DNA of 64,000 nucleotides from Betaproteobacteria bacterium (GTDB taxonomy: Bacteria; Pseudomonadota; Gammaproteobacteria; Burkholderiales; Casimicrobiaceae): the NCBI GenBank assembly GCA_027492485.1, contig JAPUER010000058.1, forward strand, positions 100,686 through 164,685, read 5' to 3'. Position numbers and translations under genes: made by a program. Of this stretch, positions 1-64,000 are shown one piece after another (the first letter of the stretch is position 1; each line of letters begins with the position of its first letter). The notes beneath the pieces are model-generated. The model was given only the letters and a program-made list of their open reading frames with translations, was not told the origin of the DNA and ran no database searches.

Positions 1-1
1 G

Positions 2-775
2 CCGGGTGCATCCACTATCATCGGCGCGCAGGAAGTGGCCAAGGCGCTGCCCGATGGCCATACGCTGCTCTACACGATCGTCATCACCCACACCCAGAAT
101 CCGCATCTCTTCAGCAAGCTGCCCTACGATCCGTTCAAGGATTTCACGCCGCTATCGCAAGTGGCGCGTTCCGCCACCGTGCTGATCGCCAACAAGGATG
201 CGCCGTTCGCCGACTTCAAGGGCATGCTCGCCTACGGCAAGGCGAACCCCGGCAAGTTGAACGTGGCGTCGTACAGTCCCGGCTCGACGGCGCATCTCAA
301 TGCCGAGATGTTGCGCGTTGCGTCCGGTGTCGACATGGTGCACGTGCCGTACAAAGGCGTTGCCGATGCCCAGAAGGCGCTGATGGCGGGCGAAGTGCAG
401 CTTTACTTCGATGGCACGGCGAGTGCGGTGACTGCCATCAAGGCCGGCACGGCAAAAGGCATGGCGACCGCCACCGACAAGCGCGTCCCGGTGCTGCCCG
501 ATTTGCCGACCATCGCCGAGCAGGGCGTCGCCGGCATCGACATCGTCGGCTGGCAGGGCTTCTTCGGCCCCGGCGGCATGCATCCCGAGGTGGTGAAGAA
601 GATCTCGGCAGCATTGGCGAAAGCGGTGAAAAGCGAAGAGATCAGCAATCTCATCCGCAGCCAGGGCAACGAGCCGACCGGCACCGGCAGTGACGAGTTC
701 GCGCGGATCGTGCGCAACGACTACGACCGCTGGGGCGCCGTGATCAAGCGTACCGGCATCAAGCTGGAGCAGTAA
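2..775 (+). CDS. Bug-family tripartite tricarboxylate transporter substrate-binding protein (5' partial)
   Basis: Periplasmic solute receptor of the Bug/TctC type, which captures carboxylates or related small acids for a TTT transporter or for sensing. The reading frame is open from base 2, so the signal peptide and N-terminal lobe lie outside the window. The visible part begins with PGAS..IGAQEVAKA and continues with PDGHTLL and HVPYKG, both characteristic of the family, and ends in a normal stop. No tctA or tctB partner is visible. The D-aminoacylase gene begins 2 bp after the stop, so the two are probably co-transcribed, which hints that the ligand may be an N-acylated amino acid or a product of that enzyme. 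The ligand itself cannot be read from the sequence. Confidence 0.9.
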   Translation, partial: PGASTIIGAQEVAKALPDGHTLLYTIVITHTQNPHLFSKLPYDPFKDFTPLSQVARSATVLIANKDAPFADFKGMLAYGKANPGKLNVASYSPGSTAHLNAEMLRVASGVDMVHVPYKGVADAQKALMAGEVQLYFDGTASAVTAIKAGTAKGMATATDKRVPVLPDLPTIAEQGVAGIDIVGWQGFFGPGGMHPEVVKKISAALAKAVKSEEISNLIRSQGNEPTGTGSDEFARIVRNDYDRWGAVIKRTGIKLEQ

Positions 776-777
776 AC

Positions 778-2490
<1,713 letters not shown>

Positions 2491-2617
2491 ACCGGTGGCG
2501 GCAGGCGGGAAACGCGAAGGCGGGGATGCCGCCTGGCTGCGGCGAAAATCGCGAATCCGGCGCCGGCCTTTGCTTAGAATCTGAGCAAACGCCTACTCAC
2601 TTCGTCGACCCAATCCC

Positions 2618-3502
2618 ATGTCCGTTTCCGCCGCTACCGCGTCCGACCGCGCGCAGATTCTTGCCGAGGCGCTGCCTTATATCCGTCAGTTTCACGACAA
2701 GACGCTGGTCATCAAGTACGGCGGCAACGCCATGACCGACCCGTTGCTCAAGAAGAGCTTCGCGTTCGACGTCGTGATGCTGAAACTGGTCGGCATGAAT
2801 CCGGTGGTCGTGCATGGTGGCGGCCCGCAGATCAACGACATGCTGGACAAGACGGGCAAGAAGGGCACCTTCATCCAGGGCATGCGGGTCACCGACGACG
2901 AAACGCTGTACGTGGTCGAAGCCGTGCTCGGCGAGCTCAATCAGGAGATCGTCGGCCTCATCAATCAGGCGGGCGGCAAGGCGGTGGGTCTGAACGGCCA
3001 GGATGGCGGCTTCATCCGCGCCAAGAAGATGATGGTCGAGAGCGAAACCGAGAAGGGCAAGATGCTCGATATCGGCTTCGTCGGCGACATCTACAACATC
3101 GACCCGACCTTGATTCACCACCTCGACGCAGCGGATTTCATTCCGGTGGTCGCGCCGATCGGCGTCGGCGAGGACGGACAGGCCTACAACATCAACGCCG
3201 ATCTGGTCGCCAGTGAATTGGCGCAGACGCTCAAGGCCGAAAAACTGGTGCTGATGACCAATACGCCGGGCGTGCTCGACAAGAGCGGCAAGCTGCTGAC
3301 CGGTTTGACCTACAACGAGATCAACGCACTGTTCGACGACGGTACCATCAGCGGCGGCATGAAACCGAAGATCCAGGGCGCGCTCGACGCCGTGCAGCAC
3401 GGGGTGAAGACCACGCACATCATCGACGGCCGCGTCGAGCACGCATTGCTGCTGGAAATTCTCACCTCGGAAGGGGTGGGCACGATGATTCGTGCCGAGT
3501 AG
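2618..3502 (+). CDS. argB: acetylglutamate kinase
   Basis: Phosphorylates N-acetyl-L-glutamate with ATP, the second step of arginine synthesis, in the cytosol. The protein (294 aa) shows the amino-acid-kinase signatures VIKYGGNAM near residue 30 and VVHGGGPQI near residue 65, the substrate loop [16 protein letters not shown], and the C-terminal GGMKPKI segment, all typical of ArgB. Length is normal. Its neighbour downstream is slmA, an arrangement seen in beta- and gammaproteobacterial relatives. The 127-bp upstream gap contains a short TTTGCT/AGCAAA inverted repeat but no clear promoter. Confidence 0.97.
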
Positions 3503-3507
3503 TTGTC

Positions 3508-3540
3508 ACATGAAATTGCGCTGGGGGCGCAGCGTCATGT
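3508..3540. repeat. short dyad after argB
   Basis: An interrupted inverted repeat with arms ACATGA/TCATGT and TGCGC/GCGCA sits 5 bp after the argB stop. It has no following T-run, so it is not a convincing intrinsic terminator; it could be a protein site or transcript-end hairpin. Confidence 0.35.
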
Positions 3541-3588
3541 AGAGTGTTATGTCGCAGCGGGGACGGACAGAACAAAGGGGAAACGACG

Positions 3589-4167
3589 ATGGCATTGAAG
3601 CCGGGCGAGCGAAAAACACAAATCCTGCAAACGCTGGCCGGCATGCTGGAGCAGCCGCAGGGCGAGAAGATCACCACCGCCGCGCTGGCCGCCAGGGTCG
3701 GCGTTTCCGAAGCCGCTCTCTACCGCCATTTCGCGAGCAAGGCACAGATGTTCGAGGCGCTCATCGAGTTCATCGAGGAATCGGTGTTTACGCTGGTCAA
3801 CCAGATCGCGCAAAGTGAACGCGATGGTCGCGCCCAGGTACAGCAGATCATCTCGATGTTGCTGTCCTTCGCCGAGAAGAATCCGGGCATGGTGCGGGTG
3901 CTGATCGGCGACGCGCTGGTCAACGAAGATGCCCGCCTGCAAACGCGAATCAATCAGTTGATCGACCGCATAGAGGCTTCCCTCAAGCAGGCGTTGCAGT
4001 TGACTCCGGCGTCGGCGCCGGCAACCGACACCGGCCGCAGTGCCGCCGCGCACGCCAATGCACTGACGGCCTTTGTCGTCGGCCGCTGGCAGCTCTATGC
4101 GAAATCGGGGTTCAAACGCAGTCCGGCCGAGCACTGGGTCGAACAGGCTACGCTGCTGCGCGTCTGA
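3589..4167 (+). CDS. slmA: nucleoid occlusion factor SlmA (TetR fold)
   Basis: DNA-binding FtsZ antagonist that blocks Z-ring assembly over the nucleoid. The 192-aa product has an N-terminal TetR-type helix-turn-helix (ITTAALAARVGVSEAALYRHF, residues about 23-43) and the SlmA-like body with NPGMVRVLIGDALVNE. I start it at ATG 3589 because AAAGGGG lies 9-10 bp upstream and MALKPGERK matches SlmA N-termini; the in-frame ATG upstream at 3544 would add 15 atypical residues. SlmA is the better call than a metabolic TetR repressor because no regulated operon adjoins it. Confidence 0.88.
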   Translation: MALKPGERKTQILQTLAGMLEQPQGEKITTAALAARVGVSEAALYRHFASKAQMFEALIEFIEESVFTLVNQIAQSERDGRAQVQQIISMLLSFAEKNPGMVRVLIGDALVNEDARLQTRINQLIDRIEASLKQALQLTPASAPATDTGRSAAAHANALTAFVVGRWQLYAKSGFKRSPAEHWVEQATLLRV

Positions 4168-4184
4168 TCAGGCCGCGCTCGCCA

Positions 4185-6401
4185 TCAGGTGAAGCGCCGC
4201 ACCGTCATCACCCGCTGGCCATAGCTGCGCCACGCCTTGCCGTCGCGCATACAGGCGTCGGCACCGGCGCAAACCTCGTAGCGATCGCCTTTTGCGGTAC
4301 CGAACTCCGCCACCGCGATCACCGGCGTCAAGCCTTCCAGCGGCTGCGTCGACTGCACGACCGGCCCAATCGGTAACGCCACCCCGGCCTTGACGAACAC
4401 CGGAATGCGTTCGAGGTCGTAGTTGAGGCTAATCACTTCGCCGTCATCGACGTGCATGCCGCTCCACAGTTCGTACCAGCCGCCGTCGTGTTCGGGCAGA
4501 TAGCCTTCAACGTCGCCTTCGCGGTTCAGTACCGGCATCACCAGCAGGTGCGGTCCGCAGTAGAACTGCGTCTCGAAGGCACGGGCGACGCGGTCGTCGG
4601 GATGCATCAGCGCCATCGAGCGCATCACCGGCAATCCGGTTTTCACCGCAAGGTCGCAGGCGCCGCGCAGATACGGCAGCAGCTTGTAGCGCAGCTCGAA
4701 AAATTCGCGTGCGATGCGTTCGACTTCGTTGCCGAAACACCACGGCTCGCGGGCGCCGATGCCGTGGATGCGGAAGTGCGACGCAAACACGGCCGCCTGT
4801 ACCCAGCGCAGATAGAGCGCGAGTTCCGGCTGTGCGGCACCGTAGAAGCCGCCGACGTCGGTGGCGTGGAACGGCGTGCCGGAGTGCCCGTGATTCATGC
4901 CAGCGCGCAGGCTGGCGGCCAGCCCCTCCCAGTCGCTCTGCGGGTCGCCGCCCCACTGCACCGGGTGGCATTGGGTGCCGATCCAGCCGGAACGGCCCCA
5001 GATGCAGGCTTGTTCGCCGTGCGCCTGGCGTGCCGCCTCATAGACGCAGCGGTTGTACAGGTGCGCATTGACATTGTGCAGGCGCGCCCCGGAGTCGCCA
5101 TTGTGCGCCAGCGCGTCGGCAGGCACCTGTTCGCCAAAGTCGCTCTTGATGGTATCGACACCCAGCGCCCAAAGCGCACGGTGCGAATCGCGCCACCACG
5201 CATACGCCGCAGGATTGGTGAAGTCGACCAACCCCGAGGGTGGCAGCGGCGTCAGCGTCGGGCCGAATGGCGTGGTCTTCTTGCCGGTGTCCCATTCGAA
5301 CACCAGTTCGCTGCCATCGCTGCGCCTCAGAAAGTAGCCCTGCTGCTCATACTTGCGGTACTGGGGATGATCGACCGAGACGAGCGGGTATTCCCAGCAG
5401 CAGATCTTGTAGTCGAGCGCCTTCAGCGCGCCGATGACACGCGCCGGATCGGGGTAGCGCGACGGATCGAAACTGAAGTGGAAGCGCGTCGGCGTGTCCT
5501 GCCAGGCGCGGCCGTCGAAGGTGATGACGTCGGCCGGGAAGCGGCGCTCGCGCACTTCGCGCGCCGTTGCCATGATGTCGGCCTCGTCGCGGTAATAGGC
5601 ACGGCTGATCCACGCGCCGAGCGACCACAGCGGCACGTTCTCCGGCTTGCCGGTCAAGCGGTGATAGGCCGCAAGAACGCCCGCAGGGGTGTCGGCGGCA
5701 ATGAAAAAGAGATCGAGTTCCGGCTCATTGCTGACCACGACGTAGCTGCGGTTCGACCACTGCGCGTAACCCACGCCGTGCATCACATCGACGGTCGTAT
5801 GCGTAAGCACGCCCCAGCAGCCGTTGGCCGTAATGCCCCAGGCAAACGGCGTGTTCTTGTACGACAGATCGGTATTGACGCCGAGCGCATCTTCCACCCG
5901 CGAGCTGACCAGTTGCCCGCGCTTGTTCAAGGCGCCGCCCTTTTCGCCAAGCCCGTACACCGGCGTTTCGGACGCCAGCGCCAGGGCCGCGACGGCCATG
6001 CCGTCGGCGAGCCCGAACGGCGCAATGCGCGTCGCCTCCAGCGGTTTCGCCATGCCGCGAAAGTGTTCGTCGGTGATGCTGGTCAGCAGCGTCTTGCCGC
6101 GCCAGGCGAGCGTCAGTCCCACGGCATGCGTGGCATCGCTGGCCAGCGTCAGCGTGGCGCGACCGGCGGCGATCGACAGCGACGATTCGCCCGCGGTTGC
6201 GGCGGTTTCGTCGGCGTGCGCGAGCAGCAGTCCGTAGTCCGGCTTGGCCGATGGGTTGACGCGCACGCGGACGACGCCGTGACCGAAGCCGGCGACCGAC
6301 AGCGCGACGCTGCGTCCTTCGATGGTGGTGGCGATGGCTTTGTTGGGTGCGGCGGCCGAAGGGCTGAGCGACACCAGGCGGTCGAACTGCGTGAAATCCA
6401 T
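4185..6401 (-). CDS. GH31 alpha-xylosidase / alpha-glucosidase (YicI-like)
   Basis: Retaining glycoside hydrolase of family 31, 738 aa. The nucleophile region reads GVDTIKSDFGEQVP (Asp near 421) and the acid/base region VQWGGDPQSDWE (Asp near 486). KSDFGE with WGGD resembles E. coli YicI alpha-xylosidase more than the WIDMNE type of alpha-glucosidases. There is no signal peptide, so it probably acts on imported oligosaccharides in the cytosol. ATG 6401 is preferred over the in-frame TTG at 6410. It follows the HpcH aldolase gene by 19 bp on the same strand, so it is part of the minus-strand sugar operon and likely supplies its free pentose. The natural glycoside is inferred, not shown. Confidence 0.85.
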   Translation of the reverse strand: MDFTQFDRLVSLSPSAAAPNKAIATTIEGRSVALSVAGFGHGVVRVRVNPSAKPDYGLLLAHADETAATAGESSLSIAAGRATLTLASDATHAVGLTLAWRGKTLLTSITDEHFRGMAKPLEATRIAPFGLADGMAVAALALASETPVYGLGEKGGALNKRGQLVSSRVEDALGVNTDLSYKNTPFAWGITANGCWGVLTHTTVDVMHGVGYAQWSNRSYVVVSNEPELDLFFIAADTPAGVLAAYHRLTGKPENVPLWSLGAWISRAYYRDEADIMATAREVRERRFPADVITFDGRAWQDTPTRFHFSFDPSRYPDPARVIGALKALDYKICCWEYPLVSVDHPQYRKYEQQGYFLRRSDGSELVFEWDTGKKTTPFGPTLTPLPPSGLVDFTNPAAYAWWRDSHRALWALGVDTIKSDFGEQVPADALAHNGDSGARLHNVNAHLYNRCVYEAARQAHGEQACIWGRSGWIGTQCHPVQWGGDPQSDWEGLAASLRAGMNHGHSGTPFHATDVGGFYGAAQPELALYLRWVQAAVFASHFRIHGIGAREPWCFGNEVERIAREFFELRYKLLPYLRGACDLAVKTGLPVMRSMALMHPDDRVARAFETQFYCGPHLLVMPVLNREGDVEGYLPEHDGGWYELWSGMHVDDGEVISLNYDLERIPVFVKAGVALPIGPVVQSTQPLEGLTPVIAVAEFGTAKGDRYEVCAGADACMRDGKAWRSYGQRVMTVRRFT

Positions 6402-6420
6402 GATCAGCAAGGCAGCGTTA

Positions 6421-7251
6421 TCAGTAAGCGGCGGGCGGCGAGGTGGGGGCCGTCTGCGTTGGCGGGTCGGTCATGCGGGCGTCCGCCGACAATTCGCGGA
6501 TGCGCTGCACGCCGGCCTTGGCGGCATTCATCAGCAGGCCGAGGTCGCTCGCGTGCGAGACGAAGTTGTAGCCGACCGAGTACGCCCAGGCGACGGTTTC
6601 CGGCGTCGGCATCACGGTGCCGAGCGGCACGCCGGCGCGACGGCAGAAGCCACCCACTTCGGTCATCATTTCGCGCACTTGCGGATGCATCACGTTGCCG
6701 CCATGACCGAGCGCAACCGCCAGATCGCCGGGTCCGACGAACAATCCGTCGATGCCGGGCACGCCGGCAATCTGCATCGCGGCCGCCATCGCCTGCGGCG
6801 TTTCCAGTTGCGCGATCACGCAGACTTCCTGATTGATGCGTTCGAAATAGTCGCCAATCGAGTTGTAGCGGCTGCCGCGGTGCATGCGCGCGAAGCCGCG
6901 GTCGCCGAACGGCGGATAGCGGCAGGCGCGGGCCAGCGCAACGGCTTCGTCCACCGTATTCACCATCGGGAAATACAGCGACAGAGCGCCGATGTCGAGC
7001 GCGAACTTGATCTGCGTCCGGTCGTGCGACGCCATGCGCACCACGGCCGCCGTCTGCGACGCGGCGCAGGCCTGCAGCAAGCCGTGCAGGTCGTGCGTGC
7101 TGGCGGTCGAGTGTTCGATGTCGATGACCAGGAAATCGTAGTCGGCGTGCGCCATCAATTCGGCGATCACCGTCGAGGCGGACATGAACCAGCCGCCGAG
7201 CAGACGCTCGCGCTGGAGCAGGGCGTGTTTGAACGTGTTGTGCAGTCGCAT
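6421..7251 (-). CDS. HpcH/HpaI family 2-keto-3-deoxy sugar acid aldolase
   Basis: Class II, metal-dependent pyruvate aldolase of the HpcH/HpaI/GarL group (276 aa). It carries YDFLVIDIEHS near residue 40, the metal-ligand Glu in AQLETPQAM, and Asp in PGIDGLFVGPGDLA. These enzymes split 2-keto-3-deoxy acids to pyruvate plus an aldehyde. It is flanked by the IlvD/Edd dehydratase, which would make such a 2-keto-3-deoxy acid, and by the GH31 gene, so it likely completes a non-phosphorylative pentose pathway. A plain citrate-lyase-beta role is unlikely because of the neighbours. Confidence 0.88.
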   Translation of the reverse strand: MRLHNTFKHALLQRERLLGGWFMSASTVIAELMAHADYDFLVIDIEHSTASTHDLHGLLQACAASQTAAVVRMASHDRTQIKFALDIGALSLYFPMVNTVDEAVALARACRYPPFGDRGFARMHRGSRYNSIGDYFERINQEVCVIAQLETPQAMAAAMQIAGVPGIDGLFVGPGDLAVALGHGGNVMHPQVREMMTEVGGFCRRAGVPLGTVMPTPETVAWAYSVGYNFVSHASDLGLLMNAAKAGVQRIRELSADARMTDPPTQTAPTSPPAAY

Positions 7252-7275
7252 GGTGGGAGGAGGCGTCGTGGAACG

Positions 7276-9021
7276 CTAGAAAATGGTGGGCTCGGGCAGC
7301 AATTCTGCGCCTTGCAGGAAGTCGAAGTCAGCCCCTTCGTCGGCCTGTGTGACGTGTTGCTGGTAGAGCGCGGCATAGCTGCGACGGTAGCGCGGGGTTG
7401 CCGATGCCGCCTGCTGCGCCTGTTGCCATTCGGCGTGGCGCCGGTCGAGCTCCTGTACCGGCACCTGCAGCGTGATGCTGCGGGCAGCAACATCGAGCGC
7501 AATCTGATCGCCGTCGCGCACCAGCGCCAGCGGTCCGCCGACAGCCGCTTCCGGGCACACATGCAGCACGCAGGTGCCGTAATGGGTGCCGCTCATGCGG
7601 CCATCGGAGATGCGCACCATGTCGCGCACGCCCTGTTCGAGCAGTTTTTTCGGGATCGGCAGATTGCCGGCTTCCGGCATGCCGGGGGCGCCGACCGGGC
7701 CGATGTTTTTCAGCACCAGTACAGAATCCTGAGTGACGTTCAAGTCCGGTGCGTCGATGCGCGCCTGCATGTCGGCAAAGTTCTCGAACACCAGCGCCGG
7801 GCCGGTGTGCCTGAGCAGATGCGGCGACGCGGCCGATGGCTTCATCACGGCGCCGCGCGGGGCGAGATTGCCGGTGACGACGGCGATGGCTTCTCTGGAT
7901 ACAGGATTATCGAGCGGCCGGATGATCTCCGCATTGAATACTTCCGCGTTGCCGATCGCGTCGCCCAGCGTGCCGCCGGTCACATTGCGGCAACCGGTGT
8001 CGAGATGCGCTGCGATCTGCTTGAGCAGCGCCGGCAGACCTCCCGCGAAGAAAAAGTCCTCCATCAGTGCGCTGCCGGCCGGCATCAAGTTGGCCAGCAC
8101 CGGGACGTCGCGGTTGTACTGTTCCCAAACCGAAAGCGGCAATTTGATGCCCAGCCGCCCGGCCATCGCCGGCAGATGCACGCAGGCGTTGGTCGAGCCG
8201 CCGATGGCGAGCACCGTCTTCACGGCATTGTGAAAGCTCGCCTCGGTACAGATGTCGCGCGGCTTCAGATCTTCCAGCACCATCGCCACGATGCGCTCGC
8301 CCGCCTGCGAGCACATGCGCGGGTGGTGCGAATCCATCGCCGGGATCGACTGCGCGCCGGGCAGCGAGAAGCCGAGCACTTCGGCCACCGCCGTCATGGT
8401 GGTGGCGGTGCCGGCGGTATTGCAGGTGCCGGGGCTGCGCGTCATGCAGCTTTCCAGTTCCAGCCAGTCGTCGTCGGCCAGGCGCCCGGCACGGCGCTCG
8501 TTCCAGAATTTCATGGTGTGGGTGCCGGTGCCGACGGTCTGGCCCTTGAACGAGGCGTTCGACGAGGCGCCCGCCGGGACGAAGATCGCCGGCAGGTTCA
8601 TCGAGAACGCGCCCATCAAGAGCGCCGGCGTCGTCTTGTCGCAGCCGCCCATCAGCACCACGCCATCGACCGGGTGCGAGCGGATCAGCTCCTCGGTCTC
8701 CATCGCGAGGAAGTTGCGATAGAGCATGGTGGTCGGCTTCACCCAGACCTCGCCGAGACTCATCGCCGGCAACTCGATCGGCCAGCCGCCCGCGCGCAGC
8801 ACGCCTTCGCGCACCTTCTGCGCGCGCTCGCGCAGGTGCGAGTGACAGGTGGAGATGTCGCTCCAGGTGTTGATGATGCCGACGACCGGGCGACCCATGA
8901 AGTCGCTGCGGTTCCAGCCGGTCTGGGCCAGCCGGGCGCGGTGCGAGAACACGCGCATGCTGTCGCCGGCCAGCCAGCGCTGGCTGCGCAACTCTTCGAT
9001 GCGTTTTCCGGGCTGACTCAC
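7276..9021 (-). CDS. IlvD/Edd family sugar-acid dehydratase
   Basis: Fe-S dehydratase of the dihydroxyacid/phosphogluconate dehydratase family, 581 aa, close in layout to L-arabonate or D-xylonate dehydratases. Visible motifs include NTWSDISTCHSHL and GGCDKTTPA (cluster cysteines), GAFSMNLPA, and the C-terminal SDGRMSGTHYGTC. I chose GTG 9021 as start because AAGGAGG lies 6-7 bp upstream; a longer frame reaches 9072 but its 17 extra residues are atypical and would run into the iterated operator-like repeat. It is the first gene of the minus-strand operon, divergent from a lactonase. Branched-chain IlvD is less likely given the sugar-acid neighbours. Confidence 0.88.
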   Translation of the reverse strand: MSQPGKRIEELRSQRWLAGDSMRVFSHRARLAQTGWNRSDFMGRPVVGIINTWSDISTCHSHLRERAQKVREGVLRAGGWPIELPAMSLGEVWVKPTTMLYRNFLAMETEELIRSHPVDGVVLMGGCDKTTPALLMGAFSMNLPAIFVPAGASSNASFKGQTVGTGTHTMKFWNERRAGRLADDDWLELESCMTRSPGTCNTAGTATTMTAVAEVLGFSLPGAQSIPAMDSHHPRMCSQAGERIVAMVLEDLKPRDICTEASFHNAVKTVLAIGGSTNACVHLPAMAGRLGIKLPLSVWEQYNRDVPVLANLMPAGSALMEDFFFAGGLPALLKQIAAHLDTGCRNVTGGTLGDAIGNAEVFNAEIIRPLDNPVSREAIAVVTGNLAPRGAVMKPSAASPHLLRHTGPALVFENFADMQARIDAPDLNVTQDSVLVLKNIGPVGAPGMPEAGNLPIPKKLLEQGVRDMVRISDGRMSGTHYGTCVLHVCPEAAVGGPLALVRDGDQIALDVAARSITLQVPVQELDRRHAEWQQAQQAASATPRYRRSYAALYQQHVTQADEGADFDFLQGAELLPEPTIF

Positions 9022-9070
9022 GCGGCCCCTCCTTGGTGAATTGCGAGAATAGCACAGCAAGCCCCGAAAC

Positions 9071-9097
9071 ATCTATATCATCTAGATCATCTATATG
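9071..9097. promoter_or_regulatory. three tandem 9-bp iterons in divergent promoter region
   Basis: ATCTATATC, ATCTAGATC and ATCTATATG follow one another without spacer, 9 bp each, in the 84-bp gap between the divergent dehydratase and lactonase genes. The middle unit contains the perfect palindrome ATCTAGAT. AT-rich iterations on one DNA face placed between divergent catabolic genes are the expected form of an operator (for example for a GntR, IclR or LysR type regulator), but no regulator gene is adjacent. Confidence 0.5.
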
Positions 9098-9105
9098 ACT
9101 TCAAT

Positions 9106-10014
9106 ATGACCTCATCCGCGCAAACACCGGATCGTTTCCGGGCCGAACTCGCGCTCGACGCCCGCGCGACGCTGGGCGAATGTATTCGCTGGGACGAGCG
9201 GGCGAAGCTGATCTACTGGATCGACATTCCGGGCCGCCGGATGCACCGCTACGACCCGGCAAGCGGCCGTGACGATGCGCTGGCGCTGGCGCAGGAGATG
9301 GGCTGCTTTGCGCTCGCCGAACGCGGCGGCTTCATCTGCGGCATGCGCTCTGGTTATGCCCGGCTCGACCGTTTCGGCGGCGAATTCACACTGCTCGCCG
9401 GCCCCGACTATGACCCGGCGCGGGCCCGCTTCAACGACGGCCGCTGCGATGGCGCCGGGCGCTTCTGGGCCGGCACGATGTGGGAGCCGCGCGATCGCGC
9501 CGGCGGCATCGTCTACCGGCTCGATGCCGACGGCCGCTTTGCGGCCCAGGCCAACCCGGTCGTCATCGCCAATGGCATCACCTTCGCCGGCGATGGACGC
9601 ACGATGACGCTGGCCGATACCACCAACCACGTACTGTGGGCGTTCGACTACGACGCCGCCACCGGCACGCCATGCAATCGCCGCGAGCTGCGCCGCTACC
9701 GGCCGGAGAGCGGGCGCCCGGACGGCGCCTGCGTCGATGCCGAGGGCAACGTCTACGTCGCCATCATGGCCGGCGCCCGGGTCGAGAAAATCTCGCCGGC
9801 GGGCGCGCTGCTGGCGACGATCGAATTGCCGATCCCGAACATCACCTGCTGCACCTTCGCCGGCGACGATCTGCGCACGCTCTACATCACCACCGCGCGC
9901 ACCCGGATGAGCGACGCCGAGCTTGCGGCGCATCCTTACGCCGGCGGCCTGTTCGCCTGCCGCTTGCCGGATCGCTACGCGCCGGGCATCATCGAACCCC
10001 GATTCGCCGGTTAA
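9106..10014 (+). CDS. SMP-30/gluconolactonase/LRE family sugar lactonase
   Basis: Six-bladed beta-propeller lactonase (302 aa) predicted to open an aldonolactone to the aldonic acid. Metal-ligand positions of the family are visible: Glu in LGECIRWDE near residue 26, Asn/Asp in RFNDGRCDGAGRFWAG near residue 110, and Asp in GRPDGACVDAEGN near residue 205. There is no signal peptide. It stands first in the plus-strand half of the locus, followed 20 bp later by an SDR dehydrogenase, so the order lactonase-dehydrogenase opposite dehydratase-aldolase covers the oxidative pentose route. Substrate (xylono-, arabino- or galactonolactone) is an inference. Confidence 0.88.
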   Translation: MTSSAQTPDRFRAELALDARATLGECIRWDERAKLIYWIDIPGRRMHRYDPASGRDDALALAQEMGCFALAERGGFICGMRSGYARLDRFGGEFTLLAGPDYDPARARFNDGRCDGAGRFWAGTMWEPRDRAGGIVYRLDADGRFAAQANPVVIANGITFAGDGRTMTLADTTNHVLWAFDYDAATGTPCNRRELRRYRPESGRPDGACVDAEGNVYVAIMAGARVEKISPAGALLATIELPIPNITCCTFAGDDLRTLYITTARTRMSDAELAAHPYAGGLFACRLPDRYAPGIIEPRFAG

Positions 10015-10034
10015 TCCGAACGGAACACCCCATC

Positions 10035-10802
10035 ATGCGGCTTGCCAATCTTTACCCGTCGCTGCGCGGCAAACATGTGTTCGTCACCGGGGGCGCCACC
10101 GGCATCGGCGCCACGCTGGTCGAGGCCTTCGTCGTGCAGGACTGCCAGGTGAGCTTTCTCGACATCGACGACGAGGCTGCCAACGCGCTACGGGCGCGGC
10201 TCAACGCGAAAGGGCGGCTGCGTTACTGGCATTGCGACATCCGCGACGTGGCCGCATTGCAGGAGACCATCGCCACCGCGGCAAAGGCGCATGCGGGCCG
10301 CCTCGACGTCTACATCGGCAACGCCGCCAACGACGTGCGCCACGCCTTCGACGAACTGACGCCGGACTACTGGGACAACAACCTTGCCATCAACCTGCGT
10401 CCGCAGGTGTTCGGCGCCCAGGCCGCTGCCCGCGCGATGACCGATTCCGCCGCCGGCGGTGCCATCCTGATGATGGGCAGCGTCAGCTGGATGCGCCGGC
10501 GGCCGGGCTTCGTCAGCTACACCACCAGCAAGGCGGCGATCCACGGCCTCACGCGTACGCTGGCGCAGGAGCTGGGCGGGCGCAACATCCGCGTCAACTG
10601 CGTCGTGCCCGGCGCCATCCGCACGGCCAAGCAGATGGCGCAGGTGGTGACGCCGCAACTGGAGCAGGAGTTTCTCGACCATCAGGCGCTCAAGTTCCGG
10701 CTCGACGCCGAGGACGTCACCGCGATGGCATTGTTCCTCGCCAGCGACGATGCGCGCGGCTGTTCCGGGCAAGCGTTTATTGTTGATGGCGGGATTTCCT
10801 GA
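10035..10802 (+). CDS. SDR family sugar dehydrogenase/oxidoreductase
   Basis: Classical short-chain dehydrogenase/reductase, 255 aa. It has the nucleotide-binding TGGATGIG near residue 15, the catalytic YTTSK near residue 160, the Ser of the triad in MMGSVSW, and the C-terminal GQAFIVDGG. The ATG at 10035 gives a normal-length SDR. Its position directly after the sugar lactonase makes oxidation of the aldose to the lactone the likely job, so I read it as a pentose 1-dehydrogenase candidate. Other SDR substrates cannot be excluded. Confidence 0.87.
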   Translation: MRLANLYPSLRGKHVFVTGGATGIGATLVEAFVVQDCQVSFLDIDDEAANALRARLNAKGRLRYWHCDIRDVAALQETIATAAKAHAGRLDVYIGNAANDVRHAFDELTPDYWDNNLAINLRPQVFGAQAAARAMTDSAAGGAILMMGSVSWMRRRPGFVSYTTSKAAIHGLTRTLAQELGGRNIRVNCVVPGAIRTAKQMAQVVTPQLEQEFLDHQALKFRLDAEDVTAMALFLASDDARGCSGQAFIVDGGIS

Positions 10803-10820
10803 AAATCGGTCGCGGCAACC

Positions 10821-10941
10821 AGCAGCTTTCGGCTGCAATGACGGTGGCAATGGGGCAGCAGCCGAAAATCACGTGAAGTCGACTTCATGCCATTTTTCGT
10901 ATTGAGCCCCGATTGAATGGGGCATTCAACAGAAAGCTGCT
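10821..10941. repeat. GTCGAC-centred palindromic element, copy A
   Basis: Left end AGCAGCTTTC (10821-10830) and right end GAAAGCTGCT (10932-10941) form a perfect 10-bp terminal inverted repeat. The centre is the 14-bp palindrome TGAAGTCGACTTCA (10874-10887), exactly midway. GAAAAT and ATTTTTC flank the centre symmetrically, and the right arm holds a hairpin GCCCC...GGGGC. The right end lies 5 bp before the ATG of the downstream epimerase-like gene, so it may affect that gene's translation start. Confidence 0.8.
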
Positions 10942-10945
10942 TTAC

Positions 10946-11824
10946 ATGACCGCCACTATTCCCGGCTTGCGTTTCGGCGAATTTCAGGGCTTCCCGGCGC
11001 TGCTCATCAGCACGCCGTTCTCGCGCGCCGCGATCAGCCTGTTCGGCGGCCACGTGCTGTCGTGGACGCCGCAGGGCTTCGACGACGTGCTCTGGCTGTC
11101 GCCGGTCAGCAAGCGCCCGCCGGACCCGATCCGCGGCGGCATTCCCGTCTGCTGGCCGTATTTCGCCCGCCAGGGGCAACCGGACGACGCGCCGATGCAC
11201 GGTTTCGCGCGCACCGCGCAGTGGCAGGTCACGCATGCGCAGCAGAACGCGGACGGCGAGATCGTGCTGGCGATGGCGCCGCCCGAGTTCGGCGAGGTGC
11301 CGATGAACCTGATGCTGACCATGCGCATCGGCCGCGCGCTGGAGCAGGCGCTGACCACGGTCAACCTGAGCAGCGAAACGGTACGCTTCACGCAGGCGCT
11401 GCACACCTACTTCCGCGTCGGCGACGCCGAACGCATCCGCGTCACCGGACTCGACGGCCTGACCTACGCCGACAAGTTCGACGATTTCAACGAACACCGG
11501 CAAAGCGGCGACTGGCTGCTGCACGGCCCGCGCGACCCCGGCCGCAGCGACCGCATCTACATGAATGCCGGCAACCGCTTCGAGCTGATCGATCCGGCGG
11601 CGCAACGCAAAATCACGCTAACCACCGGCGGCAGCAAGACGCTGGTGGTCTGGAACCCTGGCAGCGAGTGGATCAAGACCTTCGCCGATCTGCCCGGCGA
11701 CGGCTGGAAGCATTACGTCTGCCTGGAAGCCGCCAACTGCGGCAACGACGTGATCGAACTCGGCCCCGACGATTCGCACGTGCTGCAGCAGACCATCACC
11801 TGTGCCGCCCTGACCAATCACTAA
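10946..11824 (+). CDS. aldose 1-epimerase-like / D-hexose-6-phosphate mutarotase
   Basis: Galactose-mutarotase-fold protein (292 aa) of the YeaD type that interconverts anomers of sugars or sugar phosphates. Visible features are GGIPVCWPYF near residue 70, the His motif MHGFARTAQW, and ALHTYFRVGD with a second conserved His. I start at ATG 10946; an upstream in-frame ATG at 10913 lies inside the palindromic repeat element. It follows the SDR gene with the element between them, and is probably part of the sugar locus, although hexose-6-phosphate mutarotases are also found as orphans. Confidence 0.82.
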   Translation: MTATIPGLRFGEFQGFPALLISTPFSRAAISLFGGHVLSWTPQGFDDVLWLSPVSKRPPDPIRGGIPVCWPYFARQGQPDDAPMHGFARTAQWQVTHAQQNADGEIVLAMAPPEFGEVPMNLMLTMRIGRALEQALTTVNLSSETVRFTQALHTYFRVGDAERIRVTGLDGLTYADKFDDFNEHRQSGDWLLHGPRDPGRSDRIYMNAGNRFELIDPAAQRKITLTTGGSKTLVVWNPGSEWIKTFADLPGDGWKHYVCLEAANCGNDVIELGPDDSHVLQQTITCAALTNH

Positions 11825-11866
11825 CCGCCTGACCCCGTCGCGGCCATTGGGCCGCGCCGCTCCGCC

Positions 11867-12940
11867 ATGACCGCCACCCACGACACCACCCGCATCGACG
11901 ACACCCGCATCTCCCGCGTGCGCCCGCTGCTCACGCCGGCCTTGCTGGAGGAAAAACTGCCGGTGCCGGAAGCGGCCGAGCAGCTGGTCGAAGCGAGCCG
12001 CGCCGCCATCTCGCGCATCCTGCACGGCGAGGACGACCGCCTGCTGGCGATCGTCGGCCCCTGCTCGATCCACGACCACGATCAGGCGATGGAATACGCC
12101 CGTCTGCTCAAGGCCGAAGCCGACGCCCACGCCGCCGATCTGCTGGTCGTCATGCGCGTCTACTTCGAAAAGCCGCGCACCACCGTCGGTTGGAAGGGCT
12201 ACATCAACGACCCGCATCTCGACGGCAGCTTCGCCATCAACGAAGGGCTGGAGATGGCGCGGCGCCTGCTGCTCGACGTGCTCGCCGCCGGGCTGCCGGT
12301 CGGCACCGAGTTTCTCGATCTGTTGAGCCCGCAGTTCATCAGCGACCTCGTCACCTGGGGCGCGATTGGCGCCCGCACCACCGAGAGCCAGAGCCACCGT
12401 CAGCTTGCCAGCGGTTTGTCCTGCCCGGTCGGCTTCAAGAACGGCACCGACGGCAGCGTCAAGATCGCCGCCGACGCCGTGCTCGCCGCGCAGGCCAGCC
12501 ACGCCTTCATGGGCATGACCAAGATGGGCCAGGCGGCCGTGTTCGAGACGCGCGGCAACCGCGATTGCCACGTCATCCTGCGCGGCGGCAAGGCGCCCAA
12601 CTACGACGCCGCGTCGGTGCAGGCCGCCTGCGACGCGCTGACGGCGGCGAAACTGCGGCCGCAAGTGATGATCGACCTTTCGCATGCCAACAGCAGCAAG
12701 CAGCATCGCCGCCAGATCGAAGTTGGCAGCGAGGTGGCAAAGCAGATCGCGTCCGGCGACCGGCGCGTGGTGGGCGTGATGATCGAAAGCCACCTGCATG
12801 AAGGGCGGCAGGACATCGTGGCTGGCCAGCCGCTGGCCTGGGGTGTATCGGTGACCGACGCCTGCATCAGCTTCGAACAGACGCGCCCGCTGCTGGCGGA
12901 ACTGGCGGCGGCGGTGTGCCACCGGCGCGCGGCGAAGTAA
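11867..12940 (+). CDS. aroG: class I 3-deoxy-7-phosphoheptulonate (DAHP) synthase
   Basis: Condenses phosphoenolpyruvate and erythrose-4-phosphate, the first step of the shikimate pathway. The 357-aa protein shows IVGPCSIHDHDQA near residue 62, KPRTTVGWKGYINDP near residue 103, GARTTESQSHRQ, and PVGFKNGTDG, all hallmarks of the AroF/G/H enzymes. Length is typical. Which feedback class (Phe, Tyr or Trp) it belongs to is not decidable here, so the symbol is for the family. It is separated by 42 bp from the epimerase-like gene but functionally unrelated to it. Confidence 0.95.
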   Translation: MTATHDTTRIDDTRISRVRPLLTPALLEEKLPVPEAAEQLVEASRAAISRILHGEDDRLLAIVGPCSIHDHDQAMEYARLLKAEADAHAADLLVVMRVYFEKPRTTVGWKGYINDPHLDGSFAINEGLEMARRLLLDVLAAGLPVGTEFLDLLSPQFISDLVTWGAIGARTTESQSHRQLASGLSCPVGFKNGTDGSVKIAADAVLAAQASHAFMGMTKMGQAAVFETRGNRDCHVILRGGKAPNYDAASVQAACDALTAAKLRPQVMIDLSHANSSKQHRRQIEVGSEVAKQIASGDRRVVGVMIESHLHEGRQDIVAGQPLAWGVSVTDACISFEQTRPLLAELAAAVCHRRAAK

Positions 12941-12968
12941 GCGTCGCTACCGGTCGAAGCAGGCGCCG

Positions 12969-13298
12969 TTACCGGCTTGGGGCCGGTGCCACCGGGGCGC
13001 GGGCGACGCGCTTCGTCTGCTGGTAGGCGCGCGCCTCGGCGCGGGTTACCACGCCGTCCTGATTGCGGTCCATCAGGTGAAAACGTTTGCAGATGCGCGG
13101 CGTCCTGCCAGCGCAGGCTTCGGATTTGCTCAGGGCGCCGTCGTGGTCGCTGTCGGCCTGCGTGAACGGGCGTTTGCCGACACCGGGCGTGCCGGGAGCA
13201 CCCACAGCCGAGCTCGACAGCGGCACCGACAGCGCAAACGCAAAGGCGAACAGCGCAGACACCTGCGCTGTTCTGACCGTAGCCGACCTGATCGTCAT
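12969..13298 (-). CDS. small secreted EF-hand protein
   Basis: A 109-aa protein with an N-terminal hydrophobic signal segment (about residues 11-35) and two EF-hand loops. Loop 1 has Asp49, Asp51, Asp53, Gly54 and Glu60; loop 2 has Asp77, Asn79, Asp81, Gly82 and Glu88, all at Ca2+-ligand positions. Two Cys residues lie between the loops. It follows another EF-hand gene by 19 bp on the same strand, so the pair is an operon. Likely a periplasmic calcium-binding or sensor protein; partner unknown. Confidence 0.75.
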   Translation of the reverse strand: MTIRSATVRTAQVSALFAFAFALSVPLSSSAVGAPGTPGVGKRPFTQADSDHDGALSKSEACAGRTPRICKRFHLMDRNQDGVVTRAEARAYQQTKRVARAPVAPAPSR

Positions 13299-13317
13299 TG
13301 CCTGCCCGACGCGACGG

Positions 13318-13830
13318 TCAGTGCGTGCGCCAGCCGCTGACTTCTTCGCGCGTCAAATAGCCGTCGCGATTGCGGTCCATGAAGCCGAAGTTGCGCTGCC
13401 AATGCGGATAGGCCGCCGCTTCCTGATACGAAATGAAGCCGTCATGGTCGACGTCAGCGTAGTCGAAGGCTTCGCTTGCCACGGGAGTCACGTTGACGGC
13501 CATCGGGCTCGCATAGCCATACGCCACGGGGGCCGGCGGTGCGACGTAAGTGACTGTCGGCGCGGCATAAACCGGCGCGGTCGCCGCGTAGGCGATGCCG
13601 CCAATGGCGGCCGCGATGAACACCGGCGCGATCCAGCGTCCGCCCGACCAGTAACCCTGACGCCAGTAGCCATGCCGGTACCCGGGCCCCGGCGCCACAT
13701 AGGCCGGACGCGCATGACCGCCGCCGACGACCACCGGGCCGCGATTGAAATGCTTGCCACCGTCTGCGCTGGCTGCCGTTGCGGCGACGGCCGCGAGCAC
13801 CGCAGCACCGAGAGCGATCAACTTGTTCAT
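13318..13830 (-). CDS. secreted EF-hand protein with Tyr/Pro/Ala-rich linker
   Basis: A 170-aa protein with a signal peptide (MNKLIALGAAVLAAVAATAASA), a Gly/Tyr-rich region, a hydrophobic stretch at about 68-90, and two C-terminal EF-hand loops: Asp126/Asp128/Asp130/Gly131/Glu137 and Asp152/Asn154/Asp156/Gly157/Glu163. An AAGGAG ribosome binding site precedes the ATG. First gene of the two-gene EF-hand operon. No enzyme domain is visible, so a calcium-binding envelope role is the limit of what can be said. Confidence 0.75.
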   Translation of the reverse strand: MNKLIALGAAVLAAVAATAASADGGKHFNRGPVVVGGGHARPAYVAPGPGYRHGYWRQGYWSGGRWIAPVFIAAAIGGIAYAATAPVYAAPTVTYVAPPAPVAYGYASPMAVNVTPVASEAFDYADVDHDGFISYQEAAAYPHWQRNFGFMDRNRDGYLTREEVSGWRTH

Positions 13831-14037
13831 AAGAAAACTCCTTGTTCGGGTTCGGGCACGCTGTCCCGATGGCTTGTCAACGGATTAGACGCAGCCGTGG
13901 CGGACAAAACGACATCGGCGTTACAAATGATTACGACTGACTATCACGGCCGCAGCGCCCTGGCCTGCTGGTAAGACTCGGCAAAACGCCTATAAGTTCC
14001 GTAAAATCAAGGGTTTCCAGCCGTTACAGACATTCCC

Positions 14038-15669
14038 GTGACCGCCACGCCGCACACGGCCGAAGTCGCGCGCCGCCGCACTTTCGCCATCATTTCCCAC
14101 CCCGACGCCGGTAAAACCACGCTGACCGAGAAGCTTTTGCTGTTCTCGGGCGCCATTCACGTCGCCGGCAGCGTCAAGGCGCGCAAGGCGTCGCGCCACG
14201 CGACCTCGGACTGGATGGAGATCGAAAAGCAGCGCGGCATCTCGGTCGCCTCGTCGGTGATGCAGATGCTCTATCGCGAGCACGTGATCAACCTGCTCGA
14301 CACGCCCGGCCACCGCGACTTTTCGGAAGACACCTATCGCGTGCTGACCGCCGTCGACAGCGCGCTGATGGTCATCGACGCCGCCAACGGCGTGGAAGCG
14401 CAGACCAAACGCCTGATCGAGGTCTGCCGCCAGCGCGACACGCCGATCATGACTTTCGTGAACAAGATGGACCGCGAAGGCCGTGACCCGATCGAGCTGC
14501 TCGACGAGATCGAGAGCGAGCTCGGCATGCCCTGCGTGCCGATGACCTGGCCGGTCGGTCAGGGCAAGGCGTTCGGCGGCATCATCAATCTGCGCACGCA
14601 GACGATGCGCGTGTTCAACCCCGGCGAGGACACCGTCGAGGCGTCCGCGGCCGAGGAGATTCCGCTGTCCGACACCGCGACACTCAAAGCCCGCTTCGGC
14701 AGCGATTTCGAGCACGCGATGGCGAACATCGAGCTGCTCGCGGGTGTCGCGCCCGCGTTCGACCGCGAGGCCTTCCTCGCAGCGAAGCAGACGCCCGTGT
14801 TCTTCGGCTCCGCCGTCAACAATTTCGGTGTGCAGGAAGTGCTCGACGCGCTGGTCGATCTGGCGCCGCCGCCGCATCCGCGCGCATCGAGCAACGCCGA
14901 TGGAACGCTTACCGAAATTGCGCCCGACGCCGAAGGCTTTTCCGGCGTCGTGTTCAAGGTGCAGGCCAACATGGACCCGCAGCATCGCGACCGCATCGCC
15001 TTCGTGCGCGTGTGCTCCGGCAAGTACGAATCGGGCATGAAACTAAAAGTCGTGCGCAGCGGCAAGGAGATGCGCCCGACCAGCGTCGTCACCTTCCTGT
15101 CGCAGCGCCGCGAGGCCGTCGACGAGGCCTACGCCGGCGACATCATCGGCTTTACCATCCACGGTGGCGTGCAGCTCGGCGACACCATCACCGATGGCGC
15201 CACGTTGCAGTTCACCGGCCTGCCGTTCTTCGCGCCCGAGCTGTTCCAGACCGTCGAGCTCAAGAATCCGCTCAAGAGCAAGCAGTTGCAGCAGGGCCTC
15301 GCGCAGCTCGGCGAGGAGGGCGCGATTCAGGTATTCAAGCCGCAACTCGGCTCGTTGATGCTGCTTGGCGCGGTGGGCCAACTGCAATTCGAAGTCGTAC
15401 AGCATCGGCTGTCGACCGAATACAAGGCCGAGATCGCGCTCAAGGGCAGCCAGTTCGTCGGCGCCCGCTGGGTCACCTGCGACGACCCGGTCGAGATGAA
15501 GAAATTCATGGACTACAACGCGGCCAAGCTCGCCTACGACGCGGCCGACACGCTGGCCTATTTGCTCACGTCGAATTACGACCTGCGCCTGACACAGGAA
15601 CGGCACCCGAAGATCCAGTTCCATCCGCTGCGCGAGCATGCCGGGTTGAAGCTGGAGCAGGCGGCGTAG
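14038..15669 (+). CDS. prfC: peptide chain release factor 3
   Basis: Translational GTPase RF3, which recycles RF1/RF2 from the ribosome. The G1 motif is SHPDAGKTTLTEK near residue 20, G3 is DTPGHRDFSEDTYR, and G4 is NKMDR, followed by domain II and the RF3 C-terminal domain. At 543 aa it is slightly longer than the usual 525-530. The only start giving the complete N-terminus is GTG 14038. A palindromic CCCTCTCCC...GGGAGAGGG hairpin follows the stop. Confidence 0.96.
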   Translation: MTATPHTAEVARRRTFAIISHPDAGKTTLTEKLLLFSGAIHVAGSVKARKASRHATSDWMEIEKQRGISVASSVMQMLYREHVINLLDTPGHRDFSEDTYRVLTAVDSALMVIDAANGVEAQTKRLIEVCRQRDTPIMTFVNKMDREGRDPIELLDEIESELGMPCVPMTWPVGQGKAFGGIINLRTQTMRVFNPGEDTVEASAAEEIPLSDTATLKARFGSDFEHAMANIELLAGVAPAFDREAFLAAKQTPVFFGSAVNNFGVQEVLDALVDLAPPPHPRASSNADGTLTEIAPDAEGFSGVVFKVQANMDPQHRDRIAFVRVCSGKYESGMKLKVVRSGKEMRPTSVVTFLSQRREAVDEAYAGDIIGFTIHGGVQLGDTITDGATLQFTGLPFFAPELFQTVELKNPLKSKQLQQGLAQLGEEGAIQVFKPQLGSLMLLGAVGQLQFEVVQHRLSTEYKAEIALKGSQFVGARWVTCDDPVEMKKFMDYNAAKLAYDAADTLAYLLTSNYDLRLTQERHPKIQFHPLREHAGLKLEQAA

Positions 15670-15677
15670 CGCTTCTT

Positions 15678-15700
15678 CCCTCTCCCTTGAGGGGAGAGGG
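15678..15700. terminator. hairpin after prfC
   Basis: CCCTCTCCC, loop TTGA, GGGGAGAGGG, followed by a second GGGAGAGGG. The stem is stable but lacks a T-run. It also resembles a widely dispersed GGGAGAGGG-type repeat, so it could be a REP-like element that doubles as a transcript end. Confidence 0.45.
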
Positions 15701-16020
15701 CTAGGGAGAGGGTGATGGTCAATGAAGATTGATCTTTGCCACCAACGCGCTCATGCCGCGCGGGCAGTTACCTTTTCGCTTCGCCAAAAAGGTAACCCAA
15801 AAAGGCGACCCCAACGATTCGCCTGTTTCCTCCGGTGCTCGCGTTTCGCGGGACGAATCGCGACCATAGGAGCGATTCGGTCAAGTGTGCGCCGGGAACG
15901 CATCTACGGCCGCGAAACACTCCGCTCCTCGGGGCGAATCAATGGGGACCCGTCGGGCGATACTTGATCGCTTCGCGATTGACGTACGAGGCCCCGGATG
16001 CAAGCATCCGGGCTACGCGG
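15701..16020. other. intergenic region with dispersed-repeat remnants
   Basis: About 320 bp between prfC and a convergent lipoprotein gene without a credible gene. It holds a hairpin GTTACCTTTT (15768-15777) / AAAAAGGTAAC (15786-15796) and, at 15993-16012, the perfect dyad CCCGGATGC-AA-GCATCCGGG. A short open frame at 15722-15967 is Arg/Ser-rich and runs through these repeats, so I read it as non-coding. The second dyad lies just past the stop of the lipoprotein gene. Confidence 0.6.
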
Positions 16021-16536
16021 CTATTGCTTAGAGCTGATAGGGACGGTCTTCCAGTTGAACCCAACCACACTACCGGACTGGTCATACCAAACCGTAATCA
16101 GGTACTCGCGTTCTCGTGAGGCAGTCGCGTTGGCCGGCACTGTAAGCAGTTCGCTGACGCCGGCTGTCATCAACGCCAAGCTCGCAGATTCGCCTGCATC
16201 ATGCCCGCCACGAATAGCTCCTCGGAAACGGTATGTTTCGCGCGTTGACCAAGTTATCACTGGCCAATCGTCTTTGTAGCTATTTGGAGTGCGAGTTACA
16301 ACCCGCCTCACCAAGATATATGAGTTTCTCTCGTAAGTTTTGATATGCGAAATGCTATGCGACTCAGGTATCGGCTCCGCGGAAAGAGCGTTGCCCAACT
16401 TTGCGCGGACAATCTCGCGTGTCGCTCCTCTTGGAAGAAGGTCCTCGGCGCTTGTGGTTGTAGCTGAGAGCAGCGCGGCGGAGCAGCCTGTGAGCAGCAC
16501 GCAAACGAATATGATGGCTCCTTGCCGTATGGTCAT
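16021..16536 (-). CDS. hypothetical lipoprotein
   Basis: A 171-aa protein with a lipoprotein signal peptide; the lipobox LLTG-Cys puts the acylated Cys at residue 18. No domain is recognised in the remainder, which ends in a beta-rich segment (YLITVWYDQSGSVVGFNW) that resembles the end of small outer-membrane lipoproteins. The region is clearly lower in GC than its neighbours, and it stands alone between convergent prfC and a divergent oxidoreductase gene, consistent with recent acquisition. Confidence 0.7.
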   Translation of the reverse strand: MTIRQGAIIFVCVLLTGCSAALLSATTTSAEDLLPRGATREIVRAKLGNALSAEPIPESHSISHIKTYERNSYILVRRVVTRTPNSYKDDWPVITWSTRETYRFRGAIRGGHDAGESASLALMTAGVSELLTVPANATASREREYLITVWYDQSGSVVGFNWKTVPISSKQ

Positions 16537-16764
16537 CGCATCAGTGCTCCAGATAGTGGTTTAACTGTATCGTTGTATCGTAGCCCGGATGCTCGCAGCC
16601 GGGTTTCTGCGCTCCTATCAACGTGCGCATTCGAGTGCGCAACGCGCATTGGTAGTACGGCGTCATCGGCGGTCGTTGCAACAGTTCCACTCATGGAACG
16701 TCGGCATTCGACGCGCGACAACAAACATGCATAGTTACAGCATTCGGTTCGCACGTTACGCGCC

Positions 16765-17916
16765 ATGAATACTCCCACTCGCCCCCTCCGCCTCGCCCTC
16801 CTAGGCGGCGGCCCCGCCTCATGGATCGGCGGCCAGCATCGCCGTGCTGCGCAGTTCGATGGTTGCTGGCAGGTCGTGGCGGGTGTGTTCTCGTCAAAGG
16901 CGGAGCGTTCGCGTGAGGCGGCTGGGGCGCTGGGGCTCGATCCCGCACGCGGCTATGCCGATCTGGCGCAAATGATCGCCGCCGAGAAGCAGCGTGCCGA
17001 CGGCATCGACGCCGTCGCCATCATGTCGCCGAACGATACCCATTATCCCTACGCCGCGATGGCGCTCGATGCCGGCCTCGACGTGATCGGCGACAAGCCG
17101 GTGAGCACAACGGCAGCCGAGGCGCGCGATCTCGCGGCGCGTGCGCGAGCGAAGCAGCGTGTGTTCTGTGTGACGCATGGCTATTCGGCGTACCCGATGA
17201 CGCGGCACGCGAAGCAGCTGATCGCCGACGGCGCGATTGGTGCCGTGCGCTTTGTGCAGGTGGAATACATCCAGAGCGGCCTCGCCAGGCCCATCGAGCA
17301 GGGCGCCATGACCGACAGCCAGCGCTGGAAGTTCGACGCCTCGCGCAGCGGCCTGGCGCTGGTGTTCTCCGCCATCGGCTGCCACGCGCAGCATCTGGCG
17401 TGCAATGTGTCGGGCGTCGCGATCGAAGCCGTCAGCGCCGACGTCGGCGCGCTGATGCCGGGCCGCACCGTCACCGACACCTTGCTCGCCAGCCTGCGTT
17501 TCGCGGGCGGCGCACGCGGGCAATACGCGATCACGCAGGCCGCGGCGGGCAGCGAGAACGACATCCGTCTGCGCGTCTACGGCGAGCGCGGCCATCTCGA
17601 CTGGTCGCACCGCAACTCGGGCTATCTGCAACTCAACCTCGAAGGCGAGCCCGCGCGCACTATCGGCCGCGGCGACCCAGGTCTGCCGCCGCCCATCGTC
17701 AAGCTGAGCCGCACGCCGCGCGGCCACCCCGAAGGCCTGCTCGAAGCCTTCGCCAACCTCTACCGCGAAGCGGCCGAAGCGATCCACGCGCGCAACGCGG
17801 GCACGCCGCTCACGCAGGTGAACTTTCCGACGATTGAGGATGGCGTCGAGAGCATGCGCTTCATCGAGGCCTGCATTGCGTCGCATGCGGCGAACGGGGT
17901 GTGGACGGCGGTGTAG
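16765..17916 (+). CDS. Gfo/Idh/MocA family oxidoreductase
   Basis: NAD(P)-dependent dehydrogenase of the glucose-fructose oxidoreductase type, 383 aa. N-terminal Rossmann region LALLGGGPASWIGGQHRRAA, then the GDKPVSTTAAEA motif near residue 110 that corresponds to the EKP signature, then the C-terminal alpha/beta domain. The ATG at 16765 is the first Met. It stands alone, so the substrate (a polyol, sugar or inositol derivative) is unknown. Confidence 0.88.
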   Translation: MNTPTRPLRLALLGGGPASWIGGQHRRAAQFDGCWQVVAGVFSSKAERSREAAGALGLDPARGYADLAQMIAAEKQRADGIDAVAIMSPNDTHYPYAAMALDAGLDVIGDKPVSTTAAEARDLAARARAKQRVFCVTHGYSAYPMTRHAKQLIADGAIGAVRFVQVEYIQSGLARPIEQGAMTDSQRWKFDASRSGLALVFSAIGCHAQHLACNVSGVAIEAVSADVGALMPGRTVTDTLLASLRFAGGARGQYAITQAAAGSENDIRLRVYGERGHLDWSHRNSGYLQLNLEGEPARTIGRGDPGLPPPIVKLSRTPRGHPEGLLEAFANLYREAAEAIHARNAGTPLTQVNFPTIEDGVESMRFIEACIASHAANGVWTAV

Positions 17917-18277
17917 CGTCGCCGTTCGTGCGTCGACAGGATCACCACTAACCAACGTGCCGGGTTGCCGCGTTGTTGGAGCGGGCTTGCCCCCGAAAAG
18001 CGGCCGTAGCGGGCAAGCCCCCACCCCCACCCCCGTTCACGCGAAAAATTGCGCCGGGGCGGCAGGTAACCCCCACCTTCCCGGCTGAAGCACCGCTTCG
18101 GCTTTGCTAAACCTGCCGATCGTTCACTGACCGTTTGTTGCGTTGTTCGCAATTTCGGCGCCGATCGTTTTCTGCACTGACTGTTTGACGCTTTGCTGCG
18201 CCGGGTCGTGCTGGAAGGGGGGCTCCCAGCGTTCCATCGTCCTGGCCGATTTCAATTCCTGAAAGGCAGGCTCACTC
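17917..18277. other. intergenic region with degenerate REP and imperfect tandem repeat
   Basis: No convincing gene. At 17976-18021 GCGGGCTTGCCC and GGGCAAGCCC form a degenerate copy of the 18.9-kb palindrome. CCCCCAC iterations follow. At 18118-18210 an imperfect duplication begins twice with CGATCGTT and continues with ACTGAC(C/T)GTTTG. Confidence 0.55.
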
Positions 18278-18985
18278 ATGTCCACTCTCAATCCGGCGGC
18301 GGATGCCGCTATCTCCCACGCAACCGACGCCGCGCCGGCGAAGGCCCGCGCCCGCGCCAAGGCCGACGACCGCGCCGTTGCCTATTACGTCGAAAACCTG
18401 AGCACGCTGGCGAAAGCGTTGCGCGATCAGTTCGAGCCGTTCGCGAAAGCGGCGACGATGCCCTCGCATGTGCAGTTGCTGAACTGGCTGGCGCGCGCAG
18501 CCGGGCATCGCAACTATCAGGCGCTGCGCGCGGCGGCGCTCACACCGGGGGCACGGCCGCTGTTGCCGCCGGTCGGTGCGACGCCGGCATCCGCGTTCGA
18601 CGCCACGCTGAGCACGCACGCAGCGAAGGCGCTGACGCAGTTCGACGAACGCGGCCGCCTGACGCGCTGGCCCAACAAGTTCGCCGTGCAGCGCATCGCG
18701 CTGTGGGCGCTGTGGCAACGCTTTGACGCGCGCCGCAGCTACAGCGAGCGCGAGGTGAACGCCGTGATCAACACCTGGGCGACTTATGGCGACCACGCCA
18801 CGCTGCGCCGCGAGCTGATCAACATGAAGCTGCTCGGCCGCAAGAGCGATTGCAGCGAATACTGGAAGGAGCCGCAGCGCGCCGGCGACGAGGTGCGGGC
18901 GTTCCTGCGCGCGCTGCGCGAGCGGACGCTGGTAGGAGCGGGCTTGCCCGCGATGAGCGGCACTCGCAAGACGGCATCGACGTAG
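18278..18985 (+). CDS. DUF2087 domain protein with repeat-derived C-terminus
   Basis: A 235-aa cytosolic protein. The C-terminal half (LTRWPNKFAVQRIALWALW...YGDHATLRRELINMKLLGRK...YWK) matches the DUF2087 family, often fused to or near transcriptional regulators and thought to act in regulation. The N-terminal part contains LLNWLARAAGHRNYQALRAAA. The last 20 or so residues (LVGAGLPAMSG...) are encoded by the first arm of a REP-like palindrome, so the original stop was probably lost when the repeat arrived. Confidence 0.75.
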   Translation: MSTLNPAADAAISHATDAAPAKARARAKADDRAVAYYVENLSTLAKALRDQFEPFAKAATMPSHVQLLNWLARAAGHRNYQALRAAALTPGARPLLPPVGATPASAFDATLSTHAAKALTQFDERGRLTRWPNKFAVQRIALWALWQRFDARRSYSEREVNAVINTWATYGDHATLRRELINMKLLGRKSDCSEYWKEPQRAGDEVRAFLRALRERTLVGAGLPAMSGTRKTAST

Positions 18986-19011
18986 TGGCATTCGCGGGCA
19001 AGCCCGCTGCC
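18933..19011. repeat. REP-like palindrome, GCGGGCTTGCCCGC type
   Basis: AGCGGGCTTGCCCGCGA (18937-18953) and its exact 17-bp inverse complement (18992-19008) enclose 38 bp. The GTAGGAGCGGGCTTGCCCGCGA core resembles REP sequences common in pseudomonads and other proteobacteria. It begins inside the upstream coding sequence. A degenerate relative is at 17976-18021 and a possible remnant at 63898. Confidence 0.8.
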
Positions 19012-19076
19012 ACTTGTCGCCTACCCCTCACTCGTGATCCCTGCGCCGGGATGACGCCCGAGGCGATTCCAGCGTA

Positions 19077-19194
19077 TGTCTTTTCATCGAAAGCCGCATG
19101 TAAATTGGGAAAAATCGCCTATTTGTCAAGAAGTCGACTTTTGCAAAAATAGTGCTGCTTGCCCCTATGGAATGAGCCTTCCACTAAAAAGCCG
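19077..19194. repeat. GTCGAC-centred palindromic element, copy D
   Basis: Centre GTCGAC at 19133-19138 inside AAGTCGACTT. The left end GTCTTTTC (19078-19085) and right end AAAAAGCCG (19186-19194) are equidistant from it. The left end is the least conserved of the six copies, but spacing fits exactly. A CCTATGG hairpin lies in the right arm. It precedes argS by 80 bp. Confidence 0.65.
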
Positions 19195-19274
19195 CTAATC
19201 ATCATCGGCAACCCGCAAGCGCCCGGCGCCGGCGCCAACGCGCCCGCCCGCCGCCGCTTGGGATAATTGCGGCT

Positions 19275-20930
19275 ATGCAAAAAGAACAATTGATCGAATG
19301 GCTGACCGCCGCCATTCGCGCGGCGGGGCTGTCCGCTACGGCGGTGCCGGCGCTGGAGCGGCCGAAACAGGCCGAACACGGCGACTGGGCGACCAACATC
19401 GCGCTGCAAATGGCGAAGCCGCTGGGCAAGAACCCGCGCGAGGTCGCCACGCTGCTGAAGGCCGCGCTGGACGCCAGCCCGAGCCCGATGGTCGGCGACA
19501 TCGCCATCGCCGGGCCGGGCTTCATCAACATCCGGCTGAACCCGGCCGCCAAGTTCTCGGCGGTGGCCGACGCCATCCGCCTGGGCGACGCCTTCGGTCG
19601 CAGCGCTGGCCGCGCCGGCGAAAAAGTGATGGTGGAATTCGTCTCGGCCAACCCGACCGGGCCGCTGCACACCGGGCACGCGCGTCAGGCCGCACTCGGC
19701 GACACGCTGTGCAACCTGCTCGCAACGCAGGGCTGTGCGGTGTACCGCGAGTTCTATTACAACGACGCCGGCAACCAGATCGACAACCTCGCGCGCTCGG
19801 TGCAACTGCGCGCGATGGGCGTGGAGCCGGGCAGCGCGCTGTGGCCGGAAGACGGCTACCGCGGCGACTACATCGTCGAGATCGGCAAGGCGTATCTGGA
19901 ACGCGGCGGCGACGTGAACGACCTCGACGCCATCCGCCGCTACGCGGTGGAGGTGCTGCGGGTCGAGCAGGATCGCGACCTTACGGCCTTCGGCGTGAAG
20001 CAGTTCGACTGCTACTACCTCGAAAGCTCGCTCTACACCGACGGCCGTGTCGACAAGACCGTGGCCGGCCTCAAGGCTTCGGGCCACACCTTCGAGCAGG
20101 ACGGCGCGCTGTGGCTCAGGACCACCGACTTCGGCGACGACAAGGATCGCGTCATGAAGAAGGCGACCGGCGGCTACACCTATTTCGTGCCCGACGTTGC
20201 TTATCACGTCAGCAAGTGGGAGCGCGGCTTCAGCAAGGTGGTGAACATCCAGGGCACCGATCACCACGGCACCATCGCCCGCGTGCGCGCGGGGCTGCAG
20301 GCGCTCAACGATGTACAACCGCCGATGTCCGGCTCGGGCATTCCGCAGGGCTACCCGGACTACCTGCTGCACAGCATGGTGCGCGTGATGCGCGGCGGCG
20401 AGGAGGTGAAGATCAGCAAGCGCGCCGGCAGCTACATCACGCTCGGCGAACTGATCGAATGGGTCGGCCGCGACGCCGTGCGCTTCTTCCTCGTCTCGCG
20501 CAAGGCGGACAGCGAATTCACCTTCGACATCGACCTCGCGCTGTCGCAGAGCGAGGAAAACCCGGTCTACTACGTGCAGTACGCGCATGCACGCATCTGC
20601 TCGGTGTTGCGCGAGGCGGCGGTCGGCGACGACGCCCTGCGCGCCGCCGATCTGGCGCTGCTGACGCACGAAAAAGCCGAGGCGCTGGCGAGCAAGCTGG
20701 CCGATTACCCCGCGTTGCTGGCAACCGCGGCGCGCGATCTGGCGCCGCATTTGCTGCCGTACTACCTGCGTGAAGTGGCGGCCGCGTTCCACGGCTACTA
20801 CGCCGCCGAGCGCATCCGCGTCGATGACCCGGCGTTGCGCGCCGCGCGCACCGCGCTGGCGGCGGCGACCGCCCGCGTGCTGAAAAACGGCCTGCAACTG
20901 CTCGGCGTCTCGGCGCCCGAGAAAATGTAA
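19275..20930 (+). CDS. argS: arginyl-tRNA synthetase
   Basis: Charges tRNA-Arg. The 551-aa protein has the HIGH-type motif [13 protein letters not shown] near residue 128, the KISKRAGS segment in place of KMSKS near residue 382, and an N-terminal Add1 domain and C-terminal DALR helix bundle. Length is normal. It is followed 11 bp later by a SPOR-domain gene and then dsbA, the argS-SPOR-dsbA order familiar from betaproteobacteria. Confidence 0.97.
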
Positions 20931-20941
20931 GAATCAGCGCC

Positions 20942-21547
20942 GTGGATACCTCCCCGCAGAATAAAACCGCGACATTCCTCTTTGGCGGCCTGATCGGCTT
21001 TGTGGTCGGGCTGGTGGTGGCGGGGGTGCTGGCGATCTGGATTTACAGCGCCTCGCCGTTCCGCGCAGAATCGACGCCGCTGCCCAAGCTCGACCCGATC
21101 CGCCCGAAATCCGAGGCGAAGACCGAGGCCAAGCCGACCGGCCAGACCGGCGCGCTGGCGAAAGACGAAAACAAGCCCGATGCCGAGCGCATCGTGCAGC
21201 CGGGCACCGCGTCGGGCAATCCGCCGGCGGCGACCGCGGCAGCAACGCCGCCTGCGGCGACCAAGGCGCCAGCCAAGCCAAGCGATCCCGAGCCGTCGCC
21301 GAGCGCCGAGCCGCGGGGGCGGCTGTGGTTGCAAGTGGGCGCTTACGCCAACAAGCAGGACGCCGAAAATCAGCGCGCCCGCTTCGCCATGCTGGGTTAC
21401 GAAGCGAAGATCGAATCGGCCGACGTGCCGGACAAGGGCACCGTCCATCGCGTTCGCGTCGGCCCCTACCGCGACCCGGACGAAGCCGGCAAGGTGCGCG
21501 GCGATCTGGCGCGGCAGGGCATCGAAGTCACGGTGGTCAAGCCCTGA
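20942..21547 (+). CDS. SPOR-domain cell division protein (FtsN-like)
   Basis: Bitopic inner-membrane protein of 201 aa. One membrane segment lies at residues about 14-35, then an Ala/Pro/Lys-rich periplasmic linker, then a SPOR domain (LWLQVGAYANKQDAENQRARF to VTVVKP, about 122-201) that binds denuded septal peptidoglycan. GTG 20942 is the start, 11 bp after argS. Probably the FtsN-type divisome activator of this lineage, but without the N-terminal FtsN signature I leave the symbol empty. Confidence 0.85.
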   Translation: MDTSPQNKTATFLFGGLIGFVVGLVVAGVLAIWIYSASPFRAESTPLPKLDPIRPKSEAKTEAKPTGQTGALAKDENKPDAERIVQPGTASGNPPAATAAATPPAATKAPAKPSDPEPSPSAEPRGRLWLQVGAYANKQDAENQRARFAMLGYEAKIESADVPDKGTVHRVRVGPYRDPDEAGKVRGDLARQGIEVTVVKP

Positions 21548-21651
21548 CCGCCGCCCGTCATGGCAACGCGCTGTCGGCGAACCAAACGCCGCGTCCGTTA
21601 GTCACAGGCAACGGTTAGTCAAACAAACAACATCGAAAGCACGGAGAAATC

Positions 21652-22299
21652 ATGGTTCGCTGGGTCAAATCCCTCAAATGGCTGGCACTGGGCTTGATGG
21701 CCGCCTCGTTCACCGCCGGTGCGCAGGAGCAACTCGCCGAAGGCAAAGACTTCCTGCGTCTCAAGCAGCCGCAGGCCGTCGAGTCCGGCGCCAAGATCGA
21801 AGTCATCGAGTTTTTCAGTTACGGCTGCCCGCACTGCAAGGACCTCGAGGAATACCTTGGACCCTGGACCAAGAAAGTGCCGGCCGATGTCAGCTTCAAG
21901 CGCGTCCCGGTGGTGTTCCAGCCGGCCTGGGTGAATTTGGGCAAGATTTACTACACGCTGGAAGGTCTCGGTCGCGAGGATTTGTCGGCCAAGGTGTTCG
22001 CGTCGCTGCACGGCGCCGGCGTCAAGTTTCATGAAGAAAAGGTCTTCTTCGATTGGGCGGCCAGCAACGGTCTCGACGCCAAGAAGGTGCAGGAGATGTG
22101 GGGTTCGTTCGCCGTCAACAGCAAGATGAACCGCGCCAAGACGCTGGCCGGCAACTATCAGGTCGACAGCGTGCCGATGCTGTTCATCGACGGCAAGTTC
22201 AAGCTGCAACCGCACCTGCTCAAGGGCCAGCACAAGGACGTACCCGCCGCGCTCGACTTCCTGATCGCCAAGGCACGCGCCGAGCGCAACAAGAAGTAA
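21652..22299 (+). CDS. dsbA: thiol:disulfide interchange protein DsbA
   Basis: Periplasmic dithiol oxidase that forms disulfides in exported proteins. The 215-aa precursor has a Sec-type signal peptide to about residue 24 and the active site FFSYGCPHCKD with Cys59 and Cys62. The family cis-Pro segment SVPMLFIDGKF follows near residue 180. ATG 21652 has a GGAGAA site upstream. A strong terminator-like hairpin follows. Confidence 0.94.
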   Translation: MVRWVKSLKWLALGLMAASFTAGAQEQLAEGKDFLRLKQPQAVESGAKIEVIEFFSYGCPHCKDLEEYLGPWTKKVPADVSFKRVPVVFQPAWVNLGKIYYTLEGLGREDLSAKVFASLHGAGVKFHEEKVFFDWAASNGLDAKKVQEMWGSFAVNSKMNRAKTLAGNYQVDSVPMLFIDGKFKLQPHLLKGQHKDVPAALDFLIAKARAERNKK

Positions 22300-22334
22300 G
22301 CAGGAAGAACAATCGTCCCTTCGACGACCAACCG

Positions 22335-22359
22335 GGGCCGCCCGCGAGCGCGGCCCTTT
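22335..22359 (+). terminator. intrinsic terminator after dsbA
   Basis: GGGCCGC (22335-22341) pairs with GCGGCCC (22350-22356) and is followed by TTTCCTT. It separates the two tandem dsbA genes. Confidence 0.7.
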
Positions 22360-22383
22360 CCTTATCCCGATCAGAGCAAAGTC

Positions 22384-23034
22384 ATGTTGACGCGACGCGA
22401 ACTGCTTGGCGTGCTGGCCGCGCTGCCGATGTTGTCCTCTGCCAACGCGCAGACGGCCTGGCAGGAAGGGCGTGACTTCCTGCGGCTGGCAGCGCCGCAA
22501 CCGATTGAGCCCGGTAGCGGGATCGAGGTGCTGGAATTTTTCAGCTACGGTTGCCCGCATTGCAATGATCTTGAGGAGTTTCTCGGCCCGTGGCTACGCC
22601 AATTGCCCGCCGATGTGAGTTTTCGCCGCGTGCCCGTGTTGTTTCATCCGCCTTGGGTGAACCTGGCGAAGCTTCATTTCACGCTGGAGGCGATCGGCCG
22701 CGCGGATCTTGCCGGCAAAGTGTTTCACGCGGTTCACGCCCGTGGCGTCAAGCTTTACGACGAGAAGGTATTCATCGAGTGGGGCGCCGGAAACGGTCTC
22801 GACGCCGCGAAAGTACGGGAGGCGTGGAATTCGTTTGCGGTCAGCGGCAAGATGAATCGGGCGCGGACGCTGGCCCAGGCGTTTCGCGTTGACGGCGTGC
22901 CGACGTTGTTCGTTGACGGCAAATTCAAACTGCAACCAACCACCGAAGGGATGGGACCGGTGGCGCACCGGCAGGCGCCGTCATTGCTCGACTTCCTGAT
23001 CGCCAAGGCACGCGCCGAACGCAACAAGAAGTAG
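22384..23034 (+). CDS. second DsbA-type thiol:disulfide interchange protein
   Basis: Paralogue of the gene just upstream: 216 aa, active site FFSYGCPHCND with Cys57/Cys60, and VPTLFVDGKF with the cis-Pro. The two proteins share most of the intervening sequence (YGCPHC, PADVSF, VFHAVHARGVK/VFASLHGAGVK), so this is a tandem duplication. The N-terminus begins with TRRELLG and a short hydrophobic stretch, resembling a Tat signal rather than the Sec-type signal of its neighbour. Its own terminator follows. Confidence 0.9.
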   Translation: MLTRRELLGVLAALPMLSSANAQTAWQEGRDFLRLAAPQPIEPGSGIEVLEFFSYGCPHCNDLEEFLGPWLRQLPADVSFRRVPVLFHPPWVNLAKLHFTLEAIGRADLAGKVFHAVHARGVKLYDEKVFIEWGAGNGLDAAKVREAWNSFAVSGKMNRARTLAQAFRVDGVPTLFVDGKFKLQPTTEGMGPVAHRQAPSLLDFLIAKARAERNKK

Positions 23035-23060
23035 GCCGCTGCGCCGCGCTCCGCTGCAAG

Positions 23061-23088
23061 GGCCGCCGATAGCAACCGGCGGCCTTTT
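23061..23088 (+). terminator. intrinsic terminator after second dsbA
   Basis: Perfect 8-bp stem GGCCGCCG (23061-23068) / CGGCGGCC (23077-23084) followed by TTTT. Confidence 0.8.
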
Positions 23089-23133
23089 GCTTTTCGGGGT
23101 TTTGCTTTGCCGGGCCGCCCCCACGTGCGAGCC

Positions 23134-23967
23134 ATGACCCATCTGCCCGACGCCATTGGCTTGCGCCACGCGCGCTTTCACTCGCCCGAACGGCTGCGCA
23201 TCGCCTGCCTGGTGCCCTCGATCACCGAGACGCTGTTCGCGCTCGGGCTGGGCGACCGCGTAGTGGCGCGCACCGGTTTCTGCATCCATCCCGCAGAGGG
23301 CGTGCGCGAGGTGCCCAAGGTCGGCGGCACCAAGGACGTCAATGTGGCGAAACTGATCGCCACCGAACCCACCCACGTCATCGTCAACATCGACGAAAAC
23401 CGCAAGGACACGGTCGATCATCTGCGCCGCGTGGTGCCCAACCTGGTCGTCACCCATCCGCTGCTGCCGGAGGACAACGCCACGCTATTTGCGCTGCTCG
23501 GCCATATCTTCAGCGTGGACGACGCCGCGCTCACGCTCGCCCGCCGGCTGGCCGACGCGCTGACGCGTGCCCGTGCCGTGGGCGCGTCGCGGGCGAGCGA
23601 ATCGGTGCTCTATCTGATCTGGAAGAACCCGTGGATGACCGTCGCGCGCGATACCTACGTCAGCGCGATGCTCGCCACAGTGGGCTGGAAGACCTTGCCG
23701 TTGCAGGCAGAGAAGCGCTACCCCGAGATCGCAGCGAACGACAGCGTCTGGCAGCACGCGGATCGGGTGTTGCTGTCCACCGAGCCTTATCTGTTCGACG
23801 ACGAGCACGTCGCGGCGCTGCGCAACGAACGACAACTGACGCAACCGGTCGCGCTGATCGACGGCGAAATGACCAGTTGGTACGGCGTGCGGGCGATTGC
23901 CGGGCTCGACTACCTCGCCGATCTGCGTTCAAATCGGCAACAGCTTTCCGAGCAAAGTCCCATTTGA
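23134..23967 (+). CDS. BtuF-like helical-backbone metal/cobalamin-binding protein
   Basis: A 277-aa protein of the ABC-type cobalamin/Fe3+-siderophore periplasmic-binding superfamily (IACLVPSITETLFALGLGDRVVARTGFC, then KVGGTKDVNVAKLIATEPTHVI). No signal peptide is visible at ATG 23134 nor at the in-frame TTG 23107, and no permease or ATPase is adjacent. It may therefore be a cytosolic relative rather than a transport component. The last nine codons run into the palindromic element beginning at 23939, which supplies the stop. Confidence 0.78.
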   Translation: MTHLPDAIGLRHARFHSPERLRIACLVPSITETLFALGLGDRVVARTGFCIHPAEGVREVPKVGGTKDVNVAKLIATEPTHVIVNIDENRKDTVDHLRRVVPNLVVTHPLLPEDNATLFALLGHIFSVDDAALTLARRLADALTRARAVGASRASESVLYLIWKNPWMTVARDTYVSAMLATVGWKTLPLQAEKRYPEIAANDSVWQHADRVLLSTEPYLFDDEHVAALRNERQLTQPVALIDGEMTSWYGVRAIAGLDYLADLRSNRQQLSEQSPI

Positions 23968-24059
23968 TCTGGGCTCACGCCTTGAAATCGGTATAGTCGA
24001 CAAAGCGGAATTCTTCGGTCTACGCCTTATACGGACGGCGTTTGACAAGAAAAGCTGCT
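23939..24059. repeat. GTCGAC-centred palindromic element, copy C
   Basis: Left end AACAGCTTTC (23939-23948), right end GAAAAGCTGCT (24049-24059), centre GTCGAC at 23996-24001, midway. Hairpins CCC...GGG (left) and CGCC...GGCG (right) lie in the arms. Outer flanks GGCAA and TTGCC extend the inverted repeat. It overlaps the 3' end of the BtuF-like gene and abuts the 3' end of dxs. Confidence 0.8.
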
Positions 24060-24064
24060 TGCCG

Positions 24065-25951
24065 TCAGGCCGCGGCTTTGGCGTCGGCGCCCGCGATCGC
24101 GGCGCGAATGCTGCGCTCGATGCCGGCGGCGTCGAGCCCGACCGAGGCGAGCAGAATCGCCGGGTCGCCCTGATCGATGAAACGGTCGGGCAGACCCAGC
24201 ATCAGCACGCGATTGTCGAAGCCGGCGCCGGCGAGATATTCCGCCACTGCGCCGCCGGCGCTGCCGGGCAGCGCGGCTTCCTCCACCGTCACCAGCAGAT
24301 CGTGCGTCGCGGCCAGCTCGCGCAGCAGCGCTTCGTCGAGCGGCTTGACGAAGCGCATGTTGGCGACCGTGGCGTCCAGCTTGTCGGCCGCCGCCAGCGC
24401 CGGATGCAGCATCGAGCCCCAGGCGAGGACAGCGATGCGGCCCTTGGCCCCGGCGCTGCCGCCGGCCTTGCGGGCGACGACGCCCTTGCCGTGTTCCAGC
24501 GGCGCGATGGCCGCATCCGCGGCGCCGTGCGCGGCGCCGCGCGGATAGCGCACGGCGGCGGGCGCGGCGAGTGCGACGCCGTGCGACAGCATCGCGCGGC
24601 ATTCGGCGGCGCTCGACGCGCTCATGATGGTCATGTTCGGCAGGCAGCGCAGGAAGGCGACGTCGAAGCTGCCGGCATGCGTCGGGCCGTCGGCGCCGAC
24701 CAGCCCGGCGCGGTCGATGGCGAACAGCACCGGCAGGTTCTGCAGCACCACGTCGTGCACCAGCTGGTCGTAGGCGCGCTGCAAAAAGGTGGAATAGATC
24801 GCCACCACCGGCTTCAGGCCCTCGCAGGCCAGGCCGGCCGCGAAGGTGACGCTGTGCTGCTCGGCGATGCCGACGTCGAAGTAGCGGTCCGGGAATTCCT
24901 TCGAATAGCGCACCATGCCCGAGCCTTCGCGCATCGCCGGCGTGATGGCGACCAGCTTGTCGTCGCCGGCGGCGGTGTCGCACAGCCAGTCGCCGAAGAT
25001 GTCGGAATAGGTTTTCTTCGGCACCACTGCCGGCGCCGCCGGGATGCCGGAGACGTGGTCGAACTTGGGCACGCCGTGATAGAGGATCGGGTCGTCCTCG
25101 GCGCGCCCGTAGCCGGCGCCCTTGCGGGTGACGACGTGCAGGAACTGCGGCCCGCTGCGGTCCTTCACCTTGTTCAGGGTGTCGACTAGCAGGTTCACGT
25201 CATGGCCGTCGATGGGGCCGATGTAGTTGAAGCCGAACTCCTCCCACATGGTGCCGGGCAGCACCATGCCCTTGGTGTGCTCCTCCCAGCGCCGCGCGAA
25301 GCGCGACACCGGTGGAATGGCGGAGAGCATGTTCTTGCCCATGCGGCGCACGGCGCCGTAGGTCTTCGACGCCAGCAGGCGCGCCAGATAATTGTTCAGC
25401 GCGCCCACCGGCTCGCTGATCGACATCTCGTTGTCGTTCAGGATCACCAGCAGGTTGGCGTCCATCGCGCCAGCGTTGTTGAGCGCCTCGAAGGCCATGC
25501 CGGCGGTCATCGCACCGTCGCCGATGATGGCCACCACGCGCCGCTGCTCGCCCTTCGCCTTGGCGGCGACCGCCATGCCGAGCGCGGCGGAAATGCTGGT
25601 CGACGAATGGGCGACGCCGAAGGTGTCGTACTCGCTCTCGTCGCGCTTCGGAAACCCGGCCAACCCCTGCCACTGGCGCAGCGTGTTCATGCGTTCGCGG
25701 CGCCCGGTCAGCACCTTGTGCGGATAGCACTGGTGGCCGACGTCCCACACCAGCCGGTCGTGCGGCGTGTCGTAGCAGTAATGCAGCGCCACGGTCAGCT
25801 CGACGACGCCGAGATTGGACGACAGATGGCCGCCGGTCTTCGACACCGAGTCGAGCACGAAGGCGCGCAGCTCGTCGCAGAGGCCGCCCAGTTCGCTTTG
25901 CTGCAGACCGCGCAGGGCCGCCGGCTGGTTGATGGTTTCGAGCAGGGACAT
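24065..25951 (-). CDS. dxs: 1-deoxy-D-xylulose-5-phosphate synthase
   Basis: Thiamine-diphosphate enzyme joining pyruvate and glyceraldehyde-3-phosphate, the entry step of the MEP isoprenoid pathway. The 628-aa protein has [16 protein letters not shown] near residue 40, the TPP motif [18 protein letters not shown] near residue 145, and the transketolase central domain. It is the last gene of the xseB-ispA-dxs operon, 15 bp after ispA. Confidence 0.97.
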
Positions 25952-25966
25952 GATTGGCAGTTCCGG

Positions 25967-26851
25967 TTACGCGCTGCGCGCTGCCATCGCGTGGGCCAGC
26001 GCGGCGAGGCGTTCGGTATTGAGGTGGGGCGGCAGCGCGGCCACTGCCTCGGCGGTCAGCCGCCCGGCGTAGGCGCGTGCGGCGTCGATGCCCATCAGCG
26101 AGACGAAGGTGGGCTTGTCGTTGGCGGCATCCTTGCCGGCCGTCTTGCCAAGCGTGGCGCTGTCGGCGGTGGCGTCGAGCACGTCGTCGACCACCTGGAA
26201 GACGAGGCCGATGGTCTGCGCATAGCGCGACAACGCGGCGATGGTGCTGGCATCTTCCTCCGCCAGCAGCGCCGGCAGGATGACGGCCGCCTCGAACATG
26301 GCGCCGGTCTTCAGTGCGTGCATCTCTTCCAGCGCCGCCTGCGTCATCGGCTTGCCGACGTTGGCCAGATCGATCGCCTGACCGCCGGCCATGCCGTAGG
26401 CGCCGGAGGCTTCGGCCAGCTCGTGCGCCGCCGCCACGATGCCCGCCGCCGCGGCCGGCGCCGCCAGCAGCACAGCGAAGGCGAGCGGCTGCATGGCATC
26501 GCCGGCGAGCATCGCGGTGGCCTCGCCGAATGCGATGTGATTGGTCGCTTTGCCACGGCGCAGATCGTCGTCGTCCATGCAGGGCAGATCGTCGTGGATC
26601 AGCGAATAGGCGTGGATCATTTCGACGGCGGCGGCGGCGTGGTCGGCCAGTTCGGCAGTGGCGCCGATTGCCTCGGCGCTGGCGTAGGCGAGCAGCGCGC
26701 GCAGCCGCTTGCCGCCGCCGAGGGCGCTGTAGCGCATCGCTTCGAGCAGGCGCCCGGAGGCGAGTTCGCCCGCCGGCACCCAGCGCGCCAGCGCCGCCTC
26801 CGCGCGCTCGCGGTGCGCGCTACTCCATCGATCGAGGCCGGTACTGCTCAT
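25967..26851 (-). CDS. ispA: farnesyl diphosphate synthase (short-chain polyprenyl synthetase)
   Basis: Condenses IPP with DMAPP and GPP to give farnesyl diphosphate. The 294-aa protein has the first Asp-rich motif DDLPCMDDDDLRRG near residue 90 and the second DDVLDATAD near residue 225, together with GGKRLRALL near the N-terminus. Sits between xseB and dxs, the standard proteobacterial operon, so the assignment is firm. Confidence 0.95.
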   Translation of the reverse strand: MSSTGLDRWSSAHRERAEAALARWVPAGELASGRLLEAMRYSALGGGKRLRALLAYASAEAIGATAELADHAAAAVEMIHAYSLIHDDLPCMDDDDLRRGKATNHIAFGEATAMLAGDAMQPLAFAVLLAAPAAAAGIVAAAHELAEASGAYGMAGGQAIDLANVGKPMTQAALEEMHALKTGAMFEAAVILPALLAEEDASTIAALSRYAQTIGLVFQVVDDVLDATADSATLGKTAGKDAANDKPTFVSLMGIDAARAYAGRLTAEAVAALPPHLNTERLAALAHAMAARSA

Positions 26852-26860
26852 TGCGGACGA

Positions 26861-27079
26861 CTACTCGGGCTTGAACGGTTTGAGCACATCGCCTTCGAGA
26901 ATGCGCACCTGCTGCTCGACCTGGGCGAGTTCGCCCTGGGCGTATTTCAGAAGCTCGGCGCCGCGCTTGTAGGCCGCCAGCGAATCCGCCAGCGGCAGAT
27001 TGCCGTTTTCGAGGTCGGCGACCAGCTTTTCCAGCTCTTCTAGCGCGGCTTCAAAGGTTTTCGGGGCGGCTTTGGCCAT
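26861..27079 (-). CDS. xseB: exodeoxyribonuclease VII small subunit
   Basis: A 72-aa subunit that pairs with XseA in DNA degradation and repair. FEAALEELEKLVADLENGNLPLADSLAAYKRG is nearly a textbook XseB sequence. I start at ATG 27079; a TTG 15 bp upstream is in frame. First gene of the isoprenoid operon, 9 bp before ispA. xseA is not in the window. Confidence 0.94.
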   Translation of the reverse strand: MAKAAPKTFEAALEELEKLVADLENGNLPLADSLAAYKRGAELLKYAQGELAQVEQQVRILEGDVLKPFKPE

Positions 27080-27161
27080 GACGTGGCGGCTCAATGGGGC
27101 GCGAAACGTAAACGAACGATTTTACGAGGCACCCGCCGGCCACGGCGGTGGAGCGAAAGCC

Positions 27162-27623
27162 CTACTGCCAGGGACGGAAGAACGCCTGCTCCGGCGTACA
27201 GGCTGCGGCGGCGCCCGCCAGCGGTTCGCCGTGGATGGGGATGCGGGCCTGCTGATCGCCGGAAAGCACGGTCAGAATGTCGAAACTGCCGTCGGCCTTG
27301 ACCTTGACGCTGATCTGATAGTCGATACGAAAAACCCGCCCCATGCCGGGCTGCGAGCATGCCCCGCGCCAGCTCGCCTCGCGTTTGCCTTCGCGCACGT
27401 CGGCCAGCGTGCAGACGATGCCCTGCGCCGCCATGACGCCCTGCCAGTCGCGCGCCGACAGATCCTCGCTGCTGTAGGCATCGACGCAAAGATCGCGCAG
27501 CTTGCGGTTCCAGTCGATGCGATAGGCGCCTTCCTTCAGCGTCGGCGCAGCCGCCGCGGGCACGGCCAGCAGCGCCGACAGGGCGCAGGTGGCGAAAACG
27601 GCAAGCGGGCGCGAACGCATCAT
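27162..27623 (-). CDS. secreted hypothetical protein, possibly DUF3617-like
   Basis: A 153-aa precursor with a clear signal peptide (MMRSRPLAVFATCALSALLAVPAAAA). The mature part has four Cys residues (LRDLCVD, GIVCTL, RGACSQ, AAACTP) and a beta-rich pattern, KEGAYRIDW to RIDYQISVKVKADGSFDI, that resembles DUF3617 envelope proteins; the resemblance is weak. Start at ATG 27623 (a second ATG follows directly). Alone on the minus strand downstream of nothing related. Confidence 0.6.
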   Translation of the reverse strand: MMRSRPLAVFATCALSALLAVPAAAAPTLKEGAYRIDWNRKLRDLCVDAYSSEDLSARDWQGVMAAQGIVCTLADVREGKREASWRGACSQPGMGRVFRIDYQISVKVKADGSFDILTVLSGDQQARIPIHGEPLAGAAAACTPEQAFFRPWQ

Positions 27624-27893
27624 GCAAACTCCGGGTGCGGGGCACGGCGAGCGTAGCGCCGCCGCCTCTTTAGGTGTCGCCGGCAGCATAAACCTTACAG
27701 CCGGCAGCCACGCCGCCGCCGGGGCGCCGGGCCGGCAAACATGGGATAATGCGGGCGTTTGACGATGCAGCCTCCGGCCCCCAGGGCAGAGGTTGACTTA
27801 GCAAGGGTTGGGTGCGGTCCCACGGTCATCGTAGTTGGCCATCATTGCACCTGGTTTGTGTTGGGTTAACTCCTGTGACTGGAAAGGTTTGCG
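27624..27893. other. 270-bp leader between divergent genes
   Basis: Non-coding between the minus-strand secreted protein and the plus-strand Rieske gene. A GATAAT hexamer at 27744-27749 could be a -10 box. The remainder forms no motif I recognise, and no known riboswitch core is evident. Confidence 0.4.
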
Positions 27894-29024
27894 ATGAGCC
27901 GCCTTCTTGCCGCCGCGGAACTGTCCGCGCCGGTTTCACAACTTCCTCCCGCCGCCTACTTCGACGAGGCCTTGCTGGCCCGCGAGCGCGAGCTGCTGTT
28001 CGCGCGGGCGCCCGGTTACGCCGGCCATGAGCTGATGGTGCCGAACGTCGGCGACTACGCCGTGCTCGCCAGCCGCAACAACGCCCATGCGCTGACCCGC
28101 AGCGAGGCCGGCGTCAACATGATCTCCAACGTCTGCCGCCACCGCCAGGCGATCATGCTCGACGGCCGCGGCACGCTGGCGGAGAACGGCGGCAACGTGG
28201 TCTGCCCGCTGCATCGCTGGACCTATTCCGCCGAGGGCGAGCTGGTCGGCGCGCCGCACTTTCCGTGCAACCCCGCGCTGAATCTGCAGAACAAGGGCCT
28301 GAAAGCGTGGAACGGGCTGCTGTTCGACGGCCCGCGCGACCCGCTGGTCGATCTCGCCGCGCTGTCGGCGCAGACGCGGCAGGCGCTCGACTTTTCCGGC
28401 TACGTGTTCAACCGCACCGTGGTGCACGACTGCGACTACAACTGGAAGACCTTCGTCGAGGTGTATCTCGAGGACTACCACGTCGGCCCGTTTCACCCCG
28501 GACTCGGCCAGTTCGTCACCTGCGACGATCTGGCGTGGGAGTGGGGCGACGAGTTTTCGGTGCAGACCGTCGGCCTCTCGCGCGGCTTCGACAAGCCGGG
28601 CTCGCCGACCTACAAGCGCTGGCACGAGCAGGTGACGCAGTTCCGCGGTGGCGTGCCGCCGGAACACGGCGCGATCTGGTTGACCTACTACCCCAACATC
28701 ACGGTGGAGTGGTATCCGCACACGCTGGTGGTGTCCTCGCTGTGGCCGCAAACGGTCGGCAAGACGATCAACGTGGTGGAGTTCTACTACCCCGAGGAAG
28801 TGGCGCTGTTCGAGCCCGATTTCATCGCGGCGCAGCAGGCGGCCTATATGGAGACCTGCGTCGAGGACGACGAGATCGGCGTGCGCATGGACAGCGGCCG
28901 TCGTGCGCTGTGGAACGAGGGTCGTGTCGAGGTCGGCCCGTACCAAAGCCCGATGGAAGACGGCATGCAGCACTTTCACGAGTGGTATCGCGCGCGCATG
29001 GGCAGCGCGGCGGCCAGCCTCTGA
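27894..29024 (+). CDS. Rieske-type aromatic ring-hydroxylating oxygenase, alpha subunit
   Basis: Mononuclear non-haem iron oxygenase large subunit (376 aa). The Rieske [2Fe-2S] ligands are Cys81, His83, Cys104 and His107 (VCRHR...VCPLHRW), and the catalytic iron site is suggested by DYNWKTFVEVYLEDYHVGPFH with His196 and His201. The bridging Asp of the DYNWK segment is at 181. No reductase or beta subunit is adjacent, so this resembles the standalone choline/carnitine monooxygenase-like group that borrows a general reductase. Start ATG has AAAGG upstream. Substrate unknown. Confidence 0.88.
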   Translation: MSRLLAAAELSAPVSQLPPAAYFDEALLARERELLFARAPGYAGHELMVPNVGDYAVLASRNNAHALTRSEAGVNMISNVCRHRQAIMLDGRGTLAENGGNVVCPLHRWTYSAEGELVGAPHFPCNPALNLQNKGLKAWNGLLFDGPRDPLVDLAALSAQTRQALDFSGYVFNRTVVHDCDYNWKTFVEVYLEDYHVGPFHPGLGQFVTCDDLAWEWGDEFSVQTVGLSRGFDKPGSPTYKRWHEQVTQFRGGVPPEHGAIWLTYYPNITVEWYPHTLVVSSLWPQTVGKTINVVEFYYPEEVALFEPDFIAAQQAAYMETCVEDDEIGVRMDSGRRALWNEGRVEVGPYQSPMEDGMQHFHEWYRARMGSAAASL

Positions 29025-29038
29025 CCACGAGTCGGCGC

Positions 29039-29180
29039 AGCAGCTTTCTTGCTCTGCGCGGCGTTCCATATGGGTTAACGGCCTAAAAATTACAATGTCG
29101 ACTTGGGGTATTTTTACACCTGAACCTCGCCGCATCCCCTGTGCGATGGGGCTTCCCGGATCAGTTTCCAGAAAGCTGTT
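29039..29180. repeat. GTCGAC-centred palindromic element, copy B (expanded right arm)
   Basis: Left end AGCAGCTTTC (29039-29048), right end GAAAGCTGTT (29171-29180), centre GTCGAC at 29097-29102. The left arm has the standard spacing. The right arm is about 20 bp longer, with a CCCC...GGGG hairpin (29136-29151) that could be the insertion. AAAAAT and ATTTTT flank the centre symmetrically. It lies between the Rieske gene and the DUF748 gene. Confidence 0.75.
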
Positions 29181-29298
29181 GCCCTGACCGGAGACGCGGT
29201 CGACGGCGCAAGCTTGTCGGCCCGGTCGGCCACGGTCGATCGCCAACACGAACGGCAAGTTCACCCGCTGCGCGGGGCCCTTTTGCAACAATGAGGGC

Positions 29299-32200
29299 AT
29301 GGCTTCCGCTGTCCCTCCCGCCGCTTCCGTCACCCCTGCCACAGCAGACCCCGCGCCCCGCCGCAACTGGCGGCGGCTGCGCTTCATCGCCCTGATCGCG
29401 CTGGCCGTCGTTCTGCTGCTGCTCGGCCAGTTGGCGTTCACCGTTCCGCATCTACTGCAATCCACCGCGCCGGCCTGGATCAAGGACAAGACCGGCCGCG
29501 AACTGCGCGTCGGTCAGGCGTCGTTCAACCCGTTCACCTTGCGGCTTACCGCCAGCGACGTGGCGCTGAAGGACGGCGGCAACACGCTGGCCAGCCTCGG
29601 CGCGCTGGAATTCCGCGGCGCCTGGGCGTCGTTGCTGAACATGGCGTGGACGGCCGATCGACTGCTGCTCACGCGGCCGGCAATCAATGCCCGCATCGGC
29701 CGCGACGGCAACCTCGACTGGCAGCGTTTCCTCGATGCGCTGCCGAAATCGGACGCGCCGCCGAGCACCACGGTGCCGCGCGTGGTGTTGCACAACATCG
29801 CGGTCAACGATGGCAGCGTGCGCCTGGTCGACGAACGTGCCGAAGCCGGACGCGACCGCCTGACGCTGACGCCGCTGTCGTTCGCCATCGAAAAACTGTC
29901 GACGCTGCCGCGCGATCGCGGCGACTACTCGCTGGAGGCGTTGCTCAACGACCAGACGCGCGTGCACTGGCAGGGTCGCGTCGGTCTCAACCCGATCGAA
30001 AGCTCCGGCGAGCTGACCGTCAGCAATCTGCCGCTGGCGCGTGCGGCGGCGCTGGCCGGCGTCGCGCTGCCGGTCGCGCTGGAGGGCACCGCCGCGCTGC
30101 GCGCCAGCTACAGCGCCGCTTTCGGCACCGACGTCGCGGCGGCCGGCATCGGCGGTGGCGTGCTCGAAGTCAACGCCCTGCGCGCGACCCAGGGCGGCGA
30201 CGCGGCGGCGGTGCAGTCGCTGCGCATCGCGCCGCTCTCGGCGTCCTGGGCCAAAACCCGCATCGACGGCCGCGAGCAGCAACTGTTTGCCGTGCTGCCG
30301 CTGCAGATCAACCTCGGCGGCGTACAGCTGACCGCGGCGGGCCAGAAAGAGCCCCTGCTTGCGATCGCGCAGCTTGCCACGCCGACGCCGCTGAGCGTCG
30401 ACGTTGGCGCGCGTCGCGTCGAGGTGCCGCAGGTGCGCGTCGATGGCCTGCGCGCGAACCTGTTGCGGCGGCGCGACGGCGCACTGGCGATGCCGTTCGC
30501 GGCGGGCACCGCTGCGGGCGTAGCAAACGCTTCGCCAGCAGCGGCGACGGCGGCTGCGACAACAACGGCGACCAAGCCCGCCACGCCGCCCACGGCCGCG
30601 ACGCCGGCAACGCCGTGGCGCCTGACGCTGGGCGAACTGGCGACCGACGGCGCCCGCCTCGGCATGCTCGACGAATCTTTCGTCACGCCGCAGCGGGCGG
30701 CGCTGACGCTGGCGGCCTCGCTCGGCGCCAGCGCCGAACTGGCGGAACCGACGGCGGTGCGCCTTTCCGGGCGGCGCCTGGCCGTCACCGACGTCACGCT
30801 GCGCGATGGCGACGCGGCGGCACCGTGGCTGGCGGTGAAGGAAGTTCGCGCCGCTCCGTTCGACACGGCGCTGACCGGGCCGAAGATCGAGCTGCCGAAA
30901 ATCGACGTGCTGGCGCCGGCGGTCAATCTCGCGCTCGACCGTGACGGCCTCGACCTCGCCCGCCGCCTGGCACCAGCGGCGCCGCAGCCGGCCAGTACCG
31001 GCGCCGCGGCGACGCCCGCGAGCGGCGGACCGGCCATCTCGATTGCCGGCGTGGCGCTCGCCAACGGTCGCGTCACGCTGCTCGACAGCACGTTGCCGAA
31101 GTCGCAGACGCACCTGCTGGATGCCATCGCGGTCAACACCGAGCGTATCGAACTGAATGCGGCTGCCGGCGGCAAGCCGCTCGTCGCCAGCGCCCGCGCC
31201 ACGCTGCAAAGCGGCGGCAGCCTGCAAGCGAAGGCGCGCTACGATCTGCGGCAGCAACAGGGCGACATCGATCTCGGCATCGAACGCTTGGTGCTGGCCG
31301 CGTTTTCGCCCTATCTCGGCAACAGCACCCGGCTGTCGCTCGACAGTGGCGAAGCCGGCCTCAGCGGCAAGCTTTCGCTAGGTAACGCCGCCAACGCTGC
31401 GAAAACCAGAGAACAACTGCACTTTGCCGGCAAGGCGGCGATCCGCGAGCTGAAAATGACCGACCAGTCGACGCAGCAACTGTTCGCGCAGTGGGCCGAG
31501 CTGTCGTCGCAGGACTTGAAATTCGCCACCGGCCCCGGCGGCACCCGCATCGAACTCGCCGATCTGCTGCTCGACCAGCCGCGCGGCGACATCGTGATCG
31601 GCGAAGACGGCAGTCTGAACCTCACGCAGATCGGCAAGACCGGTGCGTCGGCCGCAGCGTCGCCAGCAACAGCGGCAGCAACGGCAACACCACCGGCCGC
31701 CAGCGACGCGCCGGCAACGAAGGTGAAGATCGACCGCGTGCAGGTGACCGGCGGCGACATTCACTTTGCCGATCTCTCGCTGCGTCCGCAGTTCGGCACC
31801 CGCGTCTCGGACCTCTCCGGGCTGGTGGTCGGCATTTCCAGCGAACCGTCCTCGCGTGCCGAGGTGTCGATGGAAGGCAAGGTCGACGAATACGGTCTGG
31901 CGCGGCTCGCCGGCACGCTGGCGCCGATGGGCGCGGCGCAGTACACCGATCTGAAAGCGAGTTTCCGCAATCTGGAGATGCGCAACCTGACGCCGTATTC
32001 CGGCAAGTTCGCCGGCCGCAAGATCGAATCCGGCAAGCTCTCGCTCGAACTTGAATACAAGGTCGTCGAGCGCAAGCTGAAAGGCGAGAACCAGATCGTC
32101 ATCGACAACCTGAAGCTCGGCGAACGGGTGGAAAGCAAGGACGCGACCAGTCTGCCGCTCGACCTCGCCATCGCGCTCCTGTCCGACAGCAAAGGCGTGA

Positions 32201-32985
32201 TCGATCTCGGCCTGCCGGTGCAGGGCTCGCTCGACGACCCGCAGTTCTCGATGGGCGGGCTGGTGTGGAAGGCGATCACCAATTTGCTCGGCAAGATCGT
32301 CACTGCGCCGTTCCGCGCGCTCGGCGCGCTGCTCGGCGGCAGCGGCGAGGAATTCGAGGCCGTGCTGTTCGAACCCGGCGAAGCGCGGCTGTTGCCGCCG
32401 GAACGCGAGAAGCTCGGCAAGCTGGCCGGCGCGCTGGAAAAGCGGCCGCAACTGAAGCTCGCCATCGAGGGCCGCTACGACCGCGAGCGTGACCGCGAGG
32501 CGCTGGCCGACAACATTCTGAAACTCGAAATCAGCAAGCGCGCCGGCATGAAACCGCCTGGCGCCAACGAACCGCTGGTGATTTCGTTCACCGACGGCAA
32601 GGTGCAGGCCGCTCTCGACGAATTGGCGGCAGGCGCCGGCGACGAGGCCGCGAAGCTGCGCGCGCAATATCTGCCGCCCGCCGGCAACGCGCTGTCGGGA
32701 CTGCTGCAGGGTGCCCGCGAACGTCTGACCGAAAAGGGACGCAGCGAGGCGGCCGATGCGCGCGGCAAGTATTACCCGGAACTGTTCCGCCTGTTACGGG
32801 CCAAACAGCAGGTGCCCGACGCCGCCTACGCCACGCTAGCCGGCTTCCGCGCCGAAGCTATCCGCAACACGCTGACCGCTGTCAACAAGTTCGACAGCGC
32901 CCGCGTTAGCGTCGCTGCCGCGCAGCCGGTGAAGACCAGCCAGCCGGATCGGGTGGCCACAACGCTTGCGTTGTCCGTGAAGTAG
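29299..32985 (+). CDS. DUF748 / AsmA-like inner-membrane protein
   Basis: A 1228-aa protein with one N-terminal membrane helix (about residues 28-50) and a very long periplasmic region of repeating beta segments (LRLTASDVALKDGG, PRVVLHNIAVNDGSVRLVDE, RVQVTGGDIHFADLSLRPQF), typical of the DUF748/AsmA-like proteins that form hydrophobic bridges for lipid transport to the outer membrane. Ala/Thr/Pro-rich linkers occur near 410-440 and 775-800. The C-terminal part (KAITNLLGKIVTAPFRALGALLGG, then LKLAIEGRYD) is also conserved in the family. The stop codon lies inside a 23-bp tandem repeat. Confidence 0.88.
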   Translation: MASAVPPAASVTPATADPAPRRNWRRLRFIALIALAVVLLLLGQLAFTVPHLLQSTAPAWIKDKTGRELRVGQASFNPFTLRLTASDVALKDGGNTLASLGALEFRGAWASLLNMAWTADRLLLTRPAINARIGRDGNLDWQRFLDALPKSDAPPSTTVPRVVLHNIAVNDGSVRLVDERAEAGRDRLTLTPLSFAIEKLSTLPRDRGDYSLEALLNDQTRVHWQGRVGLNPIESSGELTVSNLPLARAAALAGVALPVALEGTAALRASYSAAFGTDVAAAGIGGGVLEVNALRATQGGDAAAVQSLRIAPLSASWAKTRIDGREQQLFAVLPLQINLGGVQLTAAGQKEPLLAIAQLATPTPLSVDVGARRVEVPQVRVDGLRANLLRRRDGALAMPFAAGTAAGVANASPAAATAAATTTATKPATPPTAATPATPWRLTLGELATDGARLGMLDESFVTPQRAALTLAASLGASAELAEPTAVRLSGRRLAVTDVTLRDGDAAAPWLAVKEVRAAPFDTALTGPKIELPKIDVLAPAVNLALDRDGLDLARRLAPAAPQPASTGAAATPASGGPAISIAGVALANGRVTLLDSTLPKSQTHLLDAIAVNTERIELNAAAGGKPLVASARATLQSGGSLQAKARYDLRQQQGDIDLGIERLVLAAFSPYLGNSTRLSLDSGEAGLSGKLSLGNAANAAKTREQLHFAGKAAIRELKMTDQSTQQLFAQWAELSSQDLKFATGPGGTRIELADLLLDQPRGDIVIGEDGSLNLTQIGKTGASAAASPATAAATATPPAASDAPATKVKIDRVQVTGGDIHFADLSLRPQFGTRVSDLSGLVVGISSEPSSRAEVSMEGKVDEYGLARLAGTLAPMGAAQYTDLKASFRNLEMRNLTPYSGKFAGRKIESGKLSLELEYKVVERKLKGENQIVIDNLKLGERVESKDATSLPLDLAIALLSDSKGVIDLGLPVQGSLDDPQFSMGGLVWKAITNLLGKIVTAPFRALGALLGGSGEEFEAVLFEPGEARLLPPEREKLGKLAGALEKRPQLKLAIEGRYDRERDREALADNILKLEISKRAGMKPPGANEPLVISFTDGKVQAALDELAAGAGDEAAKLRAQYLPPAGNALSGLLQGARERLTEKGRSEAADARGKYYPELFRLLRAKQQVPDAAYATLAGFRAEAIRNTLTAVNKFDSARVSVAAAQPVKTSQPDRVATTLALSVK

Positions 32986-33052
32986 CGCTGGCGTTGTCCG
33001 TGAAGTAGCGCTGGCGTTGTCGGCGAAGTAGCGCCGGCGTTGTCCACGAAAC
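32969..33052 (+). repeat. 23-bp tandem repeat across the DUF748 stop codon
   Basis: Three full copies of CGTTGTCCGTGAAGTAGCGC+TGG (23 bp: 32969-32991, 32992-33014, and a variant 33015-33037) plus a 15-bp partial. The first copy encodes the protein end and TAG; the others are untranslated echoes of it. Confidence 0.85.
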
Positions 33053-33087
33053 AGTCCGCGAATTTGTTGTTGCAAGAGGAGTCGACC

Positions 33088-33315
33088 ATGCCCGCCCAGT
33101 CTGTCAATCAAGTTCCCGTCGTCATCCCGGCCGGACAGCAGCCGCTGAAGTCGCAGGCGAAGTGGAAGCGCGTGATCATTGCGCTGCTGGCGCTGCTCTA
33201 CATCATCTCGCCACTCGACCTGATCCCCGACGTGATTCCGGTAGTCGGCTGGCTCGACGATCTCGGCGTGCTCGCCTGGGCCGCGCGGCAGGTGTTCTTC
33301 AAGCGCGATGTGTAG
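33088..33315 (+). CDS. YkvA/DUF1232 family small membrane protein
   Basis: A 75-aa protein whose C-terminal half (ALLYIISPLDLIPDVIPVVGWLDDLG) is the DUF1232 signature, with one or two membrane segments. ATG 33088 is chosen because AAGAGGAG lies 7 bp upstream. Function of the family is unknown. It may be co-transcribed with DUF748 although the tandem repeat separates them. Confidence 0.85.
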   Translation: MPAQSVNQVPVVIPAGQQPLKSQAKWKRVIIALLALLYIISPLDLIPDVIPVVGWLDDLGVLAWAARQVFFKRDV

Positions 33316-33390
33316 GCCACCGCGGTCAACGTCCGCGCGCCCGCCGGGCATGCGGTGGTAGGGTGCGTCATCGGTATCGAGGGGTTTGCG

Positions 33391-33633
33391 ATGCGCACCA
33401 CAATCAATCTCCTGACGATGGCGCTGGCGATTGCGGCGGGCACCGGCTGTGCCAGTCAGGCGACCACCGGCGCCGCACAGGCCGAGAGCCGCTCGCTGGC
33501 CTGCGAGGCTGCCTGCAAGCAGGCAGCTTCCTCGGCAGCGACCGCTACTGCATCCGGCAATTGCGACGAATGCGTCTGCGACCGCGTCGCGAACGGGCCA
33601 GCGGTGTGCACGGCAACGCGTTCGCGCAACTGA
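33391..33633 (+). CDS. small Cys-rich lipoprotein-like protein
   Basis: An 80-aa precursor with a lipobox-like AAGTGC placing the acylated Cys near residue 20, then an Ala-rich stretch and six further Cys residues in CEAACK, NCDECVCD and AVCTA. No domain recognised. The Cys spacing suggests a small metal- or disulfide-bound envelope protein. Moderate confidence that it is translated. Confidence 0.55.
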   Translation: MRTTINLLTMALAIAAGTGCASQATTGAAQAESRSLACEAACKQAASSAATATASGNCDECVCDRVANGPAVCTATRSRN

Positions 33634-33957
33634 CTGGACCCGCCGGTCGCCAGCGATCGGTGGCGCTGTCGTTGCCGGATTAACAAGCTACCTCGGTTTG
33701 GCGTCATTCTCGCCGCAGGCGGGAATCCAGAAACTCGGCTATCGCAATTACGTCAATTGCTGCGTTTCCGGCGTGGCCGTCCGGGCACCCGGCTTCGTTT
33801 CGGGCGCCTACCGTTTGAATTATTGAGATTTTCCAAGTTGGCGACAAAACTCCCGTTTGCCCTGAGCGTAGCGAAGGGTCTGATGCCATAGGGGGAGGTC
33901 AAACCCTTCGCTACGCTCAGGGTGAACGGTAGAAGGGTGTCGCGAATTATGAAAACC
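33634..33957. other. intergenic region with REP-like repeats at the cassette-array border
   Basis: 324 bp without a gene. It holds an ATTCTCGCC/GGCGGGAAT dyad (33706-33726) of the widespread CGTCATTC...GGGAATCCAG kind and the first CCGTT(C/T)GCCCTGAGCG palindrome (33853-33929). The border of the integron cassette array is at about 33958. Confidence 0.6.
33853..33929. repeat. REP-like palindrome, CCTGAGCG type, copy 1
   Basis: Left arm 33853-33879 and right arm 33903-33929 are 27-bp inverse complements with one or two mismatches (cores CCCTGAGCGTAGCGAAGGGT / ACCCTTCGCTACGCTCAGGG), loop 23 bp. It lies where the terminal attC of the cassette array would be expected. Confidence 0.85.
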
Positions 33958-34503
33958 TCAATAGGCCGCACTCCGGGCGGTCGGTGGCGGGGGCCGGTCT
34001 TGAAGCATGTAGATAGCAGGACCATCAGGTGTGACGATTTGCTTGACCTTGCGAAACCCCGCCTTCTCGTAGCAACGAATCGCGCGGAGATTGTGTGGCG
34101 CTGGATCGGTTTGAACCTTCGTGACTTCTGGGCTCCTGAAGAGCGTGCTCACAAGCTCACGGACAAGCTGGGTTCCAAGTCCTTGCCCAAGCAGCTCAGG
34201 ATAGGCGATCGACTGATCGATACCACGCACTCCTGGATCGGTTTCTTCTGGCCACCAACCATCTCCGGAACCGAGTGCGACATACGACTGCGCATAGGCA
34301 AAGGGCTTTCCATCAAGCAGCCCGATGTACGGGATAACACTCTCCTGCGCCTGCACTCGAGGCAGATAGTGCTCGCGCACCTCTCGCAGTGACGGGCGTG
34401 CTTCTCCCCACCACTCCACGATGTGTGGTCGATTGAGCCACTCGTGAAGCATGCTCAGATCGCGCTCGGCCATGAGGCGCAGATTGACGGTGCGGGAGGC
34501 CAT
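33958..34503 (-). CDS. AAC(6')-Ib-like aminoglycoside N-acetyltransferase (GNAT)
   Basis: A 181-aa GNAT protein strongly resembling the AAC(6')-Ib group from memory: LRLMAERDLSMLHEWLNR, HIVEWWG, YAQSYVALGSGDGWWPEE, TDPGVRGIDQ, and NLRAIRCYEKAGF all match in order. Such enzymes acetylate the 6'-amine of aminoglycosides. The paired Trp in GDGWW and the Asp in TPDGPAIYM correspond to the positions changed in the fluoroquinolone-acting -cr variant, and here both have the unaltered residues. It is a cassette gene: its stop abuts an AATAGGC core remnant (33960-33966) with no complete attC. Activity and spectrum are inferred. Confidence 0.85.
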   Translation of the reverse strand: MASRTVNLRLMAERDLSMLHEWLNRPHIVEWWGEARPSLREVREHYLPRVQAQESVIPYIGLLDGKPFAYAQSYVALGSGDGWWPEETDPGVRGIDQSIAYPELLGQGLGTQLVRELVSTLFRSPEVTKVQTDPAPHNLRAIRCYEKAGFRKVKQIVTPDGPAIYMLQDRPPPPTARSAAY

Positions 34504-34522
34504 GCGGCGTGAGTTTCGTGCG

Positions 34523-34591
34523 GCCTAATGTTTGACATGAGAGGCGCTGGCCAGCTTGCCGGACAGCGTCCTCTCGATTGATGGATTAGGC
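34523..34591 (-). repeat. attC recombination site 1
   Basis: GCCTAAT (34523-34529) and ATTAGGC (34585-34591) are the outer R''/R' cores. Between them GAGAGG and CGCTG pair with CAGCG and CCTCTC, giving the folded-strand hairpin of an attC, 69 bp in all. It overlaps the stop codon of the GNAT cassette upstream in the reading direction. Confidence 0.85.
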
Positions 34592-35032
34592 GGCGGGTTT
34601 TGCAATGAATGCCTGCTTTCCATGCCGATCAAACCCCGCAGATTCGTAGAACTTAAATGTGGCCTCGTCTTTCCGGCCCGTGAGGAGCATGACCTTGTAG
34701 CAGCCTTCGGACCAGGCATGAGAAAGTGCGTGCGCCAGGACCGCCTTGCCGTACCCCTTTTTGCGGTGATGGGCGTGAGTGACGACATTTTCGATAACAC
34801 CGTACGGGCGACAACCGCGAGTGAGGTTGGGTATGACGGTGATGGTGCAACTTGAAACGAGCGCTTCGCCCACATAGGCTCCAAAGTAACGGCACCGAGG
34901 ATTCGCAAGGAGCTCCTGCCAAACAGCCTGGACAACTGGCTCGCATGGAAGTGGTTCGTCCGAGCGGTGAAGGTGTTTGTACAGCTCCAGCAACTCGCTG
35001 AGTTCATTCCCATGAATCAACCGGATCGTCAT
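34586..35032 (-). CDS. GNAT family N-acetyltransferase (cassette gene)
   Basis: A 148-aa acetyltransferase. Motif A is present as VVTHAHHRKKGYGKAVLAHAL, followed by VMLLTGRKDEATFKFYESAGF, the typical GNAT end. Substrate unknown. It occupies its own cassette between attC 2 upstream and attC 1 downstream; the stop codon lies inside attC 1. Confidence 0.85.
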   Translation of the reverse strand: MTIRLIHGNELSELLELYKHLHRSDEPLPCEPVVQAVWQELLANPRCRYFGAYVGEALVSSCTITVIPNLTRGCRPYGVIENVVTHAHHRKKGYGKAVLAHALSHAWSEGCYKVMLLTGRKDEATFKFYESAGFDRHGKQAFIAKPAA

Positions 35033-35042
35033 TGGCTGAGCG

Positions 35043-35106
35043 GCCTAACGTTGAAGTCAAGCCGCAACGCGTTTGGGCGTTGCCGGGCTTGGACGACCAG
35101 TTAAAT
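35043..35106 (-). repeat. attC recombination site 2
   Basis: GCCTAAC (35043-35049) and GTTAAAT (35100-35106), the latter fitting the GTTRRRY core, enclose a strong stem in which GCAACGC pairs with GCGTTGC and AAGCC with GGCTT. The total length is 64 bp. The antitoxin gene of the next cassette ends inside it, as usual for cassette genes. Confidence 0.85.
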
Positions 35107-35404
35107 TGCTCGCCGGTCGAGGCCTACGAACCAACCGAACCTCCAGCTTGCAGCCCAAAGCATCTGCATACCTGGTCAGCGTCGCCAGAGATGGTGAATG
35201 CTTGCCACTGCCCGACTCCATACGCGCAACCGCAGACTGCGTAGTGCCGATCTTTTCTGCCAGTTGAGCCTGGGTTAGACCTTGCGCGGCCCGCGCCTTC
35301 AAGAATTCATCCAAAAGGGAGAACTCATCGGCCAGTTTTTCGTATTCCGCCTTTACCTCAACATTAGCCAATGCCTTGGCGCGAAGTTGCTTATGCGTCA
35401 ACAT
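35057..35404 (-). CDS. HigA-like antitoxin, XRE helix-turn-helix
   Basis: A 115-aa protein with a Cro/CI-type HTH (GLTQAQLAEKIGTTQSAVARME, about residues 41-62) preceded by an acidic N-terminal helix. It overlaps the preceding toxin gene by 14 bp, the toxin-first order of HigBA systems. It should bind the toxin and repress the shared promoter. Its C-terminus (RPRPASNLTGRPSPATPKRVAA) is encoded by attC 2. Confidence 0.82.
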   Translation of the reverse strand: MLTHKQLRAKALANVEVKAEYEKLADEFSLLDEFLKARAAQGLTQAQLAEKIGTTQSAVARMESGSGKHSPSLATLTRYADALGCKLEVRLVRRPRPASNLTGRPSPATPKRVAA

Positions 35405-35723
35405 TTTTCCAATCCTTCATTCGCTTGCGCGCAAGTGCCAATTCTTTGGCGGGCGTCTTATCCGCCTTTTTCACAAATTGATGGAGCATGACAATCTTGC
35501 GATCCACCAGGGTGCAATAGAACACCCGCCCAATACCCTCGCGGGATTTCAAGCGCAACTCAAAGAGCCCCAGGCGCATTGCCCGCGTGTGAGGCATTCC
35601 CAAATCCGGGCCGAACTCAATCATGCGATCAGTGCAATGGAAGTATCTGGCCAAAATTCCCGGCGGCATAGCCAGCACGTCAGCCTGCAGTTTCTCGTCG
35701 TGATACTTGATCTCCCATGACAC
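35391..35723 (-). CDS. HigB/Gp49-like toxin (DUF891)
   Basis: A 110-aa protein of the phage-derived Gp49-like/HigB RelE-fold group: SWEIKYHDEKLQADVLAMP, then GLFELRLKSREGIGRVFYCT, then HQFVKKADKTPAKELALARKR. Such toxins cleave mRNA on the ribosome. GTG 35723 starts the protein at VSWEIKYHD, matching family N-termini; the open frame extends to 35858 but the extra residues are not family-like. A TATATT -10-like box lies at 35733-35738 (minus strand), so the pair has its own promoter. Confidence 0.8.
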   Translation of the reverse strand: MSWEIKYHDEKLQADVLAMPPGILARYFHCTDRMIEFGPDLGMPHTRAMRLGLFELRLKSREGIGRVFYCTLVDRKIVMLHQFVKKADKTPAKELALARKRMKDWKNVDA

Positions 35724-35877
35724 GCAGAAAATATAGCATGTTTGCGATAGTTCGGAGAGAAAGTGCCGAAGGATTGCGTTTTTGCTCAGGATGACAATCC
35801 GGGCGCGGAGCCACCTTGCCAATCGGGCGTGCACCATGCGGCCCAGTGCCTCTTGCACGTCAGTTGCCCAACAGCCG

Positions 35878-37101
35878 CTACTCCGCCCGCCGCACCTGCC
35901 GCTCGAAGAACCGCCAGATCAGCGCTGACGCATCGGGCCCACGGGCGTCGTTGAACGGTAGCTCTGCATCGCCGCCGCTCCAGGCGTGGGCAAGGCCGTG
36001 AATGCGCACGCCGCGGATAACGATGCGGCCGTCGCGCAGCAGGTCGGTGCGCGTGTACGAGCGCGCGTTGCCGTCCGCTGCGACGTCGCGTGTTTCGCGG
36101 TCGAGTTGACGGGCCAGCGGCGCCGATTCGTAGAGCCGCTCCCAAAGCCGCAGCATCGACGTTGCGTTGCGCTCGGTCACCCGTGCGTCTTCGTCGCCAT
36201 GCAGCACCAGCAGCGCCGGCGGTAACACGCCGTGCGTGTTCCAGTAGGCGTCGGCGAGCGCTTCGGCATCCACCTTGACGCCCTTTTCCATCGCGGAGAT
36301 TGCTGCCGCTGCCGACGGCGGCATCATCGGCGGCAACCCCGAGTGCATGGCCGCGGCGGCAAACACCTCGGGGTGGTGATAGGCCAGCAACCCGGCCAGC
36401 GCGCCGCCGGAGGACATGCCTGCCACGCACACGCGGCCGGCGTCGATGGCGATCTCGTCGGCGGCGCGGTGGATCATCTCGAGCAGGATCGCGCATTCGC
36501 CGTGGCCGGCCGCCGTGTTCGGCTCGAACCAGTTCCAGCAGCGGCGGATGTTGGCGAAGCTGGCCTGGTCGGGGTAGAGCACGGCGAAGCCTTCGCGTGC
36601 CGCGATCGCGTTCATGCGGGTGCCCTGTTCGAATTCTTCTGCGGTCTCGCGACAGCCGTGAATCATCATCACCAGCGGCAGCGCGCCGGTGTCGGCTGCG
36701 TGCGGTGGCACGTAGAGGCGGTACGCGCGCTCGGGCGGCAGCAGCAGCCACGGCGCGGTGGCGCCATCGCTGCTGCGTGCCGTGCCCTGCACCGTGCGTG
36801 CCTCGGTGAGTGCGATGGGTGCGGCAGGTTCGGTGCGCACGTGTTCGCGCTGCGCGGGGATGACGGCGGATGTTGCATCAATCACCGGCGCGGAAGGCGC
36901 CGCCGGGCTCGTCGGCGGTGTAGCGTCGACAGCCGCGTTGGCAGGCTCTGCGACCACCACCGCGGCGTCCTGCGCCGGCGTTGCGACGCTGTCCGCCGGC
37001 CGTCGCCGCTCGAACATCGCGCGCAGCCGTGCACGAAAGCGGTGCAATCGCGGGGTGTCGTGAGTCGCGGTGGGCGGTGTGGCGGGCGGTTTGCTGGGCA
37101 C
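35878..37101 (-). CDS. PHB depolymerase-family extracellular-type esterase
   Basis: Alpha/beta hydrolase of 407 aa. The catalytic core starts near residue 120 with YRLYVPP; PLVMMIHGCRETAEEF is the oxyanion region of esterase/PHB depolymerase proteins, and GMSSGGALAG near residue 225 holds the nucleophilic Ser. HGLAHAWSGGD near 382 supplies the His. The first 100 residues are a low-complexity Pro/Ala/Thr extension with no signal peptide, which is odd for a depolymerase, so an intracellular esterase is also possible. Confidence 0.82.
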   Translation of the reverse strand: MPSKPPATPPTATHDTPRLHRFRARLRAMFERRRPADSVATPAQDAAVVVAEPANAAVDATPPTSPAAPSAPVIDATSAVIPAQREHVRTEPAAPIALTEARTVQGTARSSDGATAPWLLLPPERAYRLYVPPHAADTGALPLVMMIHGCRETAEEFEQGTRMNAIAAREGFAVLYPDQASFANIRRCWNWFEPNTAAGHGECAILLEMIHRAADEIAIDAGRVCVAGMSSGGALAGLLAYHHPEVFAAAAMHSGLPPMMPPSAAAAISAMEKGVKVDAEALADAYWNTHGVLPPALLVLHGDEDARVTERNATSMLRLWERLYESAPLARQLDRETRDVAADGNARSYTRTDLLRDGRIVIRGVRIHGLAHAWSGGDAELPFNDARGPDASALIWRFFERQVRRAE

Positions 37102-37245
37102 TGGCGAGGGCAGCGATCGGTCGGGTGGCTTTCAGTCTAGCCTGCCCATCTGTCAACGCCGCGTCGGAGCGAAGCGCGATTCGCTGATAGCGGGAATCGG
37201 CGGCGTCAATGATGGAACGGCGCGCGCCACACATATCATCGCTGC

Positions 37246-38565
37246 ATGACGACTCCTGCCACTTGCGCCATCCGCTCCGCGCTGCTGCACTGCCTGCGCG
37301 ACCCCGGTCTGGCCGGCGATGCCAGCGCCATCGAATACCTGCCCGATGCGATCACCGTCGTCGCCGGCGATCGCGTGCAGGCGGTCGGCCCCGCTGCGGC
37401 GCTGCTGCCCACGCTCGGCGGTGACGTGCCGATCGACGACCAGCGCGGCCGCATGCTGGTGCCGGGTTTCGTCGATACCCACGTGCACTATCCGCAGGTG
37501 GACGTGATCGCCAGCTATGGCGCGCAACTGCTCGACTGGTTGAACCGCTACACCTTTCCGGCGGAGCTTGCGTTTGCCGAGCGCGCCCATGCCGATGCGG
37601 CAGCCGAATTCTTCCTCGACCGCCTGCTCGAAAACGGCACCACCACGGCCGCCGTGTTCTGCACCGTGCATCCGCAGTCGGTCGACGCCTTCTTCACCGC
37701 CAGCGAGGCGCGCGGCCTCGCCATGATCGCCGGCAAATGCCTGATGGACCGCAACGCGCCCGACGGCCTGACCGACACCGTCGACAGCGGCTATCGCGAC
37801 AGCAAGGCACTGATCGAGCGCTGGCATGGCCACGCCCGCTCGCGCTACGCCATCACGCCGCGCTTCGCGCCCACCTCGACGCCGGCGCAGATGCAGACGA
37901 TGGGCGCCCTCGCGCGCGAACACCCAGGCGTCTACATCCAGTCGCACGTCGCCGAAAACCACGCCGAGATGGCCTGGGTCGAGCAACTGTTCCCCGGCCA
38001 CCGCAGCTATCTCGACGTCTACGACCACTATGGTCTGCTGCGCGAGCGTGCCATCTACGCCCATTGCATTTATCTGGACGATGCCGACCGTGCGCGCATG
38101 ACGGCGGCCGGCGCGGCGCCGGCGTTCTGCCCGACCTCGAACCTGTTCATCGGCAGCGGGCTCTACGATCTCGGGCAATCGCTGGCGGCCGGCAATATCG
38201 TCGGCGTCGGCACCGACGTTGGCGGCGGCACCAGTTACTCGATGCTGCGCACGCTGGGCGAGGCGTACAAAGTGCAGCAACTGCTCGGCAGCTCGCTGGC
38301 GCCCGCCTACGCGCTTTATCTGGCCACGCTGGGCGGCGCCCACGCGCTCGCGCTCGATGACCAGATCGGCAGCATCGTGCCGGGCAAGTTCGCCGATTTC
38401 GCGCTGCTCGACCCGGCCGCGACGCCGCTGCTGGCGCGCCGCACCGCGCTGCGCGACGACCCGCTCGATACCTTCTTTGCGCTGATGACGCTGGGCGACG
38501 ACCGCGCGGTGGCCGCGACCTGGGCCGGCGGCCGCTGCCTGCATCGTCGCGCGGCGGCGCGTTGA
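37246..38565 (+). CDS. guaD: guanine deaminase
   Basis: Zinc amidohydrolase converting guanine to xanthine, 439 aa. The signature PGFVDTHVHYPQVDVIASYG near residue 78 is diagnostic for GuaD, followed by FTASEARGLAMIAGKCLMDRNAP and the HVAENHAEM segment near 240. Length is normal. Followed 33 bp later by a DMT exporter. No other purine genes adjoin. Confidence 0.93.
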   Translation: MTTPATCAIRSALLHCLRDPGLAGDASAIEYLPDAITVVAGDRVQAVGPAAALLPTLGGDVPIDDQRGRMLVPGFVDTHVHYPQVDVIASYGAQLLDWLNRYTFPAELAFAERAHADAAAEFFLDRLLENGTTTAAVFCTVHPQSVDAFFTASEARGLAMIAGKCLMDRNAPDGLTDTVDSGYRDSKALIERWHGHARSRYAITPRFAPTSTPAQMQTMGALAREHPGVYIQSHVAENHAEMAWVEQLFPGHRSYLDVYDHYGLLRERAIYAHCIYLDDADRARMTAAGAAPAFCPTSNLFIGSGLYDLGQSLAAGNIVGVGTDVGGGTSYSMLRTLGEAYKVQQLLGSSLAPAYALYLATLGGAHALALDDQIGSIVPGKFADFALLDPAATPLLARRTALRDDPLDTFFALMTLGDDRAVAATWAGGRCLHRRAAAR

Positions 38566-38598
38566 CGCGCGGCTGCGCAGCGCCGGCATAATCGTTCG

Positions 38599-39492
38599 AT
38601 GCCCCGCTTTTCGTCGGTCACTGCGCTCGCCGCGCTCAGCGCACTGGTCAACGCCTCGGTGTGGGGGCTGTCGTGGTATCCGCTGAAGTGGCTGGAAGCG
38701 CACGGCATCGCGTCATTGTGGGCGACGACGCTGGTGTTCGGTGCCTGCGCGCTGACCGTGCTTGCCGCCAGTCCGGCGTCCGCCCGTGCGCTATGGACGC
38801 ATCGCCGCGCATTGGGCTGGATGGTTTTTGCCGCCGGGATGACCAATGCCTGCTTCAATACCGCGCTGGCGACCGGCGACGTGGTGCGTTCGGTGCTGCT
38901 GTTCTACCTGATGCCGATGTGGGTGGTCGGGCTGGCGCGCTGGCTGCTGGCCGAGCCCATCACTGCCGCGGCGCTGGCCCGCACCGCGCTGGCGCTGCTC
39001 GGCGCGATGCTGGTGCTGGGTGACGGTCATTTGCGGCTGCCGGTGCCGGACTCGTGGTCCGATGCGCTGGCGATCGCCGCCGGATTTTTCTTCGGGCTCA
39101 ACAATGTGCTGCTGCGCAAACATGCGGCGACGCCGCAGGAGGCGCGGGCGCTGGGCATGTTCGTCGGCGCCGTGATCATCGCGCCGATGGTGATCGCCGG
39201 CATGGCGCTCGCCGGCAAACCGCTGTCGCTGGCGCCGCAGCCCATCGCCTGGTTGGCCATCGGGCTGTTCACCGTGGCCGTGCTGGTCGGCAATCTCGCG
39301 CTGCAGTACGGCGCCGCGCATCTGCCGGCCAATGTGCTTTCGGTGCTGATGCTGACCGAGATTCTGGTGGCCACGACGAGCGCGTGGCTGGCCGGCGCCG
39401 CCGTCATTTCGCAGGGCGTTCTGCTCGGCGGCGCGTGCATCGTTTGCGCCAGCGTGCTGGCGATATTTTCCGGCCGCAACGCGGCGGCCTGA
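38599..39492 (+). CDS. EamA/DMT family transporter
   Basis: A 297-aa inner-membrane protein of the drug/metabolite transporter type, with about ten hydrophobic segments arranged as two EamA repeats (first begins NASVWGLSWYPLKWLEAHG, second near residue 155, WSDALAIAAGFFFGLNN). Substrate unknown. It lies after guaD and ahead of an alpha/beta hydrolase, all on one strand. Confidence 0.85.
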   Translation: MPRFSSVTALAALSALVNASVWGLSWYPLKWLEAHGIASLWATTLVFGACALTVLAASPASARALWTHRRALGWMVFAAGMTNACFNTALATGDVVRSVLLFYLMPMWVVGLARWLLAEPITAAALARTALALLGAMLVLGDGHLRLPVPDSWSDALAIAAGFFFGLNNVLLRKHAATPQEARALGMFVGAVIIAPMVIAGMALAGKPLSLAPQPIAWLAIGLFTVAVLVGNLALQYGAAHLPANVLSVLMLTEILVATTSAWLAGAAVISQGVLLGGACIVCASVLAIFSGRNAAA

Positions 39493-39531
39493 CTTGCGTC
39501 CGGCCATCGGCGGGCACTACATTTCATCCCC

Positions 39532-40380
39532 ATGATTCCCGATCTGCCCATCGACGAGCTGGCTCGCCGCTACAACAACGGCGCCGCGGTGCCGGACTGG
39601 CAGCGCACCTTGCTGCCGCGCTGGCAGCGCGACAGCGAGCGCATGCGCGACGACGGCAGCGGCTATCGCGACGTCGTCTACGGCACCCGCGAACGCAACC
39701 GGCTCGACGTGTTTACGCCGCGCGGCACGTCGCCGCCCGCCGGCTGGCCGGCGCTGGTCTTCGTGCATGGCGGCTATTGGCAGTGGCTCGGCAAGGACGA
39801 CTGGAGCGCGATCGCGGCGCCCTTCGTCGGCAACGGCATGGCGGCGGTGATCGTCGGCTACACGCTGTGCCCGCAGACCAGTATTCGCGGCATCGCCGAC
39901 GAGATCGAAACCGCCATCGCCTACGTGCACAAGACCGGCACCGGGCTGTCGCTCGATCGCGACCGCCTGGCGCTCGCCGGGCATTCGGCGGGCGGACATT
40001 TGACGGCCTGGTGCATGACCACCGACTGGACCAGCCGCGGCCTGCCGGCCACGCCCTTCGTCGCGGCCACCGCGATCAGCGGGCTGTTCGACCTCGAACC
40101 GCTGGTGCCGATTTATCTCAACGACGCGCTGCGGCTGGACAACGCCGAAGCGCTGGCGATGAGTCCGGCGTACCGCGCGCGGCGCGTCGATTGCGAATTC
40201 ACCGCGGCGGTCGGCGGCGACGAGCTGCCCGAGTTCGGCCGCCAGAACGCATTGCTCGGCACGGCATGGCCGGGCGTGCGCGGATGGACGCTGCCGGCGC
40301 TCAATCACTTCAGCATCGTCGACCAGCTCACCCGCGACGACACGCCGCTGTTCCAGCACGTCGCGCGGGCGCTTGCATGA
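39532..40380 (+). CDS. alpha/beta hydrolase, arylformamidase-like
   Basis: A 282-aa hydrolase. FVHGGYWQWLGKDDW near residue 80 (the HGGYW oxyanion motif), LALAGHSAGGHL near 145 with the nucleophilic Ser, and LPALNHFSIV near 260 with the His resemble kynurenine formamidase-like esterases. No kynurenine genes adjoin, so arylformamidase is only a possible function. Confidence 0.8.
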   Translation: MIPDLPIDELARRYNNGAAVPDWQRTLLPRWQRDSERMRDDGSGYRDVVYGTRERNRLDVFTPRGTSPPAGWPALVFVHGGYWQWLGKDDWSAIAAPFVGNGMAAVIVGYTLCPQTSIRGIADEIETAIAYVHKTGTGLSLDRDRLALAGHSAGGHLTAWCMTTDWTSRGLPATPFVAATAISGLFDLEPLVPIYLNDALRLDNAEALAMSPAYRARRVDCEFTAAVGGDELPEFGRQNALLGTAWPGVRGWTLPALNHFSIVDQLTRDDTPLFQHVARALA

Positions 40381-40412
40381 ACGCGTGACTGCCGTAGTGA
40401 CCGCGAGTGTCG

Positions 40413-40534
40413 ATCAGCTTTTGTCGTAAAACCGCATCCCATGTGGGCGAAGACGGTGAAAAGCAAACAAGTCGACTATTGAAGAAATTCAACGTTTCGC
40501 CCAATACTGGTAGGCTTTCTGACCAAAAGCCAAT
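40413..40534. repeat. GTCGAC-centred palindromic element, copy E
   Basis: Left end ATCAGCTTTT (40413-40422), right end AAAAGCCAAT (40525-40534), centre GTCGAC 40471-40476, exactly midway. Left arm hairpin CCCATGTGGG (40438-40447), right arm CCCAATACTGG. It sits between convergent hydrolase and cca genes. Confidence 0.75.
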
Positions 40535-40557
40535 GACCCGTCGGTCGCTTGCGGACG

Positions 40558-41811
40558 CTACGACGCCGTGTCACGCCGATCGCGAATCGCCGCAATCCGC
40601 GCTTCGCGGACTTCGGCGGCGATGCGTTGCGGTTTGCCGGCCGCCGTCAGCCTTGCTGCGATGGCGCCGGCGTCCACCGACTGCATTGCCGCCAGCGCCG
40701 CCAGCGCCTCGGCGCGCGCCGTGAACGGCTCGCCGGCGCTTTCCGGCAAGCCCACGGCGCGGCGCGACGATTTGTCCGCCTCGCAGGCATCGAGCATCTG
40801 CCCGAAGCGCTCGGGCCGGCGGATGGCGTCGCAGCGCATCAGCACGTCGTGCGCCGTTGCCGGCCGCATGTCTTTCAGCTTGCCCAGATTGCCGTGCTCG
40901 GCGGCGACGCTGTGCGCCAGTTCGGCCACCTCGCGCGGCACCCGCCAGCGCGCCGACAGCGCGTCCACCAGCGTCGCGCTGCGCGCCTCGTGCGCGTGAT
41001 GCGCGGGCAGGATGGCGGCCGGCGTTTCGCCTTTGCCGAGATCGTGCGTCAGCACCGCGTAGCGGGTGGCCAGCGGCCAGCCGCCATTGGCGGCGTTGGC
41101 GGCATAGTCGATCGCCTGCATGATGTGAATGCCGGTGTCGATCTCCGGGTGATACACCGCTTTCTGCGGCACGCCCCACAGGCGATCCAGCTCCGGCGCC
41201 AGCACGGCAAGCGCGCCGCAATCGCGCAACACGGCGAACATGCGCGAGGGCTGCGCCTCCATCAGTCCGCGCGACAGCTCCTGCCAGACGCGCTCGGCGA
41301 CCAGCTCGCCGATTTCGCCGGCATCCACCAGTTGCCGGCACAGCGCGATCGTCTCCGGCGCCACCGTGAAACCGGTGAAGCGGGCGGCGAAGCGGGCCAG
41401 GCGCAGTACGCGCAGCGGGTCTTCGGCAAAGGCCTCGCTGACGTGACGCAGCACCCGCGCCGCAATGTCGCGGGCGCCGCCGTAGGGGTCGACCAGGGTA
41501 CCGTCGGCGGCCATCGCCATCGCATTGATGGTCAGATCGCGGCGGCGCAGATCGTCCTCCAGCGTCACCTCCGGCACCGCATGAAACGTGAAACCGGTGT
41601 AGCCGCGTCCGCTCTTGCGCTCGGTGCGGGCGAGGGCGTACTCCTCCTTCGTCTGCGGATGCAGGAACACCGGGAAATCGCGGCCCACCGGCTGATAGCC
41701 GGCCGCGATCATCTGCGCCGGCGTGGCGCCGACGACGACATAGTCGCGATCGCTCGCCGGCAAGCCGAGCAGCTTGTCGCGCACACTGCCGCCGACGAGA
41801 TAGATATTCAT
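40558..41811 (-). CDS. cca: multifunctional CCA tRNA nucleotidyltransferase
   Basis: Adds or repairs the 3' CCA of tRNAs. The 417-aa protein begins MNIYLVGGSVRDKLLGLP (GGxxR class II pattern) and DRDYVVVGATPA with the catalytic Asp pair. An HD phosphohydrolase domain follows (YAVLTHDLGKGETP near residue 255), as in the proteobacterial multifunctional enzyme. I place the start at ATG 41811 rather than the longer frame up to 41892, because MNIYLVGGSVRD is the normal N-terminus. Confidence 0.95.
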   Translation of the reverse strand: MNIYLVGGSVRDKLLGLPASDRDYVVVGATPAQMIAAGYQPVGRDFPVFLHPQTKEEYALARTERKSGRGYTGFTFHAVPEVTLEDDLRRRDLTINAMAMAADGTLVDPYGGARDIAARVLRHVSEAFAEDPLRVLRLARFAARFTGFTVAPETIALCRQLVDAGEIGELVAERVWQELSRGLMEAQPSRMFAVLRDCGALAVLAPELDRLWGVPQKAVYHPEIDTGIHIMQAIDYAANAANGGWPLATRYAVLTHDLGKGETPAAILPAHHAHEARSATLVDALSARWRVPREVAELAHSVAAEHGNLGKLKDMRPATAHDVLMRCDAIRRPERFGQMLDACEADKSSRRAVGLPESAGEPFTARAEALAALAAMQSVDAGAIAARLTAAGKPQRIAAEVREARIAAIRDRRDTAS

Positions 41812-41866
41812 CCGGCAATTATCGACGGCAGCGGTTGGCAGCGTGCCGCTGCGGCGCGGGAAACGG

Positions 41867-42487
41867 CTACGCCACGGGCGCCGGCTCGGCAAACAGATAG
41901 GGCTCGATATGGCCCATCGCCCGTTCGACGTAGGCCTCTTTTTCGCCGACCGGTGCCACGTAGTGAATCGCCGAGCGGGCGGCGTCGATGCCTTCGCTGC
42001 GCGCGATCAGCCAGGCGGCGAGGTAGGTCGACGCCAGGCAACCGCCCGCGGTGGCGACATTGCCCTGCGCAAAAAACGGCTGGTTGAGCACCTCGACGCC
42101 GGCTTCGACGACCCACGGTTTGGTTGTGAGATCGGTGCATGCGGGCACCGCGCCGAGCAGGTCGAGCTTCGCCAGCAGCAAAGTCCCGGAACATTGCGCC
42201 GCGACCAGTTGCCGTGCGGGATCGAGCTTGATGCGCGCCATCAGCGTCGGGTCGGCGGCGACGTCGCGCGTTTTCATGCCGCTGCCGACGATCACGGCAT
42301 CGGCAGCGGCCGCGTCTTCCAGCGTGCACTGCGCATGCAGCGTGACGCCATTCATCGAGGTCACCGTCGGCGTCGGGCAGGCGAGGCGAACGTGCCAGCC
42401 GGGCCGCTTGACGCGATTGAGAATGCCGAGCGCGATCAGCGAATCGAGCTCGTTGAAGCCGTCGAAGGTGAGGATGGCGATGTTCAT
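41867..42487 (-). CDS. DJ-1/PfpI family protein
   Basis: A 206-aa class I glutamine amidotransferase-like protein. ILTFDGFNELDSL at the start and the nucleophile-elbow Cys in VAAQCSGTLLLA near residue 99 are family features, and VATAGGCLASTYLAAWL follows. Members act as glyoxalases, deglycases, isonitrile hydratases or chaperones; no call is justified here. Separated by 55 bp from cca on the same strand. Confidence 0.8.
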   Translation of the reverse strand: MNIAILTFDGFNELDSLIALGILNRVKRPGWHVRLACPTPTVTSMNGVTLHAQCTLEDAAAADAVIVGSGMKTRDVAADPTLMARIKLDPARQLVAAQCSGTLLLAKLDLLGAVPACTDLTTKPWVVEAGVEVLNQPFFAQGNVATAGGCLASTYLAAWLIARSEGIDAARSAIHYVAPVGEKEAYVERAMGHIEPYLFAEPAPVA

Positions 42488-42564
42488 GGCGCGATTGTGC
42501 GGCGACGTTGGAGCGTGTGCTACGGGTCAGGCAAAAACGGCATGAGGAAAACGATGCACGGCTG

Positions 42565-42639
42565 CCGTTCGCCCTGAGCGCAGCGAAGGGTTTGAGATCT
42601 CCCGCACCAGACCCTTCGCCTTCGGCTCAGGGCGAACGG
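42565..42639. repeat. REP-like palindrome, CCTGAGCG type, copy 2
   Basis: Left arm CCGTTCGCCCTGAGCGCAGC... (42565-42591) and right arm (42611-42639) are inverse complements with a small bulge (CTTCGG in place of CTGCG). It is in the 241-bp divergent gap between the DJ-1-like gene and the repair operon. Confidence 0.85.
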
Positions 42640-42728
42640 ATCGTTCCCACCGATCGTCACCTTCGCGCTCAGATCATGATGTCCGAAAACGGCGAATGAT
42701 GGCCGGATGGCAGCGCTAAACTGCCGCC

Positions 42729-44252
42729 ATGCAATTCGGTCATCTCACCGCACAGGCCTGCTATCAGGCGATGAAGACGCACGACGCGCGCTTCGACGGG
42801 CGTTTCTTTGTCGGCGTCTCGTCGACACGCATTTACTGCCGGCCGATCTGCCGCGTGCGTTTGCCGCAACAGAAGAATTGCACGTTTCACCCAAGCGCCG
42901 CGGCGGCGGAGGCGGCCGGGTTCCGCCCCTGTCTGAAGTGCCGCCCGGAGCTGGCGCCGGGTTTCGCGGCGACCGAGGCGAGCGCCAAGCTCGCGCGCAC
43001 GGCGGCGCGCATGATCGAGGACGGGGTTGCCAACGACGTCGATCTCAGCCAGATCGCGCAGCGCATTGGCGTGACGGACCGGCATCTGCGGCGCATCTTT
43101 GCCGACGAGTTCGGCGTCTCGCCGGTGCAATATGCGCAGACGCACCGCCTGCTGCTGGCGAAACGGCTGCTGACCGATACCGCGTTGCCGGTGGTCGACG
43201 TCGCCTTCGCCAGTGGTTTCTCCAGCGTGCGACGCATGAACGCCCTGTTCGCCGAACGCTACGGCTTCAGTCCGACGCGCCTGCGCAAGGAAGGCCGCGG
43301 CGACGACGCCGGTACGACCGATGCCTTGACCTTTGTGCTGCCCTATCGCCCGCCTTACGACTGGTCACGGCTGCTGGCGTTTCTGGCGAAGCGCACGATA
43401 CCGGGCGTCGAAGCGATCGCCGGCGACGTCTATCGGCGCATCGTCCGCGTCGATCATGCGCCCGCCGGTGGTGCCAACGGCGCCGGCACTGCCGGATGGC
43501 TGGAAGTCAGCCACTTGCCGCGGCGCAATGCCCTGCAACTGCGCTTCGCGTCGACGCTGGCGACGTCGGCGCAGCAAATGCTGTCGCGCAGCAAGCAGGT
43601 GTTCGACGTTGCCGCCGACCCGCAGGAGATTACGCTGGCGCTGGGCGAGCTCGCCGACGGTGCGCCCGGCCTGCGCCTGCCCGGCGCGTTCGACGGCTTC
43701 GAGCTGGCGCTGCGCGCGATTCTCGGGCAACAGGTGACGGTGAAGGCAGCGCGCACGCTGGCGATACGCTTCGTCGATGCCTTCGGCGATCCCGTGGTGA
43801 CGCCATTCGCGTCGCTCACACGCGCCTTCCCCCAGGCCGAGCGCGTCGCGGCACTGATGCGCGCCGACATCGCCGGCCTCGGCATCGTCGGCACACGGGC
43901 GGACGCGATGATTGCGATCGCCCGCGCCGTTGCCGAAAAGTCGCTCGCACTGCACGGCGGTGCCGATCCGGCGCAAACCATCGCGGCCCTCTGTGCGATC
44001 AAGGGCATCGGCCCGTGGACGGCGCACTACATTGCGATGCGCGCACTGGCCTGGCCGGACGCCTGGCCGCCGCAGGACGTGGCGCTGCTCAATGCGATGC
44101 AGCTGCCGAACACCGCCAAAGGCCAGCGCGCGGCGGACGCCATCGCCGAAGCGTGGCGCCCGTGGCGCAGCTACGCGGTACTGCACACCTGGCGCAAGCT
44201 GGAACCGGCCGCGCAGCCGGCCGGTGAAACATCGAAAGGAAATGGCAAATGA
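42729..44252 (+). CDS. AdaA-AlkA type alkylation-damage activator / 3-methyladenine DNA glycosylase
   Basis: A 507-aa fusion of three modules. N-terminal Ada zinc domain with Cys37, Cys41, Cys68 and Cys71 (Cys37 the likely methyl acceptor for phosphotriesters), then an AraC-type HTH (LSQIAQRIGVTDRHLRRIF, about 105-185), then an AlkA-like glycosylase with HhH-GPD (AIKGIGPWTAHYIAMRAL near 420, catalytic Asp in PPQDVALL). It should sense methyl damage, activate the operon, and excise alkylated bases. Overlaps the ogt gene by 4 bp (ATGA). Confidence 0.93.
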   Translation: MQFGHLTAQACYQAMKTHDARFDGRFFVGVSSTRIYCRPICRVRLPQQKNCTFHPSAAAAEAAGFRPCLKCRPELAPGFAATEASAKLARTAARMIEDGVANDVDLSQIAQRIGVTDRHLRRIFADEFGVSPVQYAQTHRLLLAKRLLTDTALPVVDVAFASGFSSVRRMNALFAERYGFSPTRLRKEGRGDDAGTTDALTFVLPYRPPYDWSRLLAFLAKRTIPGVEAIAGDVYRRIVRVDHAPAGGANGAGTAGWLEVSHLPRRNALQLRFASTLATSAQQMLSRSKQVFDVAADPQEITLALGELADGAPGLRLPGAFDGFELALRAILGQQVTVKAARTLAIRFVDAFGDPVVTPFASLTRAFPQAERVAALMRADIAGLGIVGTRADAMIAIARAVAEKSLALHGGADPAQTIAALCAIKGIGPWTAHYIAMRALAWPDAWPPQDVALLNAMQLPNTAKGQRAADAIAEAWRPWRSYAVLHTWRKLEPAAQPAGETSKGNGK

Positions 44253-44731
44253 CGACCTATTACACGCTGCACGATTCGCCTACCGGCGAGTTGCTGTTGC
44301 TGTCCGACGGCAAGGCACTGACCGATCTGCACATGACGGCGGGCAAGTACGTGCCCGAAGCCGGCAAGGATTGGCTGCGCGACGACGAACTGTCGGTGTT
44401 CAAACTGGCCCGGCGCGAGCTTGCCGCCTACTTTGCCGGCAAGTTGCGCACCTTCACCGTGCCGCTGGCGCCGAGAGGCACCGACTTCCAGAAGCGGGTG
44501 TGGACCGCGCTGACCAAAATCCCGTTCGGCGAAACCCGCACCTACGGCCAGCAGGCGGCGATGATCGGGCAACCGGCCGCCGTGCGTGCCGTCGGCGCCG
44601 CCAACGGCAAGAACCCGATCGGCATCATCGTGCCCTGCCATCGCGTGATCGGCGCCAACGGCACCTTGACGGGTTACGCAGGCGGGCTGCACAACAAGGA
44701 GCTGCTGCTGAAGCTCGAAGGCATTTTGTGA
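44249..44731 (+). CDS. ogt: methylated-DNA-protein-cysteine S-methyltransferase
   Basis: Suicide repair protein that transfers methyl from O6-methylguanine to its own Cys. The 160-aa product has PFGETRTYGQQAAMIGQP and the active site IIVPCHRVIGANG near residue 127, with the C-terminal GYAGGLHNKELLLKLEG. Translationally coupled to the AdaA-AlkA gene (4-bp overlap), so probably under its control. Starts at ATG 44249. Confidence 0.95.
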   Translation: MTTYYTLHDSPTGELLLLSDGKALTDLHMTAGKYVPEAGKDWLRDDELSVFKLARRELAAYFAGKLRTFTVPLAPRGTDFQKRVWTALTKIPFGETRTYGQQAAMIGQPAAVRAVGAANGKNPIGIIVPCHRVIGANGTLTGYAGGLHNKELLLKLEGIL

Positions 44732-45645
44732 GTCGCAGCGACAGCGTCGATTTCCTGCTGCTTGCGGCCATCTGGGGCGCCTCGTTCCTGTTCATGCGCG
44801 TGGCGGCGCCGGAGTTCGGTCCGTTTGCGCTGATTGGACTGCGTTCGGGGTTGGCGGCGCTGTGCCTGTGGCCGTTGCTGCTCGCCCGCGGTCGCGGGAC
44901 CGGGTGGGGACCGGTGCGTGCCCATTGGCGCGAGCTGACGGTCGTCGGCATCGTGAATGCCCTGATTCCGTTCACGCTGTTTGCCTATGCCGCGCTGTCG
45001 CTGACGGCCGGGTTCACCGCCCTGATCAATGCGTCGACGCCGCTGTGGACGGCGCTGGTCGGCGTGCTGTGGCTCAAGTCCGGGCTCAGCCGCGCGCAGT
45101 GGTTCGGGCTGTCGCTGGGCGTGCTCGGCATGGTGATCCTGACCTGGGGCAAGGTCGATTTCAAGCCCGGTGGGTCCGGCCTCGCCATCGTCGCCGGTCT
45201 GGTCGCCACGCTGGCGTATGGCATTTCCACGCACTACAGCAAGCGCAAGCTGACCGCCGTCAGCCCGCTCGGCGTCGCCGCCGGCAGTCAGATGGCCGGG
45301 GCGCTGATGTTGCTGCCGTTTCTGCTGCTTTACTGGCCGGCAACTGCGCCGTCGGCAAAGGCCTGGATCGCGGCAATCCTGCTCGCGGTGCTGGCAACCG
45401 CCTTCGCGCTGATCCTTTATTTCCGGCTCATCGCACGCATCGGCGGCCAGAAAGCGTCGACTGTCACCTTCCTGATCCCGGTGTTCGCCATCGGCTGGGG
45501 CGCGGCGCTGCTCGACGAAGCGGTGACGGCGCCGATGCTGGCCGGCGGCGCCGTCGTGCTGCTCGGCACCGCGCTGACGCTGGGAATCCTGCGCCTGCCG
45601 GCCGCAAACCGCGACGTTTTGGGGAAAACGCAGCAAAAGCTATAA
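44728..45645 (+). CDS. EamA/DMT family transporter
   Basis: A 305-aa membrane protein of ten hydrophobic segments in two EamA repeats (LLLAAIWGASFLFMRVAAPEF at the start; GLVATLAYGISTHYSKRK opens the second). GTG 44728 overlaps the ogt stop by 4 bp, so it is the third gene of the alkylation-repair operon by structure, though a transporter there is unexpected. Its TAA stop overlaps the TATAAT promoter box of rpmH. Confidence 0.87.
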   Translation: MSRSDSVDFLLLAAIWGASFLFMRVAAPEFGPFALIGLRSGLAALCLWPLLLARGRGTGWGPVRAHWRELTVVGIVNALIPFTLFAYAALSLTAGFTALINASTPLWTALVGVLWLKSGLSRAQWFGLSLGVLGMVILTWGKVDFKPGGSGLAIVAGLVATLAYGISTHYSKRKLTAVSPLGVAAGSQMAGALMLLPFLLLYWPATAPSAKAWIAAILLAVLATAFALILYFRLIARIGGQKASTVTFLIPVFAIGWGAALLDEAVTAPMLAGGAVVLLGTALTLGILRLPAANRDVLGKTQQKL

Positions 45646-45646
45646 T
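45641..45646 (+). promoter_or_regulatory. -10 box of the rpmH promoter
   Basis: A perfect TATAAT, 102 bp before rpmH. The base 17 bp upstream of it begins TTTGGG, a weak -35. The box overlaps the stop codon of the upstream transporter. Confidence 0.6.
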
Positions 45647-45747
45647 TCAAGGCTTTTTCGCAAATTCATGCGTCGTGGCGTCGCGCCTTTTTGCCCGGTT
45701 TTCAGGGCCGGCAGGCGACAGTCGTCACAGAAATCGCTCTTAACACC

Positions 45748-45882
45748 ATGAAACGTACCTTCCAGCCTTCCGTTATCCGCCGCAAGCGCAATCACGGCTT
45801 TCGCGCCCGCATGAGCACCAAGGGCGGTCGCCGCGTGATCTCTGCGCGTCGCGCCAAGGGCCGCGCCGTCCTGTCGGCCTAA
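45748..45882 (+). CDS. rpmH: 50S ribosomal protein L34
   Basis: A 44-aa highly basic ribosomal protein; [20 protein letters not shown] is essentially the universal L34 start. First gene of the rpmH-rnpA-yidD-yidC-mnmE cluster. In many proteobacteria dnaA lies divergently just upstream; here an EamA transporter does. Confidence 0.99.
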
Positions 45883-45945
45883 GCGCTTACCGGCGCCCAG
45901 GCCCGGACTGCACAGTCGCAGCCCTCAGTCATTGCAAGCTCCTTT

Positions 45946-46386
45946 GTGGACGCGCTCGCGGGAACCGCATTTCCGCGCGCAGCCCGGCTTCTCGAGCCGG
46001 ATGATTTCGTTCGCGCATTGAAAACCCGCGCCCAGCGTGGGCGCTATCTCTGGGTATACCGGCGTACCGACGGCGCAAGCCCCAACGTGGCGGACATCAC
46101 CGCCGCGCCGTTGCCGGCACGGCCCCGCCTCGGCATGATGATCGGCAAGAAGAACGCCCGCACCGCCGTGCTGCGCAACGCCGTCAAACGCCGTATTCGC
46201 GAGCAGTTCCGCCTGCGCCAGGCCGGTTTGCCGCCGGCGCAGTACGTGGTGCGCTTGAGTGCCGCAGTTTCGGCCAAAGATGTGCAGGCAGTGATTGCAG
46301 AATGGACGGCCGCGCTTGACTACGACATCCGCAAGCACGCGCGGGGCCCAGCGCCCGCGATCGATCCTGCCGGGGCACGCCGGTGA
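45946..46386 (+). CDS. rnpA: ribonuclease P protein component
   Basis: Protein cofactor of RNase P (146 aa). The RNR signature is RTAVLRNAVKRRIREQFR near residue 70, after RLGMMIGKKNA. The C-terminus is a short Pro/Ala-rich tail. GTG 45946 is the start. Overlaps yidD by 4 bp. Confidence 0.95.
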   Translation: MDALAGTAFPRAARLLEPDDFVRALKTRAQRGRYLWVYRRTDGASPNVADITAAPLPARPRLGMMIGKKNARTAVLRNAVKRRIREQFRLRQAGLPPAQYVVRLSAAVSAKDVQAVIAEWTAALDYDIRKHARGPAPAIDPAGARR

Positions 46387-46676
46387 GCGATGAGGCGAAC
46401 CCGCGCAACGTCGGCCGCGTGCTGGCGCTCGGCCTGATCAAGGCGTATCAGTACGGCGTGCGGCCCATGTTGGGCCAGCGTTGCCGTTTCTTCCCCAGTT
46501 GCTCCGAATACACCGCCGAGGCGATCGCCGAGTACGGCGTGCTGCGCGGCGGCGCGCTCGGCGCCAGGCGGCTGGCCAAATGTCATCCCTGGCACGCCGG
46601 CGGCTATGACCCAGTGCCGCCGCGCACGGCCACCGCCAGCGATGTGGCACAACCCGTTCCCCATTCCAACCCCTAA
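46383..46676 (+). CDS. yidD: membrane protein insertion efficiency factor YidD
   Basis: A 97-aa amphipathic membrane-associated protein. LIKAYQYGVRPMLGQRCRFFPSCSEYTAEAI and LAKCHPWHAGGYDPVPP are the family signatures with three Cys. GTG 46383 overlaps rnpA. Confidence 0.95.
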   Translation: MSDEANPRNVGRVLALGLIKAYQYGVRPMLGQRCRFFPSCSEYTAEAIAEYGVLRGGALGARRLAKCHPWHAGGYDPVPPRTATASDVAQPVPHSNP

Positions 46677-46689
46677 CTGAAAGCCCACG

Positions 46690-48384
46690 ATGGACTTCCA
46701 GCGTTTGATCCTGTTTGTCATTTTCGCCATGTCCGGCGTCTTCCTGTTCCAGGCCTGGCAGAAAGAGAACGCGCCGCCGAAGCCGGTGGCGCCGATCACC
46801 GCGCCGGCCGAGACCAAGAGCGACGTTCCTGCCGCGCCGGTTGCCGCCGCCAACGGATCGGTGCCGACCGCGGCGCCGGCTGCTCCGGCCAGCGGCACCG
46901 TGCCGGCAGCGGCCGCGCCCGCCAGCGCCGCCGGCGAAGTGTTCACGGTCAAGACCGATCTGTTTGACGCGAAGATCAACACCCTCGGCGGCGTGATCGA
47001 AGAAGTGGCGCTGAAAGAGCACCACGATGCGGCCGACAAATCGAAACCGTATCTGGTGCTGCAAAAGGACAAGGAACGCACGCACGTTGCCCAGTCCGGC
47101 CTGATCGGCACCGGCCTGCCCAACCACACCACGGTCTACAGCAAGGTCAGCGGCAACACCGATCTTGGCAATGCCGAGTCTCTGGAAGTGCGCCTCTCCG
47201 CGCCGATCGCGTCCGGCGGCAAGGCCGATCTGGTCTACACCTTCAAGCGCGGCAGCTACATCGTCGACGTTACTTACGACATCAGCAACGCCGGTGCCGC
47301 CGCGATCAGTCCGACCGCGTATTTCCACCTGCATCGCGACAGCAAGGTCACCGGCAACCAGAACGGCATGGTTGGCATCTTCCACGGCCCGGCGGTTTAC
47401 ACCGAGCAGGACAAATACAAGAAGGTCGACTTCAAGGACATCGACAAAGGCAAGAAGGGCCTTTACACCGCCGCCGCCGACAACGGCTGGGTCGGCATGG
47501 TCGAACACTACTTCGTCAACGCCTGGCTGCCGAAGGCGGGCAGCAAGCGTGAGTACTACACCACCAAGGAGGACGGCGACCTCTACCGCGCCGGCCTGAA
47601 AACGCCGGTCGGCGACATCGCGGCCGGCGCCAGCGGCAAGATCAGCGTGCCTATCTACATGGGTCCGCAGGAACAGGACCGCCTGAAGGCGGCCGCGCCC
47701 GGACTCGATCTGGTGGTCGACTACGGCATGTTCACCTTCATCGCCGCGCCGATGTTCTGGCTGCTGCGCTGGTTCCACAGCATGGTGGGCAACTGGGGCT
47801 GGGCGATCGTGCTGCTCACCGTTCTCATCAAGGCGGTGTTCTATCCGCTCAACGCCGCCGCCGGCCGCAGCATGGGCAAGATGAAGCTGGTCGGCCCCAA
47901 GCTGAAGGAGATTCAGGCCCGCTACGCCGACGACCGCGTCAAGCTCAATCAGGCGATGATGGAGCTATACAAGAAAGAGAAGATCAACCCGCTCGGTGGC
48001 TGCCTGCCGATCGTGATCCAGATCCCCGTGTTCATCGCGCTGTACTGGGTGCTGATCGCAGCGGTCGAATTGCGTCACGCACCGTGGATCGGCTGGATCA
48101 AGGATCTTTCCGGACCGGATCCGTACTTCGTGCTGCCCGCGCTTTACGCGATCACGGCATTCGCGCAATCGAAACTGCAGCCACCGGCGCCGGGCATGGA
48201 CCCGATCCAGCAGAAGGTGCTGCAATACATGCCGGTCGCATTCGCGGTGATGTTCGTGTTCTTCCCGGCGGGCCTGGTGCTTTACTGGACGGTGTCCAAC
48301 CTGCTGCAGATCGCCCAGCAATGGCAGATCAACCGCATGCTGGAGAAAGACAACGCCGCGGCGACTGCGGCGGCCAAGCGCTAG
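46690..48384 (+). CDS. yidC: membrane protein insertase YidC
   Basis: Inner-membrane insertase of 564 aa. N-terminal signal-anchor (LILFVIFAMSGVFLFQAW), an Ala/Pro-rich linker, the large periplasmic P1 domain, and the five-helix C-terminal core (WFHSMVGNWGWAIVLLTVLIK, then NPLGGCLPIVIQIPVFIALYWVL). Length matches proteobacterial YidC. Follows yidD by 13 bp. Confidence 0.97.
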   Translation: MDFQRLILFVIFAMSGVFLFQAWQKENAPPKPVAPITAPAETKSDVPAAPVAAANGSVPTAAPAAPASGTVPAAAAPASAAGEVFTVKTDLFDAKINTLGGVIEEVALKEHHDAADKSKPYLVLQKDKERTHVAQSGLIGTGLPNHTTVYSKVSGNTDLGNAESLEVRLSAPIASGGKADLVYTFKRGSYIVDVTYDISNAGAAAISPTAYFHLHRDSKVTGNQNGMVGIFHGPAVYTEQDKYKKVDFKDIDKGKKGLYTAAADNGWVGMVEHYFVNAWLPKAGSKREYYTTKEDGDLYRAGLKTPVGDIAAGASGKISVPIYMGPQEQDRLKAAAPGLDLVVDYGMFTFIAAPMFWLLRWFHSMVGNWGWAIVLLTVLIKAVFYPLNAAAGRSMGKMKLVGPKLKEIQARYADDRVKLNQAMMELYKKEKINPLGGCLPIVIQIPVFIALYWVLIAAVELRHAPWIGWIKDLSGPDPYFVLPALYAITAFAQSKLQPPAPGMDPIQQKVLQYMPVAFAVMFVFFPAGLVLYWTVSNLLQIAQQWQINRMLEKDNAAATAAAKR

Positions 48385-48405
48385 CCTCTTTCGGCGCGTC
48401 GTGCA

Positions 48406-49788
48406 GTGACAACGACTGGCGGACCTGACCTCGCGGGCAACGCGCCAGCAGGCGCCGCCCGCGTGCCGCACGTCGATACCATCGTCGCTATCGCCACGCC
48501 GCCCGGTCGCGGTGGCGTGGGCATCGTCCGGGTTTCCGGTCGCAACCTGTTGCCGCTTGCGCAAGCTGTCTGTGGCCGACCGCTGACCCCGCGCCTGGCG
48601 CAACACACCCGCTTCGTCGACAGTGCCGGCGGCGTCATCGACGACGGCATCGCGCTCTACTTCGCAGCCCCCGCGTCGTTCACCGGCGAAGACGTGCTCG
48701 AGCTGCACGCGCATGGCTCGCCGCTGGTGTTGCAGTCGCTAGTACGCCGCTGCATCGAACTCGGCGCCCGCCACGCCGAACCGGGCGAATTCACCCGCCG
48801 TGCGTACTTGAACGGCAAGCTCGACCTCGCGCAGGCCGAGGCCGTGGCGGACGTGATCGACGCCGCCACCGAGAGCGCCGCGCGCGCCGCCGTGCGCTCG
48901 CTCACCGGCGAATTCTCCAGCCGCATCCGCACGCTGCAGGACCGGCTCATCCACCTGCGCATGTTCGTCGAGGCCACGCTCGACTTCCCCGAGGAAGACG
49001 TGGAGTTCATCGAGGCCGAGCGCGCACGCGACAAGCTCGCGGCTACCCGCGACGCGCTGCTGCACGTCATCAGCGAGGCCGCACGCGGGCAACTGCTGCA
49101 CGACGGCATCCGCATCGTGCTCGCGGGCGAGCCCAACGTCGGCAAATCCAGCCTGCTCAACGCGCTCGCGGGCGACGACATCGCCATCGTCACGCCGATT
49201 GCCGGCACCACGCGCGACACCGTCCGCTCACGCATCAGCATCAACGGCCTGCCCGCCGAGGTGATTGATACCGCCGGGCTGCGCGACACCGCCGATCCCG
49301 TTGAAGCAATGGGCATAGCGCGCACCCGCGCCGCCATCCGCGACGCCGATCTCGCGCTGGTGCTGGTCGAGGCGCAGCAGGCGCCCGCGCCGTCACTGCT
49401 CGCCGAGCTGCCGCCCACGTTGCCGCGTCTGATCGTGCACAACAAGGTGGACCTCGACAACGGCACCGCCCGCAGCGATGAAGGCGGGCTGTGGGTCTCC
49501 GCCAAAACCGGCGCCGGTCTCGACCTGCTAGCCGACGCCATCGCCGACGCCGTCGGTTTTAACTACCGCGAGGAAGGCCACTTCATGGCCCGCGAGCGGC
49601 ACGTGGATGCGCTGCGCAAAGCACTCGCCCATGTCGAAGCCGCCGCCGCACACCTCGACCACGTCGCGCTCGAACTTTTCGCCGAAGAATTGCGCCTCGC
49701 ACATGACGCGCTGGGTGCGATCACGGGTGAGTTCACTGCGGACGACTTGCTCGGCGAAATTTTTGGCCGGTTTTGTATTGGCAAGTAA
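48406..49788 (+). CDS. mnmE: tRNA uridine-5-carboxymethylaminomethyl modification GTPase
   Basis: Works with MnmG to modify the wobble uridine of several tRNAs. A 460-aa protein with the N-terminal folate-binding domain (DTIVAIATPPGRGGVGIVRVSG), G1 GEPNVGKSSLLNAL near residue 243, DTAGLRDT, and the C-terminal FCIGK with the essential Cys. GTG 48406 start, 21 bp after yidC. Confidence 0.97.
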   Translation: MTTTGGPDLAGNAPAGAARVPHVDTIVAIATPPGRGGVGIVRVSGRNLLPLAQAVCGRPLTPRLAQHTRFVDSAGGVIDDGIALYFAAPASFTGEDVLELHAHGSPLVLQSLVRRCIELGARHAEPGEFTRRAYLNGKLDLAQAEAVADVIDAATESAARAAVRSLTGEFSSRIRTLQDRLIHLRMFVEATLDFPEEDVEFIEAERARDKLAATRDALLHVISEAARGQLLHDGIRIVLAGEPNVGKSSLLNALAGDDIAIVTPIAGTTRDTVRSRISINGLPAEVIDTAGLRDTADPVEAMGIARTRAAIRDADLALVLVEAQQAPAPSLLAELPPTLPRLIVHNKVDLDNGTARSDEGGLWVSAKTGAGLDLLADAIADAVGFNYREEGHFMARERHVDALRKALAHVEAAAAHLDHVALELFAEELRLAHDALGAITGEFTADDLLGEIFGRFCIGK

Positions 49789-50117
49789 ACGCGCCGCCAG
49801 TTCGGTCAGCAGTCTACGCCAATCGCGTGAACGATTGTCGCCCCCGTGAAGGGCGGGTTGCGCGGGCCTTGCCGCAGCGCGGCTGCTGTCACCCTATCGA
49901 AAGGGCAGTTATCACGCACGTGATCTGATTGCAGGGCCGTAGGCTGGGTCTTGACCCAGCGTTCATAAGCGCGTTGTTGACGCTGGGTTTTCAACCCAGC
50001 CTACGGAAAAAGGCAGCCGCAGCTACGTGTGGTCAGCCAGCGGCGTGTCAATACAAACCACCGGCCACCCCCTAAAATCCCCCTTTGCCTTTCTCGCGCC
50101 GGAACGCGCCTGCTTAC
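49789..50117. other. intergenic region between mnmE and a kinase-like gene
   Basis: 329 bp with no gene I trust. Its main content is the 70-bp palindrome at 49937-50006. Confidence 0.6.
49937..50006. repeat. REP-like palindrome, GTAGGCTGGGT type
   Basis: Outer arms CCGTAGGCTGGGT (49937-49949) and ACCCAGCCTACGG (49994-50006) are perfect 13-bp inverse complements. An inner inverse pair GACCCAGCG/CGCTGGGTT gives a branched fold. Confidence 0.8.
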
Positions 50118-50873
50118 GTGAAGGAAATCGTCACATTGTCGGGGGACATCGGCGGCGGCAAGTCGTCGGTGGCGCGCATCCTGTCTGCTTCGCTGGGCTA
50201 CCCGATCATTTCGGCGGGAGGTATGCAGCGCGAGATCGCGGCCAGCATGGGGCTGACCACGTTGCAGTTGAATGAGCAGTCGGCGAAGGACCGCAGCGTG
50301 GACGACCGCATCGATGCCTACACCAAGATGCTAGGCGAAACGCGGGACCACATCATCGTCGATTCGCGGCTGGCGTGGCACTTTATTCCCTCGGCGTTCA
50401 AGGTGTTTCTCTCGGTCGATCCGCAGGTGGGGGCCGAGCGCGTGTTCTCCGCTTCACGCAGCGAGGAGCAACACCACTCGCTCGACCACGCAGTCGCGAA
50501 CAACCGCAGCCGCACACAGCTTGAGTCGACGCGGTTTCGCGCGCTCTATGGCATCGAGCTGCGCGACTACCGCAACTACGATCTGGTGGTGGACACGTCC
50601 TACGTTGCGCCGGAGCAGGTGGCCGCAACGATCGAGGCGGCATTCGCGGCGCATTGTCAGGGCCGCAGTCACGCCAAAGTGTGGATGTGTCCACAGCGCC
50701 TGGCCGCGCTGCCGCGGGCGGCGCAGTCCGTGCCGCTTATGCCGGACGATATGGCCATGGTGGTGCTCGCGGCCACCGAGGGTCAGTTTGCTCTGGTCTC
50801 GGGCAGCGATGTGGCGGCGGAAGCGCTTGGCAGCGGGATTGCGCTGCTGCCTGCGGCGCTGGTTGGCGGTTGA
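50118..50873 (+). CDS. cytidylate kinase-like P-loop protein
   Basis: A 251-aa protein beginning KEIVTLSGDIGGGKSSVARILS, a Walker A. The pattern IIVDSRLAWHFIP, then RALYGIELRDYRNYDLVVDTS, fits the AAA/cytidylate-kinase-like group of small nucleotide kinases. About 70 residues beyond the kinase fold form a C-terminal domain I do not recognise. GTG 50118 gives the natural P-loop N-terminus; the frame extends to 50085. Stand-alone. Confidence 0.72.
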   Translation: MKEIVTLSGDIGGGKSSVARILSASLGYPIISAGGMQREIAASMGLTTLQLNEQSAKDRSVDDRIDAYTKMLGETRDHIIVDSRLAWHFIPSAFKVFLSVDPQVGAERVFSASRSEEQHHSLDHAVANNRSRTQLESTRFRALYGIELRDYRNYDLVVDTSYVAPEQVAATIEAAFAAHCQGRSHAKVWMCPQRLAALPRAAQSVPLMPDDMAMVVLAATEGQFALVSGSDVAAEALGSGIALLPAALVGG

Positions 50874-50900
50874 TCGGACAACGCCCGCGTCGGGGCGACG

Positions 50901-51899
50901 CTAAAGCACCTTCAGCCGCCGCAACACCTGCACCATGCCGCGCGTGTGGCGGTCGATGTCCTTGATGTCGATGTGCGAGGTGTCCGGCGTGTCGATGACC
51001 AGTTCCGGATAGTCGCGGAAGTCGATCATCGTGGCCGGCATGGTCGCCACCAGCTTGTCCCAGTACTTCGCACGCGGGAAGTTCTGTTCGTCGAGCTCGA
51101 TGTGCTCGCCCGAGACCGGTTCGCGGTAGAAGACCACCTTGCCGCCGCGCGCATTGATGCGCTCCACCCAGCGCACCACCTCACGCATCTCGTTCAGCCA
51201 CACCTCCGGTGTCGGCGGCGTGTACATCGGGTAGTACTTGCGCAGGTCGGCGACGCGGGCGTTGCGGATCGCCTGGATATCGCTCCTCACGTAGTCAGTG
51301 CCACCCGAACGATCGCGCTCGAAGGTCACGTATTCACGGTACGGCGGCCCCTGGCCGTCAAGATAGCGCTTGATCAGCGTTACCACCGCAAAGTCCGGCC
51401 GCGCGGCAATGGCATATTCCTGCACGCGGGTGAGCAGGCGCCGGTGCGCCTCGCGTGAAGGGCTCCAATCGTGGTGGTAGTGCTGGATGTACTTCGCCTG
51501 CATCTCCCACACCTTGCGGTCCATGCCGCGCGAATCGCAGCCGACGATGACGGTGCCGCGAAATGCGTCATCCTCGGCGAGGTCGCGCAGCGCGGCGAGC
51601 GGGTAGTGCCCGTTCACGGCCAGCATGATCGGGTCGACGTTGAGCCCCATCTTGTGCGCTTCATCGCGAAACACGGCCGGCGAAAAACCATACTGGATGC
51701 GCGAGGCGCCGAGCAGCGCGATGCGTTGCGGCGGTGCCGGTTTCACCGCGCGGGCGCGGTGTTGCGACCAGAGATCCAGGCTATCCATCACCGTCGGCGC
51801 GTAGCCCTGTGTGCGCCAGTATTTTTCGAACGCGAGCCAGCCACTGAGCGTGATCGCCGCGGCGAGTAACCAGGTCAGAGACCAACGGGTGGGCGTCAA
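50901..51899 (-). CDS. SGNH-hydrolase-like membrane-anchored protein (MBOAT partner)
   Basis: A 332-aa protein with an N-terminal membrane anchor (about residues 7-25) and a periplasmic SGNH-like domain: ALLGASRIQYG near residue 62 (GDS-like block) and DTSHIDIKD near 308 (Asp-x-x-His). Proteins of this kind (AlgX/DltD/DHHW types) work with MBOAT acyltransferases to O-acylate polysaccharides. TTG 51899 is preferred as start because GGAGG lies 5-8 bp upstream; the frame extends to a TTG at 51926. It follows the MBOAT gene on the same strand with a REP between them. Confidence 0.68.
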   Translation of the reverse strand: MTPTRWSLTWLLAAAITLSGWLAFEKYWRTQGYAPTVMDSLDLWSQHRARAVKPAPPQRIALLGASRIQYGFSPAVFRDEAHKMGLNVDPIMLAVNGHYPLAALRDLAEDDAFRGTVIVGCDSRGMDRKVWEMQAKYIQHYHHDWSPSREAHRRLLTRVQEYAIAARPDFAVVTLIKRYLDGQGPPYREYVTFERDRSGGTDYVRSDIQAIRNARVADLRKYYPMYTPPTPEVWLNEMREVVRWVERINARGGKVVFYREPVSGEHIELDEQNFPRAKYWDKLVATMPATMIDFRDYPELVIDTPDTSHIDIKDIDRHTRGMVQVLRRLKVL

Positions 51900-51930
51900 G
51901 GCGTCCTCCGCAGGAAGTATGGGCAAATCT

Positions 51931-52005
51931 CCGTTCGCCCTGAGCGCAGCGAAGGGTCTGAACGCCCGATACCATCGAACCCTTCGCTGCGCTCAGGGCG
52001 AACGG
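51931..52005. repeat. REP-like palindrome, CCTGAGCG type, copy 3
   Basis: Perfect 27-bp inverse-complement arms (51931-51957 and 51979-52005) with a 21-bp loop. The best preserved of the four copies, lying between the MBOAT and SGNH genes of one apparent operon. Confidence 0.9.
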
Positions 52006-52028
52006 ATGATGATTTCATACGCGTTTTC

Positions 52029-53453
52029 CTAAAACTGAAAGTAGATGAATGCATTGGTCTTGCCCGGCGACAGCACGATCGCGAGCGACATCAGCGAGAG
52101 CAACACCACGCGCCACGGCCAGGCCATTGCCGGCACCCAGTCCCAGCCCTTGCGCGGCTTCAGCCAGGCCTGCACGGCGAGCGCAATGAGCAGCGCCACG
52201 ACGAATACCTGGGCGTCGCCATTCCAGACGAGCGAAGCGGCGTCTTTCGCGGCGAAGCCGAACATTGCCAGTGTGCGGTCCCACGCCAGCGGGATGGTCG
52301 GCGCACGGAAGTAGACAACTGCCCAGGAAAATAGGGCGAAGGTCAGCAGCGCCAGCAACCAGCGCACCGGCTTCGCGTCCCAGACCTTCCAGTCGCCGAT
52401 CGAATCCTTCAACAGACGTTCGCCGACCAGAAAAGCGCCGTGCATCGCGCCCCACACCACGAAATGCCACGCCGCACCATGCCAGAAGCCGCAGGCGGTG
52501 AAGGTGATCATCACATTCAGATAGCCGCGCAGCCGGCCCTTGCGATAGTGTCCGAGTGGGTTGAACACGTAGTCGCGCAGCCAGTTGGAGAGCGAGATGT
52601 GCCAGCGCGTCCACAGCTCGGCGATACCGACGGAGGCGAATGGCGCCTCGAAGTTCGGCGGCAGATGAAAGCCGAACATTTTGGCGATGCCCAGCGCCGC
52701 CAGCGAATAGCCGGCGAAGTCGCAGTACACCTGCATCGAGAACGAAAACGCGCCGGCCCAGGCGGCGACGAAGCCCGCCTGGTAGTCCGGCGCGAACACG
52801 ATGTCCGAGATCGGCGCGAATATCTGGTCGGCGCCGACGATCTTGAGAAACAGCCCGCCGACCAGCATGAAGGCGCCCAGCGCCACCGCGTCGGCGGTGA
52901 CGGTTCTCGGTGTCGTGGTCTGCGCGTTGAAGTCGCCAAAGCGCATGATCGGCCCCGCCACCAGATGCGGGAAGAAGGTCATGAACAGGCCGTAGTCGCG
53001 CAGGTTTTTGGTTGGCGCGATGCGCTTCTTGTAGACGTCGACGATGTAGGAAATCGACTCGAAGGTGTAGAACGAAATGCCGAGCGGCAGCACGATGCCG
53101 AGGTCGATCGGCTTGTAGGTGACGCCCGCCAGCGCCAGCCATTCGATGGCGGTGTTGGCGAAGAACTGCGCGTACTTGAAGTAGCCAAGCAGCGACAGGC
53201 TCGCCACGATAGACGCCCAGAACCAGCGCCGCCGTGTGGATTCCGTTGTCGCCGCATTGATGCGCTGCGCCGCCCACCAGTCGAATACCGTGGTGAATGC
53301 CAGCAGGATCAGGAAGAACGGGTTCCACGAGCCATAGAACACGCAACTGGCGAGCAGCAGCAGATTCTTGCGTCCGTTCCACGAACGCAGCGCAACATAG
53401 GCAGGGAAGACAATCGCCAGAAAGACGGCGAAAGTGAGCGAGTCGAAGGTCAT
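52029..53453 (-). CDS. MBOAT family O-acyltransferase (AlgI/DltB-like)
   Basis: Multi-pass inner-membrane acyltransferase of 474 aa. The usual first block FPAYVALRSWNGRKNLLLLASCVFYGSW, the central LPLGISFYTFESISYIVDVYKK, FFPHLVAGPI and the catalytic-His block FTACGFWHGAAWHFVVWGAMHG near 350 are all present. It moves acyl groups across the membrane for cell-surface polysaccharide or teichoic-acid-like modification. Acceptor unknown; the SGNH partner follows. Confidence 0.92.
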   Translation of the reverse strand: MTFDSLTFAVFLAIVFPAYVALRSWNGRKNLLLLASCVFYGSWNPFFLILLAFTTVFDWWAAQRINAATTESTRRRWFWASIVASLSLLGYFKYAQFFANTAIEWLALAGVTYKPIDLGIVLPLGISFYTFESISYIVDVYKKRIAPTKNLRDYGLFMTFFPHLVAGPIMRFGDFNAQTTTPRTVTADAVALGAFMLVGGLFLKIVGADQIFAPISDIVFAPDYQAGFVAAWAGAFSFSMQVYCDFAGYSLAALGIAKMFGFHLPPNFEAPFASVGIAELWTRWHISLSNWLRDYVFNPLGHYRKGRLRGYLNVMITFTACGFWHGAAWHFVVWGAMHGAFLVGERLLKDSIGDWKVWDAKPVRWLLALLTFALFSWAVVYFRAPTIPLAWDRTLAMFGFAAKDAASLVWNGDAQVFVVALLIALAVQAWLKPRKGWDWVPAMAWPWRVVLLSLMSLAIVLSPGKTNAFIYFQF

Positions 53454-53514
53454 ACCGGGACAAATGCTACCGTGCTACGATGCTGCGGGCTTTCTGGAGC
53501 TTTAGTCTCGTTGC

Positions 53515-54090
53515 ATGGCTGCGCCCGACTCACCGGCTGACCTGACGCAATTGCTGCGCGCCGCAGAGGGGGGCGACGCGGGTGCGCGCGACAAGGTCAT
53601 AAGCGCGGTTTACCAGGAATTGCGCCGCCTGGCGCGCCGCATTCTCGCGGGTGATCGCGCCAGCCACCGCGTGGCTCCCACGGAATTGGTGCACGGTGCC
53701 GCGCTGAAACTCATGGCGCAGGATCGCATCTCCGCGCGCGATCGGGCACACTTTCTGGCCTATTCCGGACAAGTGATGCGTCAGGTGCTCATCGACGAAG
53801 TCCGTCGGGAGGGGGCGGAAAAACGCGGTCCGACCAAGGTGACGCTGTTTTCACAGATTGCCGACGAACCACAGGCCGACATCGACATTGAGGCGCTCAA
53901 CGAAGCGCTGGAACGTCTTGCCGAAGTATCGCCCGACCACGCGCGACTCGTGGAATTGCGTTACTTCAGCGGCATGACCGTCGAGGAGATCGCGACGCTG
54001 GACGGCGTTTCGACGGCAACTGTCAAACGCAGTTGGCGTGCAGCACGCGCATGGCTGCTCGACGCGCTCGGCTCCGGGAACACGGCTTAG
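53515..54090 (+). CDS. ECF sigma factor (ECF43-like)
   Basis: A 191-aa extracytoplasmic-function sigma factor with sigma2 (residues 24-95) and sigma4 (about 130-185; MTVEEIATLDGVSTATVKRSWRAARAWL). The segment VAPTELVHGAALKLM lacks the usual acidic residues of region 2.2, a feature of the kinase-activated ECF43 group, and its Thr56 sits where the phospho-Thr of that group is expected. No anti-sigma factor is adjacent; instead it is convergent with a Ser/Thr kinase gene, overlapping its stop by 4 bp. Regulation by phosphorylation is an inference. Confidence 0.82.
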   Translation: MAAPDSPADLTQLLRAAEGGDAGARDKVISAVYQELRRLARRILAGDRASHRVAPTELVHGAALKLMAQDRISARDRAHFLAYSGQVMRQVLIDEVRREGAEKRGPTKVTLFSQIADEPQADIDIEALNEALERLAEVSPDHARLVELRYFSGMTVEEIATLDGVSTATVKRSWRAARAWLLDALGSGNTA

Positions 54091-56480
54091 TTCGCACAGG
54101 CCGTGCGTTTGCGATCGGCCAGCGCGGCGTCACCCGCACGGTCAAACGTCGAAATCCCCCATCGCGTGTTGATCCCCTGCCACGCTTCTGCAGCTCGCAA
54201 CCAGGTTGAGCAGGCTGGTTTCCTTTCCCCCGCCGCTTCATGCAGTTCTGCCAGCGTGCGCAACGTCGACGCGCGATCACGCGCGCGTTCGGCATCATCG
54301 GGGGCCTGGCGCAGCCGGTTCTCGGCGCTACCGAGACGTGCCTGTGCAATGGCAATCGCTTCCGGGTGTCGCCCCAATTTGCTGAGGATCAAGGCTCGCT
54401 GATTCAGTACAACGCCAAGCATGCGGTTCGCGTCAAGGTTGTCCGGGTCAAGCGTCAACAATCGCTCGGCGATGGCTGCGCCGCGGTCGATCACGGCGAG
54501 CGCCTCGGCAGCAGGGCGTCCCACATCCAGCATGGCACCAGAAAGACTCCAGTAGCCATTGACGGCGCCGTTCAGCACCCGTCGGTCGGCGGGCGTTTGT
54601 GCCAGCGCACGCTCGAAGTGATCAATGGCCCGACGGTAAGCAACGACGGCGTCATCATAGCGATGCAAGTACCAGAGGGAGTCTCCGAGCAGAAGCGCGG
54701 GTCGTGCGACCTGATAGTCGAAGGCCATGGCATGTTTCACTGCGTCAGGCAACGCGCGCAGGCGGGCTTCCTCGCCTGCCTGCAATGCCGCCGCTGCTGC
54801 CATGTCGTTCTTGAACTTGAACGCATCGGCCTGCACCAGCCGTGTGCCCAACAACAGGAGATCAAGGTCGGCCCGCTCGGCGGCCGTCGCCGTCGACGCC
54901 GACGCGAGCGTTGCCGCAGTCGATGCGTTCCGCTCTGCTTCCCGGGCTTTGGCAAGCTGGTGTTCGGCATCGTTGTCGGCGGATCCATAGATCAGCGCCA
55001 GAAGATACTGCGCGCGCGCCAGGTCACGGCGATGCGCCCACCCGTCGTCATTGCCCGGCGCCAGCAGCAACGCCTCGGCGCGCTGCAGGCTGGCGCGTGC
55101 CGCCCCGGGCTCGCCGACGTGGGCCCGACCCGGTACACCCTGCACTTCACCGAGACGCGTCAGGCCGCGCGCCACTTCGGTGCGCAATGCCGTGTTGTCG
55201 CGTGCCGTGCCCGCCAGGGTATCCAGGTAGCGTTGACCGCGCTCAACCAGCTCGCGCCGCGCCCTGGTTGTTCCCGGGATGCTCTCCAGTTGACCGTCGA
55301 GATCAAACAGCATGAAATTCGCCAACGCCCGGACCTCGGCGAAGCGCGTTTCCGCTTCGCGCCGCGCGGTGTCGGCTCGGGAATACAGCGTGGCGATGGT
55401 CAGCAGCGCTGCGATCAAGGTCAGCAGGGCAACCAGCGCGCTGGCCACGCGCCACGGATAGCGATGCACAAATCGGCCCGTCGCGTAGCGCCAATTCGAT
55501 CCCATGGCGAGCACCGGTTTATGCTGCAACCAGCGGTTCAAATCATCACGCAGCGCGTCCGCACTGGCATAGCGATCCTCACGCGCCTGCGCTGTCGCGC
55601 GCCGAATGATGGCCTGCAGATCAAGCGGGCCCTCCGGCGCGACGCTGCGCAACACGACTCCCAACGCGTAGACATCGTCGGCAGTAACCGCCGGCAGACC
55701 AGCCAACCGTTGCGGACTGCTGTAGCCCTGTGTGAAGCCCTCGCGGCGTGCGTCGTCCATATCCTGTCCGCGGGCGACGCCGAAGTCGATCAACCTGGTA
55801 TCGCCCGTGGCGGTGACGAGAATATTGGCTGGCTTCAGATCGCAATGCAACACCAGATTCTGATGGGCATGCGCCACCGCATCGCAGACATCGCGAACGA
55901 GGGCGACGCGCGCCGGCAATGCAGGCCCCACCATGTTGACGTATTGGTCGAGGGGCCGTCCGTTCACCAACTCCATCACCAGATAGTGCAGACCGTTGCT
56001 CGTGGTGCCGCCATCGAGAATGCGTGCGATGCCTGGATGCGCCATTCGCGCCAGCAGACGCCGTTCGGCGTCCATATAAGGTGCCAGCAGCAGTTTGCCG
56101 CTGCGCGGCCGGATGAACTTGATGGCCACCGACTGCTCGAACAGACCATCGTTGCGCCGTGCGCGATACACCGAGCCCATGCCACCGGAACCGATCAGTT
56201 CCACAAGATCGTAGACACCGATGGTCGGCGGCGGCAACACGGGCGCACCGCCCGCGAGACCGCCGATACGGGTCGCGTCCGGATCCGCCAGCGACGTTTC
56301 ACACGCCTCATCGGCCGCAATCAGCCGGTGTACCCGTGCCCGCAGCGCATCATTGCTCGCACAGTGCTCGTCGACCAGGCGTGCTCGCGCCTCGCCCGTC
56401 AACTCGATCGCGGCCGCGAAAAGCAGCAGCGCGTCGCGCTCAAGCAAAGAGGAGCCGAGGGTAGATGCACTCACGGTCAT
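54087..56480 (-). CDS. membrane Ser/Thr protein kinase with TPR-like periplasmic domain
   Basis: A 797-aa kinase. The glycine loop is IGSGGMGSVYRARR near residue 90, followed by the ATP Lys in VAIKFIRP. The catalytic loop is HCDLKPAN (HCD in place of HRD) and the metal motif DFG is intact. One membrane helix follows the kinase near residue 345 (VASALVALLTLIAALLTIA), then a helical, TPR-like sensory region to the end. ATG 56480 is the start I prefer. It is the last gene of a three-gene minus-strand operon and convergent with the ECF sigma gene. Confidence 0.86.
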   Translation of the reverse strand: MTVSASTLGSSLLERDALLLFAAAIELTGEARARLVDEHCASNDALRARVHRLIAADEACETSLADPDATRIGGLAGGAPVLPPPTIGVYDLVELIGSGGMGSVYRARRNDGLFEQSVAIKFIRPRSGKLLLAPYMDAERRLLARMAHPGIARILDGGTTSNGLHYLVMELVNGRPLDQYVNMVGPALPARVALVRDVCDAVAHAHQNLVLHCDLKPANILVTATGDTRLIDFGVARGQDMDDARREGFTQGYSSPQRLAGLPAVTADDVYALGVVLRSVAPEGPLDLQAIIRRATAQAREDRYASADALRDDLNRWLQHKPVLAMGSNWRYATGRFVHRYPWRVASALVALLTLIAALLTIATLYSRADTARREAETRFAEVRALANFMLFDLDGQLESIPGTTRARRELVERGQRYLDTLAGTARDNTALRTEVARGLTRLGEVQGVPGRAHVGEPGAARASLQRAEALLLAPGNDDGWAHRRDLARAQYLLALIYGSADNDAEHQLAKAREAERNASTAATLASASTATAAERADLDLLLLGTRLVQADAFKFKNDMAAAAALQAGEEARLRALPDAVKHAMAFDYQVARPALLLGDSLWYLHRYDDAVVAYRRAIDHFERALAQTPADRRVLNGAVNGYWSLSGAMLDVGRPAAEALAVIDRGAAIAERLLTLDPDNLDANRMLGVVLNQRALILSKLGRHPEAIAIAQARLGSAENRLRQAPDDAERARDRASTLRTLAELHEAAGERKPACSTWLRAAEAWQGINTRWGISTFDRAGDAALADRKRTACAN

Positions 56481-56523
56481 AGCGTAGCCCATCGGCACAG
56501 GTTGCCGACGCCTCAGCCGTTGC

Positions 56524-57195
56524 TCAGAACTTGTTCAATATTGGCGTGGGAACGGTTACACCGGCCCGAGTTGCCAGTCTGGCGGCCGCGCTGCGGGCTC
56601 GGGCGACACGCAGGCGTTCATCCAGCGCCCGTTCGGCCCATGGGGTCCAACCATAGCAAGCCGATGCGACTGCGACGGTCCACGCTGGCGGCTGCTCCAT
56701 ATAGCCCGCCATGCGGAAAAGCGCATACGTAAAGCAGCCGATCAGTGTGCCCACGTAGCCGGCCGCAAAGACCCCGGTGAGCGCGGTCACCGCCGAGGCT
56801 GCCGCCGTTCCGCCCACGCCCAGGGTCAGCGTTCTAAGTGCAATCCGTTGCGTGCCGCCTGCGGTCAACGCTCCGACGCCGGCGGCATTGACAATTTCGA
56901 CAATGCTTCCCCCCTGAATGACTTTCCAGCCAAAGTAGCGGCAAAAGAAGATCAGTGCATTGATGTTGCCGGTGGCCAGCATGTGCTCGGCGAATCGTGA
57001 CGCATTGAGCTGTTGCGACAGCGGGCCGGAGAGCGCCGCCGCAGCGACCATGCAGCCCATTGCCTGTCCAAGGTTGTATCCGACGTCGCCGAGTTTGGCG
57101 AGATCGGGCATGGTGTAAGCCGGGTTGGCGTCGGCTGCTTCCTTGAAGTAGGCGCAAAACGCCGGCCAGCCGGATTTGGGGATTTCGTAAGCCAT
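56524..57195 (-). CDS. hypothetical membrane protein
   Basis: A 223-aa protein with two hydrophobic helices near 125-165 (GVGGTAAASAVTALTGVFAAGYVGTLIGCF) and a basic C-terminal helix. No family recognised. Second gene of the kinase operon, 43 bp before the kinase and 46 bp after the secreted protein, so it is likely a functional partner. Confidence 0.65.
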   Translation of the reverse strand: MAYEIPKSGWPAFCAYFKEAADANPAYTMPDLAKLGDVGYNLGQAMGCMVAAAALSGPLSQQLNASRFAEHMLATGNINALIFFCRYFGWKVIQGGSIVEIVNAAGVGALTAGGTQRIALRTLTLGVGGTAAASAVTALTGVFAAGYVGTLIGCFTYALFRMAGYMEQPPAWTVAVASACYGWTPWAERALDERLRVARARSAAARLATRAGVTVPTPILNKF

Positions 57196-57241
57196 GATCT
57201 TCTCCTGTTCGATGCGACCAACGTGAGCCGTTGTGCCAGCG

Positions 57242-57895
57242 CTAGCGTGCGCTCAGCGGGTGCCAGTAGCCGTTGGCGGCGACCCAGTAGTTGCCCGACG
57301 CGTCAACGCGATAGGTATTGCCCTGGTACTGATGCTGCGTATTGGCCTGCCAGGTGTGCGGCAACGCGACCGTGGCGCCGTTGCCTGCCGTGTACGTGCT
57401 CTGACCGAGCAACTGACGGCCGGCTTCCTGCTGGTGGTTGAAGTAGCCTTGCTGCCACTGCGTCTGCGCGGTCGCCCGATTGGCCTGTGCGGCCTGATAG
57501 CCGCGCCAGCTTTGCATCTCGCGAGACTGATTGCCCGCCTCGACGGCACGGGCATGTGCGATTCCCTGCGCGGAAAACCCGGCGGTATACATGTAGTTGT
57601 AGGCAAACGTCGGAAAGTCGGACGGTCGTTGACCGCGTTGCTGCGCTTGTGCGAGGTGCTGGCGATAAGCGGCCTGAATTTTCGGATCCTGCATGGCGCG
57701 CTGAATCGCCGAGGTCTGCGCCTGATTGATCTGCTGCGTCAGTTGCCGGTTCTGCTGCAGGGCCATTGCCATGCGCTGATTGGTGATGGCCATTTGCTGC
57801 GACATGTAAGCGTTCAGATCCTGCGCGCCTGCACTGAACGCCAGCGTACCCGCCAGAGCCAAGGTTGCGAGGCGAAGAAAGTTGCTGGATTTCAT
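57242..57895 (-). CDS. secreted Gln/Ala-rich hypothetical protein
   Basis: A 217-aa precursor. Signal peptide to about residue 25 (MKSSNFLRLATLALAGTLAFSAGA), then a Gln-rich helical region and a C-terminal Tyr/Trp/Asn-rich beta segment (NTYRVDASGNYWVAANGYW). CAGGAGAA upstream fixes ATG 57895. First gene of the kinase operon. Could be the periplasmic ligand or target of the kinase system. Confidence 0.65.
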   Translation of the reverse strand: MKSSNFLRLATLALAGTLAFSAGAQDLNAYMSQQMAITNQRMAMALQQNRQLTQQINQAQTSAIQRAMQDPKIQAAYRQHLAQAQQRGQRPSDFPTFAYNYMYTAGFSAQGIAHARAVEAGNQSREMQSWRGYQAAQANRATAQTQWQQGYFNHQQEAGRQLLGQSTYTAGNGATVALPHTWQANTQHQYQGNTYRVDASGNYWVAANGYWHPLSAR

Positions 57896-58059
57896 GGTGT
57901 TCTCCTGAAAGTGGGTGAGGTACTGGTAACGGCGCAGAAATCGGGAAAAGCGGATCAAAAGTCGTGAAAATTTTGTTTGTCGCCTCCCCGTACGTGTTTC
58001 CGTCTATCCGCAGCCGCGCGTTTGTGCGGCGGGCGACCATGCGGTGCTAATGTCTGCAC

Positions 58060-58962
58060 ATGGCAAGTGCAGCGACACAACAACGCATAGCCGTGCTGAC
58101 TTGGCACGGCTACAACGTCTTCGGCAACACCTATGGCAGCAACGATCTGATCGCGTTTGCCGAGGATCTGCGCACGCTGGACGACGCCGGATTTGCGGTG
58201 ATCCCGCTGCTCGAGGTGGCGCGCTGGGTGCGTCGCGAGCGCAGCGATTTCACCGATCTCGCGGGCGACGGGCGGCCCGTCGTTGCCTTGTCCTGCGACG
58301 ACGGGACGGATTACGACTGGCGCAACGTGACGCATCCCGAACACGGCGCGCAAACCGGTTTTGGCGAATCGATGCGCGTCTTTCAGTGCGAACGACCGGG
58401 GCGGCAGCCGGCGCTATCGTTGACCAGCTTCGTGATCGCCAGCCCCAGCGCGCGTCACCAGATCGACCGCGGTGCGATGGCCGGTCAAAGCGCGCTCAAC
58501 GACGACTGGTGGCAGGCGGCCAATGCGAGCGGTCTGATGCCGATTGAAAGCCACGGCTGGGACCACAACCATCCGACGGTGTCGCCGCTGGTGCAGCGCG
58601 AGCAGCGCAGCGGGGATTTCTTCGCCATCGACACCTTTGCCGAGTGCGACATGCACGTGCGGGCAGCGGCGAACTACATCGAGTCGCGGGCAGGCCGGCG
58701 ACCGGCGCTGTTCGCCTACCCGTGGACGCAGGCGTCGGACTACATGCGCTACCGTTACATGCCGACCGCGGCCGAAGCGCTGGGCACGATTGCGGCTTTC
58801 GGCGGCCAGAGCGATTACGTCACGCGCGACAGCGACCGCTGGTATCTGCCGCGCTTCGTGTTCGGGCCGGACTGGAACAGTCGCGACAGTCTGCTCGCGC
58901 TGCTGCGGCGTGCGCTGGGGAATTGGCGCGGCACGGCAACGCGTGAAACCCGTTCGCCCTGA
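58060..58962 (+). CDS. polysaccharide-deacetylase-like protein
   Basis: A 300-aa protein with the CE4-like motifs LSCDDGTDYD near residue 92 and ESHGWDHNHP near 168 (Asp-Asp and His-x-x-x-His metal ligands). No signal peptide, unlike cell-wall deacetylases. The C-terminal ATRETRSP and the TGA stop are encoded by the left arm of a REP-like palindrome. Confidence 0.68.
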   Translation: MASAATQQRIAVLTWHGYNVFGNTYGSNDLIAFAEDLRTLDDAGFAVIPLLEVARWVRRERSDFTDLAGDGRPVVALSCDDGTDYDWRNVTHPEHGAQTGFGESMRVFQCERPGRQPALSLTSFVIASPSARHQIDRGAMAGQSALNDDWWQAANASGLMPIESHGWDHNHPTVSPLVQREQRSGDFFAIDTFAECDMHVRAAANYIESRAGRRPALFAYPWTQASDYMRYRYMPTAAEALGTIAAFGGQSDYVTRDSDRWYLPRFVFGPDWNSRDSLLALLRRALGNWRGTATRETRSP

Positions 58963-59020
58963 GCGCTGCGAAGGGTCCGATAGCCGGGAGATTCAAACCC
59001 TTCGCTGCGCTCAGGGCGAG
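58950..59020. repeat. REP-like palindrome, CCTGAGCG type, copy 4
   Basis: Left arm 58950-58976 and right arm 58997-59020 (ACCCTTCGCTGCGCTCAGGGCG). The TGA at 58960-58962 of the deacetylase-like gene is part of the repeat core. Confidence 0.85.
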
Positions 59021-59082
59021 CAGAGTTTCCTCTGTGCGGAGTGTGCACATTTCGGTAGTCCGCACTACCGTATTGCCGCCGG

Positions 59083-59691
59083 TCAGAACGGCCCGAGCTT
59101 GACGGCTTCGGCGATGCGCCGCGTCTTGCCTTCTTCGCTGATCGGTTTCTGCCAGATCGCGAACAAATAGGGCTCGGCGACCTTCTCGAAGCCGACACGG
59201 CGGTCCACCGCCTCGGCCTGCTTGTCGCCGATGTAGCCCCAGATGGTGGCGCCGTCGCTCAGCGTGGCGTGAGCGTGACGCATCATGATCTCGGCGATGC
59301 CGCCGCGCTCGCGCACCCAGGCGCGCTGCAGCGGCGACAGCGCGCGGTAGACGCGGTCATCGGTGCACAGCCCGCCGCAAAGATAGTCGCCCTGCCACGC
59401 GGTGTAGTGCACGTAACCGGCGCACACGGTGCCGGCCATCGCGACGAAGTGGCGCGGGAACTGCGGAACTTCCTGACCGAACTTGCGGCGGAAAAGATCG
59501 GCGGCGATGGCCGGATCGTCGATTTCGACGATGCGGATAGTTTCGTCCAGCGCCGGGCGGTCGCGCATCGCGGCGCGCGCCTGCTCGACGGCGGCGGCGT
59601 AGGCGGCGTCGGCTGCCGGCGCGGGCGCATGCGCCGGGGTTGCCGCCGCGCCGCGACGGCGCTTCCACCAGTCTGCGAGTTGTGTCAGCAT
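59083..59691 (-). CDS. hypothetical protein, possibly GNAT-like
   Basis: A 202-aa cytosolic protein with a Pro/Ala-rich N-terminus. The centre HFVAMAGTVCAGYVHYTAWQGDYLCGGLCTDD and the AEIMMRHAHATL segment recall GNAT folds but no firm motif A is present. Unknown function. Confidence 0.55.
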   Translation of the reverse strand: MLTQLADWWKRRRGAAATPAHAPAPAADAAYAAAVEQARAAMRDRPALDETIRIVEIDDPAIAADLFRRKFGQEVPQFPRHFVAMAGTVCAGYVHYTAWQGDYLCGGLCTDDRVYRALSPLQRAWVRERGGIAEIMMRHAHATLSDGATIWGYIGDKQAEAVDRRVGFEKVAEPYLFAIWQKPISEEGKTRRIAEAVKLGPF

Positions 59692-59693
59692 CT

Positions 59694-59814
59694 ATCAGCT
59701 TTTCGCTGTAACGCCCATTGCATAGGGGTTTGAACCGCAAAATACAACTTGTCGACTTGCCAAAAAATCGCTGTCTATACCCATTGCAGACGCCGTTTCA
59801 TACCGAAAAGCCGT
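59694..59814. repeat. GTCGAC-centred palindromic element, copy F
   Basis: Left end ATCAGCTTTTCG (59694-59706) and right end CGAAAAGCC (59804-59812) give an 8-bp perfect GCTTTTCG/CGAAAAGC stem. Centre GTCGAC 59751-59756, exactly midway. CCCATTGCATAGGGG makes the left-arm hairpin. It fills the gap between two minus-strand genes. Confidence 0.8.
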
Positions 59815-60239
59815 TACTCCAGCCGGGTCCAGGTTTGCGTGCGGCCGAACAGCGGATTACCGAAGTAGCCGCGCACATCCAGCCGCTTGTTGTCGGCGCT
59901 CAGGCTGAGGCGGACGCGGTACACCTTGCCGTTGGCGGCGTCGAGAATGTCGCCGCCTTCCCAGTACGTCTCGCCCTTCTTGACGTTGCGCATGATGGTG
60001 AGGCCGATCACCGGCTTGCCCTTGCGCTCATCGGTGCATTCGTCGCATTTCGAGTCCTGTTTGGCTGGATCGAGCAGTCTCTCGACCCTGCCGGTGAACA
60101 CGCCGTTGGCCTCGCTGATGCGGATGATGGCCTTTTCCTTGCCGGTTGCATCGTCCACGGTTTTCCAGGTGCCCGCGGGTGTCTGGGCAAACGCCAGTCC
60201 TGCCGTCAGTGCGCAAATCGGTGCCAGCAACAGTTTCAT
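59814..60239 (-). CDS. DUF2147 family secreted protein
   Basis: A 141-aa precursor with signal peptide MKLLLAPICALTAGLAFA. AGTWKTVDDATGKEKAIIRI, the Cys pair in SKCDECTD, and GKPVIGLTIMRNVKKGETYWEGGDILDAANGKVY are DUF2147 features; the family forms small envelope beta-barrels of unknown role. GGAGAA ribosome binding site upstream. Confidence 0.88.
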   Translation of the reverse strand: MKLLLAPICALTAGLAFAQTPAGTWKTVDDATGKEKAIIRISEANGVFTGRVERLLDPAKQDSKCDECTDERKGKPVIGLTIMRNVKKGETYWEGGDILDAANGKVYRVRLSLSADNKRLDVRGYFGNPLFGRTQTWTRLE

Positions 60240-60271
60240 GGGTTCTCCTTGGTTGAGTCGGTGCCGGCGGA

Positions 60272-60775
60272 CTAGCCGCCGATGAAATCGCGTTTACCCA
60301 GCGGCACGCCAGCATGGCGCAGCAGGTTGTACGCGGTAGTCGCGTGAAAGTAGAAATTCGGCAGCGCGAAGCCGGTCAGATACGCCAGGCCAACAAACTC
60401 GGCCGGCGCCCCGGCGATGGTGATGTGGATCGCCCGCGTCTCGGCGCCGTCGAATTGCTCGGGCTTCAAGGTGGCGAGGAAGTCGCGCGTCTTCTGGCAA
60501 CGCGCCTTCAGCTCGGCGAAGGTTTGCTCGGAATCGTCGTACTTGGGCACGTCGACGCCGGCCAGTCGGGCCGAGGCGCCCTTGGCGAAATCGGCGGCGA
60601 TGTAAATCTGTCGCGTCAGCGGGAACATGTCGGGGTAAATACGCATGCCGGTCAGCACCGTGTCGTCTATCTTCCGTTCCGCAGCATAAGCCGCGCCCTT
60701 GTCGAGAATGTTCATCAGGTTGCCGAGGTGGCGATCGAACGCCGGCACCGACAGGGCGTACATCGAAATAGTCAC
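60272..60775 (-). CDS. DUF1993 family protein
   Basis: A 167-aa cytosolic helical protein. TISMYALSVPAFDRHLGNLMNILDKG is the family start, and PNFYFHATTAYNLLRHAGVPLGKRDFIGG its end. I begin at GTG 60775, one of two nearby candidates, because family members begin MTISMY. DUF1993 proteins resemble the DinB-like four-helix bundle; function unknown. Sits 32 bp downstream of the DUF2147 start on the same strand. Confidence 0.9.
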   Translation of the reverse strand: MTISMYALSVPAFDRHLGNLMNILDKGAAYAAERKIDDTVLTGMRIYPDMFPLTRQIYIAADFAKGASARLAGVDVPKYDDSEQTFAELKARCQKTRDFLATLKPEQFDGAETRAIHITIAGAPAEFVGLAYLTGFALPNFYFHATTAYNLLRHAGVPLGKRDFIGG

Positions 60776-60885
60776 AACGAGTCCTTTGCACAACGGGGGG
60801 TACGGTGTCGACGATTGTAGGTGCGGATCCGCGCCTGGCAATCGATCGACGGTAATGTTGCGCAGGACGCACAAGGAGAAACAGC

Positions 60886-61980
60886 ATGGAACGTCGCGAT
60901 TTTCTGTCCGGCGGCATCGGCGCGGTCGGCACACTCGCGGGCCTGGCCTCGGTCACGGCAGCGGCGCAAAACCTGCCGACCGTCAACTGGCGGCTGGCAT
61001 CCAGCTTTCCGAAGTCGCTCGATACCATCTACGGCGGCGCCGAGCAGTTTGCCCGGATTCTCGATGCGGTTACCGCCGGCAAGTTCAAGATATCGATCGT
61101 TGACAACGCAACGATCGCGCCGGCGAAAACCGTGTTCGAGGCGGTGCAGAACGGCAACGTCGAGTGCGCGCACACGGCAGGCTACTACTTCCTCGGTGTC
61201 AACAAGGCGCTGGCTTTTGACACCACTTTGCCGTTCGGGCTCAACCAGCGACAGCACAATGCCTGGGTCTATCAAGGCGGCGGGCTTGAACTGTTGCGCG
61301 AGTTGTTTGCGCAGTACAACATGGTCAACTTCCCGATGGGCAACACCGGCGCCCAGATGGGCGGCTGGTACAACAAGGAGATTCGCACCCTCGACGACGT
61401 CAAGGGTCTGAAGATTCGCATCCCCGGTTTTGGCGGGGAAATCTGGAAGCGGCTCGGCGCCGAGCCCGTTGCCATGCCCGGCGGCGAAATTGCCGGCGCG
61501 CTGCGCGACAAAAAGATCGACGCCGGCGAATGGGTTGGGCCCTACGACGACAACAAACTCGGGCTGCCGACGGTGGCCCGGTTCTACTACTACCCCGCCT
61601 GGTGGGAGCCATCTGCGGCGCTGAGCCTGTACGCCAACAAGGCAGCGTACGACGGACTGCCGGCCGCCTACAAGGAAGCCGTCAACATCGTCAGCGGCTG
61701 GGTCAACCAGTGGATGATGGCGGCGTACGACACCCGCAATCCGGCCGCCTATAAACGCATGATCGGCAGCGGCACCCGGGTGCAACTGTTCCCCAACAAT
61801 TTCATGATTGCCGCGTACCGCGGCGCGTTTGCAATCTACGACGCGGAAGCGGCGGGCAATGCTGCATTCCGCAAGATTTACGAGCCCTGGAAGCGCTTCC
61901 GCACCGAGATCAACGAGTGGCACAAGACGGCGGAGGCCGCGATGACCAATTTCCTCGGCAACTGGCGCGCGGAAGGCTGA
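60886..61980 (+). CDS. TRAP transporter substrate-binding protein (DctP family)
   Basis: Periplasmic receptor of a TRAP transporter, 364 aa. N-terminal Tat-type signal MERRDFLSGGIGAVGTLAGLA, then the family core WRLASSFPKSLDTIYGGAEQFARIL and VKGLKIRIPGFGGEIWKRLGAEPVAMPGGEI. The ATG has AGGAGAA upstream. The dctQ and dctM genes are not in the window, so the transporter is incomplete here. It may bind a 2-oxo acid as many relatives do. Confidence 0.9.
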   Translation: MERRDFLSGGIGAVGTLAGLASVTAAAQNLPTVNWRLASSFPKSLDTIYGGAEQFARILDAVTAGKFKISIVDNATIAPAKTVFEAVQNGNVECAHTAGYYFLGVNKALAFDTTLPFGLNQRQHNAWVYQGGGLELLRELFAQYNMVNFPMGNTGAQMGGWYNKEIRTLDDVKGLKIRIPGFGGEIWKRLGAEPVAMPGGEIAGALRDKKIDAGEWVGPYDDNKLGLPTVARFYYYPAWWEPSAALSLYANKAAYDGLPAAYKEAVNIVSGWVNQWMMAAYDTRNPAAYKRMIGSGTRVQLFPNNFMIAAYRGAFAIYDAEAAGNAAFRKIYEPWKRFRTEINEWHKTAEAAMTNFLGNWRAEG

Positions 61981-61992
61981 TAAACTGCGCCC

Positions 61993-62247
61993 TGAATCAG
62001 GAGAAGCGCGCGGGCCACCCGCTCTCGCGCTACCGTAGGCGTAATCCCCGGAAGATCGCTCAGGTACCGTACTGATTCACGGCGTGGTTTCGCAGGAAAC
62101 CACGTTGCACATCTGGAGAGCGAGGCAGCCATCACACTGGCGAGAGCCTCCGCCGAAGGGGCAAAGCGGCAGGCAAGCGGCCGCTGAAACTCTCAGGCTA
62201 AAGGACAGATCCGGGACGTCACCTTCCACCGATGGAGCCACGTCCCG
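61993..62247 (+). promoter_or_regulatory. tandem glycine riboswitch upstream of gcvT
   Basis: Aptamer I spans 61993-62079, closed by TGAATCA/TGATTCA, with the core CCGTAGGCG...GCTCAGG. A GTGGTTT/AAACCAC linker hairpin follows. Aptamer II spans 62111-62210, closed by ATCTG/CAGAT, with GGAGAG, GCCGAAGGGGCAAA and ACTCTCAGGCTAAAGGACAG, which is the canonical glycine core. A 8-bp CGGGACGT/ACGTCCCG stem (62212-62219 / 62240-62247) then holds GGAG in its loop directly before the ATG. No T-run follows, so control of translation is more likely than termination. Confidence 0.9.
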
Positions 62248-63387
62248 ATGTCTGAGCCTGTTTCAGAAACCCTTCTCCGCACCCCGCTGTACGACCTGCA
62301 TGTGAGCCTCGGCGCGCGTATGGTGCCGTTCGCCGGCTACGAGATGCCGGTGCAATACCCGCTAGGCGTGCTGAAAGAGCATCTGCACACCCGCGCCGCC
62401 GCCGGGCTGTTCGATGTGTCGCACATGGGGCAGGTCGAACTGCACGGGCCGGACGCCGCCAGGGCACTGGAAACGCTGGTGCCGGTCGACGTGGTGGGAC
62501 TGGCGCCGCTCAGGCAGCGTTATGCCTTTTTCACCAATGACGCCGGCGGCATCCTCGACGATCTGATGATTTTCAACACGGGTCACTACCTGCATCTGGT
62601 GGTCAACGCCGCGTGCAAGGCGCAGGACATCGCGCACCTCAAACAGCACATCGGCCACCGCTGCGAGATCAAGGTGCGCGACGATCTCGCGCTGCTGGCG
62701 TTGCAGGGGCCGGGCGCGGAAGCGGCGCTGATGGGCGTGGCGCGGCTGGCGTCGAACGTCATGGACCTGCGCTTCATGACCGGCGACTACATCGAACTGG
62801 CGCAGATCGATTGTCTGGTCACCCGCAGCGGCTATACCGGCGAAGACGGCTTCGAGATCAGCGTGCCGGCGGGCGATTGCGCAGCGCTGGCCAAAGCCTT
62901 GCTGGCGCAACCCGGCGTGCAGCCGATTGGTCTGGGCGCTCGCGACTCGCTGCGCCTCGAAGCGGGGCTCTGCCTCTACGGCCACGATCTCGATACGACG
63001 ACCACGCCGGTAGAAGCCGCGTTGACCTGGGCGATGCAGAAAGTGCGCCGTACCGGCGGCGAGCGTGCCGGCGGCTTCCCCGGCGCCGATGCGATCCTCG
63101 GCCAGCTCGACAACCCGACCGCGGTCAGGCGCAAACGCGTTGGCCTCAAACCCGATGGCCGCGCGCCGATTCGCGAAGGCGTGGAGTTGCAGGACGCTGC
63201 CGGCAACAAGATCGGCGTCGTCACCAGCGGCGGCTTCGGCCCCACGGTCAACGGGCCGGTCATCATGGCCTACGTCGGCGCCGCGCACGCCGCCGTCGGC
63301 ACAAAAATCAACGCGATGCTGCGCGGTACGGCGACGCCGGTGACCGTCGTTGCCATGCCGTTTGCGCCGCATGGGTACAAGCGCTGA
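62248..63387 (+). CDS. gcvT: glycine cleavage system T protein (aminomethyltransferase)
   Basis: Transfers the methylene group of glycine from the H-protein to tetrahydrofolate. The 379-aa protein has LYDLHVSLGARMVPFAGYEMPVQY at the start, GLFDVSHMGQ near 50, RSGYTGEDGFEISVP near 195, and GLGARDSLRLEAGLCLYGHDL. Controlled by the glycine riboswitch just upstream. gcvH follows after 139 bp. Confidence 0.97.
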   Translation: MSEPVSETLLRTPLYDLHVSLGARMVPFAGYEMPVQYPLGVLKEHLHTRAAAGLFDVSHMGQVELHGPDAARALETLVPVDVVGLAPLRQRYAFFTNDAGGILDDLMIFNTGHYLHLVVNAACKAQDIAHLKQHIGHRCEIKVRDDLALLALQGPGAEAALMGVARLASNVMDLRFMTGDYIELAQIDCLVTRSGYTGEDGFEISVPAGDCAALAKALLAQPGVQPIGLGARDSLRLEAGLCLYGHDLDTTTTPVEAALTWAMQKVRRTGGERAGGFPGADAILGQLDNPTAVRRKRVGLKPDGRAPIREGVELQDAAGNKIGVVTSGGFGPTVNGPVIMAYVGAAHAAVGTKINAMLRGTATPVTVVAMPFAPHGYKR

Positions 63388-63396
63388 TGCGCTTGC

Positions 63397-63506
63397 GGAC
63401 GAATGACCAATGACGAATGACGATAACGTGAGATAACCCTGAGACGATTCGACGGCATATCGAGTGGCGCGCTAGCGTTTCGTCACTCGTCCTTCGTCAT
63501 TCGTCC
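63397..63506. repeat. inverted repeat between gcvT and gcvH
   Basis: Arms GGACGAATGACCAATGACGA... (63397-63422) and its near inverse complement (63481-63506), 26 bp each with about four mismatches. GACGAATGAC-type repeats of this kind are dispersed in many genomes. Confidence 0.7.
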
Positions 63507-63526
63507 TTATTTCTGAAAGAAAAACC

Positions 63527-63892
63527 ATGACCACCCGCTACACCGAAGACCACGAATACATCAGGATGGACGGTGACGTCGGCACCGTCGGCATCACCCA
63601 TTTCGCGCAGGACAAACTGGGCGATCTCGTCTACGTTGAGCAGCCGAAGGTCGGCCGCAAGCTCGCCGCAAAAGAAGACGCCGCGATCATCGAATCGGTC
63701 AAGGCGGCCGCCGAAGTGAAGTCGCCGGTCGACGGTGAAGTGGTCGAAGTGAACGAAGCGGTCGTCGCCGACCCCTCGCTGGTCAACACCGACCCGGAAG
63801 GCGCCGGCTGGTTCTTCAAGATCAAGGTGAGCGACGCCGGCGCCGTGGCGAAGCTGCATGATGAAGCAGCGTACAAGGCCATGATTGCCTGA
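63527..63892 (+). CDS. gcvH: glycine cleavage system H protein
   Basis: Lipoyl carrier of the glycine cleavage system (121 aa). TEDHEYIRMDGD at the start and the lipoylated Lys in IIESVKAAAEVKSPVDG near residue 59 are diagnostic. A complete gene; gcvP presumably lies beyond the window edge. Confidence 0.97.
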   Translation: MTTRYTEDHEYIRMDGDVGTVGITHFAQDKLGDLVYVEQPKVGRKLAAKEDAAIIESVKAAAEVKSPVDGEVVEVNEAVVADPSLVNTDPEGAGWFFKIKVSDAGAVAKLHDEAAYKAMIA

Positions 63893-64000
63893 TCGACTGT
63901 AGGAGCGGGGTGGCGCGCCCCCAGGGTGGCCCCCCCAGGCGGTGGTGGCGGCCCCCCCCCCCAACCAAACCAAAATTGGCCCAACACGACCCGCCCCCCG
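63893..64000. other. low-quality or artefactual contig end
   Basis: After GTAGGAGCGGGGTGGC (a broken copy of the GGAGCGGGCTTGCCC repeat) the sequence becomes runs of C and G (CCCCCCC, CCCCCCCCCC) with no coding potential. Nothing biological can be supported here. Confidence 0.7.

What the first reader, a model, noticed from the sequence alone, without database searches (positions are those of the whole stretch)
10821..59814. A family of about 118-bp intergenic palindromes built around GTCGAC
Six intergenic sites (10821-10941, 19077-19194, 23939-24059, 29039-29180, 40413-40534, 59694-59814) share one geometry. A left end of AGCTTTC or AGCTTTTC type and a right end of GAAAGCT or GAAAAGC type lie equally far, about 58 bp, from a central GTCGAC. 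The centre coincides with the arithmetic midpoint to within one base in five copies; the sixth has a 20-bp longer right arm. CCC...GGG hairpins recur about halfway along the arms. Sequence between these features differs greatly, so shape rather than sequence is conserved, as in a cruciform or cloverleaf. Two end subtypes can be seen: AGCAGCTTTC (copies at 10.8, 24.0 and 29.0 kb) and ATCAGCTTTTC-like (19.1, 40.4 and 59.7 kb). I know no named repeat with this layout. About one copy per 10 kb suggests hundreds per genome.
Basis: seen in the sequence. Interest (0 to 1): 0.88.

Follow-up and report, generated by a model that had tools for sequence, protein, structure and literature searches.

The report
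Evenly spaced intergenic DNA-wrapping sites
A genus of little-known bacteria carries, about every 10,000 bases and nearly always between genes, a 117-base two-fold symmetric DNA site whose layout suggests that DNA is wrapped around a protein there, perhaps to organise the chromosome.

Summary
A profile finds 84 sites in 864 kb of this genome (0 in reversed DNA), centres all outside called genes, extrapolating to about 400 per genome. They occur in 16 of 17 genomes of this Burkholderiales genus and in none outside it at E<=0.01 (31 and 53 searched with two models). The cloverleaf/cruciform reading fails: within a genome the two arms are not significantly more complementary than arms of different sites. 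Conserved is a dyad-symmetric sequence motif (about 58 bits) whose A+T content alternates with a period of about 10 bp. Six clearly centred arms with a displaced end are longer by 10, 10, 10, 10, 20 and 21 bp. Sites are evenly spaced (G005: mean 12 kb, CV 0.51 against 0.89 at random, 0 of 2000) and sit at the same gene junctions in different species (G000/G005: 9 shared, 0 unshared, 60 without), while non-motif bases are nearly scrambled. The consensus differs by lineage. Best reading: docking sites for a two-fold symmetric DNA-wrapping complex that organises the chromosome in roughly 10-kb units. The protein is unidentified. Gyrase is the nearest model, but tests against known gyrase sites were mostly negative. 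An ancient mobile origin is possible.

The parts
10823..10939 (.). element 1; centre GTCGAC 10878-10883; between co-directional genes (+ +)
   Evidence: nhmmer E 9.9e-18; context. Same junction with both genes and an element in G005, G001, G015, G006 and G008; only one of the genes beside an element in G013, G009 (weak), G007 (weak) and, on two contigs, G003; none found with this profile in G002, G004, G010, G011, G012, G014, G016
19080..19194 (.). element 2; centre GTCGAC 19133-19138; left end imperfect (TGTCTTTTC); between co-directional genes
   Evidence: nhmmer E 1.4e-20
23941..24057 (.). element 3; centre GTCGAC 23996-24001; between convergent genes
   Evidence: nhmmer E 5.3e-16; orthologous element in G005
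29041..29178 (.). element 4, long form; centre GTCGAC 29097-29102; right arm 20 bp longer, by letter count about +10 bp between end and mid-arm dyad and about +10 bp between dyad and centre
   Evidence: nhmmer E 1.7e-9; arm shift +20
40415..40531 (.). element 5; centre GTCGAC 40471-40476; between convergent genes
   Evidence: nhmmer E 1.4e-16
59696..59813 (.). element 6; centre GTCGAC 59751-59756; between co-directional genes (- -)
   Evidence: nhmmer E 9.0e-18

Best explanation
Each element is a docking site for a two-fold symmetric protein complex that wraps or bends about 120 bp of DNA. Shown here: dyad symmetry without clear arm covariation; a base-specific motif (end CAGCTTTT, mid-arm dyad centred 34 bp out, centre AAGTCGACTT); A+T/G+C alternation of about 10 bp across the element; arm-length variants of whole helical turns; intergenic location; even spacing of about 10-12 kb; retention at the same gene junctions across species; and different consensus sequences in different lineages. 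Inferred: a trans-acting sequence-specific protein (a nucleoid-associated protein of this genus, or several proteins) reads the motif. Inferred: the evenly spaced complexes set, anchor or service chromosome segments of about 10 kb (supercoil or loop domains). Selection keeps motif and phase while other bases drift, and the motif follows changes in the protein.
For: Element centres outside called genes: 84 of 84 in G000 and 28 of 28 in G012, 65 of 65 in 800 kb of G005; G007 36 of 40. Spacing: G005 CV 0.51 against 0.89+-0.09, 0 of 2000 placements as even; G000 0.58 against 0.85, 0 of 1000; G012 0.60 against 0.92, 5 of 1000. Same junctions: G000/G005 9 both, 0 one only, 60 neither, p=1.8e-11; G000/G012 4 both, 2 one only, 51 neither. 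Constraint: 9 orthologous G000/G005 pairs are 0.82 identical at 24 motif columns and 0.35 at 48 weak columns (unrelated pairings in the 15-pair set 0.75 and 0.30). A+T power at 10-11 bp beats all of 2000 shuffles in three genomes and 1992 of 2000 in the fourth. A+T profiles correlate across genomes even without the strongest motif columns (0.34-0.91). In 354 arms of 177 elements a full end motif lies 7 times at +10 bp against about 0.5 expected per distance; one of the 7 is a mis-centred half-element, and two also keep an end near the normal place. The six well-centred arms that lack the normal end are at +10 (four), +20 and +21. Lineages use other dyads or centres at the same spacing.
Against: No protein has been identified and nothing was tested in vitro. 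Even spacing in G007 is not significant at 5% (51 of 1000). The periodicity shuffle ignores that motif words are clumped, and 7.75-8 bp is a second peak almost as high in G000 and not far below in G005. Three of the four +10 arms are neighbours in G012 and may not be independent; 13 end-like hits lie at 12 other distances, as chance predicts. Elements are restricted to one genus, G016 of that genus has none, 9 of 28 sites compared between species are present in one only, and the 10.8-kb junction had no detectable element in 7 of 16 other genus genomes. Some arms of different loci resemble each other more than independent columns allow (8 of 156 arms against 0.0; G005 4 of 122 against 0.1), which site-by-site selection alone does not predict.
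Confidence: 0.55

Rival explanations
1. The elements are strong DNA-gyrase sites: gyrase cleaves at the central TCGA (4-bp stagger) and wraps both arms, so that each 10-kb segment has a built-in gyrase station.
For: The E. coli gyrase motif is 130 bp, symmetric, with 4-bp-staggered cleavage at the centre and GC periodic at 10.75 bp (PMC6379681, passages and sections 23 and 25 read). The consensus centre keeps TCGA in all four genomes examined. A at -2, a preference shared by the enzymes compared in PMC12324340 (passages), is met in G000, G005 and G012 (0.73-0.80). The genus shows one GyrA/ParC homologue. The best arm of the phage Mu strong gyrase site scores at percentile 98.2 of Mu positions with the A+T profile.
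Against: Period here is 9.75-10.25, not 10.75. -2A is not met in G007 and -4G in none of the four. The pBR322 position-991 site (percentile 22-70) and the pSC101 par region do not match the profile; the Mu match is one post-hoc single-arm test, and both arms together rank between 463 and 2741 of 36593 depending on the profile. Gyrase does not explain strongly base-specific ends or lineage-specific dyads, nor why G016 and sister genera with a GyrA homologue lack the sites.
Confidence: 0.18
2. Ancient non-autonomous mobile elements (MITE-like): a burst in an ancestor seeded hundreds of copies that were later kept, or merely decay.
For: Presence in 16 of 17 genus genomes but not in G016 or the other genera searched suggests seeding in one ancestor, or loss in G016. 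Ends look like terminal inverted repeats. Single arms of different loci can be 0.75-0.81 alike while their other arms are unrelated. At a junction where G005 has an element in a 141-bp gap, G016 has only 27 bp.
Against: No near-identical copies (maximum 0.776 of 2926 sampled pairs). Motif columns persist when other columns are nearly saturated, so not mere decay. Even spacing. The same position carries different lineage-specific motifs. No exact pattern match in viral contigs. No autonomous relative or target duplication was noticed, but neither was searched for systematically. This may describe the origin but not the present state.
Confidence: 0.13
3. Recombination sites: elements exchange or overwrite half-sites by breakage at the centre, which explains lost orthologous similarity and shared single arms.
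For: Orthologous G000/G005 elements are 0.635 alike against 0.625 for unrelated ones although other pieces of the same gaps average 0.71. Single-arm resemblance. 8 of 17 synteny breaks against 47 of 180 intact junctions coincide with an element (both directions of each comparison counted, so rows are not independent). In G003 the two genes of the 10.8-kb junction lie on different contigs, each beside an element.
Against: The breakpoint excess is not significant (p=0.09). Most junctions with elements stay syntenic across them. Two closer pairs do keep similarity (L083/L137 0.80; L160/L161 0.77). No recombinase was sought or found.
Confidence: 0.08
4. Cruciform/cloverleaf DNA or a structured RNA such as a bidirectional terminator.
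For: Inverted-repeat layout; some single copies fold well (10.8 kb, -49 kcal/mol). Counted by gaps of 100 bp or more, convergent junctions are over-represented (25 of 83 elements against 60 of 367 gaps).
Against: No significant arm covariation in four genomes. Weighted by intergenic bases, flanking orientation is as expected (25 convergent, 42 co-directional, 16 divergent of 83; 27/51/22% of bases). Several copies fold poorly (-23.7 and -25.9 kcal/mol).
Confidence: 0.04

Closest known systems
E. coli gyrase motif / phage Mu strong gyrase site
   Same: about 120-130 bp, symmetric about a 4-bp centre, A+T/G+C phased with the helix
   Different: those are degenerate and not a conserved repeat family; period 10.75 against about 10 here; base-specific ends and mid-arm dyads, even spacing and lineage-specific consensus are not described for them in the passages read
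REP/BIME and ERIC intergenic palindromes
   Same: many intergenic palindromic sequences per genome; BIME-2 contain gyrase sites (PMC6379681 passage)
   Different: REPs are 20-40 bp, tagged GTAG or CGTC (PMC3733652, title and abstract start in a search listing); here 117 bp, no clear arm covariation, no near-identical copies in the sample, even spacing; that REPs and ERIC are near-identical copies is recalled
Chromosome-organising site families (matS, parS, SlmA and Noc sites; recalled)
   Same: dispersed sites read by one DNA-binding protein that organises the chromosome
   Different: those sites are about 10-20 bp and regionally biased (recalled); here about 117 bp and evenly spaced over the stretches sampled
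MITEs
   Same: short, inverted-repeat ends, intergenic, hundreds of copies
   Different: no recent copies in the sample, conserved position across species, motif under constraint

Membership tests
DNA gyrase site | symmetric 120-130 bp with helical GC phasing | tested here: met
   period 9.75-10.25 differs from 10.75
DNA gyrase site | A+T phase as in known strong gyrase sites | tested here: inconclusive
   Mu best arm percentile 98.2; pBR322-991 and pSC101 par (places recalled) no match
DNA gyrase site | gyrase binds and cleaves it | not testable with these tools
   needs purified enzyme or Topo-Seq
REP/BIME | 20-40 bp hairpin with GTAG or CGTC tag | tested here: not met
   117 bp, no clear arm covariation
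REP/BIME | associated RAYT transposase | not tested
   no search made
MITE | high-identity copies | tested here: not met
   maximum paralogue identity 0.776 of 2926 pairs among sampled G000 elements
MITE | insertion polymorphism, target duplication, parent transposon | not tested
   only species-level comparisons: 19 of 28 sites shared
Cruciform or structured RNA | compensatory changes between arms | tested here: not met
   weak signal in the mid-arm dyad only
Known RNA family | Rfam match | tested here: not met
   cmscan of window at gathering threshold: only two glycine riboswitch hits, not at the elements
Chromosome-organising protein-binding site | identified DNA-binding protein | not tested
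   no candidate protein found; no proteome-wide co-occurrence search made

The most novel reading that the evidence does not exclude
A bacterial genus marks its whole chromosome about every 10-12 kb with hundreds of dedicated, helically phased, 117-bp two-fold symmetric wrapping sites that co-evolve with a trans-acting protein: a sequence-encoded, evenly spaced domain system for a bacterial chromosome, unlike any known.
Probability: 0.4. Interest if true: 0.95.

Novelty: categorically new. Interest (0 to 1): 0.86.

Why it matters
Bacterial chromosomes are thought to be divided into supercoiled domains of about 10 kb (400-500 in E. coli, abstract of PMC3820752 in a search listing), but what sets their boundaries is debated (recalled). 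A genus whose DNA carries an explicit, evenly spaced site at the same scale would make that question directly testable by sequence. It would also be a bacterial DNA-wrapping site with strong base specificity, and a natural experiment in co-evolution of one protein with some 400 sites.

Tried and rejected
Cruciform/RNA structure: rejected by within-genome permutation tests. An apparent arm covariation in pooled sets (z up to 5.3 for all 161 elements, 3.9 for the 83 of other species) comes, I infer, from mixing lineages with different dyads, since it is not significant within G000, G005, G012 or G007 (G000 is borderline, 50 of 1000). Terminator or promoter role: flanking orientation matches the share of intergenic bases, although not the share of gaps. 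Recent transposition or whole-element gene conversion: no near-identical copies. Viral carriage: exact pattern, 0 in viral contigs. Gyrase identity: one of three known sites weakly positive; the first Mu test used both arms and the single-arm test followed it, so it is post hoc; the pBR322-991 and par places on pSC101 rest on recall of their numbering. Recombination breakpoints: not significant. Trans factor: not found; the only protein-family query was GyrA/ParC.

Dropped or weak rows: elements shorter than about 100 bp (half-elements) were left out of alignments but counted in the 84. In one search five elements were mis-centred by my script (C16 127141, C53 116906, G005 11725, 546649 and 774734; checked), so the +8, +9 and +19 shifts (and their negative partners) among the 13 displaced arms are artefacts; one more of the 13, C16 173282, is ambiguous (+20 with a weaker end or +33). 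Match counts are capped (150, 91 and 51 scored per genome, both strands counted) and are floors only; one search used stricter filters. G007 was compared with 40 elements, while a longer model found 71 places in the same 400 kb, some partial. Orthologue samples are small (9, 4, 2, 2, 2 shared sites). Genes were called by a simple codon-usage script of my own.
Full report
WHAT IS THERE. The window is G000:C58:100686-164685 of a 4.12-Mb, 83-contig genome, 65.5% G+C. All six reported sites exist. A strict pattern matches 85 (forward) and 88 (reverse) times genome-wide against 0 and 1 for the same pattern read backwards. I fetched 800 kb more of the genome, trained a profile on strict copies and iterated: 84 elements in 864 kb, 0 in reversed DNA. 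The element is usually 115-118 bp (68 of 78 long hits). Of 285 arms with a good end at the normal place (G000, G005, G012), the end starts 59 bp from the centre in 212 and 58 bp in 67. Consensus half: CAGCTTTT-n-g-n-tgaAA-n-cccCaTt-nn-at-n-tGGGCt-...-gc-...-aatt-...-aAAGTC|GAC. Total information over 124 columns is 58.5 bits, from ungapped rows anchored on the centre.

DISTRIBUTION. The strict pattern occurs in 11 of 80 relatives, all within the genus of 17 and none of the 63 others (the own genome is counted). A sequence-only model from 50 elements (R1) matches 16 of 17 genus genomes at E<=0.01, the exception being G016. Among 31 family genomes of other genera it matches none at 0.01 and one at 0.0148. 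A second model from 40 G007 elements (R2) matches 14 of 17 genus genomes (not G003, G012, G016) and 0 of 53 outside. A scan of the genome-contig collection (one genome for each of 84,980 species) with a gapped pattern of 22 fixed bases returned 87 stretches; the 80 whose titles were printed are all metagenome-assembled genomes labelled Burkholderiales or Pseudomonadota. No viral contig carries that pattern.

NOT A CRUCIFORM. If arms paired, the arms of one element should be more complementary to each other than to arms of other elements. In G000, basal, mid and central segments give z 0.8, 1.6, 1.1 and 0.0. Whole palindromes give z 1.6 (50 of 1000 shuffles), 0.2, -0.3 and -0.2 in four genomes. 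Self-palindromy 0.626 equals cross-palindromy 0.634. Pooled tests over several species were positive (z 2.9 to 5.3 for three of four segments of all 161), but those sets mix lineages with different dyads. The mid-arm dyad itself shows a weak within-genome signal (G000 z 3.1, G012 z 2.2; not the top register in G005; that register was not scanned in G007). So half-sites behave as if drawn independently from one consensus, as expected for a site bound by a symmetric protein complex.

HELICAL PHASING. A+T content read outward from the centre alternates with a best period of 9.75, 9.75, 9.75 and 10.25 bp over 60 bp in G000, G005, G012 and G007. Power at 10-11 bp was reached by 0, 0, 8 and 0 of 2000 position shuffles; a second peak at 7.75-8 bp is almost as high in G000 and not far below in G005. 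Profiles correlate between genomes (0.51-0.95; 0.34-0.91 without the strongest motif columns), although the G007 stretch has 55% G+C and another centre. Arm length gives independent support. In 354 arms of three genomes a full end motif is found 7 times exactly 10 bp too far out, where about 0.5 is expected; one of the 7 is a mis-centred half-element and two also keep an end near the normal place. After removing mis-centred cases, the arms that lack the normal end are at +10 (four), +20 and +21, with one ambiguous case. Beyond the normal place, 13 hits lie at 12 other distances, four more at +8 and +9 (three of them mis-centred), one at +19 (mis-centred), and a second hit at +20 lies on an arm that also has a normal end. 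Counting letters, the 29-kb copy of the window and the C16:260-kb copy each carry about +10 bp between end and mid-arm dyad and another +10 to +11 bp between dyad and centre: one extra turn in each segment. Three of the +10 arms are neighbours in G012 (C12: 127, 130 and 136.6 kb) and may share an origin.

EVEN SPACING. In 800 kb of the single-contig genome G005 there are 65 elements, mean interval 12.0 kb, CV 0.51. Random placement into the same intergenic gaps gives 0.89+-0.09, and 0 of 2000 placements were as even. G000: 0.58 against 0.85 (0 of 1000); G012: 0.60 against 0.92 (5 of 1000); G007: 0.75 against 0.94 (51 of 1000, not significant at 5%). Centres inside called genes: 0 of 84 G000, 0 of 28 G012, 4 of 40 G007, 0 of 65 G005. 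Elements do not prefer convergent, co-directional or divergent gaps beyond the bases available, though convergent gaps are over-represented if gaps rather than bases are counted (25 of 83 against 60 of 367).

SAME PLACE, DIFFERENT LETTERS. For gene pairs adjacent in two genomes: G000/G005 9 with an element in both, 0 in one only, 60 in neither; G000/G012 4, 2+0, 51; G000/G007 2, 0+1, 40; G005/G012 2, 1+0, 23; G005/G007 2, 1+4, 35. Pooled, 19 of 28 sites are shared. At the window's 10.8-kb junction, five other genomes (G005, G001, G015, G006, G008) have both genes and an element between them; four (G013, G003, G009, G007; the last two weak) have an element beside at least one of the genes; in seven (G002, G004, G010, G011, G012, G014, G016) the profile found none there (it was trained on G000). 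Orthologous G000/G005 elements are 0.635 identical against 0.625 for unrelated ones, while the other intergenic pieces of the same gaps average 0.71 (8 pieces), element-free gaps 0.80 (12 gaps) and four-fold degenerate codon sites 0.617 (0.40 expected from composition). At 24 motif columns the nine pairs agree at 0.82, at 48 weak columns at 0.35. Motif and phase are therefore kept while the rest is nearly saturated, apparently faster than neighbouring non-coding DNA. Two closer pairs do retain similarity (L083/L137 0.80, L160/L161 0.77), which fits vertical descent.

LINEAGE-WIDE CONSENSUS DIFFERENCES. G012 and G008 elements carry a mid-arm dyad CGACCGnnnnnCGGTCGTT in place of GCCCATTnnAATnTGGGC. 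G007 has CGCCCAATTnAATTGGGCG with a TTATCGATAA-type centre. The dyad-to-centre spacing in the consensus strings is the same to about 1 bp. Many sites differing together between lineages, several of them at demonstrably the same positions, with no near-identical copies in the sample of one genome (maximum 0.776 of 2926 pairs), argue for co-evolution with a trans-acting protein rather than copying. A residual puzzle: some single arms of different loci are 0.75-0.81 alike (8 of 156 arms against 0.0 expected from independent columns) while their partner arms are unrelated, which could be subfamily structure or half-site exchange. In G003 the two genes of the 10.8-kb junction lie on different contigs, each beside an element.

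MECHANISM. I favour a two-fold symmetric DNA-wrapping complex docking about every 10 kb (0.55). Gyrase is the best known model: 130-bp symmetric motif, 4-bp central cleavage, GC phasing at 10.75 bp (PMC6379681: passages, sections 23 and 25), and a palindromic preference over about 120 nucleotides with -2A and -4G consistent across the enzymes compared (PMC12324340: passages). The genus also shows a single GyrA/ParC homologue per genome, apart from pieces split over contigs. But the period differs, cleavage-site preferences are met only partly, and of three classical gyrase sites only one arm of the Mu site resembles the profile (percentile 98.2; pBR322-991 and pSC101 par do not); it is the right arm, which a PMC10052514 passage says is the one that matters for gyrase. 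That test was post hoc. I keep gyrase at 0.18.

ORIGIN. Absence in G016 and in the other genera searched suggests that the sites spread in one ancestor, possibly as mobile elements, or were lost in G016. At two junctions where G000 or G005 has an element and G016 keeps both genes, G016 has none; one of these gaps is 27 bp against 141 bp in G005, the other 385 bp against 126 bp in G000. That would concern origin, not present function.

LITERATURE. Searches with terms on GTCGAC/intergenic palindromes, REP/Burkholderiales, gyrase/BIME/evenly spaced, regularly spaced nucleoid sites, MITE/Burkholderiales, supercoil domains and concerted evolution listed nothing that by title or abstract start describes this element. 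The library holds only open-licence papers.

Noticed in passing
window 61988-62218: Two glycine riboswitch aptamers in tandem (Rfam RF00504, 38.9 and 61.4 bits), followed by an ORF at 62248-63387.
   Followed up: no
genus genomes G000-G016: One GyrA/ParC (PF00521) match per genome in 14 of 17 genus genomes (two contig-split pieces in the other three) and in 6 of 7 genomes of other genera of the family, but two in 12 of 16 genomes from other families of the order. These bacteria may lack topoisomerase IV.
   Followed up: partly
G012:C12 127020-127147, 129938-130065, 136562-136689: Three neighbouring elements all have a right arm longer by one helical turn (10 bp), two of them with AACGCGTT in the extra piece.
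   Followed up: partly
G000 and G005 elements: Non-motif bases of the elements appear to change faster than neighbouring intergenic DNA and four-fold codon sites.
   Followed up: partly
window 18985-19275 and G007:C16 387379-387592; L165 and L177 (G003): Several synteny breaks between species fall on an element (8 of 17 breaks against 47 of 180 intact junctions, p=0.09). Here the left gene keeps an element although the right neighbour differs; in G003 the two genes of the 10.8-kb junction are on different contigs, each beside an element.
   Followed up: partly
L176 (G008), upstream of 2060-2172: About 190 extra bases lie between the upstream gene and the element at the 10.8-kb junction in G008 (gap 338 against 144).
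   Followed up: no
G005:C1 about 962820-963325: An element lies in an intergenic gap with a TTGTGCATAA word (DnaA-box-like, recalled), possibly near the replication origin; G012 has no detected element in that gap.
   Followed up: no
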